Assembly: GCA_922989275.2 (NCBI GenBank)
Contig: OV277856.1
Coordinates: 82,851,038-82,915,037, forward strand
Source of the DNA: Gari tellinella
Lineage: Eukaryota > Mollusca > Bivalvia > Cardiida > Psammobiidae
Direction: 5' to 3'
Length of the DNA: 64,000 nt
A program made the translations under genes and the position numbers. The notes under the pieces are model-generated. The model searched no databases and was not told where the DNA came from. It worked only from the letters and a program-made list of their open reading frames with translations. Below, piece after piece: positions 1 through 64,000 of the stretch. The stretch's first letter is position 1. The number at the start of each line of letters is the position of its first letter.

Positions 1-3000
1 TCTACAGGAGGTACACCAACGGATACAGTGCTAAAAACGTTATCTACAGAAGGTCCACCAACAGAGAAATGTTATCTACAGGAGGTCAACCAGCGGATAC
101 AGTGCTAGAAACGTTATCTAGAGGACGTCTACCTATGGATACAGTGTCAGAAACCTTTTCTAGAGGTTGTCCATCAACGGATACAGTGCTAGAAATATAT
201 TTAGAGGCGGTCCACCAACGGATACAGTGCTTAAAACGACGTTATCTACAGGCGGTTCATCAACGAAAACAGTGCTTTAAACGGTATCTAAAGTCGGTCA
301 AGTAACGGAAACAGTGCTATGTACAACGTTATCTAAAGGCAGTCCACCAGCGGATGTAGTGCTAAAACCTTTTGTAGAGGCGGTCCACTAACGGATACAG
401 TTTTTTAAACGTTATCTAGAGTCGATCCACCAACGGATACAGTGCTAAAATGTTATCTACAGGAGGTACACCAACGGATACAGTGCTAAAAACGTTATCT
501 ACTGAAGGTCCACCAACAGAGAAATGTTATCTACAGGAGGTCAACCAGCGGATACAGTGCTAGAAACGTTATCTAGAGGACGTCTACCTATGGATACAGT
601 GTCAGAAACCTTTTCTAGAGGTTGTCCATCAACGGATACAGTGCTAGAAATACTTTTAGAGGCGGTCCACCAACGGATACAGTGCTTAAAACGACGTTAT
701 CTACAGGCGGTTCATCAACGGAAACAGTGCTTTAAACGGTACCGGTATCTAAAGTCGGTCAACTAACGGAAACAGTGCTAGAAACGTTATTTTCCAGCGG
801 TCCATAAACGGATACAGTGCTATGTACAACGTTATCTAAAGGCAGTCCACCAGCGGATATAGTGCTAACACCTTTTTTAGAGGCGGTCCACCAACAGATA
901 CAGTTTTTTAAACGTAATCTAGAGTCGATCCACCAACGGGTACAGTGCTGGAAATGGTATATACTGGCGGTACACCAATAGATACAGTGCTAGGAACGTT
1001 ATCTACAGGCATTCCACCTACGGATACAGTGCTAGAAACCTTTTCTAGAGGACGTCCACGAATGGATATAGTGCTTGAAACCTTTTCTAGAGGTTGCCCA
1101 CCAAAGGATACAGTGCTAAAATGTTATCTACAGGAGGTACACCAACGGATACAGTGCAGAAAACGTTATCTACAGAAGGTCCACCAACAGAGAAATGTTA
1201 TCTACAGGAGGTCAACCAGCGGATACAGTGCTAGAAACGTTATCTAGAGGCCGTCTACCTATGGATACAGTGTCAGAAACCTTTTCTAGAGGTTGTCCAT
1301 CAACGGATACAGTGCTAGAAATATATTTAGAGGCGGTCAACCAACGGATACAGTGCTTAAAATGACGTTATCTACAGGCGGTTCATCAACGAAAACAGTG
1401 CTTTAAACGGTATCTAAAGTCGGTCAAGTAACGGAAACAGTGCTATGTACAACGTTATCTAAAGGCAGTCCACCAGCGGATGTAGTGCTAAAACCTTTTG
1501 TAGAGGCGGTCCACTAACGGATACAGTTTTTTAAACGTTATCTAGAGTCGATCCACCAACGGGTACAGTGCTGGAAATGGTATATACTGGCGGTACACCA
1601 ATAGATACAGTGCTAGGAACGTTATATACAGGCATTCCGCCAACGGATACAGTGCTAGAAACATTTTCTAGAGGACATCCACCAATGGATATAGTGCTTG
1701 AAACCTTTTCTAGAGGTTGCCCACCAACGGATATAGTGCTAAAATGTTATCTACAGGAGGTACACCAACGGATACAGTGCTAAAAACGTTATCTACGGAA
1801 GGTCCACCAACAGAGAAATGTTATCTACAGGAGGTCAACCAGCGGATACAGTGCTAGAAACGTTATCTAGAGGACGTCTACCTACGGATACAGTGTCAGA
1901 AACCTTTTCTAGAGGTTGTCCATCAACGGATACAGTGCTAGAAATACTTTTAGAGGCGGTCCACCAACGGATACAGTGCTTAAAACGACGTTATCTACAG
2001 GCGGTTCATCAACGGAAACAGTGCTTTAAACGGTATCTAAAGTCGGTCAACTAACGGAAACAGTGCTAGAAACGTTATTTTAAGGCGGTCCATAAACGGA
2101 TACAGTGCTATGTACAACGTTATCTAAAGGCAGTCCACCAGCGGATATAGTGCTAACACCTTTTTTAGAGGCGGTCCACCAACGGATACAGTTTTCTAAA
2201 ACGTTATCTAGAGTCGATCCACCAACGGGTACAGTGCTGGAAATGGTATATACTGGCGGTACACCAATAGATATAGTGCTAGGAACGTTATCTACAGGCA
2301 TTCCACCAACGGATACAGTGCTAGAAACCTTTTCTAGAGGACGTCCACCAATGGATATAGTGCTTGAAACCTTTTCTAGAGGTTGCCCACCAACGGATAC
2401 AGTGCTAAAATGTTATCTACAGGAGGTACATCAACGGATACAGTGCTAAAAACGTTATCTACAGAAGGTCCACCAACAGAGAAATGTTATCTACAGGAGG
2501 TCAACCAGCGGATACAGTGCTAGAAACGTTATCTAGAGGCCGTCTACCTATGGATACAGTGTCAGAAACCTTTTCTAGAGGTTGTCCATCAACGGATACA
2601 GTGCTAGAAATTCTTTTAGAGGCGGTCCACCAACGGATACAGTGCTTAAAACGACGTTATCTACAGGCGGTTCATCAACGGAAACAGTGCTTTAAACGGT
2701 ATCTAAAGTCGGTCAACTAACGGAAAAAGTGCTAGAAACGTTATTTTCAGGCGGTCCATAAACGGATACAGTGCTATGTACAACGTTATCTAAAGGCAGT
2801 CCACCAGCGGATATAGTGCTAAAACCTTTTGTAGAGGCGGTTCACCAACGGATACAGTTTTTTAACGTTATCTAGAGTCGATCCACCAACGGGTACAGTG
2901 CTGGAAAAAGTATATACTGGCGGTACACCAATAGATACAGTGCTAGGAACGTTATCTACAGGCATTCCACCAACGGATACAGTGCTAGAAACCTTTTCTA

Positions 3001-3330
3001 GAGGACGTCCAGCAATGGATATAGTGCTTGAAACCTTTTCTAGAGGTTGCCCACCAACGGATACAGTGCTAGAAACCTTTTCTAGAGGACGTCCACCAAT
3101 GGATATAGTGCTAGAAACCTTTTCTAGAGGCCGTCCACCAACAATTACCGTGCTAAAACTTTATTTAAAGGCGGTTCATCAATGGATTCAGTGCTAAAAT
3201 GTTATCTACAGGTTGTCCACCAACGGATACAGTGCTAGAAAGGTTATCTAGAAGCGTCCCCCAACTAATACAGTGCTAAAATGTTGTATAAAGGCGGTCC
3301 ACCAACGGATACATCAACACCTCTATACAT
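1..3330 (+). repeat. Minisatellite, ~42-bp monomer with higher-order period
   Basis: A monomer of about 42 bp (typical parts: GGCGGTCCACCAACGGATAC and AGTGCTAGAAACGTTATCTA) is repeated head to tail from the window edge. Monomers fall into diverged types that recur in the same order. One marker monomer starts at 69, 524, 1195, 1818 and 2484, so the higher-order unit is about 620-670 bp, with one short unit of 455 bp. Because 42 is a multiple of 3, long open frames with a 14-residue repeat appear, but they break at indels, start inside monomers and have no gene context. I read it as non-coding satellite. The array continues beyond the left edge. Confidence 0.95.
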
Positions 3331-3334
3331 GTAT

Positions 3335-3373
3335 AACCTTTCTAATACTGTATCCGTTGGTGGACCTCCTCTA
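3335..3373 (-). repeat. Inverted minisatellite monomer closing the array
   Basis: This stretch is the reverse complement of a minisatellite monomer (it reads GTATCCGTTGGTGGACC). It faces forward copies at 3206-3250 and 3294-3313, so the array edge can fold into a hairpin. Beyond it the sequence is unique and AT-rich. Confidence 0.85.
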
Positions 3374-4470
3374 ATTTTTGTTCTTCTTGTTTTGTTTGAA
3401 AGGGAGGCAATTATCTTACTCCCATCAATTTTTTTCTTTAAAGCAACCTCAAATTGAATGCTTTTCACTTGATAATGTTGTAAAATAACATGTAATTGGC
3501 AACAAAGGACCTATGTTAATATGCAACTAACAATATACATGTACATGTATATCATAAAACTGCTTTTAACCCTAAATTAAGGGCAGACAATTCAAACAAA
3601 AGAAGACTTTTAGTTGTAAACACATAATCCTTTTCTATCAATTATGTGTAAATCTAGAATTGCCAGTTAAAATTTACAAATTGAAGTGTCTCTTTCTGCC
3701 CCAAAATAATATACGACATAAGAACAATATGACAGAATTAAAAAAGGGAGGTAATATTTTTGTTCAATTACACACAAAGACTGTGCTGTACTATAACCCA
3801 AAGGTTATATATTTAGTTTGTGGACATATAAGGATTTCATGTAAAGAAGGTTTTGTGATTAGATTTTGTTTCTATAATATGTATTCAACATTTATAAAGG
3901 GAAAAGTGACTTGTTTTGTATAACAATTGCATTCTGTACTTTTAAGGGGAGATAATTTGAATAAAATTTGAGATATGTCCAATTGTTTTTGCATTTTTTG
4001 CTTTCAGTTAGTTATGTCGCATAAATGAATCATTTTGTGTTAGATATATAAGTTTAATAAAAAAATTATATTAGTGCAACAACTACACATAAAATTACCT
4101 ATTTCTCCATTTATGCAAGGTGAGGTAATCTTCAAATTCAAATTTTTGACTAAAGCCCCTACGCTCAAAGTTCAGAAAATAGGATTTGAACCTACAGACC
4201 CTGGACTTTCAGAAAAACATAGTGACCAAAAGTCCCCCTATGGGGGGAGGGTTCACATTATTGGTCAGCAGCCTATTATATAGAGCTACGATGTTCGCGG
4301 ATTATTTTATTTTTTTATTCTAATTTTGGTCTGATCAGAACTTGCGCTGTTTTGTTATTTTGCAATATAGTGTTAAAATCAACACTATAATTAGTTAAAA
4401 ATGAACTACATGTAGTTAGACTTATTCAAAATTGGTGTGTTAACATTGGCAATAACTTTGGCACTACATG
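3374..4470. other. AT-rich intergenic stretch, no gene seen
   Basis: No convincing coding sequence. A short motif resembling AAGGGGAGATAATTT recurs near 3570, 3745 and 3943, and again near 43.9-44.1 kb. The open frames here are short, AT-rich and match nothing I know. Confidence 0.6.
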
Positions 4471-4472
4471 TT

Positions 4473-4693
4473 GACAGAGGAGAAAACGTTATTCTTTTCC
4501 CAATTAAAACGTTTACGCTTAATCTATAATTTCCATGGCAAACAGTTTGGAGCCAGATCAGACGCCGGGTAACCCGTCGTCTAATCAGACTCCAAACTAT
4601 TTGCAACTCAAATTGAAATGAATAGATTGTTATATCCAAAAGTTGCTTTTTTCTACATTTTAGTGCACTGCGTTTGCATTTCGTTCCACTGTA
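4473..4693. mobile_element. Family C MITE, decayed
   Basis: The left edge (GAGGAGAAAACGTTATTC) and right edge (TTCCACTGTA) are family C ends. The core-1 hairpin lies at 4538-4604 with several mismatches. The left TIR has lost its exact TACAGTGG start. Confidence 0.75.
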
Positions 4694-4814
4694 CATACTT
4701 CGTATTTGGCGTGTACACTTCAAGAGAATGATAATAGAAAGATGTATGGCAAACGTTTATATAAACACGTAAATATTAGTTTAAGATAAAAATAAATAAT
4801 CGTAACTTTCTTTT

Positions 4815-4908
4815 AGCTCTGGTAGGAATCGAACCTGGGTACTGCCATGCGGGGACGGAAAATAATAAAAAATTGAGTCAGGCGTGTTACCGATTGAGTT
4901 AGATGGGT
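4815..4908 (-). pseudogene. tRNA-derived sequence (SINE head or tRNA pseudogene)
   Basis: On the minus strand there is a good B box (GGTTCGATTCC, 4825-4835) and an A-box-like stretch (TAACTCAATCGG, 4890-4901). The region between them is A/T-rich and does not form an anticodon arm, and the acceptor ends do not pair. It is therefore a tRNA relic, not a working tRNA gene. It lies just outside the left end of the large foldback. Confidence 0.6.
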
Positions 4909-5771
4909 ATTTTCAATTAAGGTACTTCGCATGTGCGCTTAGTTTTCATACAAATGTTATGAAACTTTTCATGAAGAATGATATTAGCCTAAGAAACAAT
5001 GTGTGAAAATATAGGCAAAATGTATCGATTGGTTTGTCTTTAAGGTATCTTTTTCTGACAAAAACCTGGAATTTTTATGATTTTATTTTTCTCAAAAATA
5101 AATAAAGCTAATGACTATAAATCTCGCCCAATAAGTAGTCCATAACATTCATTACAAGAAAAGCTGAAAACATTTTGAATAAAGGTGTTCAGAAAGATGT
5201 TATCAGCTATTTAAATTTTGCAAAATGCTAAAAAATTGATTTACAAAAAACTGACTCATTCAATGTATATTTGTTTTCGTTTTATTCAAATGTATGGTTT
5301 ATGAAAAGGTTAGTCTGAAAAAATTAGAAAATATTACAGTCAGGATTTGTTGTAGTAACAGATTTTCTTATTAAAATGTGGGATATTTGAAGTTGAGATA
5401 CATTACCTACCTTAAAATTAAAATTCTGTCATTAAAATGCATTATTATTTATTCATGGACTTGCATACAAGGGTAATTATATTTTTCAAACATAATAATA
5501 ATGGGCAATATCGATCTTGAAAAGGTTGACGTATAGATAAGCTTCAATGTGTGGCTTTATATAGTTAGATCAAATCGTATACATGTATACCGATTTAATT
5601 GACTTGTAAGTCACTAAACTAAAACGTACATGTAAGTAGACATTTTAGTTGGACTGTATATAACATCACTAATTCTAATCAACGAAGACTAGAAAATAAC
5701 ATGTCCCTTGATCACTGCGTTATAGATTGACAAGTCAATAAATCGGAAACTTAAAAAAAATACTTTGGATC

Positions 5772-5840
5772 GGATGGGTCTCGAACCTATGACCTTTGCA
5801 TTGCTAGTCAGCCACTATACTGACTGTGCTATGAAGGATT
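5772..5840 (-). pseudogene. tRNA-like segment in left foldback arm
   Basis: Minus-strand B box GGTTCGAGACC (5777-5787) and an A-box-like stretch (5820-5832) lie at roughly tRNA spacing. The acceptor stem does not pair, so it is not a functional tRNA. It is the arm partner of the copy at 7465-7537. Confidence 0.6.
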
Positions 5841-6239
5841 ATACTAGATCGTATCAACATTTCCTTTATATAAATTTTCTAGTATAAGCACGTATGGAAA
5901 ATGATCAAGTCGTCAAGACGCATATCCGCTCGCCCGCAAGACCGACTTCCGGTAGCGAAAGGCCTTAAAGACGGTCGATTCAACCTATAGTTTAGTGTAC
6001 AGCGAGTGAGAATATGTACTGTGTATGCATGTGCGTGCGCAAACGATGCGAAATTAATTTAGTCATTCTCATTTTTTTTCTTCTTTACGCATTTGATTTG
6101 ATGGAAGAACAATATGCGTGTCTCGTTGACTGATCTGGGAAATAGACCCAAATACAACATTCAATCTAACTTTTTGCAGGGAAAATATTTACATTTAAAT
6201 CTCCTAACCGACTCAAACACTTAACGCCTATCGTCCCCA

Positions 6240-6320
6240 ATAGTAGGCATTGGCAAACAGTGTAGACCGTGATTATACGCTGAAATACGAGGCGTCAAAT
6301 TAGGGTCTGCACTGTTCACT
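6240..6320. repeat. Decayed core-1 hairpin (GTGTAGACC type)
   Basis: CAAACAGTGTAGACC near 6254 and GGTCTGCACTGTT near 6304 are the two shoulders of a decayed G/Q-type hairpin. The middle of the stem no longer pairs. Confidence 0.5.
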
Positions 6321-6445
6321 ATTTCACATATAATAATCTGCTACATGAAACACTGCAGTGCCTCTAGACCACCCTTGGATATTGCAATGAAGTCTGCCAG
6401 AAAGCAAACAGAGCGAGTCCGTTACAACGTCCAAGCATAAATTAG

Positions 6446-6657
6446 TTAACCATTTCACTCTCAATGACGCCTGAAAGCGCGTTTGCAAACAGTTTGGATC
6501 CTGATCAGACGCCGCGTAAAGCGGCGTCTGATCAGGATCCAAACTGTTTGACACTCGTATCGGTATTTTTTAAGTCATACTACTTTGAATCTTACTTTGA
6601 AACGATCTTGTTAACAGCACATTTTAAGCTGACGACAATGAAACGGTGAAGGAGTAA
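6446..6657. mobile_element. Family A MITE in foldback spacer
   Basis: It begins at TTAA (6446-6449) and ends at a decayed GTAA. The central hairpin at 6486-6550 has two perfect 30-bp arms (CAAACAGTTTGGATCCTGAT...) around a 5-nt loop, GTAAA. The shell is weaker than the core, as in most copies. Confidence 0.85.
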
Positions 6658-7464
6658 ACATCTCACGAAAGATTTGACAATATAAGGGTTAAAGTAGAAT
6701 ACATGTCAAACCGATTAGTCTGGTGCTACTCTTTATTTTGCAAATGGCGACACCACTGGTTGAGCGTTGTAAATAGTTTGCATCCGTCGAGCGTCTGATC
6801 AGGGTCCAAACAAATGAAACTTTGCCTTGTTTCTTCAGTGGAAATGATAAAATAAATCTAAATTTGAAACAAATACATATAGAACTGATTAAGCAGATGA
6901 AAATATGAGAGTAAAAGCATGAATTTTCAAAAACATGTTAGTGTCGACATAGTGGTGTATTTATGGCCGTGTCAACATGTAGTTTATTGCCAATGTCGAT
7001 ATGGAGTTTTAATTCCTACCAGATGGTAGGGGAAACAGCATCATTGTATAACATCTGATAGTAATTTTCACTCGCTGATAAACAGTATGTGTACAGTCAA
7101 GCTCAGCGTTATATAAAGAAATTTAACACTGTTACCGGATGTTCTTATAAAGAAGCACCCGGATCGCCAGGTTTGCATTCATGCATTCCATTCTATACAG
7201 TTTGGAACCTGGTGAGAAGCCGAGTAAGTCGGCGTCCCAAAATGACACAAACTTTTTACACATATAACCCCGGACTTGTACAGCTAGTTTCACTTACATG
7301 TTTAAAGTTGTAGAGGTATGTTAAAGATATTTACTTAAGGCCTTTCGCTACCGGAAGTCGGTCTTGCGGGCGAGCGGATATGCGTCTGGGCGACACAGAC
7401 TTTTTTCGTACGGGTTTATACTAGAAAATTTATATAAAGGAAATGTTGATATAAATTAGTATAA

Positions 7465-7537
7465 TCCTTCATAGCGCAGTTAGTATAGTGGTTGACTAGC
7501 AATCCAAAGGTCATAGGTTCGAGACCCATCCGATCCA
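7465..7537 (+). pseudogene. tRNA-like segment in right foldback arm
   Basis: A box TAGCGCAGTTAG (7472-7483) and B box GGTTCGAGACC (7516-7526). An anticodon-like loop CTAGCAA is flanked by TTGA and TCCAA, one pair short of a normal stem. The acceptor ends do not pair. It was probably acquired once and copied with the arm. Confidence 0.6.
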
Positions 7538-8373
7538 AATATTTTTTTTAGTGTCCGATTTATTGACTTGTCAATCCATAACGCAGTAATCAAGAGACAT
7601 GTTATGTTTAGTCTTCGTTGATTAGTACTAGTGATGTTTACGGTCCAAGTATATGTCCACTTACCTGTACGTTTTAGTTTAATGACTTACAAGTCAATTA
7701 AATCGGTATACATGTAAACGATTTGATCGAACTATAAAGCCACACCTTGAAGCTTATCAATACGCTAACCTTTTCAAGATCGATATTGCCCATTATAATT
7801 ATGTTCAAACAATATAATAAACCTTGTATGCAAGTCCATGAATAAATAATAATGCATTTTAATGACAAAGTATTAATTCTAAGGTAGGTAACTGTATCTA
7901 AACAACAAATATCCCACATTTTAATAAGAAAATATGTTATTACAACAAATCCTGACTGTAATATTTTCTAATTTTTTCAGACTGACTAGTTCATCAACCA
8001 TATATTTGAATAAAATGAAAACAAATATACATTGAATGAGTCAGTTTTTTGTAATTCAATTTTTTAGCATTTTGCAAAATTTAAATAGCTGATAACATCT
8101 TTCTGAACACCTTTATTCAAAATGTTTTTAGCTTTTCTTGTAATGAATGTTGTGGACTACTTATTGGGCGAGAGTTATAGTCATTAGCTTTATTCATTTT
8201 TAAGAAAAATAAAATCATCAAAATTCTAGGTTTTTGTCAGAAAAAAGACCTTAAAGACAAACCACACGATAAATTTTGCCTATATTTACACACATTGTTT
8301 CTTAGGCTATTATCATTCTTCATGACAATTTTCATAACAATCGTATGGAAACTACGCGCATATGCGAAGTACC

Positions 8374-8624
8374 TTAACCCATTACCTTATAGCCTGTTTC
8401 TAGATTTGAAAATATTTGACTTTTTAAAACAGGTTGAAAGTAAAGCAGAATGCGCCCTAAGGCGCATTCTGCTTTACTTTCAGCCTGTTTTAAGTTACCA
8501 CCTACTAGAATTAAGAAAATATTTCTTCTGATAATTTTTCAGGACTGTATAGACTGGAATTATTTTCTTCCGCGGAGGATTAAAGGAATGCGCTAAAAGG
8601 CGCTTCTATAAGGTAAAGGGTTAA
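8374..8624. mobile_element. Family B MITE abutting the foldback
   Basis: It runs from TTAACCCATTACCTTATAGC to AGGTAAAGGGTTAA with core-2 hairpin at 8426-8492. Its left TTAA (8374-8377) is also the right TTAA of the large foldback, so the two elements share one target copy. Confidence 0.85.
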
Positions 8625-8812
8625 GTATGTGGCAGTGCATAAACATATCGCACTATCTGGTTGCAGACACTCGTTGTTATCACAGCAACCAATACATACA
8701 ATGATCTAATTGAAAGTAAACATATTTGTTTTATCTCCCCAGTGAATGGGAACATAGCCATGTAAGAATATACAAAACATAATACATTTGTGACAGTGTT
8801 ATTTAAAAAAAT

Positions 8813-9090
8813 TTAACCCTTTTACTCTTAATGACGCCAACAAGCGCGTTTGCAGTCAGTTTGGATCCTGAGCAGACGCCGCATTTCTATATGCATACTG
8901 CATTGAATTTAACTTTGAAACGATATTGAAAACGACAATATTGAAGCATACACAATTAAACGGTGCTTTACTTTCAACCTGCTTTAAGTAGTCATCTATC
9001 TTAAGTACTATAAATAGGCTATCAGGTAAAGGGTTAAAGGAAAGCGTAACGCGGTGTCTGATCTGGATCCTAACTGTTCGAGGTTTGCGA
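8813..9090. mobile_element. Family A/B chimera
   Basis: It starts as family A (TTAACCCTTTTACTC, then the left core-1 arm to about 8886) and then switches to the right arm and right shell of family B, ending AGGTAAAGGGTTAA at 9037. The remaining right arm of core 1 resumes just after (9045-9085). A B element, since partly deleted, seems to have inserted in the core-1 hairpin. Confidence 0.7.
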
Positions 9091-9498
9091 AGTACACAAG
9101 CTTAAGTCCATACATTCGAAAAATTACTATTTTGTAGACGCCATTTAAAAGACATACGACTGTGGCGATAAACTCATTCACCCCTGAAACTTCAAATAGA
9201 CAACTCTAGTTTGCAATAATTATTGTCTAGTCCTGCAAACCCTGTATTGCTCTTGTTTAATATTGCCTCAAAAACAAATAATGAGAAATTTCCGATCACT
9301 ATGAAAACCATTCATGCAACGGGTACATGCACACTTTGATTGCCCTATGATTGTATTACGCGTTACCATGATAACGTATAATTGAAGATAAACAGACGGT
9401 TTATTGGAAGCAGACGAGAATGCTGCAGAAACAATAATGGTGCCAGCAAGATAAGCCAAACCTGTGATAAGCGGTCAACTAAATAGTGTTATTTGGCT
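9091..9498. other. No feature seen
   Basis: AT-rich unique-looking sequence. No coding frame, hairpin or TIR recognised. Confidence 0.5.
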
Positions 9499-9748
9499 TA
9501 CAGTGGAGAATCTGTTATTCTTTCCCGTTTAAACGCAAACGTACGCAAACGCAAAATATTAAAACGTATAAAAGTACTACTTTTTGACAATTCTGATAAG
9601 TCATCTTTATCTTGGTGGCAAACAGTTTGGAGCCTGATCAGACGCCGGGATACCCGGCGTCTGATCTGGCTCAAAACTGTTTGCACTGCAAATAATAGTT
9701 TTAGCGTAAACGCGTTTATTGGGAAAGAATAACAGATTCTCCACTGTA
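9499..9748. mobile_element. Family C MITE (TA type)
   Basis: A 27-bp TIR (TACAGTGGAGAATCTGTTAT...) on both ends lies inside TA dinucleotides, as in Tc1/mariner-type insertions. The core-1 hairpin at 9618-9684 has a GACGCCGGG..CCCGGCGTC centre. Between TIR and core the two flanks are unrelated: a left GCAAACGTACGCAAACGC run and a right CGTAAACGCGTTTATTGGG. There is no coding capacity. This copy serves as the family reference. Confidence 0.9.
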
Positions 9749-10139
9749 CAACACAGATGGCGGGTAAATGCAAGACAATACGTAAAACAGAAAGGGCATA
9801 TAGGAGCTTTCTGATTTACCTTTCTCCTGCATTACAGTCATCTGTCTTTACAGAACCTAAGTTGCTGTAAAGGGTGGTAGATCTAACTAGATACAAGTCT
9901 GACTGTATTAATTCATGTGAAAATCAGGAATTTTTCATTCCCCATAACTTCTTGTGGCTCCAGACTGCCACTGAGTTAGTGTTGTAGTTTTATCAATCGA
10001 TAAGCCTACTCATAAAACACATAGAAATATTATCACACACTCGTCTGCTATCTCTATATGTTTATGAAATTGATATATGTACAGCTTTTTTAGGCGATAT
10101 ATTTGGACAACGTTAATTGTTGTTAATTCTTTCTCAATT

Positions 10140-10423
10140 CGGAACCCGGCGTCTGATCTGGCTCGAAAATGTTTGCAATGGATATATACAGTGGAGAAAT
10201 CGTTATTATTTCCAAAAAACCGCGTTTGCGCTAAATCTATTATTTCCATTGCAAACAGTTTGGAGCCAGATCAGACGCCGGGTAACCAGGCGTCTGATCA
10301 GGCTCCAAACTGTTTGCCACTCAAATTAAAATGATTAGCTGGTTATAGCCAAAAGTTTTTTATTTTTTTATTTTAGTGCACTGCTGCGTTTAAACGGGAA
10401 AGAATAACGTTTTCTCCACTGTA
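10140..10423. mobile_element. Family C MITE plus a preceding half copy
   Basis: A full copy occupies 10187-10423 (TA ends; hairpin 10251-10317). Directly upstream, 10140-10175 is the right hairpin arm of another C copy whose left part is gone. The orientation is reversed relative to the copy at 9499. Confidence 0.85.
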
Positions 10424-10589
10424 CGTTTTTAGCATTCGCGTGTATACTGGAGGAAAAAAACGTCACCCGTCCTGTATGACCATGTCGGTTGTTGTGAGCA
10501 ACAAAAAAAAATACATAATCAAACTGTTTGCTGTAGTTTATGTAATGTTCAGTTTCATTACATGTTTACAATCTTTAGCACGCTTTGTA

Positions 10590-10800
10590 CTCGTAATTGT
10601 CGTCTGCTCGTACTCGTGATGGTGCATAATTTGTCGTCTGCAACAATTCTAAAAGTTTATAATTTATCTACATTTTTCAAGTACAAACTACCCAAAAAGT
10701 GTCAAACAGTTTGGATCCAGATGAGAAGCTGGGTTACAAGACTTCTAATCCGGATCCAATCTGTTTTAATAGTTATCACTTTAGGATGCATAAGAGTAAA
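10590..10800. mobile_element. Decayed family A-like MITE
   Basis: The hairpin at 10705-10766 (CAAACAGTTTGGATCC to GGATCCAATCTGTTT) has a diverged centre. GTCGTCTGCAACAAT upstream is a family A interior motif. Ends are not clear. Confidence 0.55.
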
Positions 10801-10827
10801 TATATAGATATCTAAATCTATTATTCA

Positions 10828-11021
10828 GGGCTCCAGATAAAAAGGAGTAAACTAAACATGTTCAACATTTTCTACTTTTTGTTAAAACACCCTATGGTGT
10901 GACTACTCATTAGAATCGTCTCTTCGATACGATTCTAATGAGATGTCACATCATAGGATTATGGGCAGGCATACAGGAATAAGTTTTCCAAAATAGATCT
11001 ATTCCCCTTATCTGGAGCCCT
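10828..11021. mobile_element. Family H palindromic element, copy 1
   Basis: The ends are GGGCTCCAGATAA and its complement TATCTGGAGCCC. The centre is a long hairpin from CCTATGGTGTGAC to GTCACATCATAGG, through GATTCTAATGAG. A second copy is at 21448-21637. Unrelated to cores 1 and 2. Confidence 0.8.
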
Positions 11022-11917
11022 ACAAGTATATATAATTTCTATAATTTATGATGAACTCATTCAACACACACAATGGAAGCATTCATCGATTATAACCAAG
11101 CATAACTATGATGAATTATTATCCCCAGTCGCCCCGGGAGGGAGTAGGATCGCTGTATCAGCCTCATTGGTGAACTGGGCCGAACGTACTGTGATGTTAT
11201 TACTGGAATGTGAATCATCGCTTACATACGTACTGTGTTTATTAAGTTAAAAGTTGTACTTACGATAACATGTTCTAGGATTGAGTATAATGGATGTTGA
11301 TAGACTAGCGGATAAATATTAATGTCAACAACGTAAGTAGCGATTTCTCTCTATGCTAAGTAGACTTGTTTGCTGATTTTTTTTATAAAGTTTGAGTTTT
11401 TGTCAATCTGTATAACTTTTGATATACTTTAACAACTTGGTGCTGATGCATCTTTCAGCGTGTCGTGAAGCCATAATCTCGTCTGCATTGTCATTTTCTA
11501 CACACACATTTTATCATATTTAATTTCGTTTAAACACGAAATAATACTGTTTTCTCACTGTACTCCGACCAGGTGCAGTTATTATAGGCAGTGGATGTTT
11601 CTGAGTCTACACTATTTGCATGTTCCTGGCCGACCAGCTGTATTACCTGGGTCTACATCGTTTCCATTTCTACCTTTTTTTTTTATTTACGATGAGTTAC
11701 TCGGGATCTGATCTGGACCCAAACTGTTTACAAATGTAGAGGTTATCGTGATAACGAGCTAATTACAGATAGGTAATACAGGAAGTAGCTCAGTCCATGT
11801 CTGTAGATATCAAGCTTTTCTGACGTGATTACCATGGAAGCTTTGGATTCATTTGAACTGTTTTACCTATATAGATTTATCTATCACAAAGCTTGACGTT
11901 AAGTCGTGCAAAAGGCA
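11022..11917. other. Intergenic, one half hairpin
   Basis: No gene seen. At 11700-11735 there is a single right core-1 arm (GATCTGATCTGGACCCAAAC) without its partner. The rest shows no feature I can name. Confidence 0.5.
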
Positions 11918-12169
11918 TACTGTAAAACAGGCATTTTTCGCGTCATGAATATTTCGCATAATGCGATTTTTTTTATTAATTTGCGACAACATGCAATATT
12001 TCTAGCAGGCGGTAGCTTAAAGCAGGCTGAAAGTAAAGCAAAATGTGCCTTAAGGCACATTCTGCTTTACTTTCAACCTGCTTTAAGAAGTCATCTATTT
12101 TCAAAACTAGAGACATTTGCGAATTAACGCGTAAATTATATTCTCGCGAATAAAACCGGTTTTACAGTA
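11918..12169. mobile_element. Family K MITE (TA type) carrying core 2
   Basis: The ends read TACTGTAAAAC and GTTTTACAGTA with TA at both sides. Inside is the core-2 hairpin (12015-12087), with shoulders that match family B (CTAGCAGGCGGTAGC left, GTCATCTATTTTC right). The shell therefore contains a B interior. The second copy is at 61699-61949. Confidence 0.8.
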
Positions 12170-12209
12170 CATGTACCTTGATCCCACACATGTGATGTAG
12201 AGTACACAT

Positions 12210-12445
12210 TGTGTACAACTGCATGCTTGATGAACGGCGTTGACAAGGGAAATCATTTTGTTTTCATCTAATCATTTGACCACTTAAAACAGGTTAAAAG
12301 TAGAGCAGAATGCGCCTTAATACGCATTATGCTTCATTTACAACCTGCTTTAAGCTCCCATCTGATAGGATATAGAAACTATTTCTTGTTTGCATATTTA
12401 TATTGTACAGCTGCATACTTAGTATAACGTTGACAAGGATACTCC
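12210..12445. repeat. Core-2 hairpin between direct repeats
   Basis: A decayed core-2 hairpin (12282-12355) is flanked by two direct repeats of about 45 bp (TGTACAACTGCATGCTTGAT at about 12210; TGTACAGCTGCATACTTAGT at about 12403, both followed by GTTGACAAGG). Confidence 0.6.
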
Positions 12446-12784
12446 TTTTGTTTGCCTCTATTCGCGGGCACAATGTGTATGTCTGCATAGTTTTCGTCTG
12501 CAGTAGCTCTCAGAATTTATTTATATGCACTTTCTTTAAAAAAAACAACAACACCAGTTTTGCAAACAGTTTTGATCTAAAAGAGGCGTTGAACCAGTAA
12601 TGAGAAATTCGCTAGAAGCATGCAGAAGGGTTTACAACTTATTAGGGATTCGAACTATTTTATATTTAGTGCATACTCTTACCCTGTTCATTATGTCGAC
12701 TGTTATTACATGATCGCTTGCAATAGTGTGCAAGTTATTTGAACTTTTGGCTGAAGAAATATCGTTGCCAAAGTTTGAAATGTG

Positions 12785-12967
12785 GCCAGATGCCAGGTGA
12801 TTTGGCAAATATTTTGGAATTTGACGCGTTACGCGGCGTCTGATCAGGATCCAAATTGTTTGATACTCTTTTCGATATTTTGTCAGTCGTTCTGCTTTGA
12901 ATTTAAAAGATATGACAGACAACAATGCATGCATTATAACAGGCAACTTTATGAGGTGAAGGGTTAA
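12785..12967. mobile_element. Family A MITE, right half
   Basis: The right core-1 arm (GACGCGTTACGCGGCGTC then CTGATCAGGATCC) and the family A right shell run to AGGTGAAGGGTTAA (TTAA 12964-12967). The left arm is strongly mutated. Confidence 0.65.
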
Positions 12968-13178
12968 ATCCTTACGAGACGATGGAAGTGTTAAAATGTA
13001 TTTGAATGAATTTTATAATATTTGCAGAAAACAACTTGAAAGCAGACAATTGAATTTGTTCAGTCGTCCAAAACAGCTTAAACATTTTGCTTTGGCAGAG
13101 TTTAAACAACAAACAGTTTGACTTATTCATTACACATGTACAGGAAATGATTTAGTGAGGAATTCCGGTTGTATTATG

Positions 13179-13551
13179 TACAGTGCTCCCTCTCCACAAC
13201 GACACCCAGTGGGAAACACAGATTATGTTTGTTGTTCGGAAGTAGTCGTTATACAGAGGGAAAATCAAGACTTGGCTAACAATTGTAAACAGCTTGAATC
13301 CAAGTCAGACGCCGCATAACGCGGCGTCTGATCATGATTCAAGCTGTTTGTCACTCGTCATTGTACAAATAATTTCAAAATATCCACGTATATGTAGCTT
13401 TGAGAAAAAAAACAGCAGACGACAACTTTAAGCAGGCGATATTGCAGCCGTAAAATCGTTAGACAAAATTGTCCTGTTTAAGGAACAGCGGCAAGGGTCG
13501 TTGTAAGGAGGGAGTCGTTGTTAGGGGTCGTTGTAGGGAGGAAGCAAAGTA
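13179..13551. mobile_element. Family E MITE (TA type)
   Basis: The left end is TACAGTGCTCCCTCTCCACA; the right end has a mutated TIR (GGGAGGAAGCAAAGTA). The core-1 variant hairpin at 13287-13349 uses an AGCTTGAATCC shoulder. The interior right of the hairpin contains family A motifs (GTCACTC, GCAGACGACAA), so E carries an A-like interior inside a TA shell. Confidence 0.85.
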
Positions 13552-13554
13552 TTA

Positions 13555-13670
13555 CACAACGAGGGAAGACGTTATTCTTCCCCATTAACGTTTCTATAGT
13601 GTTGAAAAGTGTGTCCATTGCTGTCGGTTTGGAGCCCGATCAGACGTCGAGTCACTCGGTGTATGTTAAG
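13555..13670. mobile_element. Family C fragment
   Basis: AGACGTTATTCTTCCCCATT and a broken core-1 hairpin (CGGTTTGGAGCCCGATCAG). No right end. Confidence 0.5.
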
Positions 13671-13948
13671 GTTCACAATAGAATATACCCACATACCTGC
13701 ATATACATGTGCTTGTGTTTCTGTTTGTACAATGCACCAAATTGTATCGCGACAACATGCATTCTAGAAAATCCTTTAAAGATCGTTACATGATACATGA
13801 TATGTTAGGTTTTAATGAACGAAAACATTTCCATAATCTGCAATCTCCTTCACTGTTATTTAGCATCTGCTTAAACTTAGTCATTTGCACTTTCTTTTTC
13901 AAATTTTCGAAATATGGCATTCTATTGGAAGAAACATTGAAATCAGAG

Positions 13949-14012
13949 TCAAACAGTTTGGATTATGATCAAATGCAGAGCTACTCAGTGTCTGGTCTGG
14001 ACCCAACCTGTT
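13949..14012. repeat. Decayed core-1 hairpin
   Basis: CAAACAGTTTGGATTATGAT pairs imperfectly with GGTCTGGACCCAACCTGTT. No clear shell. Confidence 0.5.
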
Positions 14013-14078
14013 CCTGTGAAGAGGCAATTAACAACCAATCTCACAGGCACTATAGTATATGTTTGAGTTGGATATGAG

Positions 14079-14291
14079 TACAGTAAAACCTCTCTATAAC
14101 GGCAACTAAATTGTGTTAATTATTATGTGTTTCTGACAGGTGACTGCTTAAAGCAAGGTGACAGTGAGTAAAACAGAAAGCTCCTATAGGAGCTTTCTGT
14201 TTTACTGTAACCTTGCTTTAAGCTGTCACCTGTCTTTTATACACTCAAATAGCCTTCTTTATGGTGTCCGTAATAGAGAGGTTTTACTGTA
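14079..14291. mobile_element. Family D MITE (TA type) carrying core 2
   Basis: The TIRs TACAGTAAAACCTCTCTATA and AGAGAGGTTTTACTGTA lie inside TA. The core-2 hairpin has AAGCTCCTATAGGAGCTT at its centre, and its stem extends through GACAGGTGAC..GTCACCTGTC (14135-14234). This copy serves as the family reference. Confidence 0.9.
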
Positions 14292-14420
14292 GTTTATAAT
14301 AAACTCCAAACCAAATTACTCAGAAATGTCAGATCTTATCAGTGACCTTTTAACTTGGCAACGTCTTCGATTAGTAGGATATCGATTCCTACATGCCGGT
14401 TTCTATTTACAAACAACTAT

Positions 14421-14638
14421 TTAACTCCTTCACTACCTTACCCCAAATATAATGGTTATTTCTAAACAGTTTGGATCCTGATCAGACACCGTGTGTTGCG
14501 GCATCTGACCAGAATCCAAACTGATTGACACTCATTTCAATTTTACCCAAGTCAAAATACGCTAAAATAAATTTTGTGAAGTAGAAGGAGCGGACAATGT
14601 TTTTAAGCAGATAGTGTCATGGCAGTAAAAGGGTTGAA
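14421..14638. mobile_element. Family A MITE
   Basis: Left TTAACTCCTTCACTACC; right AGTAAAAGGGTTGA, with the last TTAA mutated to TTGA. Hairpin about 14466-14530. Confidence 0.75.
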
Positions 14639-14804
14639 GCTTATCATTAGCTTAGATTCTATTTATATAAATGTCTTGGTTGGTCGCTTTAGAGTAGAAT
14701 TTCTACAGTATTTTAAATTCACATTGTCTTGTTTGATTCTTCATCACAGGGTTAATCATTACCATGGAGGAGACAGCTGTTTGAAAAGTCCGACCAATTA
14801 TTGT

Positions 14805-15054
14805 TACAGTGGAGAAAACGTTATTCTTTCCCAATAGACGCGTTTACGCTAAAACTATTATTTGCAGTGCAAACAGTTTGGAGCCAGATCAGAAACCGGG
14901 TAACCCGGCGTCTGATCAGGCTCCAAACTGTTTGCCACCAAGATAAACATGAATTATCAGAATTGTCCAAAAGTTGTACTTTTCTACGTTTTAGTGTTTT
15001 GCGTTTGCGTACGTTTGCGTTTAAACGGGAAAGAATAACAGATTCTCCACTGTA
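14805..15054. mobile_element. Family C MITE
   Basis: TA-flanked TIRs TACAGTGGAGAAAACG and CAGATTCTCCACTGTA. Hairpin 14869-14935. Reverse orientation relative to the 9499 copy. Confidence 0.9.
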
Positions 15055-15059
15055 TCTGA

Positions 15060-15178
15060 GTGGCAGACATTTTGGAGCCTGATCAGACGCAGGGTTTACA
15101 GACGTCAGATAAGACTTCAAACTGTTTGCATTGCACAAACACGCTTATTTCGGAAAGAATATAATATGTTCCACTGTA
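15060..15178. mobile_element. Family C fragment, right part
   Basis: A second C copy truncated at its left: hairpin 15064-15130, then TTATTTCGGAAAGAATA and a right TIR ending TTCCACTGTA. It directly follows the copy ending at 15054. Confidence 0.7.
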
Positions 15179-15682
15179 TGGTCAGCTTCCGGCAAATAAA
15201 TGCATTAAGATAAAACGATACTATAATGACTAAAAACAAATATGCGAGATAATTTGATAATACATACAGAGCAACTTTTATGTCGCATAATAAGATAATG
15301 ATGGTTTTAATTGTTTTATGAATATTGTATGACTGCACTAACTTGTTCATTCATTCGTTATTTCAGAATGTCCACACGCGATCTAAGAATTGTCGGTTAT
15401 ATAGTAACGGGCAAATTTAATCACAGAATCCAATTTAAAATGCTTGTACATGTATATGAATTAGATTCATAGGCAATCCAAATCCTCAAGTTAATCATTA
15501 GTTTGTGTGAACAGTGTTTGTTACCACGTAACCAGCCAGAAGATATGCATACAGATATTGCCAAGAAACGAGACACGGACAGATATTTCCAATGGAAGAT
15601 AATTGTATTATTCTAAATGAGCATACTGTGTAACATTAACTCGAGCAATCACACTAATAGAACTGATATATAAAGATTACAG
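15179..15682. other. No feature seen
   Basis: AT-rich sequence without coding frames, TIRs or hairpins that I recognise. Confidence 0.5.
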
Positions 15683-16025
15683 TATACGTGTTCCCTCTTT
15701 ATAACGGCCCTCCGAACAACGATTCCCTCCTTGCAACAATGCTTGCCAATGTTCTCCCCCAAATATAATTATTCTAACACTTTCACTGCTGCAATATCGT
15801 ATACTTAAAAGTTGTCGCCTGCTGTTGTTTCTCAAAGTTACATATGAGTGGACCTTTTGACAGAAGAAATATAATGAAGAGTGACAAAAAGCTTGACTCC
15901 AGATCAGACGCCGCGTTACGCAAATGTAAGCCAAGTCTTTATTTCCCTCCCTACAACAACTTCCTCCGAACAACACATACAATGTTTGTCTCCCATTGGG
16001 TGTGTTGTAGAGAGGGAGTACTGTA
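15683..16025. mobile_element. Family E MITE missing one hairpin arm
   Basis: Decayed left TIR, then CCCTCCTTGCAACAATG. The right end is GTAGAGAGGGAGTACTGTA. The left core-1 arm is intact to CGCCGCGTTACGC (about 15922), but the right arm is absent and sequence resumes with the right interior (AAATGTAAGCC). Confidence 0.75.
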
Positions 16026-16061
16026 GTTTATCTGACTCGAGCTTATAAAGCGGTTGGAGGT

Positions 16062-16210
16062 GAGTCCGAGATCGTTCTCAAGCTTTTGATTGGTCAGATT
16101 TGAGCATAATATTGAGCTGAGTCTTGGATCGTTATCAAGCCTTTGATGGGCAATTTCTGAATACATGCTCAAATCTGACCATTCAGAAGCTTGAGAATGA
16201 TATCAGACTC
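16062..16210. repeat. Inverted repeat, family L
   Basis: The arms at 16062-16107 and 16165-16210 pair (GAGTCCGAGATCGTTCTCAA with its complement, then GGTCAGATTTGAGCAT). A decayed relative is near 19640-19710. Confidence 0.7.
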
Positions 16211-16309
16211 AATTCAAACGCAAACATTGACCCTGGAACTGCTTTAAGAAGTCACATGTACATGTCCAATGTCACGTCAGAAACGTGGTACAGTACAATC
16301 GTTCTATTA

Positions 16310-16345
16310 CAGTCACTGTAGAGTCACTGTAGAGTCACTGTAGAG
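16310..16345. repeat. Short tandem repeat, 11-bp unit
   Basis: GAGTCACTGTA repeats about three times immediately before a family D element. The unit resembles the CACTGTA end of the TA-type MITEs, so it may have arisen at their border. Confidence 0.7.
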
Positions 16346-16554
16346 TACAGTAAAACCTCTCTATTACGACCACTTAATTTTGTTAATTATTAGGTGTTTA
16401 CGACAGGTGACTGCTTAAAGCAAGGTGACAGTGAAACAGAAAGCTCCTTACGGAGCTTTCTGTTTCACTGTCACCTTGCTTTAAGCTGTTACCTCTATTT
16501 TATACAATCAATTAGCCTTCGTTTTAATGGTCGTGATAGCGAGGTTTTACTGTA
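16346..16554. mobile_element. Family D MITE
   Basis: TA-flanked TIRs TACAGTAAAACCTCTCTATT and GCGAGGTTTTACTGTA. The core-2 hairpin is centred on CTCCTTACGGAG with almost perfect arms. Confidence 0.9.
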
Positions 16555-16676
16555 TATTAATTGTGATAGTAAAGAGTTTTCTGCTGCTCTTTCTGCTTGG
16601 TTTAAGCAGCCACCAGACTTAAATGTCGAAAACGAACCTTTACTTATAGTTGTCGTAATAGAGAGGTTTTACTGTA
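16555..16676. mobile_element. Family D fragment, right part
   Basis: GGTTTAAGCAGCCACC then AATAGAGAGGTTTTACTGTA. The left half is missing. It is joined directly to the previous D copy. Confidence 0.65.
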
Positions 16677-16809
16677 CTAGAATTTGGTTATGGTCTTCAT
16701 AATTGAACTATGTTCAGAGGCAACACTATTTTGTTCTCTTATGTTGCACAAAATACAGCTTCACGTCTCGGTTGTAAACCTGAATGTCTGAAAGAATCGA
16801 AGATGTTGA

Positions 16810-17054
16810 TACAGTGGAGAATCTGTTATTCTTTCCCGTTTAAACGCAAACGTAACGCAAAGCACTTAAACGTAGAAAAGAACAACTTTTGGACAATTCT
16901 GATAATTCTTGTTTATCTTGGTGGCAAACAGTTTGGAGCCTGATCAGACGCCGGGTTACCCGGCGTCTGATCTGGCTCCAAACTGTTTGCACTGCAAATA
17001 ATAGTTTTAGCGTAAACGCGTTTATTGGGAAAGAATAACACATTCTCCACTGTA
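16810..17054. mobile_element. Family C MITE
   Basis: Both TIRs present (TACAGTGGAGAATCTG; CACATTCTCCACTGTA). Hairpin 16924-16990 with perfect GCCGGGTTACCCGGC centre. Confidence 0.9.
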
Positions 17055-17639
17055 CTACAGTAGCACTTTGTTAACTCCAACTCTCTTTGAAAGTCAAACA
17101 TTTCCGTTTGCATGGCCATGTTTCAACTTTTAACAACGGAATATGTTCGACTTGTGCAAACTCGAGATTTTGAAATCAACTAAAGAAACATTGCAAATAT
17201 CCTTTCAATGCCACAATATCATCTTGAAGAATAAACAATGTCCAAGTAGGCTTTGCAATGGCAATGATCGTGAATTGTTTTTGTACTAATGACCTCCAGT
17301 CCAAAATACTATAACCAAAGTCGATTACTGTATTTCAAAGGCAATACATCTGAGCCGTGTCTTGACAAAAAACATCCTTATTGCATTGCAACATTGTACA
17401 GACCAAGCACCGTTGTCATCCCTGGCTATATATGTAGTAACCCCATAGGATTTGATGTTACAATAAGTGAAAATATGTTTGATTTGTGCAGTTAACTACC
17501 TCTTCTCTAACATCAGTATTTTCTAACACAAATATAATAGATATTTGATTTAAGAAAACTAAGTTATGATAATGGTGATAATGATATCAATTCTGATTAA
17601 AGTATCACTGAAATCATAATTTTAATTTTGTCTTTACTT

Positions 17640-17791
17640 ACATCTTCTCCGCTAAATGCATCTTTATTGTCATAACTGTTTGTTTGTTTATGTATTACAT
17701 GCCTATGCTTGTTTAAAACATGTATTACATGCCTCATGGACTTGTTAGTCTGAAGGAAGAATAAAATCATATCTATCTATCTATCTATCTG
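17640..17791 (+). mobile_element. Probable 3' tail of a non-LTR element with (TCTA)n
   Basis: GAAGGAATAAAATC leads directly into six or so copies of a 4-bp unit (TCTA). A short A-rich end followed by a microsatellite is typical of some LINE 3' ends. 37640-37765 has the same form. No coding part is visible. Confidence 0.45.
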
Positions 17792-17856
17792 AGTTTACAC
17801 TGCCAACTACCGTATATAATACAGCTACATAAAATGTCTTAGATGATTGTGGGTGT

Positions 17857-17905
17857 CAAACAGTGTAGACGCAGCTGCTGGTCTTGATCTACACTGTTTG
17901 CAATG
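17857..17905. repeat. Short core-1 hairpin
   Basis: CAAACAGTGTAGACGCAGC pairs with ATCTACACTGTTTG around a shortened centre. No shell edges seen. Confidence 0.6.
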
Positions 17906-18158
17906 CAGTAAGGCATGTTTTTTCATGGCACGGCTCATTAACAATTCTGAAACGAATACATGATATCCAAACTTAGGCAATGCTTAATATGATCAAATGA
18001 TTGCCGATGTTTGTATGTTCATCGAAAATAATGACAATAATAGTAGCAATAGCATCGGAAACATTAGTTTGGCCGAAATAGTACCAAATGTCTATCCAGG
18101 CTTTGGACTTGTATCTGACACAATCAATTTACGTTATGGTAAGCTGCTTCCATGCGTA

Positions 18159-18408
18159 TACAGTGGAGAATCTGTTATTCTTTCCCGTTTAAACGCAAAC
18201 GTACGCAAACGTAAAACACTTAAATGTAGAAAAGAACAACTTTTGGACAATTCTGATAATTCATGTTTATCTTGGTGGCAAACAGTTTGGAGCCTGATCA
18301 GACGCCGGGTTACCCGGCGTCTGATCTGGCTCCAAACTGTTTGCACTGCAAATAATAGTTTTAGCGTAAACGCGTTTATTGGGAAAGAATAACGTTTTCT
18401 CCACTGTA
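18159..18408. mobile_element. Family C MITE
   Basis: TA-flanked TIRs, one ending AACGTTTTCTCCACTGTA. Hairpin 18278-18344. Confidence 0.9.
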
Positions 18409-18464
18409 TTAGCCCTGGGGTAAGTCGTTTACATGAGTACTATGAATTAAGTCTAACATTAACT

Positions 18465-18906
18465 TACAGTGAAGAAAACGATATTCTTTCCCAATAAACG
18501 CGTTTGTGTTAGAACAAGTTTTATCCATTGAACACGGTTTTTCGTGCTAGCTAGGCGTGGGACCAGATTCCAAACTGTTTGCTGTTAGGATAAAATAAAT
18601 CGTCAGTCTTTTAAAACTGTGTCATTTCCTGTATTCCATTACATTGCGTTCCGTTTCGTTTAACCCCTACACTGCCTAACCCCGAGTACCTTAGTTATTT
18701 GCAAACAGTTTGAAGCCTGATCAGACGACAGCGTCACGCGGCGTCTGATCAGGATTCAAACTGTTCGACACTCATTTCAATATTTCTTAAGTCAAATGCC
18801 TAAATTTTAAATTTGATAAATAAAAGCAGACAATAATTGTTTGAAATTGATGACGTCACGGCCGAGAATGGATTAAACGGGACAGAATAGCGTATTCTCC
18901 ACTGTA
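18465..18906. mobile_element. Family C MITE interrupted by a family A element
   Basis: C begins at TACAGTGAAGAAAACG (18465) and ends at GTATTCTCCACTGTA (18906). It is split at its own GTTTAAACGGG motif by the A element 18660-18876, which leaves a TTAA on each side. Its own hairpin is decayed. Confidence 0.85.
18660..18876. mobile_element. Family A MITE nested in family C
   Basis: The TTAA copies at 18660-18663 and 18873-18876 bound the insert. Removing the insert plus one TTAA restores the C motif. Hairpin 18702-18767. Direct evidence for TTAA target duplication by family A. Confidence 0.85.
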
Positions 18907-19030
18907 GCTAAATACAACCACCTGTCCTGTCGTTCGCCCAAAACACTTATATCATCTGCTACCAAAAGTGTTGTCTGCTTGTATGTCTAAGATTTGAATT
19001 TAAGGCAATTTGAGCAAAGACATTGGTATG

Positions 19031-19173
19031 AGTTTCAAACAGCTCGGATTCTGATTCAACGCCTAGTTACTGATTTGGAGCCGAACTGTTTGCAAATGCT
19101 TTCAGCAGCCAGCTGTCTTAAACACCTAGTAATGAGCATAATTTATAGTTGTAATAAAGGAGGTTTACTGTAT
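19031..19173. mobile_element. Decayed core-1 hairpin joined to a family D tail
   Basis: 19031-19097 is a weak core-1 hairpin (CAAACAGCTCGGATTCTGAT to GAGCCGAACTGTTTG). After it comes a D right end (AAAGGAGGTTTACTGTA). Confidence 0.55.
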
Positions 19174-19252
19174 TGATAATTTGGAACATTCACAGTAGTT
19201 TTCTAAAATATATTTTCCGTTGTAGGCGACTTTGTTGAAGATATTGCCAACA

Positions 19253-19505
19253 TACAGTGGAGAAAACGTTATTTTTTCCCAATAAACGCGTTTACGCTAA
19301 AACTATTATTTCAATTGCAAACAGTTTAGAGCCAGATCAGACGCCGGGTAACCCGGCGTCTGATCAGGCTCCAAATTGTTTGCCACTCAGCCTAATATCA
19401 ATTGTTAGAATTGTCGAAAAGTTGTTATTTTCTACGTTTTAGTGTTTTGCGTTTGCGTTTCGCTTGCGTTTAAACGGGAAAGAATACAACGTTTTCTCCA
19501 CTGTA
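19253..19505. mobile_element. Family C MITE
   Basis: TIRs TACAGTGGAGAAAACG and CGTTTTCTCCACTGTA in TA. Hairpin 19317-19383. Confidence 0.9.
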
Positions 19506-20851
19506 CTAGATCGAGATGAGAATGTTTGACACTGTGAAGGAATCTATGTGAACGAATATTTCTTACGGCAATTTCATAATGTGCTTAACCCTTGCAACAC
19601 TGTAGACCACGAGCAATTGTGATAAAGCGTTGAAAAAAGCTCAAATATGACCAATTAAATGCTCGAGAACGATCTCAGACTCAACTCAAACTCTTTATAA
19701 TCTTGTACCCCTGAGTTTTTACTCCGAGCCTGTACTAAATATCTTGAATGCGGGGCCAAATTATGATCCAAACTGTTTTTCACGCAGATCATGTTTCTTT
19801 AAATATAAAGACGAGGGAACACATTTCTGATATTTAGCAGACGACATTTTGGCAGATGGCAGTTACTCAGTGTTGAAGGAAATTTATTATATATCATGTT
19901 TTATGCTACTCCCCTGCCTACTGGCATAACCAATAAAGTCAATCGTTTCATATAGGCTTTTGTCACTGCTTTGATCTAACTATTTGATCTGGCTTAATTA
20001 CTAGGAAATTTCCATTTGTCTTCTATTTGAACTATGCTGGTGTGATACTTATTCTGTTGGACTAAATATTTTCTCCTTCAAATTCGTCGTCTGCGTATGT
20101 TTTGAAATTTTAAGTTTCAGGGCAGTTTTTTAATTTAAGGCTCACCGGCGCGTTAGACATTTTGGAAAGTGGCAAGGTCACAGTATTCGGACTCCCACTG
20201 TACCCTCTCCGGAAGTCGGTATAGCTATTAGGTATACAGTTTCGCCAAATTGGCATACAGATGTGTTATTTGTGTTTTGGACAATGCGTTGTAAAAGCAA
20301 CGTTTCAGGACAAATTGCGGTAAATTTGAGTTAGTACTTTTCAACGTAGAGTTGTTCGTTTTAATACTGTAAATCACGGCTCCTGTGTTGAATCAATCCT
20401 GCTTGCAAATATCTGCGCAACAAGAAAAAACACCATAGGTTTTGATGAAGAATACCCGCACACTTGCTGATATATTCGATTTTCTGAACGATTTCCAGTT
20501 TAATGTTTGTCAAACCTGTTTAACCAAACACATTGATGTATCTAAAGGGATCAACGTTGCTTTTTGACTTGAACAGCAGAAAATGGCCAAACTATTGCTT
20601 AAAGTGGCTCGGTTTGAAAACATGCACTGTCAGCCTAGTAGCCAACAAATTTTCAGCAGTATATACCGAATCGAAAACGCACTGTTTCATAATTGCATGT
20701 ACTTTTCTAACATAATTTGGTAATCGTAAAAGTTGCTTTGATGCATTTTTTAAAACCTTGGCTGTCAAAGAGTTTTAGACATCATATATTGTGGTCTGCT
20801 ACATCTTCCAAAGTGGACAATTATTGAAATTCTTTTCATATAATGAGAAAG
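19506..20851. other. Intergenic with repeat relics
   Basis: 19640-19710 resembles family L (CTCAAATATGACCAATT, CGAGAACGATCTCAGACTC). 19750-19870 holds a right family A half (TGATCCAAACTGTTTTTC, GCAGACGACATTTTGG). The rest, to about 20850, shows no gene or element I can support. Confidence 0.5.
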
Positions 20852-20913
20852 TCAATCAGTGTGGATCCTGGTGAGACATCGAGTCACTTGGCATCTCATC
20901 TGGAACCAAATTT
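20852..20913. repeat. Decayed core-1 hairpin
   Basis: AATCAGTGTGGATCCTGGTG and CATCTCATCTGGAACCAAAT are diverged arms. Confidence 0.5.
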
Positions 20914-20930
20914 ATTGTTATACAGTGGAG

Positions 20931-21164
20931 AATCTGTTATTCTTTCCCGTTTAAACGCAAACGTACGCAAAGCACTAAAACGTAGAAAAGAACAACTTTT
21001 GGACAATTCTGATAGTTCTTGTTTATCTTGGTGGCCAACAGTTTGGAGCCTGATCAGACGCCGGGTTGCCCGGCGTCTGATCTGGCTCCAAACTGTTTGC
21101 ACTGCAAATAATAGTTTTAGCGTAAACGCGTTTATTGGGAAAGAATAACAGATTCTCCACTGTA
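20931..21164. mobile_element. Family C MITE
   Basis: Complete with both TIRs. The hairpin 21034-21100 has a centre changed to GGGTTGCCC. Confidence 0.9.
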
Positions 21165-21447
21165 CCACCGAATATTACTGTTCTATAGCGTGTGCTATGT
21201 TATGAAACATAGACAGTTTTGTATTGTTATTTGTTATTGTTTACGCGCCAAAATAACTCTAAACTTTAAGACTGTTTAACTTCGTATCCCCACACATTAA
21301 CATCATCATGTTTTTCGGCGGAGCTGTCTGTTATCTATTTAGTCACACATTTCTATTTAGACAAACATTTGAACCAATCATATTTGATCAGAAATTTTGA
21401 ATTAAGAGCACCTGTTGAAACTGAATTGTCTGATTGGATAGTAGCCA

Positions 21448-21637
21448 GGGCTCCAGATAAGAGAATTATTTCAAAACTTAAAAACTTTATTTGTGCATTA
21501 AACCCTATGGTGTCCAACTCATATGAATTGTCTCTTCGAGACGATAAAAATGAGTGGTAACACCATAGGGTTTGGTGCTGAAATGAGTGAGAAAATGTTA
21601 GATTTGTTCAATTTACTCCCCTCTTATCTGGAGCCCT
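21448..21637. mobile_element. Family H palindromic element, copy 2
   Basis: Ends GGGCTCCAGATAAGAG and CTCTTATCTGGAGCCC. The central hairpin runs from AAACCCTATGGTGT to ACACCATAGGGTTT around TGTCTCTTCGAGACGA. Confidence 0.8.
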
Positions 21638-22276
21638 GAAACAGTAGCCTAGCTGTTTATGCACTGATGTGAGGGTAAAATTAGACACAGCCAGTGTGTA
21701 ATACTGAGCTTCTATTTTAAGATATGCTAGCAGAATCTGATGTGTATTTATAGATAGACAGTGGCAGCTAGGTATTTTGTTTAATAATGGTTTACTTCCA
21801 ATTTATTTTAATTGTTAACTATTAATCTTGTACAAATTTACCATACGTTGATAGCAATATAATAAATGGCCTCAAGTGAGTTAAACACAATTGTGTTGTT
21901 TCATCATTTATTTACAAGAGTGAGGTGTTATAGACCTTGTAAAGCAGGGCAGACTGTTCTGTATGGGCCTGCACAGTTTATCTAGTTATAGTTTGTTTCA
22001 AGAAACTCCCCATGAATGAAGTTTGATATACAGAACAATATAATTTAATCTGAGGATCTCCTACCAGTAGCTAGGATATGTTTTGCATTTCTGTACATTT
22101 ATAGTTTTTTAGTCAGAGTTATGCTATATCGTTGAATGTGTATTTTTTGCTTTTCAATCCAAGATATTACAATTCTTTGAAAACCTCCAATTTCGTACAA
22201 TTTTGCACACCCCTCAACAGCATGAATTCCACCAACCATTCCGCCGAATATCTTTTTTAAAGATATTTCTTGTTGG
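21638..22276. other. No feature seen
   Basis: Unique-looking AT-rich sequence without supported coding frames. Confidence 0.5.
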
Positions 22277-22593
22277 TTCCTTACAACGACCCTTGCCTCA
22301 GTTCTAAACAGGAAAATTATGTCTAAAACTTTTACTGATGCAATATCATCTGCTTGGAATTTTCGTCCGCTGTTTTTCTCTCAAAGTTACATGTAAGTAG
22401 ACATTTTGATAGAAGAAATATAATGACAAGTGACAAACAGCTTGAATCCAGATCAGACGCCGCGTTACGCGATGTCTGATCTGGATTCAAGCTGTTTGCA
22501 AATGTAAACCAATTCTAAACTGTCCCTCCCTATAACGACTCCCTCCGAACAACACACAATCTGTGTCTCCCATTGTAGAGAAGGAACACTGTA
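22277..22593. mobile_element. Family E MITE, left-truncated
   Basis: Starts inside the left interior (TTACAACGACCCTTGCC) and ends AAGGAACACTGTA. Hairpin 22434-22499 with AGCTTGAATCC shoulders. Confidence 0.8.
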
Positions 22594-22606
22594 CATTAGT
22601 TCTTTT

Positions 22607-22966
22607 TACAGCGCTCCCTCTCTACAACGGCCCTCCTAACAACGATTCCCTCCTTACAACGACCCTTGCTGTAGTTCCCTAACAGGACAATTATGTCTAA
22701 CGCCTTTACTGCTGTAATATCGTCTGCTTAAAGTTGTCGTCTGCTGTTCTTCTCAAAATTACATATTCGACATTTTGACAGAAAAATACTTAATGATGAG
22801 TGACAAACAGCTTGAATCCAGATCAGACGCCGCGTCACGCGGCGTCTGATCTGGATTCAAGCTGTTTGTAAGTGTAAACCAATTTCCCTCTCTATAAAGA
22901 CCCCCTCCGTTCAACGCACACAACCAGTGTCTCCCATTGGTTGCCGTTGTAGAGAGGGAGCGCTGT
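22607..22966. mobile_element. Family E MITE upstream of TPPP
   Basis: Intact TIRs TACAGCGCTCCCTCTCTACA and GTAGAGAGGGAGCGCTGTA in TA. The hairpin 22804-22868 is perfect apart from its single central base. It ends 190 bp before the TPPP start codon, so it lies in the promoter or 5' UTR region. Confidence 0.9.
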
Positions 22967-23156
22967 AATACAAAACAACTAACTTCATGTCTTGTATTTT
23001 ACAGGTACCCAGTAGGTGGTTGTGTGGCGAAGTGACGCGTGTGTTTGCTTGTTTTAGCTAAATAGTACTACCGACATCAAGCGTGTACTAGCTGATCTAT
23101 AAAATAACCTTCTTCAATCACGGTCCTAGGTTCGAGACCAAGCACTTCTCACCACA
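22967..23156 (+). promoter_or_regulatory. TPPP 5' flank and probable 5' UTR
   Basis: The stretch between the E element and the TPPP ATG. TTTGCTTGTTTTAG ending at about 23056 is a good splice acceptor, so a separate upstream non-coding exon is possible. GGTTCGAGACC near 23128 matches a tRNA B box but has no clear A box. No TATA box that I would trust. Confidence 0.4.
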
Positions 23157-23404
23157 ATGTCTGGAGAGACTGACGGAGGTGCGGTCGGTGGAGATGCCGG
23201 AAGTAAACAGACAGATGAGGTGGCGGAGTTATCTGAAAAGTTCGCGGCGTTCTGTGAAGTTAAGACCAAGAACCAGTTCACCCCTAAGGCGTGTAATAAG
23301 CTGGTGAAAGACTGCTTTGTTGACCATTACAAATTTAAAGGTGTTATACTGACCAATAGAGTTGATTCCAGTGTGTTCTCAAGGTTAAAGGAGGACAAGA
23401 AACA
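23157..23404 (+). CDS. TPPP exon 1
   Basis: Codes residues 1-82 and two bases of codon 83. The donor is GTAAGT at 23405. It holds the N-terminal tail and the start of the p25-alpha core ([19 protein letters not shown]). Confidence 0.93.
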
Positions 23405-26400
23405 GTAAGTAGGCTTGCTGCCGTTAAAGTCAAACCTGTGTTTGTGACCATGCACCGGGTGAAGATGCATGGTGATCTTTTCAGACAGATGGTCGCTTAA
23501 TGCTAGGCAAAAGACGCACAGAAGGCTCCTACAGGAGCGTTCTGTTGGACTCTTCTCTCTGCGTTAAGCTGCCACCTGTCATGTATAACAAATGCACCAT
23601 CTGTTAACCCTTAGCCTGCCACTCACGACTATAGCTCCATATGCAAACAGCTTGGATCCGGATGAGACGCCGAGTAACTCGGCGTCTCATCCGGATCCAA
23701 GCTGTTTGACACTCGGACAACATTTTCAGCAATTTTGAGCAACTTTGAAGCACTTTGAAACTTGAAGCAGACGAGAAATATAGCAGACGACAATTTATTT
23801 GGCGGGCTAAGGGTTAATGGTCATCTAATACAGGTTTGACTGTTTGCGACCACGCGGTATTAGGTCTTTCACTCATTCTCCCCTGAAACTTCAAATGGAC
23901 AAGTCCAGTTCCAATTAATATTAGTTCATGTTTTACTATGAAGGAATACTTTACAATATATTGCCAAAATTGACATGAAGTGCAGACCTTAATCAAAAGG
24001 TTCTTGCATGGAGAAGCCCTCTGATCTTGGTCTAACTGTTTGCATAGTATCAGTGCACTATTTAGTGGAGGAATAAATAAAGGCGTAAAATGAGTATTTA
24101 AGGAGAAAGGGGTTAAAAGAACTGGCATAATATTAGTCATCTAACTATTACTGAAGACGAGCACTTATGCAGACACATTGCCTAGCTCGAAAAATGTTAA
24201 AACACATGTGATCTACCATACCAAGCTTTATGACACTATACGTAGTTTTTGGAATATTCAGAGAAAAATGTGTAAACATTTCAAGAGAAAGCATAAACAG
24301 TACAGTCAAAAGGAACAACAGCATATTAATGATGTTAAAGACAGGTGGTAAATCTCGGCAACAGAAAGTTTAATCTTTATTTGTTCAACATCGATTATAC
24401 CCGGCGTCTGATCAGGCTCCAAACTGTTTGTTCCTCAAATTTAAAGAAAGTGACAACATTTTCAAGAAATTGTCATTATCTACATTTTATAGCAATGCGT
24501 GTACGTATCGTTTAAACGGGAAAGAAAATGTAGCAGTCGAAACTCGATACATCGAACTCACGTTAATTCAAACATACCCATATTTCAAAGTTAAAAACGT
24601 GGCTTAGCCACGTTTTAACTTTGAAATACGGGTATGTTCGACTTATGCGAGATCGACTTTTCGAAATTCAACTTATGAAATACTTGTACGGTCGATTTAA
24701 GCGAGTTCGAAGTATTGAGTTTCGACTGTATTCTCCATTTTGTATCTGTGTTTCAGATATATGAATGTTACCAATGCCAAATGCAAGCAGTTCTTGCAGT
24801 ACGCAGCGTTCGAGTTTGCCAAACTTAAGAAAGGCAATGACAAACTTCCCAAAGACGACCCGGCGGTCAAGGAGATGTATGATGGGTTAGTGGAGAAGGT
24901 CATGACCTCTAAGGGTCCAGTCATTAAAACAGTGGTAAGATAGCCATAGTAACGGCATTTATTCTTAGCTCAGTATACTATGGGGAAGACGTTATTCTTT
25001 CTAAACGCGTTTATGCTAAAACTATATATGATTTCTTTGCTAACAGTTTGGGGGCCAGATCTGACAACGGGTAACCTGGCCCCGAGGTTATAAAACTTAA
25101 TATGATTTCTGTGCTCAAAACTCACAATTTTTCTCAGCTCATAACACTTCAGCAAACATTTTATAATATATAACAACTATTTGCATACCATAACTCTATT
25201 GTAAAAATACAAGTATATCCAAATCAGGTTATTTAAATCAGCTCAAGCAAGTTTTGTAAAAACTAAAGCATGTAATCAAAACTGAGTTTTGAGCACAGAG
25301 TTCGTTTTAAGTTTTATAACATCGGGTTCCGAACTTTTAGCCACTCAGATAAAACTAAATCTTCAACTAATTTCCAACATTGTCTTGCCATTGGTTTGCG
25401 TTTAGTTTAAATGGGATTGGGTAGCGTCTTTTTCTCTGTTAATAAATTATTATATAATATCTTCGTTATCGCGAATTCTCTAAAACCATGGCGTGCGATC
25501 GGTTTTTAACCCATTACCCCATAGCCTGTTTCTAGGAGTTAAAATATGTGACCTATTAAGGCAGGTTGAAAGTAAAGCAGAATGCGCCCTAGGGCGCATT
25601 CTGCTTTACTTTCAGCCTGCTTTAAGCTACTACCTGCTAGGATATAGAAAATATTTCTTATGGTACATATTCATGACAGTATAAAATGGAACTATTTTCT
25701 TTGACGGATGAATAAAATACATGCGCTAAAAGTCGCTTCTATAAGGGAAAGGGTTAAGGCAGATGGCTGCGTAAAGTAGGATGAAGGCTTTGCAGAACAT
25801 TACTACAAGAGCAGCCCATTTTAATTTGACTCTTAATTTGTTTGTTTTTCGTTTGTGTGTTATTGTTGTTTTTGTTTGTTTAACTATATTTCTATTGAGG
25901 TGTCGAAAAAGTTGACTGTCTTAAGTGGTAAACTGGCGAGGCTATAACAAATCTGAACGCAGTAAAGTGGAGAACGCGTTCTTCTTTCCGCTTAATACAG
26001 CGCTCCCTCTCTACAACGACATCCAATGGGAGACACAGATTGTGTGTGTTGTTCGGAGGAGGTCGTTATAGGGACGGAACATTTTAAGACTTTGCTTACA
26101 TTTGCAAACAGCTTGAATCCAGATCAGACGCCGCGTAACGCGGCGTCTGATCTGGATTCAAGCTGTTTGTCACTCGTCATTATATCTATTCTATCAAAAT
26201 GTCCACTTATATGTAACTTTGAAAAAAACTGCAGACGACAAAGTTAAGCAGACGGTATTGCAGTCATGAAAAGGTTGGACAAAAATGTCTTGTTTGGGGA
26301 ACATCGGCAATGGTCGTTGTAAGGAGGGAATCGTTGTTGGGAGGGGCGTTGTAGAGAGGAAGCGCTGTAGCAGCTAAACACAAACGCTATAAAATAAGAT

Positions 26401-29400
26401 GTTCACGATTGGCAAAGACTCGACGTCGGATCTTGCTCAAAACTATTTGTAACGGTTATTGTTGTTTTACACTTGTAGCAAATTCGATTACGAGGGGTGT
26501 TCAAATAGTTTTGATACTGGATCAATAACTTCAGTATTATAAGTGCGAAATGCATGTGTGATATATCATTTTAAAGAGCAATTATTCGCCTACACGATGG
26601 TATAAGACACGATAAGATCACATAACCCGATAAGTCACAACATGCACCTAAATGACCCCTACTCGAGGACACTGGAACATAGCACTTTCCAGACATTATT
26701 TTTTGACGTAATAACTTCTTAAAGAGTACAATTTCCAGATTTTATTTTGAAATATATCAGTTTATGTCTAAATTTTAATGTTAATAAAAATTGATTTCTA
26801 TTAAAAGGGTTAACTGTCTTAAATCTCATTTTTTCAAACGAGATTTCTTATTTTGGCAATGACAAAAGTGGATATGTTTTATCGAACGCTATGAAAATGT
26901 TCTAGATCAATATATCTACATTTTGATTTTAAAACACGAAACCCTACTTCTATGGCTTCAATTATAGCCTGGTTTAATGTAAAAATGAGTTTGTGATTTC
27001 ACTCACTACTTTTATACATAACTGTAGATTTACTTTTTTATTATATTTTCAGTACGTGTTTAGTATTAGCTCTATTTTTGATATTTTATATAATAATAAC
27101 ATTTAAAACTGTGTAGTGTTTGCTTAATTGTCTGAATTTATTTGACATAAAATTTCATAAACTTATTCAAAATAGTAAAGCCGTAATAATACTTATAGTA
27201 TCAAATTGTGTTCAGAAAATTAACTCAATAATACACAAAAAAGGTTCAGTGTCCTCGAGGAGGGGTCATTTAGGTTCATGTTGGGGCTGATCGAGTAATG
27301 CGATCTTATCGTGCATTATTTAAGGAATAATTCGAATATTTATTGTATTTATGGAGGTATGAAAAAAAAACCTGGTCACACTGTATGAAACCGCGAAGCG
27401 GTTTCATACAAAAGTGTGACCAGGTTTTTTTTTCATACCTCCATGAATACAATAAATATTCCGAATTATTCCTTATAATTTAATATCACTAATGAATTTA
27501 AGAAAGAAGTTAAATAGAGAATCTGACGCGAATGTTCATTTTTAACGCTTTTAAAACGTTAGTTGTAGTCCCTCCGCCATATATATTTTCCGCCAAAACG
27601 CGGCGTTGTTTTGTAGTAACGTCAACGACGTCATTTGGCGTCCTGCTCCATGCAGCGCTTGTGGAGAGCAGTTGGACTAAGAGAAAGTAGTCCTGAAAAG
27701 GCGTGGCCTAAATTTAATTTTGTTTCATGGAGTTATGAAACAAAAATTACAGCCAGTCACAGCTGACCAAATGTAATGAAAACAAATAATATTAAATTAT
27801 ACCAACGTGTTGGGAAAGAATTGTTCTTTAAAATGATATGTCACACATGCCTATTTTGCACTTATTATAAGGAAGTTATTGATCCAGTATCAAAACTATT
27901 TGAACTACCCTCGTACATAGGCATTCGGCCCGTTGGCTATGACACTACCCCTAGCTGCTATAACCCCCTCCACCACCACCAAACGTGGATAAAATACCCC
28001 AAAATCTATCCATACATTCAATAATCATCATAAAAGAACATTTCCTGAAGTTTCATGAAATTTAAAAAAAAAATTTTTTTTGCTAATTTATATAAGTAAA
28101 ATAGTAAAGGCTGCCATGAAAAAGCGCCTTGCAGAAGCAACCCTCAAGTTCCCAACCCTGTCATTTTGTCAAATCTTGGACGATCTGGACAGATGATGGC
28201 TCATTGTTTACAGCAAACAGTTTTCTTTGACGATAATTGGTAAAAAATTCAAAGCAATCGGCGAACACGCGCATGGGGACTCGAAGGGTGGGGAGACCCC
28301 TTAGTCGGAAACTATCCGTCACGCAAAATTTTCCCAAACAAACGACTGGTTGCCCAGTCAAACTATTCTCATTCTAGCGAAACCGAGAACCAGCTTCAAA
28401 GCAGGAAATGACGCAAAAAGTCAACCGTCTCAATTGGTCGTATTCGAATCAGGACAACTATTGCGTGAATTGGAATAGTTGTCAACAAGTTCTATTCGAA
28501 TCATCACTTGATGTTTTCCGTTGACAAAATGTTGTCAAACCATCAAATCTTTGACCACAATTTCGATTCGAGTCGGGTCAAAATTGTTGTCATCAGTAAA
28601 TCTTCGCGCATTTGCTCCGCCCAGTTTTCGTTGACAACAAACTCGATGATTCGAATACGACCAATGATCATATACGTTTGTCAACAGACTTGAAAACGAA
28701 AGTTATCTAGAAATTTATTTCGTGACAGAAATGCTCATTTACCGATAATTCAAAAGGTATTTATTATATATTTCATTTTCTATTAATTACCCGTACCATG
28801 GTGTAATGCATGGTCGCAAATGCACTTGTTAATCGCTGAATCAGTGAATGACTGACGAACAAGTCCAAAAATTAAGGTGACAGAAGGATTCCGATATAAG
28901 GTGCCTATCGAACTTTTTATTTCTTCACTTGTGCTCGTGTCTTGCTTGGGCTGTGAGCTAACTTTCTTTGAACAGAACTGTTAAATGTAAATAATAAGCC
29001 ATCATTTGTCAAAATCGGTCCAAAAATGACAAAATGACAAGGTTGGGAAGTTGATGGCTCTGAATACACATCCACCTTCTCATTGTATACATATATGATA
29101 CGAATTTTTTTTATTTTTTTTGAAACTTCTTGAAACTTCTTGAAACTTCTTGAAACATTTGTTAAGGATGTTTGTTGAACATATGGATGTATTTTGACTC
29201 ATTTTGAAAGATTTATGGGGGGGGGGGGGTCATAGCTTACGCGCCGAAAACCTGTGCCCTCGTATAGAGAATGAATAATATCTTCCCCACTGTACAATCC
29301 TAAAAGACACACTCATCATTAACGAATACACTCTAATACTGACTCTTGAGAAAGCGAGTACAATGCAATAACTGATGAGTGTTATGCAAGAGGTTGCCCT

Positions 29401-32400
29401 ACCTGTAGGTTTCCGGCTCGGAACACAACATCAACATCGCTCTAAAATATTGAACTCTTTCGTTAACCCATTAACCCATAAATACGCCTTTTTACACCTC
29501 TAGTTTATTCATCCATCGAGGAAAATAGTTCTAATTTACACAATTATGAATATGTACCACAAGAAATAGTTTCTATATTCTAGCAGATTTTTTCTTAAAG
29601 CAGGCTGGAAGTAAAGCAGAATGCGCTCTAAGGCGCATTCTGCTTTACTTTCAACCTGCTTTAAGTAGTAACATGTTTTCAAAATTAGAAACAGGATTTG
29701 GGGTAATGGGTTAAAACGTATCGTTAAGTTATAGTATCGTATTTCAGTTTTCTACGACATCCTGTAAGTACCTGTACATGTATCAACTTCGTCTTGCGAC
29801 TTTTTTTCAACTGTAACAGAAAAAGATACGAAAATGCAACATCAACTTTCGCATTCTTTTTTAGTCCTTAACTTTCGACGCAAACGAAGTTCTATATAAA
29901 TTCCCGCAGCAAATCCTACAATTGATATACGAAAATCGAGAGTTCAGGGCTGAAAAAGGAATGCGAAAATCGACGTTCTCATTTTCGTACATTTTTACTG
30001 TGGAAAAAAGTCGCAAGACGAAATGTTTACAGATACTAACCGGATTTTTAATAACGTTACTTTCACCGTTTGAAATACAATCAACCTCGATACCAGGAGC
30101 TCGCAGTATATTTTCATGCTAATGGGTAAAGGATTAATTAATAAGTTCTGCTCTTAAACATTAAAACTCTCTGACCAACATGTTTGCCCATGGAAGTCAA
30201 TACATGTATACGGTTACCATTAACCCATTACCCCATAAATATGACCTTTTTATGCCTTTAATTTATTCTTCCACTGAAGAAAATAGTTTCACTTTATACA
30301 GTTATAAATATTTACCATAATAAATACATTTTTGTATTGCTACCAGTATATTATCATATCATATTGTGGCTTATAGCAGGCTGAAAGTAATGCAGAATGC
30401 ACCTTAAGGTACATTCTGCTTTACTTTCAACCACCTTTAAGTGATCACCTATCTTAAATACTATAAACTCACTCACTCACTCACTCATGTCGAGCCGTCT
30501 GCTTCCGCCGACGTCCTCGGGTAGACATGGACCTCCAAACGTCTTTGTTAAGCATTCATTCCGCAATTTCCACTGTATTGCTCATTCTGGTGTCCTCCAA
30601 AAGACCGTCTACGTACGTCTTTCTTTGCCCATCCCTACTACAGTGGAGAATCTGTTATTCTTTCCCGTTTAAACGCAAACGTACGCAAACGCACGCAAAC
30701 GCAAAGCACTAAAACGTAGAAAAGAACAACTTTTGGACAATTCTGATATTTCTTGTTTATCTTGGTGGCAAACAGTTTGGAGCCTGATCAGACGCCGGGT
30801 TACCCGGCGTCTGATCTGGCTCCAAACTGTTTGCACTGCAAATAATAGTTTTAGCGTAAACGCGTTTATTTGGGAAAGAATAACAGATTCTCCACTGTAC
30901 GAGTTCCCTGTCTTGGCTGCCATAATACAAGGTGGCTACATGTAGTTGGAAGTTCTTAATGTCAGCAAACTTCAATCTTCTGAGCCTTATTTATATAATG
31001 TTTTATACTATAAACAGGCTATGGGGTAATGGGTTAACATTTGAAATGGCTAACATGAGGAACTATCTCAGCGCCACGGGCATGGTTGAACCTAAACCAG
31101 AAATTCCCATCATGGAGATTATCATATGATAAGGCCGCTTGAGATGTTAAAAGTAACATGTGTTGAAATATATCACTGAAAGATCTGCAAATAAACTGGA
31201 TGGAGATTATTTAGACCGTTACTGATTATTCCTGGTTTTCATGTTAAACCTTTCATCGCCCAAACTATCGCCTTCTATAACGCCATTCACCGTCATGTTA
31301 GACGAAACTTCTGGTTTAATGCTGTTGTCTGCACTGTTGATTCACATCTACACTTTAGGAGGTTTGAATGAAAGAATATCGATACGGTTTGTAAACAGTT
31401 TTGATCTGGATCTAAACCGTTTGCAGTAGCACTGTAGTTATAGTAGATGTGAAAGGTAAACTTCTCAGACAGGCTTTTCAACTCTTTTCAAATAAATCAT
31501 ATGCTGATATGATTCAGTAGATCTATATCCTTTATTTTAACTTCAGTTCCATGTATTTTCAATAACGTACTATTTGCAAGACGAAATAAAGCAAAAATGC
31601 CTCTTACGTATTCCTGCATAATATGTATTTTCTTTCTGTATAATGACATTAAGCTGTCAAATTTCCCCAAAAATGTTCGTGTTTCTTCGGTAGACACAGA
31701 ATTGGCTGTACTCTATAATATACAGTGCTCCCTCTCTACAACAACACTCAATGGGAGAAACAGATTGTGTGTGTTGTTCGGAGGGTAAATTAAGACGCGT
31801 AGAGTACATTTGCAAACAGTTTTAACCCAGATCTTACACGGCGTCTAATCAGGATTCGTCAGACTTAGTGGTCTTGTTTAGGGAATAGCCGCAATCATTG
31901 TTGTAAGGAGGGACTCGTTGTTCGGAGGGCCATTGTAGGGAGGGTGTACTGTGATGTCATATTTTTATTAAGTGTATTCTAAAAGAAGAAGTGGATATCT
32001 CTAAAGACAGGTGATCGCTTAATACGAGCTCTCTGTATATATACATGTATATTATCTACATGCCTCATTTTTGTCCAGTATTATGCAACCAATTGTCTGC
32101 TAACGGGTTTTCTATTGAATATTTACTTACTACAAGTTTGACTGTAATATATTGTGTACATGTGTAATGTGCATCAATAAATAGAAGCAATTTCGTATGT
32201 TTCTTTTGGGCACTGTTTACCGTTATAATAGATAACCTTGCAATTTCCGGAGCACATGGCGTCATCATCGGCGATTTCCGTCTGTTTTTCATGGCAACTG
32301 TTCAAACACTTATGCTAGGGTTTATAGATACGCTGATAAAAAGAGATAAAATGGATCTTTAAGGTCGAAGTCGATTCTGCTGCTGCCAATTTATTACAGC

Positions 32401-34600
32401 TTATGTATATTATGCCTTCTTATGATTTTCTCCGAGTTTGCATTACGCATTTGAAAGAGTACATTCCATAATCAAAAGAATGATTCAGGCCTATCCCCTG
32501 TGCTTCCATTAAGACAGTAACTTGTAGGAATCGTCCAAATATCGATATACAGTCGAACTTCGGTTTCTCGAACTCGGTTAAGTCGAACATACCCGTATTT
32601 CAAAGTTAAAACGTGGCTTAGCCACGTTTTAACTTTGAAATACGGGTATGTTCGACATAACCGAGCATGAAATAATGAAGTTCATGTGTCGACATATCGG
32701 ATGGTTTGAGATATCGAAGTCGACTGTATGTATGCACCTCTAAAGACAAATGACTATTTAATCCAAGGTAAATATAATGCAAAAAGCTCCTCATGAATTT
32801 TCCGAATTATTGTTATCCGGTTTTAAGCGCACGCCTGTATTAAAGACTGTCTATGAACCTTCTAATAAAGTGTGCCTTAGTACAAGTATGACTTTATTTC
32901 AATGGAACTACTAAACAATTTGGTATGTTTCTTGAATTGAAGACGGGTGATCACTTAAAGCAGGTTGAAAGTAAAGCAGTGCGTGTCCGCCCTAAGGCGC
33001 ATTCTGCTTTACTACCGACCTTGTTTAAGCTATCATCTTCTAGGAAATAGCAAATATTTCTTGTGGTACATAAATGTATAAAGTGCAAGTATTTTCTTCA
33101 ATAGAATAATCAACTAAAGACGTAAACTGCGTGTCTATGAAGCAATGTGTTTATATCATCTGAGATGTCCCAAAGACTGGGAATGTATCGTATAATAATG
33201 GTGGTCTCGACTGACTGCTTCACTCATTCACCCCTGTTCAAAACGTTAAATTTCAGTTTCCAATAAAGGTTAATCCGTTTTACTATTTTCTATTGGTTGT
33301 TTTACAATGTATTACATAATGATAAAATCTTGCAAACCCTGACCAGAGGGTTCTGTTATAAGCCCTCTGATATTGGTCTGCACTGTTTGCATAAGACTAG
33401 TGTATTCTTCACAGGGACACTGTAGAGGACGAGTATACTCATTGCTTGGACTCAATTGGCTCATGCAGAACATAAATTCCGACATTTTATGTGGGAGCTT
33501 TAACATTGATATATTGTCTTGCATTAACCCTTTGAACCCTAGTCCCGCATATAGGCGTCTTTTCCAAACAGTGTACTTGTGAATAGTACACTTTTCCTAT
33601 GCAAACAGTGAAGACCCAGATCAGAGGGCTCCGAAAGGAGCCCTCTGATCAGGGTCTTCACTGTTTGTCAAAATGCCAAACATTGACAAAAACAACCCTT
33701 AAAAGTCAGAAATGGACTAGACTAACATGGAAACTTGTATTGACCATTTAAAGTTGTAGGGAGGAAAGAGTTAAGGCTCTATACTACATGTTTGAAAAAA
33801 CGACCAGACATTTTTGTTATGATAGTTGCCTAACCAAGTTTTACTGTAGACATGAACAAACCTGAGCTTGCTAAATAAATGTTTATGTTATAAGAATACC
33901 TGTTTCACTGAAAATATGTGAAGAATTTTAACGTAAATAGCCGAATGCCTGATGATTTTGCATTTCATAGTTCCTTTTATTACACCTCGCTTTCAGTTAC
34001 AATGTTAATTTCCCTTAGACCAAAATTAATGAATTACTCATTCAAAATACATCTGCATAAAGTGGGACACAAATAATGCAAAACGCCTCTATTGGAGCTT
34101 TCGGTATTGCTTGATTACATGCATTAAGCACAATCTTCCATACGTAATGTAAATAATGAGAGTTAATCATTCACTGGATGACAACCTGATACAGTTTCTC
34201 TCTTGTGTGACCAATAAAAAGAAGACCTACTGATTGTAAAAAAACAAGTGACAGCTTAAACCAAGGTGAACATAAAGAAGCTTTATGTTTTACTTTAACC
34301 TTGTATTCAGCAGTCACCTACCTCAAACACCTGCTAATTAACACAAATTAGTTGTCGTAATAATGCGGTCACAAAGTTTACTTAGTATATATACTTGTCT
34401 TGCAGAAGCAGTCAGCCACGGGTAATGTTAAGGGTCTCACTGACACATCCAAGTACACCGGCTCTCACAAACTGAGATTTGACGAGACGGGAAAGGGGAA
34501 AGGGAAGGCAGGGAGAAGTGACGTCAATCCGAAGTCTGGGTACGTGGACGGTTACCAGGGGGAAGGGACGTTCGAAGAAGGCGAACAAAAAGACTCGTAG
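23157..34600 (+). CDS. Tubulin polymerization-promoting protein (TPPP/p25-alpha family), 3 exons
   Basis: Joined exons 23157-23404, 24757-24934 and 34406-34600 give 206 aa with consistent phases (2 then 0) and GT-AG introns. The protein has an acidic/Gly-rich N-terminal tail (about 1-20), the folded p25-alpha core with an EF-hand-like helical region (about 24-140), and the diagnostic C-terminal block [12 protein letters not shown] (153-164) followed by GKGKGKAGR (171-179). Family members bind and bundle microtubules and occur in ciliated and neural cells; that role is known for the family and not shown here. Length is between human TPPP3 (176) and TPPP (219). The start is chosen because ATG follows CACA and no in-frame upstream ATG extends the family match. 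Introns carry many MITEs; intron 2 is about 9.5 kb. Confidence 0.93.
23427..23842. mobile_element. D-like MITE in TPPP intron 1, interrupted by family A
   Basis: The left TIR TCAAACCTGTGTTTGTGACC pairs with the right GGTCATCTAATACAGGTTTG. A core-2-like hairpin (CTCCTACAGGAG centre) lies near 23489-23565. The A element 23604-23817 sits in its right half. Confidence 0.7.
23604..23817. mobile_element. Family A MITE nested in a D-like element
   Basis: TTAA on each side (23604-23607 and 23814-23817). The hairpin starts CAAACAGCTTGGATCCGGAT and its arms are perfect around a central GAGTAACTC. Almost identical to the copy entering the right window edge at 63917. Confidence 0.9.
23864..24115. mobile_element. 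Decayed family Q relic in TPPP intron 1
   Basis: TCACTCATTCTCCCCTGAAA and CAAATGGACAAG are family Q shell motifs; AAGGGGTTAA ends it near 24115. The core hairpin is largely lost (GGTCTAACTGTTTGCAT remains). Confidence 0.5.
24392..24745. mobile_element. Family C right half split by family F
   Basis: The right core-1 arm (CCCGGCGTCTGATCAGGCTC) and tail GTTTAAACGGGAAAG are followed by the F element. The C end (TTCTCCATTTTGTA) resumes after it. It lies right before TPPP exon 2. Confidence 0.75.
24531..24730. mobile_element. Family F MITE (TA type) in TPPP intron 1
   Basis: TIRs CAGTCGAAACTCGATA and ATTGAGTTTCGACTGTA in TA. The hairpin AAAACGTGGCTTAGCCACGT at 24578-24633 extends through TTTCAAAGTT. 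The element sits within 26 bp of the exon 2 acceptor. Confidence 0.88.
24757..24934 (+). CDS. TPPP exon 2
   Basis: The acceptor is CTGTGTTTCAG at 24756 and the donor GTAAGA at 24935. Residues 84-142 include [17 protein letters not shown]. The end of a family C relic lies within about 12-26 bp of the acceptor. Confidence 0.92.
24978..25420. mobile_element. Decayed family C copy split by element M
   Basis: GACGTTATTCTTTCTAAACG at left and GTTTAAATGGGATTGGG at right are C parts. The core-1 hairpin is broken by the insert 25081-25328. Confidence 0.65.
25081..25328. mobile_element. Element M: TIR element inside a C hairpin
   Basis: CCGAGGTTATAAAACTTAA at left matches TTAAGTTTTATAACATCGG at right. 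GTGCTCAAAACTCA and TGAGTTTTGAGCAC extend the inverted repeats to about 40 bp each. No coding capacity. Confidence 0.75.
25506..25757. mobile_element. Family B MITE (TTAA type) in TPPP intron 2
   Basis: Ends TTAACCCATTACCCCATAGC and GGGAAAGGGTTAA. The core-2 hairpin 25557-25625 is centred on GCGCCCTAGGGCGC. Confidence 0.9.
25996..26369. mobile_element. Family E MITE in TPPP intron 2
   Basis: TIRs TACAGCGCTCCCTCTCTACA and GTAGAGAGGAAGCGCTGTA. Hairpin 26105-26169 with 32-bp arms around one base. A C-type end fragment (AAGTGGAGAACGCG) precedes it at 25961. Confidence 0.9.
26491..27913. mobile_element. Mariner-like non-autonomous element, 1.4 kb, nested inverted repeats
   Basis: TA (26489-26490) then CGAGGGGTGTTCAAATAG at left; CTATTTGAACTACCCTCG then TA (27914-27915) at right. 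The outer inverted repeat is over 100 bp (GATACTGGATCAATAACTTC is shared). An inner pair of inverted repeats lies at about 26607-26680 and 27250-27325 (CTAAATGACCCCT, CTCGAGGACACTG). The end sequence and TA target fit mariner elements. No transposase frame remains. Confidence 0.8.
27340..27475. repeat. Long-stem hairpin I inside the mariner-like element
   Basis: Arms of about 55 bp run from ATTGTATTTATGGAGGTATG through CCTGGTCACAC to a CCGCGAAGCGG centre, and back. Few mismatches. Confidence 0.85.
27914..29262. mobile_element. Second long-TIR element, directly adjacent
   Basis: Imperfect inverted repeats of about 230 bp. Left parts TTCGGCCCGTTGGCTATGAC and AAGTTCCCAACCCTGTCATT match complements at right (GTCATAGCTTACGCGCCGAA, AATGACAAGGTTGGGAAGTT). 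It shares its left border with the mariner-like element. The interior has a CpG-rich stretch (28380-28700) but no gene that I recognise. Confidence 0.6.
29120..29158. repeat. 10-bp tandem repeat and following G tract
   Basis: TGAAACTTCT repeats four times. A run of 13 G follows at 29217-29229. Both lie in the right inverted repeat of the preceding element. Confidence 0.85.
29463..29714. mobile_element. Family B MITE
   Basis: Ends TTAACCCATTAACCCATAAA and GGGGTAATGGGTTAA. Hairpin 29594-29665. Confidence 0.9.
29767..30038. repeat. Inverted repeat element N
   Basis: The left arm (CTTCGTCTTGCGACTTTTTT, then ACGAAAATGCAAC) pairs imperfectly with the right arm (AAAAAAGTCGCAAGACGAAA). Arms of about 110 bp, loop near 29880-29924. 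Confidence 0.65.
30458..31015 (-). mobile_element. Retroposon-like insert with 11-bp duplication
   Basis: ATACTATAAAC occurs at 30458-30468 and 31005-31015 and bounds the insert. The insert starts with (CTCA)n, which on the minus strand is a (TGAG)n tail, as expected for a reverse-oriented LINE or SINE end. It contains a later family C MITE. Confidence 0.65.
30639..30899. mobile_element. Family C MITE nested in the retroposon-like insert
   Basis: TIRs complete in TA. Hairpin 30768-30834. The GCAAACG repeat left of the hairpin has one unit more than other copies. Confidence 0.9.
31038..31385 (+). other. Short unassigned open stretch
   Basis: 31040-31129 reads as an ordinary-looking peptide ([20 protein letters not shown]) before a stop. 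There is no good acceptor and no family that I recognise. It may be chance or a decayed exon; it sits in TPPP intron 2. The rest of the stretch shows nothing. Confidence 0.25.
31721..31952. mobile_element. Family E MITE, decayed
   Basis: Left TACAGTGCTCCCTCTCTACA; right GTAGGGAGGGTGTACTGT. The hairpin near 31810-31858 has lost much of its right arm. Confidence 0.75.
32548..32728. mobile_element. Family F MITE with perfect hairpin
   Basis: TACAGTCGAACTTCGG at left and ATCGAAGTCGACTGTA at right. The hairpin 32582-32656 has two perfect 36-bp arms around TTA. Confidence 0.9.
32934..33140. mobile_element. Decayed family B MITE
   Basis: The core-2 hairpin 32952-33030 has a small insert (GTGCGTGTCC) in the left arm. 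Family B right-shell motifs follow; no TTAA ends. Confidence 0.6.
33220..33440. mobile_element. Decayed family Q MITE
   Basis: TCATTCACCCCTGTTCAAAA and GAGTATACTCATTGCTTGG are Q shell parts. Hairpin about 33330-33391. Confidence 0.55.
33524..33774. mobile_element. Family G MITE (TTAA type) with core-1 variant
   Basis: Ends TTAACCCTTTGAACCCTAGT and GGGAGGAAAGAGTTAA. The hairpin 33602-33668 reads CAAACAGTGAAGACCCAGAT to GAGGGCTCCGAAAGGAGCCC and back, with at most one arm mismatch. Confidence 0.92.
34244..34382. mobile_element. Decayed family D MITE before TPPP exon 3
   Basis: GACAGCTTAAACCAAGGTGA and GTTTTACTTTAACCTTG are core-2 D-type arms. It lies 24 bp before the exon 3 acceptor. Confidence 0.5.
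34406..34600 (+). CDS. TPPP exon 3 and stop
   Basis: The acceptor is CTTGTCTTGCAG at 34405. It codes residues 143-206 with the p25 signature, then TAG. An ATTAAA near 34873 could serve as a weak polyadenylation signal. Confidence 0.93.
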
Positions 34601-35078
34601 ATTTTATTTTTTCTAAGCTATCTATGTCTTCTTGATTTTCTAAAATGTACAAATTTGTAAATTGTTGAATTTGTTTAGTAGCTGATGACATTCATTGAAT
34701 CCTATGGCACTCTCCGTTTCACTATACGGTTCACAGATTCACCTCTGTCGAAGGCTATATGTACTACTTTTACAACAAAATGTACCAGAGCACATTTAAA
34801 AAGCAAATATAGTTGTCTACAGTGGCTGTTTTCCGTGTTTAATTGCGATGAATTGTGAAATTCATCAGGTGATTAAACGGTTTTACTTCCATAATACACG
34901 AAATAGTTCTTTGATTCGTCTTTAATATTGTCTTTCCTTTCGATCGAAAATTACATATTTGACACCTTTCACACGTAAAAATATGTTTGACTTTAATGAC
35001 ATGTTATATTGCTTACTGTTATATTGCTTACTAGTCCCTCGTACAAAGTGTACGTTAACAGTTTGCAAAGGATCTTAG
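34601..35078 (+). other. TPPP 3' flank
   Basis: AT-rich sequence that should include the TPPP 3' UTR. No canonical AATAAA before the next MITE. Confidence 0.45.
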
Positions 35079-35328
35079 TACAGTGGAGAATCTGTTATTC
35101 TTTCCCAATAAACGCGTTTACGCTAAAACTATTTTTTGCAGTGCAAACAGTTTGAAGCCAGATCAGACGCCGGGTAACCCGGCGTCTGATCAGGCTCCAA
35201 ACTGTTTGCCACCAAGATAAACAAGAATTATCAGAATTGTCCAAAAGTTGTTATTTTCTACGTTTTAGTGCTTTGCGTTTGCGTACGTTTGCGTTTAAAC
35301 GGGAAAGAATAACAGATTCTCCACTGTA
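35079..35328. mobile_element. Family C MITE downstream of TPPP
   Basis: TIRs complete in TA. Hairpin 35143-35209 with one arm change (TTTGAAGCC against GGCTCCAAA). Confidence 0.9.
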
Positions 35329-36201
35329 TTTTGGAGATGGATTTATGTCGAAGATTGAATGAATACTCTCTGTAAAGGAGATTGTTATATCGCCGCCATA
35401 GGTGACTACAGTCTCATTTCAGTCGTCACGTGCTACATGTACCATGAGAAAAACGATGATTTAGAATGGCAATACATGGCATTGGGATCAAATAAATACG
35501 AAAGACTCAAGCAGGAAACGCAACACAAACAATACACCCAAGCAGAACACACACACAGTCATACCATAACAAACACACACACACACGCACAATCAAATTC
35601 CTTCATCTACACACTTTCATCAAGCCTGAATGATGCAGCAAAAAAATTAAAATTGTCCATGCCAAACACGACATGACTTTCATTTGTTGATCACTCGTAT
35701 ATCTATGTGGATTTTCTCTTTGGCACTCATATTTATAAATACTTGTAAGTCACTCGAGTTACTCGGCGTTTCATCAGGATCTAAACTGTTTGCAATAGTT
35801 ATCACAAGTTCGTGCAGAAGATTGATAACACGTTTAGTATCTCATCTGCATTATGTTTTATGGAATCTTCATGAATATCGAAATTTGCAAATACTGATGA
35901 TACCGGTAGATCAGTTCTTTCTGCAGTTGCAATATGTTTAAATTTATAGCATTTTGATACAATTATTATTGAAATTAGAAAACCTATATGCAGCGTTAAT
36001 ATTTTGGATCTTGATCGATCAATCGCCAAGTAACTCCATTTGAACTTGATCAAAAGTATTTGCACATGTCGAGATTCATTATATTGTACTAGTTTTGTGT
36101 TATAAAACTTCCATGTTGATAAATATGGAAGAACTTAGATAAAAGGTTAGAGTTTGTATACATTGTACAATATAGATACATGTAAGTGTGGTGGGTTAAT
36201 G
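35329..36201. other. Intergenic, (CA)-rich and relic hairpins
   Basis: A CA-rich stretch near 35551-35590 produces an open frame that I do not accept as a gene. 35750-35795 is a right core-1 half (ACTCGGCGTTTCATCAGGAT). No other feature. Confidence 0.5.
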
Positions 36202-36411
36202 TACAGTAAAACCTCTCTCTTACGACCACTAAATTGTGTTAAGTATTAGGGTGTTTACGGTAGGTGACCGCTTTAAGCAAGGTGACAGTGAAACAGAAAG
36301 CTCCTTAAGGAGCTTTCTGTTTCACTGTCACCTTGCTTTAAGCTGTCACCTCTCTATTATACAATCAATTAGTCTTTGTTTTAGTTGTCGTAATCGGGAT
36401 GTTTTCCTGTA
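36202..36411. mobile_element. Family D MITE
   Basis: TACAGTAAAACCTCTCTCTT at left. The core-2 hairpin 36270-36343 is perfect through AGCTCCTTAAGGAGCT with no loop. The right TIR is mutated (GGGATGTTTTCCTGTA). Confidence 0.88.
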
Positions 36412-36488
36412 TGTCACATAGTGTTTCCTTGTACAGTAACTCCCCTCTGTTACGACAACTGAAAACACTAATCGGTGGTATTATTATC

Positions 36489-36696
36489 TACTGTGGAAAC
36501 TCGATACTTCGATTTCGATTAAATCGCTAAAATCGATTGTACCAGTATTTCATGAATTGAATTTCGATACCTCAATTTCACTTAAGTCGAACATACTCGT
36601 ATTTCAAAGTTAAAACGTGGCAAAGCCACGTTTTTAACTTTCAAATATGGGTATGTTCAAACTAACGCGAGTTCGAATTATCGAGTTTCGACTGTA
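36489..36696. mobile_element. Family F MITE
   Basis: The left TIR is mutated (TACTGTGGAAACTCGATA); the right is TATCGAGTTTCGACTGTA. Hairpin 36589-36661 with GTGGCAAAGCCAC centre. Confidence 0.82.
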
Positions 36697-36714
36697 TTTC
36701 ACTAAAAATGGTGC

Positions 36715-36880
36715 CAAAAGAGGACTTTGCAAATAATTTGGATCCTGATCAGATACCGTGTAATGTGGATTCTGGTCAGGATCCAAACCTCTTGACACTC
36801 CGTTACATTAAGCTGACTCTACAAAAGTACGACACTATCAATGCAGAACATATTTTGGCACTGAACGGGCTTAAGTAGAC
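36715..36880. mobile_element. Decayed family A MITE
   Basis: The hairpin 36729-36797 (CAAATAATTTGGATCCTGAT to ATCCAAACCTCTTG) keeps its A right flank (GACACTCCG). Ends not clear. Confidence 0.55.
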
Positions 36881-36899
36881 AAAACGTCTTGCAATAAAA

Positions 36900-37059
36900 G
36901 CAGGTAGTAGCTTATAGCAAAATCAAAATAAATGGAAATAAAACAGAAAGCTCTATAGTTGATTTCTGCTTCATATTCACCTTGATTTAAGCAGCTACCA
37001 ACCTTTAACGCCGAAATATTAACTTCGTTTAGAGGTCATAATATAGGAGTTTACTGTAT
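36900..37059. mobile_element. Decayed family D MITE
   Basis: Imperfect core-2 arms (ATAAAACAGAAAGCTC; GATTTCTGCTTCATATTC) and a right end GGAGTTTACTGTA. Confidence 0.5.
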
Positions 37060-37185
37060 TTGTTTTAAATGTATAGGACTTGTTACCTCAGTGAAGTTGT
37101 GTGCCTCTCTATGCAAGTTATAAACCCCAATTATAGCTAAAAGGGCGTCTTTACGAGCTAAAAGACACGTGGTCAAAGACTTACA

Positions 37186-37412
37186 TTAACCCATTTGTGC
37201 CCACGATCCCATACATTGGACAGGCAAACAGTGTAGCCTCTTATCAGTTTCCGCATTATGCGGCGTCTGATCAGAGTCTACACTATTTGCTAATAGGAAT
37301 TTCAATATAAAACAAAAAGAAAATGAAAATTTTGACTAGGCATCCCTATGATAAAAATTGGACTAATCAAATATATAAGCATGGAAGAATCCACTGGGCA
37401 CAAACGGGTCAA
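37186..37412. mobile_element. Family O MITE: another TTAA-type shell for core 1
   Basis: TTAACCCATTTGTGCCCA at left and TGGGCACAAACGGGTCAA at right form the TIR, with the last TTAA mutated. The hairpin about 37224-37291 is core 1 with GTGTAGCC shoulders. Confidence 0.78.
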
Positions 37413-37416
37413 TTAT

Positions 37417-37765
37417 ACAGTACCACCCTGCCTGCTACGACCACTCAAACGAAGAGTCAGTGATAGTGTTTCAGATAGATGATAGCTTGAACAACCAAGA
37501 TTTAAGTAAAGCAGAGAGCTTCTTTAGAACTTTCTACTTTGCTTTTATACTGCTTAAAGCATCCATCTCCTCTGAATACTGACGCCAAACTTGTTGTTGT
37601 GAGTTATAATCGGCATGGATAACGGTTAAAATCCTTTTTTACATGCTTCATGGAGTATATTTGTTAATTTTGTTTGTGGACCATATTGAACATTTGTTTG
37701 TTTGATACCAAATATGTACATGTAGTCCAAATGAAATAAAGTCGTTATTATTATTATAAAATGGC
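37417..37765 (+). mobile_element. Decayed D MITE, then probable LINE 3' tail
   Basis: 37417-37620 has a weak D-type end (TACAGTACCACCC) and core-2 arms. 37640-37765 ends GAAATAAAGTCGTTATTATT, an A-rich 3' end with (TTA)n, like the end near 17790. Confidence 0.45.
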
Positions 37766-37883
37766 AATACAAGAATAATCTGACTGCACATTTAAACCAA
37801 AGATTTTGTTGTCAAAATGTAAAGTGAATTCGCATTTCATGTCTTCCTAACTGTGATCGTGCGGTCTGTTCAAACTGCAGGCT

Positions 37884-37972
37884 TAATCCCTTCACTGCCA
37901 TGACGTCATCAGCTTTAAACTGTTTGCAAATAACCATTGTTTACTATGGTTAAGGCAGTGAAAGGATTTACA
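37884..37972. repeat. Miniature inverted-repeat remnant
   Basis: TAATCCCTTCACTGCC pairs with GGCAGTGAAAGGATTTA. The interior keeps only CTTTAAACTGTTTGCAA. Probably a family A relative with most of the core deleted. Confidence 0.55.
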
Positions 37973-38053
37973 AATTATACGTTTTATGAGTCTTCTCAGT
38001 CCTGCAGATGTTGATATCATCCTTATAGAACCTTGTATCAAACTTTGTACATG

Positions 38054-38500
38054 TACAGTAAGACCATTAATTAAGTGACCATTCAATTAGGAATATCGAG
38101 ACTCTATAACTCAGTACTCCAATGTTACGTACATTTATACCTTTTGAATTATATCCACTGTAGAAAACAGGACCACTCCATGATCACGATTTAGAGAACT
38201 ATTTTCTATATCCAACTGATTGTAACTTAATCCAGCTGAAAGTAAAGTATGTGCCATAATGGGCATTCTGCTAAAGTGTCAACCTGTTTTAAGCGACTAG
38301 CTGTCTTCTAAACTAGAAACACGCTACATATATGGGATAAAGTGACTAATCATTTAGGAATAATGATAATCTTTATAGGTATGCAGCTGAAGTATTCTCA
38401 AAAACGCTCACCATTTTGCCAAGTAAGCAATAATCTGTCTTAAAGTCATACGATTAGACCTAATTTTGATGTGACTTTACAGAGGGTTTACTGTTTTTCT
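38054..38500. mobile_element. Decayed D/B composite
   Basis: TACAGTAAGACCATTAATTA opens it and AGAGGGTTTACTGTTT closes it. Inside, 38215-38295 is a poor core-2 hairpin with B shoulders. Confidence 0.4.
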
Positions 38501-38682
38501 ATAATATGTCATGTATCTTGTAAAGGGGTAAAGCAGCTCTCTGGTGTTGTCAATACTGTAGACCCAAACCAACAGTCATTGACAGCATGTGCATACTTTT
38601 CAATCACGTTTTCCATGTTCTTTTTATAGTGCATGTATCAACACTTTGCACGATAGCAGCGAACACGTGACTATATCTGAAA

Positions 38683-38861
38683 ACAGTTTGGATCCAGACG
38701 AAACGCCGCATTATATATCGTCTCATCTGGATAAAAACTGTTTGTCACCCTGGCCTAGTTTTTGAAATGATTTTTAAAACAAATATATAGATCTATTTTT
38801 AGAACAGTAGCAGACGATTGTTGTTGCAGATATTAAAATGTCTTAGCATGCACAGAGTTAA
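38683..38861. mobile_element. Family P/A MITE, left end unclear
   Basis: Hairpin 38683-38746 with GTTTGGATCCAGACG shoulders. The right end GCATGCACAGAGTTAA matches family P. Confidence 0.65.
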
Positions 38862-39045
38862 ACCAGTGCAGATCCTGATAAGATATCGTTTCTAACTCTA
38901 TGGCTAATCCGAATCTACAACATTTTCAATATCCGAGTTCTTTGCCTTTTTCCTCAATTATATTGACAATATATTATGGTACATATATTAATATGGTGTA
39001 TAATCAAAAGTAGTTAAAGTATTATACTTTATTCATGTAGTACAG

Positions 39046-39262
39046 TTAACCCTTATCGTACTTAGCGCGACTTGACTAACATTTTCAAACAGTTTGGATC
39101 CAGATCAGACGCCGCGTAAAGCGGCGTCTTATCTGGATCTAGACTGTTTGTCATTCATATTCAACTTTTCTTCTGTTAAGAAAAGCATAAAAAATCATTT
39201 TGATTTTTTTTTCGAAGACGCCATATTTGAAACAGACGACATTACAGCATGATAATGGTTAA
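39046..39262. mobile_element. Family A MITE
   Basis: TTAACCCTTATCG to GATAATGGTTAA, TTAA on both sides. Hairpin 39086-39150 with near-perfect arms. Confidence 0.88.
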
Positions 39263-39358
39263 ACTTGTTAGATACAATGTCACTGAATGAAAAAGAGTGG
39301 TGACCTGTGATGACAGATGACCGCTAAATACAGAACAATAGTAATACAGAGAGCTTCT

Positions 39359-39680
39359 GTAACCCATAACCCCATAGCCTTAATTTAGTTTTAAAAATAG
39401 GTTAAACATTAAAGCAGATTGAAAGTAAAGCAGAATGCGCCTTAAGGCGCATTCTGCTTTACGTTCAGCCTGCTTTAAGCTACCATCTGATTGAATAAAG
39501 AAAATAGTTCTAAATATTAGAAAAGAGCAGTTTATATATTAATACTACATGTATTTTAATTCCCTATCTGGAATAGTGTTATATTTATTGCATAACTGTA
39601 TACATGTACATTGGAACTATTGTCTTCAGTGGAGAACTAAATTAAAGTCGTAAAAAGGCGTATGAATGGGGTAATGGGGG
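39359..39680. mobile_element. Family B MITE, expanded right shell
   Basis: The ends are mutated (GTAACCCATAACCCCATAGC; GGGGTAATGGGGGTA). Hairpin 39409-39478. The right shell has an extra insert of about 70 bp near 39520-39600. Confidence 0.7.
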
Positions 39681-40655
39681 TACAATTAAGCTTTTTGTAT
39701 TACTGTTGCATAGCAATAAAGGGTAACTTGTCTATAGACTACACTTGTAGTCATTGAAAACAAGTTTGACTGTGCCCCTAGTTAGTAGTTTACCTTATTT
39801 TAAGTGGCAGCACGAGTGTTTTATAATAATGTATATAGACAGTCTATTAGTATCTTTCCTGTATACTATTTCGAGATCTCTTGTTTGTAAGTGGTATCTT
39901 TATTATTCCAATACTTTATATATATCTTATAAATAAATATATGATTGAGGTGATCTGTTTGGTTTGCTTTAGCAATTACCTTTATATTTTAATTATATAA
40001 TATTGTGTTTAGCTTGCATTGTTTAGCCCATCACGATGCCGTATGTACTGTGTGTCATTCCGCAATATATTGTTGAAACTCAAATATTTACATTCAACCT
40101 GTAAAGTCCTTATGTAATCCTATTAAAAAATATGCAGTCATCTGCCGATGAACCTACATTTCGAATCTGGATTTAACCAGTTCGGATTTCCCCGTGCTAT
40201 CCGTGGACTTCTTCAAATAGACTACATCGGGCACTTAACACTAAGCTCCCATTGGTCGACGGTAATATGACACTAGCGGAGTGATACAGACCCAAAGGTC
40301 GTTGCCATCGCGTTGCTATGTGTGTAAATGGGTTAAGAAAACAACCGCGACCTGTAATTTTAGAATGTGCTTTGGCAATAGATATTCAAGCTGCATTGTT
40401 ATTTGTTTGCCTTGTAAGTCTTTTCCATTCGCAGAGAGAAAGTTTACTAGAAAAAATCCTGAATTTTTAATACAGTTACAGTACATGTAGTTAGGACTAC
40501 TTTCTCACCATATTTAGAAACTGGAATGGCTATTACATCGACATTACATCTATCAAGCCTCTTTGACCGGTATATCATAAATTCTTATACAGAAAAACAA
40601 ATCTGGCCAATAAACACATTAAATTGACAAGACAGAAAATATAAATATAAATATA
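39681..40655. other. No feature seen
   Basis: AT-rich intergenic sequence. A tract of ATAAAT copies lies near 40640. No gene that I can support. Confidence 0.5.
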
Positions 40656-40816
40656 AGGAATAAACAACATCTCTTTGCCGCTCATGACGGTATGACTACA
40701 TTAGCTTCGGGTGGTAAATTTATCGAAAACGCCCTTCGGGCGTTTACGGAATTTACCCCCTGCGAAGCTAATGTAGTCATACCGTCATGAACGTCAAAAA
40801 TATGTTGTTTATTCCT
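40656..40816. mobile_element. Long-stem foldback J
   Basis: Arms of about 78 bp run from AGGAATAAACAACAT through ATGACGGTATGACTACATTA to a GCCCTTCGGGC centre. The mid-stem is nearly perfect. Flanking bases give no clear duplication. Confidence 0.85.
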
Positions 40817-40940
40817 ATAAACAACATGTCGCCAATTTTGAACGTCTAAGAGCGTGTAAATGGAAGTTTCCATCTGTAGTACCACGGGCCAATGAGTTAA
40901 ACACAGTTGTTAGGTCTGAAACGTAGCCTCAATGTCACTC

Positions 40941-41178
40941 TTAACTCTTTCCTCCCTGAAACTTCAAATGGACAATCCCAGTTTCCATTTAAGTATAGTC
41001 CATTTCTGACTTTTAAGGTTTGTTTTTGTCAATGTTTCACATTATGACAAACAGTGAAGACCCATATCAGAGGGCTCCATAAGGAGCCCTCTGATCTGGG
41101 TATTCACTGTTTGCACTTTTCACATGTATACTGTTTGAAAAGGACGCCTAAATGCGGCACTAGGATTCAAATGGTTAA
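40941..41178. mobile_element. Family G MITE
   Basis: TTAACTCTTTCCTCCCTGAA to GGATTCAAATGGTTAA. The hairpin 41048-41113 has GGGCTCCATAAGGAGCCC at its centre. Reverse orientation to the 33524 copy. Confidence 0.88.
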
Positions 41179-41297
41179 ATCTGGTACATGTATAAACCGG
41201 TCTCTCTCTGTAAACAATTTTGAATAAAAAAAGTCCCCACAGGTATGAAAGTTATAAAACCGCGTGTTGCAGTTGTGATATCTGTGGTATAACATCG

Positions 41298-41690
41298 CTA
41301 TTCAAGATGTCGTCCAAGATGACCGCCATAAGTATGATATATTACGGATATACTAACGCTTACATTTGTCTTCTCATGGTTTGACTAATAGTGATGACAA
41401 TGAATATTACAGTCATAGTATTCGCCAAATGTGTTAAAGGACAGTTTAAACCTTCTACTGATAATAAAACATTCAATACGGCGTCCAAGATGGGCACCAC
41501 AAACATAACAATATAACAAAAAAAACCTCTTATGATTTCACCACAGTATAGTCGCATTATTCACTAAATGTGTATAAATTGCGAAGAAAATATTAAATAT
41601 GGCGACCAACATGGAAGTCACAAACTAAACATATCGGAAACATACTGTTGCAATTTTCTTATGGTTATACTAAACAAGAGAGCCATGACG
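41298..41690. repeat. Degenerate direct repeats
   Basis: Three diverged units share GGCGTCCAAGATGG-like blocks (about 41306, 41475 and 41598), each followed by an A-rich ACAT-type stretch. The unit is about 120-170 bp. Confidence 0.5.
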
Positions 41691-42931
41691 ACCTTAACTT
41701 GCTCACAAGGTTACCATGGTTACATTCATGGTGACATTAAAATTTGACACGTGGTTTCGAAAAAATAAGAATTGTATTAAACTTTCACTTCAGCCAGAAA
41801 CCTACTGGTGGCAGTGTTCTTCACGCGAGGAGACTTATTTTTGGCAAATCCTGTAGAGAGTCATCTGTGGATCATATGCTTACAATAATCTTTCAAATCT
41901 GGTCAGTGGTCTACGGTAAGATTTGTTTTAAAGTTTTCAACATAAGCCATCATAGGCAAATTTGTCCCACCAATTGAAGAAATCTGGCAGAGGGATACAA
42001 ATGGATTGTTTTTGTGTAAATTATTTTTCAGTTCGGACCAGACGTTTCAGAGATCACCATAAGCTATCAAAGGTAAACTTGCCACATCCACTGGTGGCCA
42101 AGTTATTTAGCTAGGAAAGTTATTTCAAGAAATCTTAGGTTACCTATGGAAAGTGTATGTGACATTACTTTCAAATCGGACCATTGGTTTCAGACAAGAA
42201 TATTTTCTACAACAGTTTTCACGATACATGTATAATAATACTATGACTATTAGATGAAACTTTCAAACAAAACAGTTTAGAAATACCATACCACAACATA
42301 AATCCTTTAGAAATGACAGAAACTCATACGGTGAGGAAATACTTATGGCTCTTGAATGAATCGATGGACATGCACCTATCAAAGAGAAGACAGTTAACAC
42401 GAAAACCCTGCATATATGAACAGCGAACTCGGGCCCCTTTGTTCAAAAGAAAATGTTTTCCATTAAATATAAAACAGCACGGACCAACAGAAATCGGAAT
42501 TTGTTAGACGTCAAAGAAATTATGTAAACTGCTCGAAATTACCCGTGATGGTGTGCAGCAGAAATATCGAGATAGATAGAAACAAAAATGAAAAAATACC
42601 AATCTAACAGACACTGTTGTATTACAGATGTGCTGAAGGTTCTTAGTCTAAGGAGTGTTGGCCTACCAACAAACCATTTCCTTCTAAGAAAAGATCTGGT
42701 AGTGGGTTAACTATAGTTTTATCTGAAGACGATAAATCATTACAGACCAGACAGAAATTTGTAGTATATTAACGACTTTTTTTTTATTAATGAGACATAC
42801 GACACTGACAGTGACTGCAATCAGCATGACAGCAACTTATCATACCATCCTAATATCAAACCCATCTCAAACACTTATTAGTCCGAAAAACACATATCTT
42901 TCCAAGATTAATATTAAAAGCTACATTTCGG
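41691..42931. other. Intergenic, possible old dispersed repeats
   Basis: AGAGAGCCATGACGACCTTA and GTAAACTTGCCACATCCACT look like fragments of dispersed repeats. No ORF has family features. Confidence 0.35.
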
Positions 42932-42965
42932 CACGAATTAATAAGCACGTGCTTATTAATTCGTG
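42932..42965. repeat. Perfect 34-bp palindrome
   Basis: Two 17-bp arms (CACGAATTAATAAGCAC) meet without a loop, giving CACGTG at the centre. It lies directly before the LINE remnant. Confidence 0.85.
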
Positions 42966-43345
42966 ATTTCGGCCAAACTTCTAAAATCATGTGCACATTC
43001 TTTTAGACATGCAGTCTCCGATCTAATTTATCACACATTTAAAACCAGTTTCTTTCCGTCAACATTGAAAAAACACAGGTTATTCATCTTCAAAAGAAGA
43101 AAAACCCTCTCAATAAAGAAACTTTTAGAGCTGTCAGCATACTCCTAACAATTTTAAAGATTTCAAAGAGTTTTGACATCGTGAAACCCTTTTAATCATT
43201 TTAGCCGCTTTTAGAAAGGGTTTTGGATGTTAATCCACACTTCTGCGCTTACTTGAACACTGGAGAAAGGCCTTGGACGAAACTAAGTATGAAGCTGTCA
43301 TCCTTATGGATATGTCTAAGGCATTCGACGGTCTTCCCTATCATG
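42955..43345 (+). pseudogene. Dead LINE fragment (reverse transcriptase)
   Basis: In changing frames the translation gives typical non-LTR reverse-transcriptase pieces: AKLLKSCAHSF (from about 42966), AAFRKGFGC (about 43205), and the catalytic-region block AVILMDMSKAFDGLPY (about 43296-43343). Stops and frameshifts break it. The 5' part, endonuclease and 3' end are missing. The exact clade (CR1- or jockey-like) cannot be told. Confidence 0.8.
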
Positions 43346-44460
43346 ATATTTAGTGCTAAACTCCATCCATATAAGGGAAGCAACTCTGGCATGACACTTG
43401 AAACCAAGTCATAGAGTTGCCTCCTTTAACCTGTATATCTATGCATGTTTTGTTTTATCTATGCATGTTATGTTTTAAAGCTATTTTTAAGATTGCATTG
43501 TGGATTGAATGTACATTTGTAATTCATTAAATTCGCATCTGTTAAAAAAAACTCATTGAAGTCCAAAGTGTCATGTTCTGTGTATGCAAGTTTATACCAT
43601 TTTCTGTTTATGTCAAAATTTCCATGACATACGAATTCCTTGTCTAAATGATGTCTTATCAAATTGCAACATGCATGATCTGCTGTCGAACTCAAATTGA
43701 AGTAAGCCTGATAGCTTGTGTGGTCATGAATGAAATCAGAAAATAAAGGAAAACAAAACAAAATAAATTAGCCAATTCATAGAAGTTATATCCCCTGCGG
43801 CAGCGATTTTCAGAGAAAGAAGTGGACAACTTTATTGTAAGAGAGGCAAATAGTCGTCAACTGTTTTATCAAAATCCGTTGAAATTTGTACACACTAAAA
43901 TGCGAACAATACTAAAATAAAGTATATAAGGGGCGATAACTCTTTGACGCAATATGATCCGATTTTAACAGTATAATTATACACCTTCAATGACTTGTAT
44001 TTGTATACATTGTGTACGAGTGTTATTAAAATAAATTAAGAATTGTGGTTGCCTGAGTGTAAAAACTGTTAAATATGACAATTTCAACTCATCAAGGGCA
44101 GATAACTCGACTCATTTGCCCGTTTTCGACAAAAATGAAACTAATGTGAAAAAATAGCCAAATACAGTTTAATAGTTGTTTTTACCAAATTCATTCATTC
44201 ACAACAAAATATTCTTGCATTTTGAGAATAAATAATACACGTTTGACATAAGATTGGGTTAAAAGAAGAACTCACACATGCTGATGCCAAAATAGTTTAT
44301 TACCAGTTTAAATGTAGTTTTCAAACTTAACTAAAATATATAGGGTGCAACTTTTGTATCTTTATAAAAAGGTTCATCACAGGTTGTTGATTAAGTTTCA
44401 AAAATAAATCTGTGGAATGAGACGTCTTCCCATAATGAAGAAGAGAAAGTAAAACTAAGG
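43346..44460. other. Intergenic
   Basis: A minus-strand open stretch at 43468-43761 matches nothing I know. AAGGGCAGATAACTC and AGGGGCGATAACTC near 43.9-44.1 kb repeat the short motif seen near 3.6-3.9 kb. Confidence 0.45.
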
Positions 44461-44919
44461 TACAGTGGAGATGACATTATCTTTTCCTCTTTAACTCTTT
44501 GCATGCTAGCAGCGGATATATCTGCCACAATGATTACCTTTGCAAACAGTTTGGATCCAGATGAGACGCCGCGTAACGCGGCGTCTCATCTGGATCCAAA
44601 CTGTTTGACACTCTGACCGTGTTTTGAAAAGAAAATTAAAAAAATCTAATTTTTAGAACGTCAGCAGACGACAATTGTTGCAAACGAAAAAATTACCCAG
44701 CATGCAAAGAGTTAAATGCAAACGAAAAGCATGGCAATAATATGTAGAAAAATTACAACTTTCTGACAACTCCGACTCTTTATATTAATCTCTGTGGCAA
44801 CCAGTTTGAAGCCTGATCTGAAGCCGGCTTACCCGATGTCTGATCAGGCTCCAAACTGTTTGCAATGAACATAACAGTTTTTGCATCTACTGGGAAAGAA
44901 TGACATCTTCTCCACTATA
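44461..44919. mobile_element. Family C MITE interrupted by family P
   Basis: C begins TACAGTGGAGATGACATT and ends ATCTTCTCCACTATA. Its own hairpin is at about 44799-44862. The P element is inserted at the TTTAAACGCAAACG motif. Confidence 0.88.
44491..44715. mobile_element. Family P MITE nested in family C
   Basis: TTAACTCTTTGCATGCTAGC to CAGCATGCAAAGAGTTAA. TTAA at 44491-44494 and 44712-44715 is a visible duplication of the C target. The hairpin 44543-44607 has perfect 32-bp arms with one central base, and its interior motifs match family A. Confidence 0.92.
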
Positions 44920-44978
44920 CTGTTACCCAAGTTTCGCTTTAACTTCTTTGTCACAGAGAGACAAAAGAACAAAAACCA

Positions 44979-45218
44979 TTAACCCCATTATAGCCTGATT
45001 CTAGTATTGAAAAAAGGTTACCACTAAAACCAGGTTGAAAGTAAAGCAGAATGCACCTAGAGGTGCATTCTGCTTTACTTTCAGCCTGCTTTAAGCTACC
45101 ATCTGCTTGAATATAGAAAATAGTTCTTATCATACATATTCAAAACTGTATAAATTGGAACTATTTTCCTCATTGGAGAAATAAATTCAAGGCGTAAAAA
45201 TTGGTATTAATGGGTTAA
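44979..45218. mobile_element. Family B MITE
   Basis: TTAACCCCATTATAGCC to TATTAATGGGTTAA. Hairpin 45026-45095, centre GCACCTAGAGGTGC. Confidence 0.85.
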
Positions 45219-45310
45219 AATATGTTAAAAACATATGAGAGAAAAAGGCCTTTAGACATTGCAATATAATTTTCCAAGCCCAGGCTTTATAGCCTGCACT
45301 GTTAATTTGT

Positions 45311-45541
45311 TTAACTAATTCACCCCTGAAACTTTTAATGAACAATTCTGATTTAAAAATAAGTCTAGTCCATTTTTGACAATTAGCGTTGATTTTAACA
45401 ATATATTTCAAAATGACAAACAGTGTAGACCTTGATCAGAGGGCTGGATCTACACTGTTTGCATGGGACAATTTTAATCTTTACAGGTATACACTGTTTG
45501 TAAATGACAAGTATACTCGTCGCTAGGGTTGAATGTGTTAA
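45311..45541. mobile_element. Family Q MITE, shortened hairpin
   Basis: TTAACTAATTCACCCCTGAA to AGGGTTGAATGTGTTAA. The hairpin is reduced to 45 bp (45418-45462): the GGAGCCCTCTGATCAGG part of the right arm is deleted. Confidence 0.78.
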
Positions 45542-45701
45542 CCCTTTCTGTGCTGGAAACCATATGTATACTTTGCTGTGTAGACTCTAAAGCTCCCTTA
45601 ACCTCATTTCTTATTTTAAAAAAACCAGATGAACACTTAAAGCAGATTGAAAGAAAGCAGAATGCACTTTTAGGTACTTTCTGCTTTACTTTCAGCCTGC
45701 T

Positions 45702-45953
45702 TTAACTCATTACCCCATAGCTTGTTTCTACTTTCGAAGACAGGTGACCACTTAAAGCAGGTGATAAGTAAAGTAGAATGCGCCTTAAGGCACATTCTGC
45801 TTTACTTTCAGCCTGCTTTAAGCTATCATCTGATAGAATATAGAAAATATTTCTTTTGCTTCACATTCCTGACTATAAAATTTGAAACTAATTCCTTCAG
45901 TGAAGGAATAAATTAAAGTCGTAAAAAGGTATATTTATGGGGTAATGGGTTTA
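45702..45953. mobile_element. Family B MITE (B2) nested in B1
   Basis: TTAACTCATTACCCCATAGC to GGGGTAATGGGTTTA, inserted in the hairpin shoulder TTAA of another B. The right TTAA is mutated to TTTA. Own hairpin 45751-45822. Confidence 0.85.
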
Positions 45954-46021
45954 GCTACCATCTGCTAGAATATAAAAAATAATTATTATAATAATAATAT
46001 ATTATTCATTGCTGCAGATAC

Positions 46022-46267
46022 AGGCCTGCCATAAGTTGATAAAAAAAATCCTAAGATTTCAAATTTTTCAAGCCCGATTTTCCTGATTATACCTTTAACC
46101 CAAAGTCTGTTTCTAGTTTTTTAGACACTTGTTGCTTAAATCAGGTTGAAAGTAAAGCAGAATGCGCCTTAAGGCGCATTCTGCTTTACTTTCAGCCTGT
46201 TTTAAGCTTCCATCTGTTGGAATAAAAATCCGGAGATTTCGGAAAAATCCGGAGAAATGGCAGCCCT
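46022..46267. mobile_element. hAT-like R element, copy 1
   Basis: AGGCCTGCCAT at left, ATGGCAGCCCT at right. The 8-bp flanks GCAGATAC and GTAGATAG match at 6 of 8. Inside is a B fragment (TTTAACCCAAAGTCTG onward) with core-2 hairpin at about 46132-46208. Confidence 0.75.
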
Positions 46268-46712
46268 GTAGATAGCAGAACTATTTTCTTCAGTTGAGGA
46301 ATAAATTAAAGGGGTAAAAAGGTGTATATATGGGGTAATGGGTTAAAGGAGCCCGCTGTTCTCAAGGACTACATTGTTTGCAATCAGTGATCAGGGTCTG
46401 CACTGTTTAACTTTTTTCTGAAATACTTTCTAAAAACATCCATAAATCTCTCCATTACCTGGTGTGTTCTTCTTAAAAATCACAAAAGTGTCCACCAGGA
46501 CAAAAGTCGTAAAATATTTGCAACATGTTAAGGTATTTTCTTTCAAGACAAAACGCATTATATAAACAAAGTAATGCATTATGCTAAAAAAAATATGCAA
46601 AAGATAAATCTTTATGTGCCCTCCTATAATAATTTTCATTTATTATATATTTTTGTACCTTTGTCAAAATCAAACTCTTTTTTGGGTCGTAAAAGCAGAC
46701 TTACCAGTAACC

Positions 46713-46929
46713 TTAACCCTTATCCTGCTGTGATATCGTCTGCCTTGAAATTGTCGTCTGCAATATGTGTTAAATTTTAAGATTTGTATGTTTTTTCAAG
46801 TAAATGAACATAAAGAAGAGTGTCAAACAGTTTGGATTCAGATCAGACGCCGCGTGACGCGGCGTCTGATCTGGATCCAAACTGTTTGCAAAAAAACATT
46901 GACGTCGTGATCGGCAGGCAAAGGGTTAA
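46713..46929. mobile_element. Family A MITE
   Basis: TTAACCCTTATCCTGCTGTG to GATCGGCAGGCAAAGGGTTAA. Hairpin 46824-46888. One of the most complete A copies. Confidence 0.92.
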
Positions 46930-47009
46930 GATTTTTTGCTGCATGAAGTCCATTCTCAATTTGAAATATAGTAGTTGGAACTGAAATATTAAAAAGTTTT
47001 GCTTCTGTC

Positions 47010-47262
47010 TTAACCCATTCCCCAATAAATACGACTTTTTACGCCTTTTATTTATTGGCCCACTGAAGAAAATAGTTCTGATTTAAACAGTCAAGAATAT
47101 GTATTATCAGGAAATATTTTCTACATTGTAGCAGATGGTAGTTTAAAGCAGGCTGAAAGTAAAGCAGAATGCGCCTTAAGGTGCATTCTGCTTTACTTTC
47201 AACCTGCTTTAAGTGAGCACCTATCTTTAATACTAGAAAATGGATATGGGGTAATGGGTTAA
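47010..47262. mobile_element. Family B MITE
   Basis: TTAACCCATTCCCCAATAAA to ATATGGGGTAATGGGTTAA. Hairpin 47143-47213. Confidence 0.9.
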
Positions 47263-47671
47263 CACAATTTTGAAATTACAAAACCACTCAGGACCATTCA
47301 ATTGTGTGTTTTAAATAGATTTATATTTTATAAATAAATAAAATACTTAAATGATTTAATAACTTGTTACAAATAAATAATTTTTAAAAGCCAAAGAGCC
47401 AAATATAAATTATTGTAATTGAATATACAGTACATCTACTCTAAAACTCATCGTAAATGGTAAGTATAGGTGTTAAGCGCATACATGAGTTGTCTGCTTT
47501 ATTTTTATCCCACTTTAAGCTGCTACCAGTTTTTTACACCAGTTTTATTTTGACACATAACAATCGAATTATGACTGCTAAATGCAAGACAGAAGCAATG
47601 CAAAAAGGTCCTTTAGGAGATTTCTGCCTTGCTTTCGTCTGTGTTAATTTGCCAAATGTCCAAAATGTTGA

Positions 47672-47922
47672 TTAACTCTTTCCTCCCTGAAACTTTAAAT
47701 GGAAAATTCCAGTTTCCATTTTAGTCTAGTCCATTTCTGACTTTTAAGGGTTGTTTTTGTCAATGTTTAGCATTATGACAAACAGTGAAGACCCTGATCA
47801 GAGGGCTCCTTTCGGAGCCCTCTGATCTGGGTCTTCACTGTTTGCATAGGACAAGTGTACTATTCACATGTACACTGTTTGAAAAGCACGCCTATATGCG
47901 GGACTAGGGTTCAAAGAGTTAA
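47672..47922. mobile_element. Family G MITE
   Basis: TTAACTCTTTCCTCCCTGAA to CTAGGGTTCAAAGAGTTAA. The hairpin 47779-47844 has GGGCTCCTTTCGGAGCCC at its centre. Confidence 0.92.
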
Positions 47923-48505
47923 TTAGTGACTTTAGTCTGACAGATGGTTTAATTCAATTAAAATCATAAAATGCTATATATAGCTTACTTTATGACATTC
48001 ACTAATAATAATAATAATTTCATTTTCATTCCTAAAATAGCTAATTTCACAATTTGTTTCATAAGGTATCTTAACTCTCTTAAAATAGAGTATAAATTAT
48101 ATCTTCCTGTTCAAGATCCATTTAAACTTACAGTAAGTTTTCTTTTGAGATTTGTTGGTATAAAATTGATTTCGTTTTTCTCAAATATTTGTCATTTTCA
48201 TTTAGTTAAGATTATTGAAAGAAATATTGTCCATTTAATCTTTAATCTTTTTTCACAACACTCCAATTCAGCTTTATCTGATAAAAAAGAGATTTATTGC
48301 CTGAAAGCACACATAACCTATCATAAACAAGCATACAAGTATTACTTATATAGCAACTAACTGGACGGATTCTGATATGGACGGAAATTCAGAATGTATG
48401 GGAATTTTCCTCTATCATAATGAAGCTAACATCTGAGAAAAGTATAGTCTAATAATAAAATGTCCATGATCATTAGGGCAAAGTCTTGTGTGTCTGTCAA
48501 AGAGT
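47923..48505 (-). other. 3' flank of the polycystin-1-like gene
   Basis: AT-rich. On the minus strand AATAAA lies at 48293-48298, about 210 nt after the stop codon, a possible polyadenylation signal. The plus-strand open frame here (47971-48360) is of low complexity and not accepted. Confidence 0.45.
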
Positions 48506-48692
48506 TTAATCTGTTTGTATATCCGTCATGCCCTTAGCTCCGTGACTGAGGCGGGTAGAGCCTGGTTTGGGTGCTGGGTGCATAGCAGCCTTCATTTGGG
48601 CTTTCTGGGCCATCTTGCCGTAGGCTCCTTGGTGCAGGAAGTCATCAAACTTGGACTTCTCCACATACATGTTAGAGATGGACGCCAGGAAT
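48506..48692 (-). CDS. Polycystin-1-like exon j and stop
   Basis: 187 nt, residues 871-931 then TAA. A basic Met/Ala/Pro-rich tail (KMAQKAQMKAAMHPAPKPG). I see no heptad-type coiled coil. Acceptor CTTCCACTTGTGTAG. Confidence 0.9.
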
Positions 48693-51600
48693 CTACACAA
48701 GTGGAAGAAAAACAAATTATCTCAATACAACACAATGTCTTTAACCTTTTACTCCAAAGTTATGCCTTTAATTTATTCCTCCACTGACAAAAATAGTTCT
48801 ACTTTATACAGTATTACAGTCATGAAAATTCAGCAAATTCAGAAATATTTTCTATATCTTAGAAGATCTGATGGGAGCTTAAAGCATGCTGAAAGTACAG
48901 CAGAATTTGCCTTAAGTCACATTCTGCTTTACTTTCAACATGCTTAAAGTGATCACCTATCTTCAAATTAGAAACAAGCTACATGTATGGAGTAACTGTG
49001 ATTATCTTTGCAAACATTTTGGACCCATATGAGACGCCCCATGATGAGGCGAACACAATCAGAATTATATATAACAATAGATGCAGACCAGAGTACAACC
49101 TTATAGATACCAGGTATTTCAGGTAATATCTAGAAAAGTACAGTAAAATATACTATATTAACTATTATACAAAGGGCAAGCTTTAAGCATTGAGGCTGGT
49201 GACTGCTTAAAGAAGGATGGAAGTAAAACAGCTCCTTTAGGAGCTTTCTGTTTTACTTTCATCCAGCCTTAAACAGCCACCTGTGTTTAACAGCTTATAC
49301 AAGCCTTTGTTTGAGTGGTTGTTTGATGTTATATTAATGCAATGGACATAAAAATAATTTGTTTTAAAATTGAGAAGCAGATAATAGTGAAGCAAGTGAA
49401 GGGCTGACTTTACCCTAAGGAAATGCCTTTTAGCACATTTTATTTCTTAAATGAAGAAAATAGTGCCAATTCATACAGCCATGAACATGTACTATAATTA
49501 ATGTATGTTTTTTTAAATCCTAGCAGATTGTAGCTTAAAGCAGGCTGAAAGTAAAACAGAATGGGCCTTCAGGCACATTCTGCTTTACCTTTAACTTGCT
49601 TTAAGTGTTCACCTATCTTGAAGACTAAAACAGGGTTAAGAAATGGTCATTATATATATATATATATAATATTCCATAGAGATCTGTTACATCTGTTAAT
49701 GACAGAGCCATTACTTACCGGTCAATCTGGTCAGGGAAGTAGTCAATCTGTCCTTCCAGGGTGGTGTAATTCTTCTTCTTCTCCGACTCCAGGTCTGACG
49801 GACTGATGGTGGTCCCAGCACCACGGCCAACACCAGTCCACATCTTAAACCTGTCAATTGAGAGTCAGTGTTGTCATCAGCATATCAAACAAATTATAGC
49901 CAAAACCACAATACATGTAAATGGACCTAACATAAGTAGTGCTTATCTGTCTTTACCTATAAGAGCTTTCTGCTTTCTATTCATCTACATGTAGTTTTAA
50001 GCAGTAACCTCCTTTAACCCATAACCCCATAAATACACCTCTTTTCGCCTTTAATTTATTCCTCCACTGAAGAAAATAGTTCCAATTTATACAGTTATGA
50101 ATATGTATCTGAAGAAATGTTTTCTATACTCTAGCAGATGGTAGCTTAAAGCAGGCTGACAATAAAGCAGAATGCGCCTTAAGGCGCATTCTGCTTTAAG
50201 TGGTCACCAATCTTCAATACTAGAAACAGGCTATGGGGTAATGGGTTAAACAATTTTATATAGGTAAATTGAACTTTTGGCTATCAAAGAAAATGTTTAT
50301 TACAAACATTTCACTTGCAGAAACTACTATTCTAGTATTCTTATCTCTCAATGAAACCCTATAATTTAACTACTCGTTAGAATTGGCCTAAAGAGACAAG
50401 TTTAATTAGTCACAACAAACGGTTCATAGAGACAACATTATTTTTTAAACTTAGGTTTTCCTCTTTATGATCTAGGGCAATGGCTTCTGATGACTAGAGT
50501 GCCCCAAACACAAGGACGACTTTTTACATCTCTCATTTATTCTTCCACTGAAGAAAAGTGACTTAGTTCCAATTTATACAATTATGAATATGTATAAGAA
50601 ATATTTTCTATAGTGATGGTAGCTTAAAGCAGGCTGAAAGTAAAGCAGAATGTGCCTTAAGGCACATTCTGCTTTACTTTCAACCTGCTTTAAGTGGCAA
50701 CTTATATTTAATACTTGAAACAGGCTATGGGGTAATGGGTTTAAGGGGCATCACTGCACCAGATACAGTTGAAATATCACAATTTATGAGTTCATTCAAA
50801 TTATTTAAGCAAAAATCAGAAAATCAGAAAATCAAAAGCTTGAGTTATTGCGTACAAACAAACCAAAAAGATGCAATAGTAATACAATACCATAATTCTG
50901 TGCATCTCAGTTTTAATGGGCTATATAAAACTAGTCAATTATTAGTAAGTCTACTGATGCATACAGTCTTATATAATAGTCATAGGACATATGTTGTCTC
51001 TGACCAGATAAATAGAGGATAACTGGTTTTTTTCAGTGTAAGATGGAAATTTTATCCATTGAGTGAACATCAGACATTATATTTTCACAAGTGGCGAAGC
51101 CACGAGTGAAAATATAACAGTCTGAGCATCATTCACGAAATGGATTAAATTCAATCTTACACCGAAAAAATACAGCTATTCTATTTATTTATGCTTTTAA
51201 GCCACTTTTTAAACGAAACTGTTTGACAATTGAAAGCTAAAGTACATTATTTATCCCGTGTGGAGCCCTAAGTTTATATCGAACACATTTTCATGACAGT
51301 TTGCCGTACAGTGACGTCACTGATTTATTGATTTGACGTCATCAGAATTGCGTCTTTACTTCCAATCTTAGATTTGTTTTCTTCCGTTGAGTGGTTCGCG
51401 ACAAATCAGGCTGGTGGAATTAAATGATAAGACACGATTGGCTATGATTCTTGGGGAGCCCTACGGGTAAAGTTCATAAAAAGAAGCACGCGTGACGATA
51501 ATCGCACTGCTTGAAACAGTGAAATTATCAAGTGATAATGGGGGATAATTCAAATACTGAAATCCTATCATCTCAGAATTGGTTCATAAGAATCCTCTAA

Positions 51601-54600
51601 ATAATATGGTTTTTGGAGGAGACATAACAATTTTTAAATTTTTTTTGCTTTTAGCTCCTGCCTGTTTTTTACACCATCAATTATATAGCCTTCTGTTTTT
51701 GGGGTCGTTTTCATGTACTTTTGTTATCTTACATGTTAGGCAGTGTACGCCCTGATCAGATATGGTGCTTTAGAAAGAACTTGTTAAATATTAATTTTGC
51801 AATGCAATAAGTCATATTTTCTCATCACATGACTTATCAATGAGAGGAGCTGTCGGTGGATCATACCTGCTCATCATAAACTCCACAATCTCATAGTCAT
51901 TGGACTGCTTGGACATGTTGTCTCTGACCGCTCCGAATGTGTCATTGAGGATGGACAGGAACATGTTGACCACAATGAATGTGATGGTGACCACAAAGAG
52001 GAAGAGGAAGATCTGAGTGAGCCACTGGTTCACCTCTAACATGTTGTAGATGTCAAACTTGCCCATCATCATCACAATACCTGTACAAATATAGAATAGC
52101 AAATCAATTACCGCATAAATATGATTTTCTGTACCTTTAATTTTCTCCTCCACTCAAGAAAATATATACAGTCATGAATATGAACCATAAAGATTTTCTA
52201 CAACCTTAGCAGATTGTAACTTAAAGCAGGTTACACAGTGTATGCATTCACCCACCCTATACACCAAAGAGACCCACTGTTATGAACTGTTGTATTAATG
52301 ATTTTACTGTTTAAATAAATTGAACAATTTACAACATAATGCATTATTTACCAGATTTACTGACATATTGCTTTCAGCAGTCACAGGGCTACCATAAGTT
52401 GACATGAAAAATCCTAAGATTTCCAAATTTGCATTTTTCAAGTGCGATTTTACAAATCGTACGTTTACCCCATCGCCTGTTTCTAGTTTTGTTGCATATG
52501 GCTGCTTTAAGCAGGCTGGAAGTAAAGCAGAATGCGCCTTAAGGCGCATTCTGCTTTACTTTCAGCCTGTTTTATGCTACCATGTATATTAGAAAAAAAT
52601 CTGAGGATTTAGGAAAAATCCGGAGAAATGGCAGCCCTGCAGTCACTAGCATTAAACATCAAAATCAATCATTAATTCAATCATGAGAAAAATGGGGGTC
52701 TATTGTATGTACAGTGCCCCCTTTCCAGAGCAACAAACTAGTAAATAAGAATAGAGCTCTTTAAAAGCAGGTGACTGTTTAATGCTGGACAAAAAAATGC
52801 AGAAAGCTCCTTTAGGAGCTTTCTGCATTATTTCTGTCAAGCATTAAGCTGTCACCTGTCTTGACCAACCACAAGTAGGTTTTATTTGAGTGTCATTGAA
52901 GAGAGATTTTACTGTTAAACTTACCGGCTTCACAGGAGCTGAGGAACGTCTTGAAAGTGTTGATACGGGCAACATAGATCAGATAGAACACCTGGATAAA
53001 TGCCAGGAACACTATGTTGAAGATGATGCTGAAGTGGATCAAGTCCTTGGCAGAGTTCTTCAGGGTGTCGGCCAACAGCGAGACTCTCTTGTTGAATCGC
53101 AGCAGCTTGAGGAACTTCAGACAGGCGAAGTATACCAAGAACCCAATGATGTAGCTGAAGATCTCACTCCAGTAGCCAACGTATTGGAACTTCATGTAGC
53201 CATCTCCGTTGGTTTCACTGAAGTACTCCGTGAGCTCATTGATGCAGACGAGACGGTAGAAGTATATTACTATAGCAGTCACTGACATGGCACAGATACA
53301 CAGCTCGATGATGTTCCAGAACTGGTAGAAGTACTTCAGTCTCTGTTTGTAGAACGCTCGTATCTCTTTGATCACAAATGAGACAGTGAACAGGAAGTAG
53401 ACGATCTCACAGATGATCTGGAACAGTAACACTGAGCTCATGTAAGGCAACAAGGTCGCTGGCTCAAATCTGTATGTAGTGAAGACACCACCGCTTGGAC
53501 GGAATTCTGCTAACATTGTAGAGATTGCAAACATATTGATGGCAGGGTTATAGACTGTGAATTCCAGGAATACTGCTCTGGTGTACTCATCTATCCATTT
53601 CTCCTGTTCTAGTTGTTTGAAATGGTCGAACATGACTTGGTAATCCTTGTTCAGACGGACAACATAGCCGCCTCCACTGTACATGGCCATCTCGCCCCAG
53701 TATGGGTAACCATTGAGAATATCGGAATCTGTGTATGTGTACTCTGGCCTGGTAACAAAAAACTTTAATTTAATTAAGTAGACACACAGTCAAAGAGCAC
53801 TATTTTGAACCAGCGGAGTCATGTGGAACAAATCCATATTTCAATGTTAAAATGTGGCTCTGTTATGTTTTTACTTTGAAATATGGACATGTTTGACTAA
53901 ATAACCTTTAACTCCATAGACTCACATTTACACATTTAACCCTTTCCCTGATAGAAGCGCCTTTTAGCGCATTTGATTTATTCGTCCGCTGAAGAAAATA
54001 GTTCCAATTTAATCAGTCATGAATATATATTATAGGGAATATTTTCTATATTCTAGCACATGATAGCTTAAAGCAGGCTGAAAGTAAAGCAGAATGCGCC
54101 TTGAGGCGCATTCTGCTTTACTTTCAACCTGCTTTCAGTAGTCACCTATCTTCAATAATATAAATAAGCTATCAGGTAAAGGGTTAATGACATCATACCT
54201 TGAAGAAAATAGTTTCAATTTATACAGTCATGAACATAATGAAAAATGCTTTCTTTATTCTAGTAGATGGTAGCTTAAAGCAGGCTTAAGACTGCTTTAC
54301 TTTCAACCTGCTTTAAATGATAAGCTTCATGCTCAGGTGAGCAATGTTAAATATGACATACCTGCTCTGATTAACGACATTACTCCAGCCAGGACCAAAG
54401 TCTTTCTGTTCCTCCACACGAGAACTAAAGGGAGCATTGCACTCATCAATGATGTTATCAACTTGGTAGGGCACCTTGCAGGAACCTGTCAATATATACA
54501 TGTACAGTAAAACCTCTCTATTACGACCACTAAATTATGTTAATCATTAGGGGTTTTACGATAGGTGACCGCTTAAAGCAAGGTGACAGGGAAACAGAAA

Positions 54601-57600
54601 GCTCCTTTTGGAGCTTTCTGTTTCACTGTCATCTTGCTTTAAGCTGTCACCTGTATATTATACAATCAGTTAGCCTTCGTTATAGTGGTCGTAATAGCGA
54701 GGTTTTACTGTATATTCTATATATTTTGATCATTTAATCACTTTCCCAATGTAGAGATGCAGGCTATGGGGTAATGGGTTAAATTACTTTCAGCCTGCTC
54801 TATCCAAAGCACCATTTTAGTTTACTGTCATCCTTTAAAAACAATGTAGATATTAACTATTAAGAATATTTTTGTCCTGTGTAAACAGTGTTCAGAGGTC
54901 AGAGGTGAGATCTCTGCTTAGTAGGTCTGCAAATACCACTAGTCATTTTGGAATATATTACAAAAAGCAACTCTTAATTGTCAAAGATAGAGTGGACTTA
55001 ATTGTTAACTCGAATTGTCCATTTGAAAATGGAGTAAATGAGTTAAGCATTGGTGAGTAAAGACATCCTTAAAGAGACTGAAAAACAAAATGATGTATTT
55101 GCAAAAAAAGGAGAAAATACCCAAATATAAGCAAATTTGTCGCTTTATTCATAATCGCATATATATATGAAAATCACTGAATATTGTTTTCTTTTAGATT
55201 TTTCCATCATTTTTTCTACTCCCAACCTATAATTGAGTTAAATTATAAGATCTGTTTTTGAAACTTTTGGTAAAGAATACAATTACGATAAAAGACGATA
55301 AAATATGAATTTACAAAAGAAAAGGGTAAACACTTGCAGTCAGCATAATGCCCTTGTCGAGAGGTTTTCAGTTTTTATACGCTTATTGAAAATATTAAAA
55401 TTTATAATTCTTTATTGTTGACCTGGTTCAACTCTGAGTTGTCGCAGCACAGCGTAGCCCATTATCCTGGAGACCTTGTCATTAATGTAGCCTCTCATAT
55501 AGAATGGTGGAAAGTTGTTATAGTATGGTCCAGCACGTAAGCCTCTCAGCATTCCAATACGTGCCCAGCTCCAGAAACTCCCGACATTTGTTATCTGCAA
55601 GTACAAATCATCTCTAGTAAATCCTTCAGGAGTACAGGAGTCATACAATAAAGAAACATGACAGTCTCTAACAGACAGATTTATTAGTCCATTACTCCAT
55701 ATACATGCTTTTTTACACCCTTAACCTAAACCTTTCCCCCATAGTAGCGCCTTTTAGCGGATATAAAAATTCATTCCTCCTCTGAAGAAATAGTTCCAAT
55801 TTATACAGTTATGAAAATGTATCGTAATAAATATTTCTGAATCTTAGAACATGATGGCTAAAAGCTGACTGAAAGTAAAGTAGAATACACCTTAAGGCAC
55901 ACTCTGCTTTACTTTTAACCTGCTTTAAGTTTCATCAACTGTCTTTGAATCAAACCTAGAAGCAGGTTATACCTTAGAGTGAATTCTGCTTTACTTCCAA
56001 ACTGCTTTAACCCTTTGAACCCTAGTCCCGCATATAGGCGTCCTTTTCAAACAGTGTACATGTTAAAGGTGCACTTGTCCTGTGCAAACAGTGAAGACCC
56101 AGATCAGAGGGCTCCAAAAGGAGCCCTCTGATCAGGGTCTTCACTGTTTGTCATAATGCCAAACATTGACAAAAACAACCCTTAAAAGTCAGAAATGGAC
56201 TAAACTAAAATGGAAACTGGGATTGTCCATTTGAAGTTTCAGGGAGGAAAGAGTTAAGTTGAAACCTATCTTCAAAACTGAGAAACAGGCTAGCTCTTGA
56301 GTAAGGGGTTAAATTAGGCCTCAATACCAATAAGAATAAAGCAACAGTTGTGTTTTTTATTGATAGTTAACAAATAATTGAGCATCTGTAATCAAATATA
56401 TATACAGTGCTCCGGGCCTGAGCCCTTAACCCTTTACCTGATAGCCTATTTCTAGAATTGAAAATAGGCTACTACTTAAAGCAGGTTGAAAGTAAAGCAG
56501 AATGCGCTTAAGGCTCATTCTGCTTTACTTTCAGCCTGCTTTAAGCTATTACCTGCTAGAATAAGGAAAGTATTAAATATGACACATATTCATTACGGTA
56601 TATATTGGAACTATTTTCTTCAGCGGATGAATATAATGCATGTGCTAAAAGTCGCTTCTATAAGGGAAAGGGTTAACAAGTCCTCCGAACAATGACTCAC
56701 TTCTTACAACAACACTTTCCACTGTACCAAAGACAATTATGTCCAAAGTTTTTACTGTTGCAATATTGTCTGCTTAAAATTGTTCTCTACTGTTTGCTTA
56801 CATAATTGACATTTTTACCAAAAAAAATTCCACGATGACGAGTGACAACAGCTTTAACTCAGATCAGACGCCGCATTATGCGGTGTCTGATCTGAATTCA
56901 AGCTGTTTGCAAAATTATGTAAGTCAATTTCCATCCCTACAACGACTCCCACACACACAATCTTTGTCTGCCATTGGGTGCCATTGAAGAGAGGGGCACT
57001 GTACTTCTACAAAATAGGCTATGGCAGATACTATTATGTAATTTAATGATCATTAATGATGATTTTGGTCAAATTAATACAATTTTTTCCATTCTATGCT
57101 CTATGAGGGAAATATCAATGACTTTAACCCATATAGAGCCCTTATTTTGAATGACAAGTATACACATTCATTCACAAATAGTGAACCTTTGAAGAGTACA
57201 CTTGTCTTGAATTAGGCACTGGAGTAAAGGGGTTAAAAGGTAAATGTAAGACCTACGTTTGTAAAGGAATGATTGTATTGGTTGTCCACACACAGACTTT
57301 CTCCATGTTATGTTTGTAGTGGTAGGAGTTGGTGCTGACACTCTTATAGCTGATCACAAGTATACATATTCATTCACAAATAGTGTACCTTTGAAAAGTA
57401 CACTTGTCCTTATGAGGCAATGGAATAAAGGGGTTAATACAGTCAACCCTAGCAACGAGTATACTCGTCATTTACAAACATTGTACCTGTCTGGATTACA
57501 CTTGTCCTATGCAAACAGTGTAGACCCTGATCACAGGGCTCCTTAAGGAGCCCTCTGATCAGGGTCAACACTGTTTGTCATTTTGAAATGTATTGTTAAA

Positions 57601-60600
57601 ATCAACCCTAAAATGTCAAAAATGCACTAGACTTATTTTGAAATTGGAATTGTCCGTTAAGAGCTTCAGGAGTGAATAAGTTAACAGGTTAATGTAAGAC
57701 CTACGTTTGTAAAGGAATGATTGGTATTCGTTGTCCACACAAAGACTTTCTCCATGTTATGTTTGTAGTGGTAGGAGTTGGTGCTGACGCTCTTATAGCT
57801 GATCACAAGTAGAATCCACAGGAAGAATGCATAGAACAGGATCTCTCTAATAACTGACCACATCTGGATCTCCTTCAGTCGTAGCTGTCTAGCAGACTCT
57901 AAAGACTTCTGGTCCGGAGGTTTTGGCTTGTACATCGGACGTCTTGGAGCAATAAGGCCATATCCTGGACAAAGACAATAGTGTAGATAGGTTTATGATA
58001 AAAATAAGAAATCTGACGGAAGATTTTTGTGCACTTTTTGGGGAAAACCCATCTTGACACCACTAATATCATATTGCTCAACTCATTTACCCTGTGAAAC
58101 ATCAAGAAAATGTCCAGTTTTTAATTAAGTCTTGTCCAGTTTTGACAACAATGTAAGGTTGATTTTTACAATCTATTGCAAAATGGCAAACAGTACAGAC
58201 CCTGATCAGTGGGCTCCTTCAGGAGTCCTCTGTGGTGGTTCTGCACTGTTTGCATAGGGTATGATTGTGTGCTCTTCATGAGTACACTCCTTGTAAAGGA
58301 CAAGTACAATTGTCTCTAGAGCTCAGTGCATGAAGTCTTGCCTTATCAAAAGTAGACAAGACAAATAACTGCATCAAGAAAACATATAACAATGGGAGGC
58401 TAGATTATTTACATCCTTGGTTTCAAGTGTTCATCGGGACCATAGGGCTCCTGAAGGAGATCTCCAATCAGGATCTGCACAATCTGTCGTACTTTTATAT
58501 ATTTTGTTACAATATATATTATATCATAAAATAAATATGAATAATAGACATTTTCATTCCTGATAAGATGCCATCTGATCTGGATCTAAACTGTTTGTAA
58601 ATGAAAGTACAATATTAATGTCTATAGTATAATTAGCAGTAACTTATGGCCATACTAGTGCTAAGTACTAGTTTGGCCCCTTCTTCCCTGTGAAAGTGAC
58701 TTTTAGCTCCTTTTTTAGAAATCTATTCGTGTTTCTATAAGTTCAGCATTCAAGAGCCACAGGTAATTTTCATGTATCCTGAAGGATGTATGCTTAGAGC
58801 AGACTGAAAGTAAAGCAGAAAGCTTATTTAGGAGCTTTCTGCTTTACTTTCAGGCTGCTTTAAACATCCACCAGTCTTAAAAACTGAAAATATGCTATGG
58901 TAGAAATGTTGAATACAGATAGTATCCAGGGGTCTCTGGTATTCAGTTCCTTTTATTATTCCTGACTGCTCAGGCCAACATACCGTCATCTTCCTGGTGT
59001 AAGAATTCCTCGTCATTCTCCAGTTTCCTGGTTGGTTCCTCATCTTCGTCCTCCTCCTCATCACCCCCAGGGTTCTTTATGATCAGTGAGAAAATGATGG
59101 CAAACAGGAATACCTACAAGTACACCACACACCATTGTACAAAACACCATATAGTGTAATCGTTTGGCATTAACCCTTCTCTCACTGTCTACTCATATAT
59201 ACAACTCGTCCTTGTCTCAGAGGTACCTTTATGCAGAACAAAGGTAAGCAAAACAAGCAATGTGTTTGGGAAACAAAAAATTTATGCTGGCAGCCAGCAG
59301 CATGTTTGGTAATGTAATGCTTATATACAGAAGCAGGTTAAAGGTTAAGTTCACATGGTAAAAACATGGGTATATGGTTGGAAAGGTCTTTACACAAGAA
59401 AGATAAATACAAAGTATGGAATCCCTAGGCCTTTATGGTCTAATGTTATAAGCATTTTAAGATTTTTTAAAAAGAAGGTAAAAGGTCAAAGTCAAGGTCA
59501 TGCGGGCAAATATGTTGGCATGGTCAGAAAGGTCTCATCCAAAGGAAGGCACATGCCAAGTATAAAAGGCCCATGTGTAGTAGTGCTAAAGGTTAAGTAC
59601 TTTGGTTAAATATGTCAAAGGTCAAGGTCACATGGTAAAAACATTGATAAAGTTGGCAAAATCTTGATACAAGAAAGATACATACCAAATATGGAAGCCC
59701 TAGGCCCATAGGTTGAAATGTTATAGGCATTTAAAGATTTTTTTACAAAAGTAAGTAAAATGTCGGGGAAATCTTGTAGACGGGCAAAACTGCTAGCATA
59801 GTCTGAAAGGTCTTGACAAAAGGCACATGCCAAGTATAAAAGGCCCATGTGCAAGGGTTATAGTTAAGGTTTATAGTTTAATTTTAACTAAATAGGTCAA
59901 AGGTCAAAGTCAAGGTCACATGGTAAAAAACATTGATATGGTTGAAAAGGTCTTGACACAAGACTGATACATATCAAATATCGAAACCCTCTGCCGACCT
60001 ATTGGTTCAAATGTTATAGGCATTTAAAGATTTTTTTTATAAAAGTAGGTTGAAGAGGTCAGAATGGGACGAATGTAAATATTATCAAATAGCTTTCTCT
60101 TTTAGTGGTGGAAATAGAGTTTCATTTTATTGTACTTACCTTGATAGGTTGGGTTAGGAACACTGAGGTGAAGAAGGAGATCAACATTGACGTGATCCAC
60201 TTCTTACACTTGATATCCTGGAACTGAATGCCATAGAATGTGACAAAGGCCATTGACACCATAACTGCAAGCCACAGCAGGATCCACGACACAATGGTAA
60301 ACCACCATGGTAGAGTACACTTCTTCTTCTTGGATTTCTTAGAAGCTGCATCAATACCGAGTGAGGAATCCGGTCTAGACATGGAGGACTCGGAACGTTT
60401 GGCATCTATAAGGAATGAAGACCCGGGCCTGTCAACAGACATGGAGCTCTTCATCCTCATGTTGACGTCCGTCATTGAAGTGGTACGTTCTGGCATGGAC
60501 TTCAGGGCTTCCTCAACACGTGAAGGACGCAGCTTACGAGGTCGTGACTTACGGAACAGAGTTATGATGAGGAAGTTTATTGGGAAGATGATGATATTAC

Positions 60601-62254
60601 ACGCCACTCCAATAAAGATCTGTTTAAAAGAAATAAAAGAATAATAATTTAGTGCTAAGCAGAAGTGTCCCTTTACGGTTTATCACATAGAATTATCTGC
60701 ATATTCCTAAATGAGATACCTATCCACAATTTTTACCATGCCAGGTGTTAAAGAGCCATTGAAATTTTCTGCATCTCGACTGATGGACACTTACAGCAGG
60801 CTGAAAGTGAAACAGGGAGCTCCTTACAGAGCTATCTGCTTTACTTAAAGCCTGCTTAAACCTTTCATTGTCAAATTTATCATGAGCTTTATTTTGGAAA
60901 CAATTGTCAAACAGTTTTGCATAATACGGCATCTGATCACAACAGTGAAAGGGTAAATTTCAAGAATAAAGACAATGATCAAACTCCATGGTACCTGTTC
61001 ATGCATGATCATGAGACAATTATGATTGGGTAAGAGAATATAAAGAGGCATAATAAAACTAAAACTGAAAGTTCACAGTATTATGGTTATGTGTTAAAAT
61101 CAGCTGATAATATCTAGGGTTTAACTCTTTGCATGCTGGGTAATTTTTTCATCTGCAAAAGTTGTATGCTACTATTCAAAAAATAGTTTTCAGAATTTCT
61201 TTCGAAAACAGAGTGGGTGTTGAACAGTTTTTTTTTTTATCCTGGTGAGATGCCACTTTTTGCCACAGACCAATAGAAAATGTTTCCTACATCGTGACAA
61301 GTAACTGCTGAAAGCTGACTTAAATTAAGTGTAACTTTATTTTCAGCCTGATTTAAAGTAATTATCTAGCTGTCATCATCATCAAAGGAAATTAAATAAT
61401 GAAGAGGTAAAAGGAGTTACAATGAAAAAGTCAATAAAGGAGGGGGTATAACTCATTCATCCAAGAATCTTCAAATTAACAATTCTTGGAACTTCTAATA
61501 TAGGTCAGTCCATTTTTGTCTAAGCTTATTTTTTAATAATACATTGCAAACTGACAAACAGCAAATACCCTGACCAGGAGCCCTCCAATCAGGGTCTACA
61601 CTGTTTGCATATTACAGGTGTACTCTTTACTAGTACAGTGTTTGTTTATGACAAGTTACTCATTGCTAGGGTTAAATACTTTAACACAGGTACGGACATA
61701 CTGTAAAACCCGTTGTATTCGCAAGAATACAATTTACGCGTTATTTCGCCAATTTAATGTGTTGCCTCATGTCTCTAGTTTTTAAAATAGGTGACTTCTT
61801 AAAGCAGGTTGAAAGAAAAGCAGAATGTGCCTTGCTTTACTTTCAGCCTGCTTTAAGCTACTACCTGCTAGAAATATTGCATGATGTTGCGAATTAATAC
61901 AAAATCTCATTATGCGAAATATTCATGACGCGATAATACCTGTTTTATAACTAAATTATTAAGTAACACCAATGATCTGACCTGTTCTGGTGTTAGTGCA
62001 AAAGGGCCAAAGGAATAGGCTGTACTGTCTGAGCTCTCCGTGCCATAGAACATGGCATTGGCCAACATGGACATGTATAACAAACACAGGCAGCAAGACA
62101 CTCTCTGACATCGCGTAAATCTGCTCTGTGGGGGCCGGGCAACAACTGAGAACCACAGGTGGCCGTCACTCAGATTCTTGGTGGCACGCTCGGAGAACAT
62201 GTAGGAGAACTCTGTCATCTGTTCTTTACCAGCTACTGGGATAACACGGTCAAC
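48506..62254 (-). CDS. Polycystin-1-like protein (PKD1/PKD1L2 family), 3' ten exons
   Basis: Ten exons joined on the minus strand give 931 codons without a phase break; the 5' end is outside the window. The product starts after the expected PLAT region with DGHLWFSVVARPPQSRFTR (30-48). It has eleven likely membrane helices: about 51-70, 92-113, 196-221, 232-247, 250-264, 336-351, 584-607, 621-644, 670-695, 718-739 and 778-800. Between helices 6 and 7 lies the extracellular polycystin (TOP) domain (about 353-583), with SFWSWAR, YYNNFPPF and CGG-type GGGYVV motifs. The last six helices form a TRPP-type channel domain with pore region around MMMGKFD (758-764) and VNMFLSILNDTF (792-803). A basic/Ser-rich loop (115-191) and an acidic stretch (269-277) are cytoplasmic by analogy. 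The family pairs with polycystin-2 subunits; partner and ion are not shown here. Paralog assignment within the family is uncertain. Confidence 0.93.
48741..48996. mobile_element. Decayed family B MITE in intron i
   Basis: TTAACCTTTTACTCC at left; TATGGAGTAACTG at right. Hairpin 48877-48950 with mismatches. A family A half (GCAAACATTTTGGACCC) follows at 49008. Confidence 0.65.
49138..49330. mobile_element. Family D MITE, decayed ends
   Basis: TACAGTAAAATATAC at left. Core-2 hairpin 49206-49276 with AGCTCCTTTAGGAGCT centre. Right TIR lost. Confidence 0.65.
49408..49670. mobile_element. Family B MITE and (TA)n tract
   Basis: Hairpin about 49530-49603; right end CAGGGTTAA (49639). A (TA)n microsatellite follows at 49651-49668. 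Confidence 0.65.
49719..49850 (-). CDS. Polycystin-1-like exon i
   Basis: 132 nt, residues 827-869, cytoplasmic tail with ESEKKKNYTTLEGQIDYF. Acceptor AATTGACAG; donor GTAAGT. Confidence 0.9.
50014..50249. mobile_element. Family B MITE with shortened right arm
   Basis: Both TTAA ends present. The hairpin right arm goes from CATTCTGCTTTA directly to AGTGGTCACC: the segment between its two CTGCTTTA copies is gone (about 50144-50198). Confidence 0.85.
50506..50744. mobile_element. Family B MITE, left-truncated
   Basis: Starts within the left shell (GACTTTTTACATCTCTCATT). Right end GGGGTAATGGGTTTAA. Hairpin 50623-50694 perfect. Confidence 0.82.
51010..51186. mobile_element. Long-stem foldback S in intron h
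   Basis: Arms of about 75 bp run from AACTGGTTTTTTTCAGTGTA to a GTGGCGAAGCCAC centre and back. The mid-stem pairs with few mismatches. Confidence 0.8.
51300..51345. promoter_or_regulatory. Two CRE-like sites
   Basis: TGACGTCA at 51311-51318 is a perfect CRE core; a second (TTGACGTCATC) follows about 20 bp later. They lie in the intron upstream of exon i. Function is not shown. Confidence 0.35.
51867..52080 (-). CDS. Polycystin-1-like exon h
   Basis: 214 nt, residues 756-825. Pore end and S6: MMMGKFDIYNML, then VVNMFLSILNDTFGAV. Acceptor ATTTGTACAG; donor GTATGA. Confidence 0.95.
52385..52638. mobile_element. hAT-like R element, copy 2, exact 8-bp duplication
   Basis: GCAGTCAC at 52377-52384 and again at 52639-52646 flanks the element. 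The ends are AGGGCTACCAT and ATGGCAGCCCT. Inside are a B-derived stretch (TTTACCCCATCGCCTGTTTC) and core-2 hairpin 52505-52573. Confidence 0.88.
52710..52916. mobile_element. Family D MITE at the exon g donor
   Basis: Left TIR changed to TACAGTGCCCCC. Core-2 hairpin centre AGCTCCTTTAGGAGCT with long GACAGGTGAC-type shoulders. The right TIR (GAGATTTTACTGT) stops about 9 bp from exon g. Confidence 0.82.
52925..53748 (-). CDS. Polycystin-1-like exon g
   Basis: 824 nt, residues 481-754: the end of the extracellular domain (YWGEMAMYSGGGYVVRL, RPSGGVFTTYRFEPA), S2-S5 and the beginning of the pore. Acceptor TTTGTTACCAG; donor GTAAGT, followed after 9 nt by a family D TIR. Confidence 0.95.
53800..53910. 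mobile_element. Decayed family F hairpin in intron f
   Basis: CATATTTCAATGTTAAAATG and TTTTTACTTTGAAATATGG are F-type arms with a collapsed centre. Confidence 0.55.
53936..54187. mobile_element. Family B MITE
   Basis: TTAACCCTTTCCCTGATAGA to TATCAGGTAAAGGGTTAA. Hairpin 54066-54137 with a central GCCTTGAGGC. This belongs to a B subfamily with GATAGAAGCGCC shells (also 8374 and 56426). Confidence 0.9.
54198..54322. mobile_element. Family B fragment, left arm deleted
   Basis: GCTTAAAGCAGGCTTAAGAC leads straight into CTGCTTTACTTTCAACCTGC, so most of the left arm and centre is missing. Confidence 0.65.
54362..54485 (-). CDS. Polycystin-1-like exon f
   Basis: 124 nt, residues 440-479. Cysteine pair region GSCKVP to DECNAPF. 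Acceptor ATATTGACAG; a family D MITE starts 18 bp upstream of it. Donor GTATGT. Confidence 0.9.
54503..54712. mobile_element. Family D MITE at the exon f acceptor
   Basis: Exact TIRs TACAGTAAAACCTCTCTATT and AATAGCGAGGTTTTACTGTA in TA. Core-2 hairpin about 54561-54656. Only about 17 bp separate it from the acceptor AG at 54486-54487. Confidence 0.92.
54880..55045. mobile_element. Family Q/G fragment
   Basis: A shortened core-1 shoulder (GTAAACAGTGTTCAGAGG) and right shell (TTGTCCATTTGAAAATGG) to GTAAATGAGTTAA. Confidence 0.55.
55423..55594 (-). CDS. Polycystin-1-like exon e
   Basis: 172 nt, residues 382-438. Polycystin-domain motifs FWSWARIGML, YYNNFPPFYMRG and RIMGYAVLRQLRV. The donor GTCAAC is weak but gives the right phase. 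Confidence 0.88.
55725..56312. mobile_element. Family B MITE interrupted by family G
   Basis: The B left shell (CCTTTCCCCCATAGTAGCGC) and hairpin near 55853-55930, followed by a second partial right arm. It is split at CTGCTTTAA by G (56007-56257), and the B right shell (CCTATCTTCAAAACTGAG) continues to AGTAAGGGGTTAA. Confidence 0.75.
56007..56257. mobile_element. Family G MITE nested in a B hairpin
   Basis: TTAA at 56007-56010 and 56254-56257. Shell TTAACCCTTTGAACCCTAGT. Hairpin 56085-56150 with GGGCTCCAAAAGGAGCCC centre. The target is the hairpin shoulder of B. Confidence 0.9.
56403..57003. mobile_element. Family E MITE interrupted by family B
   Basis: TACAGTGCTCC at left; AAGAGAGGGGCACTGTA at right. 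Own hairpin 56846-56909. The B insert lies 22 bp from its left end. Confidence 0.82.
56426..56676. mobile_element. Family B MITE nested in family E
   Basis: TTAACCCTTTACCTGATAGC to AAGGGAAAGGGTTAA, TTAA at both ends. Hairpin about 56476-56545. Confidence 0.9.
57124..57236. mobile_element. Solo TTAA shell without hairpin
   Basis: TTAACCCATATAGAGCCC to CTGGAGTAAAGGGGTTAA, 113 bp. The interior resembles the G/Q shell (AAGTATACACATTCATTC, GAGTACACTTGTC) but the core is absent. Confidence 0.65.
57248..57358 (-). pseudogene. Partial duplicate of exon d in the next intron
   Basis: This stretch copies 57697-57809, the 3' part of exon d and its donor region, with about six differences and one small indel. 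It lacks an acceptor and ends in a repeat (AAGTATACATATTCATTCAC), so it is probably not spliced in. Confidence 0.85.
57443..57684. mobile_element. Family Q MITE between the exon d copies
   Basis: Left TCAACCCTAGCAACGAGTAT; right GAGTGAATAAGTTAA. The hairpin 57512-57577 is perfect except for one arm change, centre GGGCTCCTTAAGGAGCCC. Confidence 0.85.
57705..57964 (-). CDS. Polycystin-1-like exon d
   Basis: 260 nt, residues 295-381. Contains S1 (ILFYAFFLWILLVISY) and the start of the extracellular domain. Acceptor TTTGTCCAG; donor GTAGGT. Its 3' part is duplicated at 57248-57358. Confidence 0.92.
58080..58602. mobile_element. Decayed Q and A relics in intron c
   Basis: 58080-58330 is a Q copy with hairpin 58186-58252 (CAAACAGTACAGACC). 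58428-58490 is a second broken Q hairpin. 58558-58602 is a right core-1 half. Confidence 0.6.
58670..58905. mobile_element. Decayed element with core-2 hairpin, D-type centre
   Basis: The hairpin 58794-58866 has B-type shoulders but an AGAAAGCTTATTTAGGAGCT centre like family D. The shell is unclear. Confidence 0.55.
58984..59113 (-). CDS. Polycystin-1-like exon c
   Basis: 130 nt, residues 252-294 plus one base. Hydrophobic VFLFAIIFSLIIKN, then acidic DEEEDEDEE. Acceptor GTACTTGTAG; donor GTATGT. Confidence 0.9.
59352..60050. repeat. Tandem repeat with AGGTCA blocks
   Basis: Three units start at 59352, 59629 and 59918 (period 277 then 289), each opening CACATGGTAAAAACAT and containing AGGTCAAGGTCA-type words, GAAAGGTCTTGACAC and TTATAGGCATTTAAAG. 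The third unit is partial. Confidence 0.8.
60140..60619 (-). CDS. Polycystin-1-like exon b
   Basis: 480 nt, phase 0, residues 92-251. Helix 2, a basic Ser-rich loop with three SSMS/PDSS-like blocks and KSKKKK, then helices 3 and 4. Acceptor TTTAAACAG; donor GTAAGT. Confidence 0.93.
60620..61698. other. Intron a with MITE relics
   Basis: 60784-60862 is a decayed core-2 hairpin. 60905-60955 is a core-1 remnant. 61123-61270 has a P end (TTAACTCTTTGCATGCTGGG). 61447-61675 is a Q copy with shortened hairpin (about 61555-61609). Confidence 0.6.
61699..61949. mobile_element. Family K MITE, copy 2
   Basis: TACTGTAAAACCCG at left; the right end is decayed (CCTGTTTTATAA). GCGAAATATTCATGACGCG is shared with copy 1 in reverse. 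The core-2 hairpin about 61799-61857 has lost its centre. It ends 31 bp before the exon a donor. Confidence 0.75.
61982..62254 (-). CDS. Polycystin-1-like exon a (first seen)
   Basis: Residues 1-91, phase 0 at both ends. Acceptor TTTTGTGTTTAG; donor GTCAGA. Contains FTRCQRVSCCL and the first helix, and ends FALTPEQ, the usual junction before helix 2. Confidence 0.92.
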
Positions 62255-62524
62255 CTAAACACAAAATACAGATGTCACCTGCCTTGTCTGTAAAACATAT
62301 ATGGTGTCCCCTACATGGATGTAAGGTAAATGCCCGTTTATACATGTGAAAATATCCGGCAAAATTTCAATAGGCTGCAGTTTGGAAACAGTGGTAGAAG
62401 TTAGACAGACAAAGTATTTACTGTATGGATGAATTCAGACAACAGACAGATAGGATAAAACAGTGTATGGCCTATACAAATGGTTGTGAGGGATCAACAT
62501 TGGAAAGAGTTGAGGGTAAAACAT

Positions 62525-62860
62525 TTAACCAATTACCCCACAGCCTGCTACTAGTTTTGAAGACGGCCTTAACCCATTACCCCATAGCCTGTTTCTAATA
62601 TTGGAAGATACATGGGCACTTAAAGCAGGTTGAAAGTAAAAGCAGAATGTGCCTTAAGGCACATTCTGCTTTACTTTCAGCCTGCTTTAAACTATCAACT
62701 GCTAGAAAAAGAAAATATTTCTTATGATATATATTAGTGGCTATATAAATTGGAACTATTTTTTAAGAGGAGGAATAAATTAGAGGCGTAAAAAGGCATA
62801 TTTATGGGGTAATGGGTTAAGGTACATTCTGCTTTACTTTCAGCCTACTTTAAGAAGAAA
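62525..62860. mobile_element. Family B MITE nested in a B fragment
   Basis: The outer B' starts TTAACCAATTACCCCACAGC. It is cut at a CCTTAA site by a full B (62569-62820, hairpin 62619-62691) and resumes as TTAAGGTACATTCTGC. TTAA on both sides. Confidence 0.82.
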
Positions 62861-62984
62861 CTATTTCTCACGTTGCACAGTCATAAGACATTACTGTACA
62901 AAATAGAACACCTTTTTTCAGTGGAGGATTTCACTAGAACTATCACTAAAAGTGATGCATACCCCAACTCCCTGTCACATGTTC

Positions 62985-63320
62985 TGCACAAGGTTTTTCA
63001 ATAATCAAGGTCAAGGTAACCCAAAAGTGGTATGTGACACTCTGCCATTCTAAGATATAACCACACGCCACATTTGGTAATCCTTGCTGGCATAGTAAAG
63101 AACATTTCATCCGGACAAGGTGTAGATGGTATAGTATAGGAGTTATGCTCTTGACAAGGTTTTTTGAAAATAATCAAGGTCAGAGGTCAAGGTTTAAGTG
63201 ACCTGAAAGTGGTATGCTACACTCCGTCATCTCAAGATGTATGTACACACCAGGTTTGGTAATCATAGATGATGTGGTATAGATGTCAGGCAAGCAAATT
63301 AAGCAGATGTAACATGTGAC
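62985..63320. repeat. Two-unit tandem repeat with AGGTCA words
   Basis: Units near 62998 and 63170 share AATAATCAAGGTCA and AAAGTGGTATG, period about 175-180 bp. Related in word content to the repeat at 59352-60050. Confidence 0.6.
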
Positions 63321-63451
63321 CTTGACCTAAGAAGCAGAGAACCCTCAAATGAACAACAAAGATCTACAAGCAAGTTTGCTGCAAACTACATTTGGTCAGG
63401 ACTGGTCAATCCAAACTTCAGTAATCTGTGACGGATGACTGGATGAAGTAT

Positions 63452-63697
63452 AACCCTTTCATGATTAAATTTATTGTGATGTTTTTACCCTTTCCCGACC
63501 ATGTTGTGGTTTACTCAATATTTGTTGTCTGCAGCAACTTTTCAAACATAGATTTAAGGCAGTATAACTGACATGATTTCAAAACAAGTAGCAAACTGTT
63601 TTGATCCTGTTCAGATGCCGTGTTACGCCACGGCATCTGATAAGGATCAAAACTGTTTGCAAATGCACTTTATGAAGTCATTGAGAGTGAAAGGATT
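63452..63697. mobile_element. Family A-like MITE
   Basis: Left ATAACCCTTTCATG; right GAGTGAAAGGATTA. Hairpin 63592-63659 (CAAACTGTTTTGATCCTG to GGATCAAAACTGTTTG), with GTGTTACGCCAC at the centre. Confidence 0.75.
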
Positions 63698-63753
63698 ACA
63701 ACAATTTGCAGTGGCATATCAAGAGTTAAAAGGAGCCACTTTGCTGTTAGATG

Positions 63754-64000
63754 TACAGTAAAACCTCTCTATAACGACCACTTAAATACATTAACTATTT
63801 CGTGCTTAAGGTTGGTGGCTGCTTAAAGCAAGGAGATGGTAAGACAGAAAGCTCCTATAGGAGCTTTCTGTTTTATCATCACCTTGCTTTAAGCTGTCAC
63901 CTGCATTTTATAATATTTAACCCTTAGCCTGCCACTCACGACTATAGCTCCATATGCAAACAGCTTGGATCCGGATGAGACGCCAAGTAACTCGGCGTCT
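63754..64000. mobile_element. Family D MITE entered by family A
   Basis: D starts TACAGTAAAACCTCTCTATA. Core-2 hairpin about 63820-63893 with AGCTCCTATAGGAGCT centre. An A element begins at TTAA 63917-63920 and runs off the window, so the D right end is not seen. Confidence 0.8.
63917..64000. mobile_element. Family A MITE, cut by the window edge
   Basis: TTAACCCTTAGCCTGCCACT onward matches 23604-23687 with one visible difference in the hairpin loop region. Confidence 0.88.

Follow-up and report, generated by a model that had tools for sequence, protein, structure and literature searches.

Related palindromes inside short transposable elements with TTAA, TA and hAT-like ends in the bivalve Gari tellinella

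MITE families take their names from their ends, and the interior is usually regarded as filler. The TTAA elements described here resemble piggyBac-type TTAA MITEs in their TTAA duplication and CCCT/CCCA-type ends, and transposase-encoding elements of the same genome carry TTAACCCTTT ends; they differ in an internal near-perfect palindrome of 65-72 bp and in the paired evolution of its arms. We know of no piggyBac-type MITE family that has both. The CMITEs of Acropora corals are TTAA elements in which, according to the available part of the paper, a 75-bp interior varies less from family to family than the terminal repeats do (PMC2872659). About 1600 copies were estimated in A. millepora, and CMITE-IN is a new element formed from one CMITE inserted in another (PMC2872659, available part). 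As in CMITEs, the interior here is better conserved between families than the ends, and nesting probably yields new elements. Unlike CMITEs, which are described as TTAA elements (PMC2872659), the present group is not TTAA throughout: its core is also found in TA and 8-bp shells, is present in far more copies and is a palindrome, and words in palindrom- or hairpin are absent from the accessible CMITE text. The MER6 MITE with a SINE V domain is likewise a conserved module amplified together with a DNA-transposon shell; unlike the one SINE-domain capture reported in the accessible sections of that work (PMC6887750), the palindrome here is common to several shells. Literature searches for shared-core, nested or chimeric MITEs yielded no papers beyond those cited here, and neither 'palindrome' nor 'hairpin' occurs in the available portions of PMC10294476 and PMC8905726. 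Core words in published text retrieved only papers with unrelated titles, and viral contigs gave 0 matches to the core.

We analysed a window of 64,000 nucleotides, part of the 1.6-Gb genome of G. tellinella. At a threshold of at least 45 bits and at least 40 nt, the window contained 73 strong palindromes, bearing out a preliminary description that had counted about 75 hairpins in some 60 kb; each of 8 first-order Markov shuffles contained 0. By similarity, 32 belonged to core 1, 29 to core 2, 2 to core 3, 3 to core 4 and 7 to other types. Random regions, sampled within the leading 40 Mb of each large contig (27 Mb in two of them), were also rich in palindromes, and the phenomenon is therefore genome-wide: twenty 10-kb regions held 161 (157 once those longer than 450 nt were removed), another four held 45, and random stretches carried 0.84 strong palindromes per kb. 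Core-1 hairpins alone numbered 61 in 200 kb of random regions.

Shell families were matched by their ends (Table 1). Family ends and flanking duplications confirmed that homologous cores lie under TTAA, TA and 8-bp rules, as had been proposed: TTAA shells and the TA shells E and b carry core 1, and core 2 is found in the TTAA shell B, the TA shells K and z and the 8-bp hAT-like shell y. An automatic scan for terminal repeats and target duplications, run on 230 hairpins in all, assigned core-1 hairpins to TA (35), TTAA (6) or neither (52) and core-2 hairpins to TA (13), TTAA (18), an 8-bp-like rule (1) or none (40); inspection by eye found that 3 of the 35 core-1 TA rows and at least 5 of the 13 core-2 TA rows were not TA shells. 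These false rows were hairpin arms of neighbours, or shell y at 46021. A separate scan for short elements returned 62 with a strong palindrome and 23 without (shuffle, 1); because several of the 23 were hairpin arms, a 42-bp tandem array or arm-deleted E copies, they afford no clean comparison of hairpin-less MITEs.

Table 1. Positions of shells and palindromes in the window.
Shell	Rule and ends	Palindrome	Element	Hairpin	Strand	Remark
D	TTAA	core-1e	56007-56257	56085-56150	+	appears nested in a B copy
D, further copies	TTAA		33524-33774, 47672-47922, 40941-41178
d	TTAA group, relative of D	core-1d	57445-57684	57512-57577	+	left TTAA lost
f	TTAA	core-1f	6446-6691	6486-6550	+
f, second copy	TTAA		63451-63698		opposite
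c	TTAA	core-1c	23604-23817	23644-23708	+
f2	TTAA	core-1	44490-44716	44543-44607	+
f3	TTAA	core-1	39046-39263	39086-39150	+
f4	TTAA	core-1	46713-46935	46824-46888	+
g	TTAA	core-1g	37185-37412	37224-37290	+	right end degenerate
B	TTAA	core-2a	8374-8624	8424-8493	+
B, further copies	TTAA		25506-25757, 29463-29714, 53936-54187, 56426-56676
E	TA; TIR CAGTGGAGAATCTG	core-1a	16810-17054	16924-16990	+
E, further copies	TA		9499-9748, 10187-10423, 14805-15054, 18159-18408, 19253-19505, 20921-21164, 30639-30899, 35079-35328
b	TA; consensus TIR CAGTGCTCCCTCTCTACAACG	core-1b	25996-26369	26105-26169	+
b, further copies	TA		13179-13545, 22607-22967
b, further copy	TA		15688-16025			part of hairpin lost
K	TA; TIR CAGTAAAACCTCTCTATTACGACC	core-2b	36199-36412	36262-36351	+
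K, further copies	TA		14078-14291, 16345-16555, 54500-54713
z	TA; TIR CTGTAAAACC	core-2	61699-61947	61798-61857	+
z, second copy	TA		11923-12169
y	hAT-like	core-2a plus left part of B element	52385-52638	52498-52583	+	8/8 duplication, GCAGTCAC either side
y	hAT-like	core-2	46022-46267	46134-46207	+	inside a B element; duplication 6/8
t3	hAT-like CAGGGCTCCAGATAA	core 3, distinct	10826-11021		+
t3, second copy	hAT-like		21447-21638
p4	TA; consensus-like TIR CAGTCGAAACTCGATA	core 4, distinct	36489-36696		+

In B, D and c, many of the full-length copies had TTAA on both sides; an end was degenerate in some TTAA-shell copies and in the window copies of d and g. The four copies of c had a median identity of 99%. 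Shells f, c, f2, f3 and f4 had flank or terminal sequence in common, and D and d shared both flanks. Much of what had been described as many separate TTAA shells therefore looks, on sequence comparison, like one piggyBac-type group with diverged ends, a case that the preliminary description had itself named as speaking against its reading. To extend this to all shells, as descendants of one hairpin element whose terminal repeats drifted, seems improbable: the TTAA group fits, and TTAACCC-type ends are common to it and to piggyBac genes, but neither TA ends (one type resembling DDE_1 transposon ends) nor 8-bp hAT-like ends would be expected to arise from TTAA ends through drift by point change.

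Shells E, b, K and p4, as well as one copy of z, had matching terminal repeats with TA on either side; the duplication length was judged from the flanks. The 8-bp duplication suggests that y is of hAT type. A copy at L014:2539-2793 had a 7/8 duplication, and three more stretches (L030, L031), recognized by their y-type ends, had 6/8, 7/8 and 7/8.

Flank homology was evaluated with dinucleotide shuffles. The right flank of the TA shell b matched the TTAA shells f4, f, f2 and c (0/1000 shuffles each), and its left flank matched the left flank of f3 (2/1000). The match to f4 involves the left flank of that shell and reaches its degenerate terminal TTA; b also holds interior sequence of a TTAA element. 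The left flank of B matched those of y and z (0/1000 each), and the right flanks of B and z matched at 3/1000. The alignment of shell y with B starts at base 6-8 of the B end and continues through the hairpin; in two y copies the left part derived from B is missing. What b, y and z have in common with TTAA elements thus extends beyond the hairpin into interior sequence of those elements. Nesting itself was directly visible. A K (TA) copy at L032:2336-2695, whose own hairpin is a stub, carries an entire c element (TTAA shell, core 1) at a TTAA site, and the junction of K with TTAACCC had 14 exact matches genome-wide, counted as sequence matches (control, 0). Among 184 element copies, B harboured a D, a d and a y, and in three cases another B; one D lay at a core-2 tip, and E was nested in E twice. 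The TTAA at the core-2 tip was considered as an insertion hot spot and set aside, two insertions there among the 184 copies being too few.

We think it probable that the cores spread between shells by nesting and then trimming, not by repeated exchange, and that the arms were re-copied or selected in the source elements. A piggyBac-type TTAA element with a hairpin would enter a TTAA inside a short element with TA or other ends, a step that is seen; internal deletions, seen as differences between copies, would strip the inner element of its ends and of part of its flanks; and a copy with working outer ends would presumably then be multiplied by the transposase of the outer element, giving a new hairpin-keeping family. 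Such a founding would be needed only about once per shell. These steps appear to fit b, y and z well, as far as the sequences tell; for K and E, with little or nothing left beyond the palindrome, the same route would be an extrapolation.

The E flanks had no homology to other core-1 flanks that survived 36 comparisons (best, 3/300 and 5/300) and one marginal anchored match (7 vs a shuffle maximum of 6). Outside its palindrome K had no homology to TTAA families in the shuffle test; what K shares reaches about 20 bases farther on each side than the B core, but most of this extra sequence belongs to the 90-bp palindrome of K itself. A trace of a nested element is therefore lacking in two of the five non-TTAA shells. 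The preliminary description had taken the hairpin for a module spread by capture. This reading is borne out only in part. Cores do occur in unrelated shells, but b, y and z share more than the hairpin; E shares its palindrome only, and K its own longer palindrome only, with TTAA families, so that in these two shells the hairpin may have been captured bare, or its flanks may have been trimmed away completely. That the bare palindrome is a mobile or capturable module entering shells without its neighbours would explain why it alone links E and K to the TTAA families, yet we hold it unlikely: flanks were carried along in b, y and z, and the arm ends are inverted repeats, not direct ones. Exact-flank E copies without a full hairpin numbered 477, about 1%, vs 42,636 with a hairpin-sized interior, and the recurrent hairpin-less forms retain one 11-13 bp CAAACWGTTTG motif. 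This motif is readable as an empty site under bare capture, but collapse between repeats inside the arms explains these short forms equally well. None of the shells could be recognized with certainty as an 'empty' form that predates the hairpin. Hairpin retention is partly a matter of ascertainment, because copies were mostly chosen by their hairpins.

Each shell family carries essentially one sub-core. Left and right flanks belonged to the same family in 137 of 185 classified hairpins; five were flagged as mixed, and in none of them did both families match from the core edge. Left/right shell chimaeras formed by recombination within the palindrome were accordingly rejected, none beginning at the core edge. 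Mapped on the core tree, the shell grouping required 10 changes (minimum 9), and a single TTAA-to-TA change was not rejected by that tree (AU p 0.46). E shells with a core-1d or core-1g arm numbered 0 genome-wide, vs the 42,636 E copies above, giving no sign of core swapping in E with these arms. A variant core beside the left part of E gave 456 matches, and all six inspected differed from the E core at one or two bases. Core and shell groupings, for which incongruence had been suggested as a check on capture, thus agree at the family level, and no free swapping was seen.

The genome contains transposase genes of two kinds that match the shell rules, piggyBac (PF13843) and pogo-like DDE_1 (PF03184). 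The CCCT/CCCA-type ends of the TTAA shells are also present on transposase-encoding piggyBac elements; three piggyBac loci (L003, L005 and L006) have TTAACCCTTTCGGCGCCA ends, and the right end of B matches that of locus L001 over 37 bp. An exact parent for each TTAA shell was not found among the piggyBac loci examined. Among five DDE_1 loci, L035 has p4-like ends (18/24 and 17/24) flanked by TA, L037 has K-like ends (22/26 and 19/26) without TA flanks, and L034 has TA-flanked ends of its own; the ends of E, b and z were on none of the five.

At L001 and L040 a TTAACCC...GGGTTAA segment of about 200 bp with a core-1 hairpin adjoins the transposase gene and was first taken for the left end. A similarity of 98.75% between L001 and L002 extends over bases 1 to 3987, a long way upstream of this segment, which is therefore internal; the hairpin as the native end of an autonomous piggyBac was rejected. 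A core-1 hairpin near a transposase gene is unremarkable because of the density of such hairpins in random regions. Degenerate core-1 arms lie near the gene at L007 and L038/L044, without clear ends, and these loci were left aside. No core arm was found at L039 and L041, or at L042, judged there from the alignment only.

The palindrome might instead be a DNA-binding site, for example of a dimeric part of a piggyBac transposase, its symmetric change reflecting co-evolution with the protein. Subterminal palindromes of piggyBac and piggyBat are bound by paired C-terminal domains, in the available part of PMC11707139, and the core begins 41-42 bp from the aligned left end in f, c, g and f3. We find this doubtful, as the piggyBac palindrome measures 19 bp (PMC11707139, same part) vs 65 bp here, its use in TA and hAT-like shells is left unexplained, and L003, L005 and L006, with clean ends and a transposase, contain no such palindrome inside their ends.

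The two arms change together between families and mostly separately within them, which is unusual. Across nine core-1 families, 20 changes were alike in both arms and 2 were in one arm; within family E, 71 were in one arm and 1 in both. Within B, 23 both-arm changes were counted vs 2.3 complementary ones expected by chance, indicating some pairing within a family too; 15 of the 23 fell at two recurrent pairs. Core 2 also departs from full symmetry, with 10 one-sided cells and 6 pairs variable on one side only. Retention of the hairpin for an RNA product, such as a small-RNA precursor, would accord with long near-perfect stems that covary and with the 10 one-sided cells of core 2, which are of G-U type. 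It is nevertheless very improbable: eight core-1 sequences had no one-sided (G-U) pair at 9 variable pairs (2 cells unpaired), and the window had 0 matches to Rfam at the curated threshold. Under nesting and trimming, the arms of placed copies would decay independently, and paired change would belong to the source elements from which new families arise. The symmetry would most likely stem from template switching between the arms within the source lineage, or from amplification restricted to symmetric copies. Template switching corrects quasi-palindromes by rewriting one arm from the other, with paired changes like those seen here; in the accessible parts of those studies the examples come from RNA genes and, in yeast, from coding sequence and mutation assays (PMC8794818, PMC8604942, PMC3820800), and here the setting would be the source elements of MITEs.

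More tentatively, and with a low probability in our estimate, the palindrome could be a portable amplifier of any short element, whatever its transposase, with an arm re-copied so that each new successful family is freshly symmetric. It might act by stalling replication or inviting gap repair. Such a role would explain the same palindromes in unrelated shells, the presence of one in 62 of 85 short terminal-repeat elements, and paired arm change between families but mostly not within them. The internal palindrome here outlives the ends, spans three target-site rules and changes as one unit. This opens to test how cut-and-paste MITEs gain very high copy number, and whether interior structure, besides terminal repeats, decides which copies amplify.

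Shell t3 carries hAT-like ends around the distinct core 3 palindrome. Its two window copies had no 8-bp duplication (1/8 each), and a t3 copy at L027:2258-2448 had an 8/8 duplication.

Each of two palindrome (hairpin) families, cores 1 and 2, was found in short MITE shells with different target-site duplication rules, which bears out the main observation of the preliminary description. Shell ends were placed where alignment between copies breaks off. Core 1 is enclosed in TTAA (piggyBac-type) shells, named D, d, f, c, f2, f3, f4 and g, and in TA (Tc1/mariner-pogo-type) shells E and b; core 2 lies in the TTAA shell B, the TA shells K and z, and the hAT-like shell y, which has an 8-bp duplication. 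Two palindromes unrelated to these occupy a hAT-like shell (core 3) and a TA shell (core 4). Among known systems the coral CMITE group (PMC2872659) comes closest, with a conserved interior, differing ends, TTAA duplications and a composite element formed by insertion; MER6 (PMC6887750) provides a precedent for a module within a DNA-transposon shell. No report of a single palindrome spanning TTAA, TA and 8-bp shells was found in a literature search that covered few subscription papers.

The palindromes are abundant. Searching at thresholds of at least 45 bits and at least 40 nt detected 73 in the window (C1:82851038-82915037) and none in eight Markov shuffles of it. Twenty random 10-kb regions contained 157 (those above 450 nt dropped) and four additional regions 45, which makes 202 over 240 kb, a density of 0.84 per kb. 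Extrapolation to the genome searched (1.6 Gb in 80 contigs) gives on the order of a million palindromes, a rough figure because sampling of the large contigs did not go beyond their first 40 Mb (27 Mb in two of them). The 230 hairpins of the window and first twenty regions comprised 93 of core 1, 72 of core 2, 10 each of cores 3 and 4, and 45 others. An inverted duplication in locus L024 either arose around a hairpin or is an artefact of fold-back assembly. The polycystin-channel exon in the window makes an animal source most likely, tentatively a bivalve.

The preliminary description proposed that the hairpin spread among shells by capture, which incongruent core and shell groupings would support; the two groupings agree at the family level. 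Both flanks belonged to one family in 137 of 185 classified hairpins. Five were flagged as mixed, in none of which two families both matched from the core edge, and the remainder had no match on one or both sides. There is essentially one sub-core per shell family, and one sub-core may occupy more than one shell (four related TTAA shells carry 1f, and B, y and z carry 2a). On a core tree of 71 copies and only 65 columns, ten shells require 10 changes against a minimum of 9; TA shells are placed among TTAA shells, but these columns do not reject a single TA clade (p 0.46). Exact flanks located 42,636 E copies with a hairpin-sized interior genome-wide (hairpin present in 6/6 inspected), and exact matching found no core-1d or core-1g arm in an E shell genome-wide.

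Sequence outside the palindrome was compared against dinucleotide shuffles. On its right, TA shell b resembles a flank of each of the TTAA shells f4, f, f2 and c (0/1000 shuffles each), the match with f4 extending to a degenerate terminal TTA, and the left flank of b resembles f3 (2/1000). In the hAT-like y, alignment with the TTAA element B starts at base 6-8 of B's end and continues through the hairpin (left flanks, 0/1000), and both flanks of z resemble those of B (0/1000 on the left, 3/1000 on the right). K has about 20 bases per side in common beyond B's 72-bp core, mostly inside its own 90-bp palindrome, outside which the shuffles gave no significant flank match. For E, the best of 36 comparisons reached 3/300 and 5/300, with one marginal anchored match, nothing firm. 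D and d have both flanks in common, and f, c, f2, f3 and f4 have terminal or flank sequence in common; judged from these sequences, the TTAA shells partly form a single group.

Elements also insert into one another. A junction of K with TTAACCC, counted by exact sequence alone, had 14 exact matches genome-wide against 0 for the control. Further nesting among 184 element copies comprised a D, a d, a y and three B copies inside B elements, a D at a core-2 tip and two E copies inside E. In two y copies the left part derived from B is missing, the expected result of trimming. The core-2 palindrome tip often reads CCTTAAGG, a TTAA target, and TTAA elements inserted at this tip were found. Copies of E with 0-30 bases replacing the hairpin numbered 477 genome-wide (~1.1%). 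Around 70 of 100 listed hairpin-less copies have a single length, 48 nt, and retain one CAAACWGTTTG-like motif, which recurs in three forms; collapse of the palindrome between short repeats within the arms would produce this. These copies may be repeated losses, small families or what is left of an empty site, in no order of preference.

Changes between core-1 families are largely symmetric: among 216 outer pair cells of nine consensus sequences (f2, with two copies, omitted), 20 changed alike in both arms and 2 in one arm. An eight-sequence core-1 set, two of them single copies, had 9 of 25 pairs variable, 9/9 on both sides, with 2 cells unpaired; slid controls gave 0-1 both-sided variable pairs. 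For core 2, represented mostly by single copies, both sides changed in 17 of 32 pairs and just one side in 6 (34 and 10 cells, respectively). Changes within families mostly run opposite to this pattern, with one-sided and both-sided counts of 71 and 1 in E, 57 and 3 in b, 7 and 0 in D, 139 and 23 in B, and 37 and 11 in the mixed f group; 15 of B's 23 fall at two recurrent pairs and therefore reflect sub-families. Because within-family changes are mostly one-sided and between-family changes mostly both-sided, we infer that the arms drift apart in resident copies and stay symmetric in source lineages. Symmetry could be kept by template switching, in which one arm is rewritten from the other (PMC8794818), or by amplification of symmetric copies only. 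Since one-sided pairs are absent from the eight-sequence set, core 1 appears to favour a cause acting on DNA, with a less clear pattern in core 2.

The preliminary description called for a search for autonomous elements with matching ends, and candidates emerged for some shells. A genome profile search gave 86 piggyBac matches (PF13843); the right end of B matches that of piggyBac locus L001 over 37 bp, and piggyBac loci L003, L005 and L006 carry TTAACCCTTT ends. For DDE_1 (PF03184), 150 of 486 candidates were scored and five loci inspected: the ends of L035 are flanked by TA and resemble shell p4 (18/24 and 17/24), L034 has its own TA-flanked ends, and L037 has ends resembling K without TA; among these five no partner emerged for E, b or z. 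A core-1 element lies beside both the L001 and L040 piggyBac genes, so the hairpin may travel as cargo with transposase genes.

Positions of individual features in the window and in fetched loci (L-numbers)
Location	Strand	Feature
window 1-3313		42-bp tandem repeat, ~80 copies
window 27321-27475		palindromic end to end; by eye assigned to none of cores 1 to 4
window 40656-40816		as preceding
window 51008-51188		as preceding
window 52385-52638		y, exact 8-bp duplication
window 52893-53690	-	polycystin cation-channel exon (PF08016, 8.6e-34)
window 60122-60607	-	open frame, 0 Pfam matches
L013:7758-7994		core-2 tip as TTAA target
L022:7683-7928		core-2 tip as TTAA target
L024:4833-10000 (up to fetched end)		inverted duplication, at least 2.57 kb per arm, centred within a core-1 TTAA element; 0 mismatches except in the central 12 bases per side
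L025:1077-2081		apparent tandem duplication, ~533 bp, with E copies both with and without hairpin
L032:2336-2695		complete c element (TTAA, core 1) at a TTAA within a K (TA) copy that retains just a stub of its own hairpin
L001:944 to about 1145		TTAA-bounded core-1 element beside piggyBac transposase gene
L040:519 to about 720		TTAA-bounded core-1 element, apparently at the same site as in L001, beside a related piggyBac transposase gene
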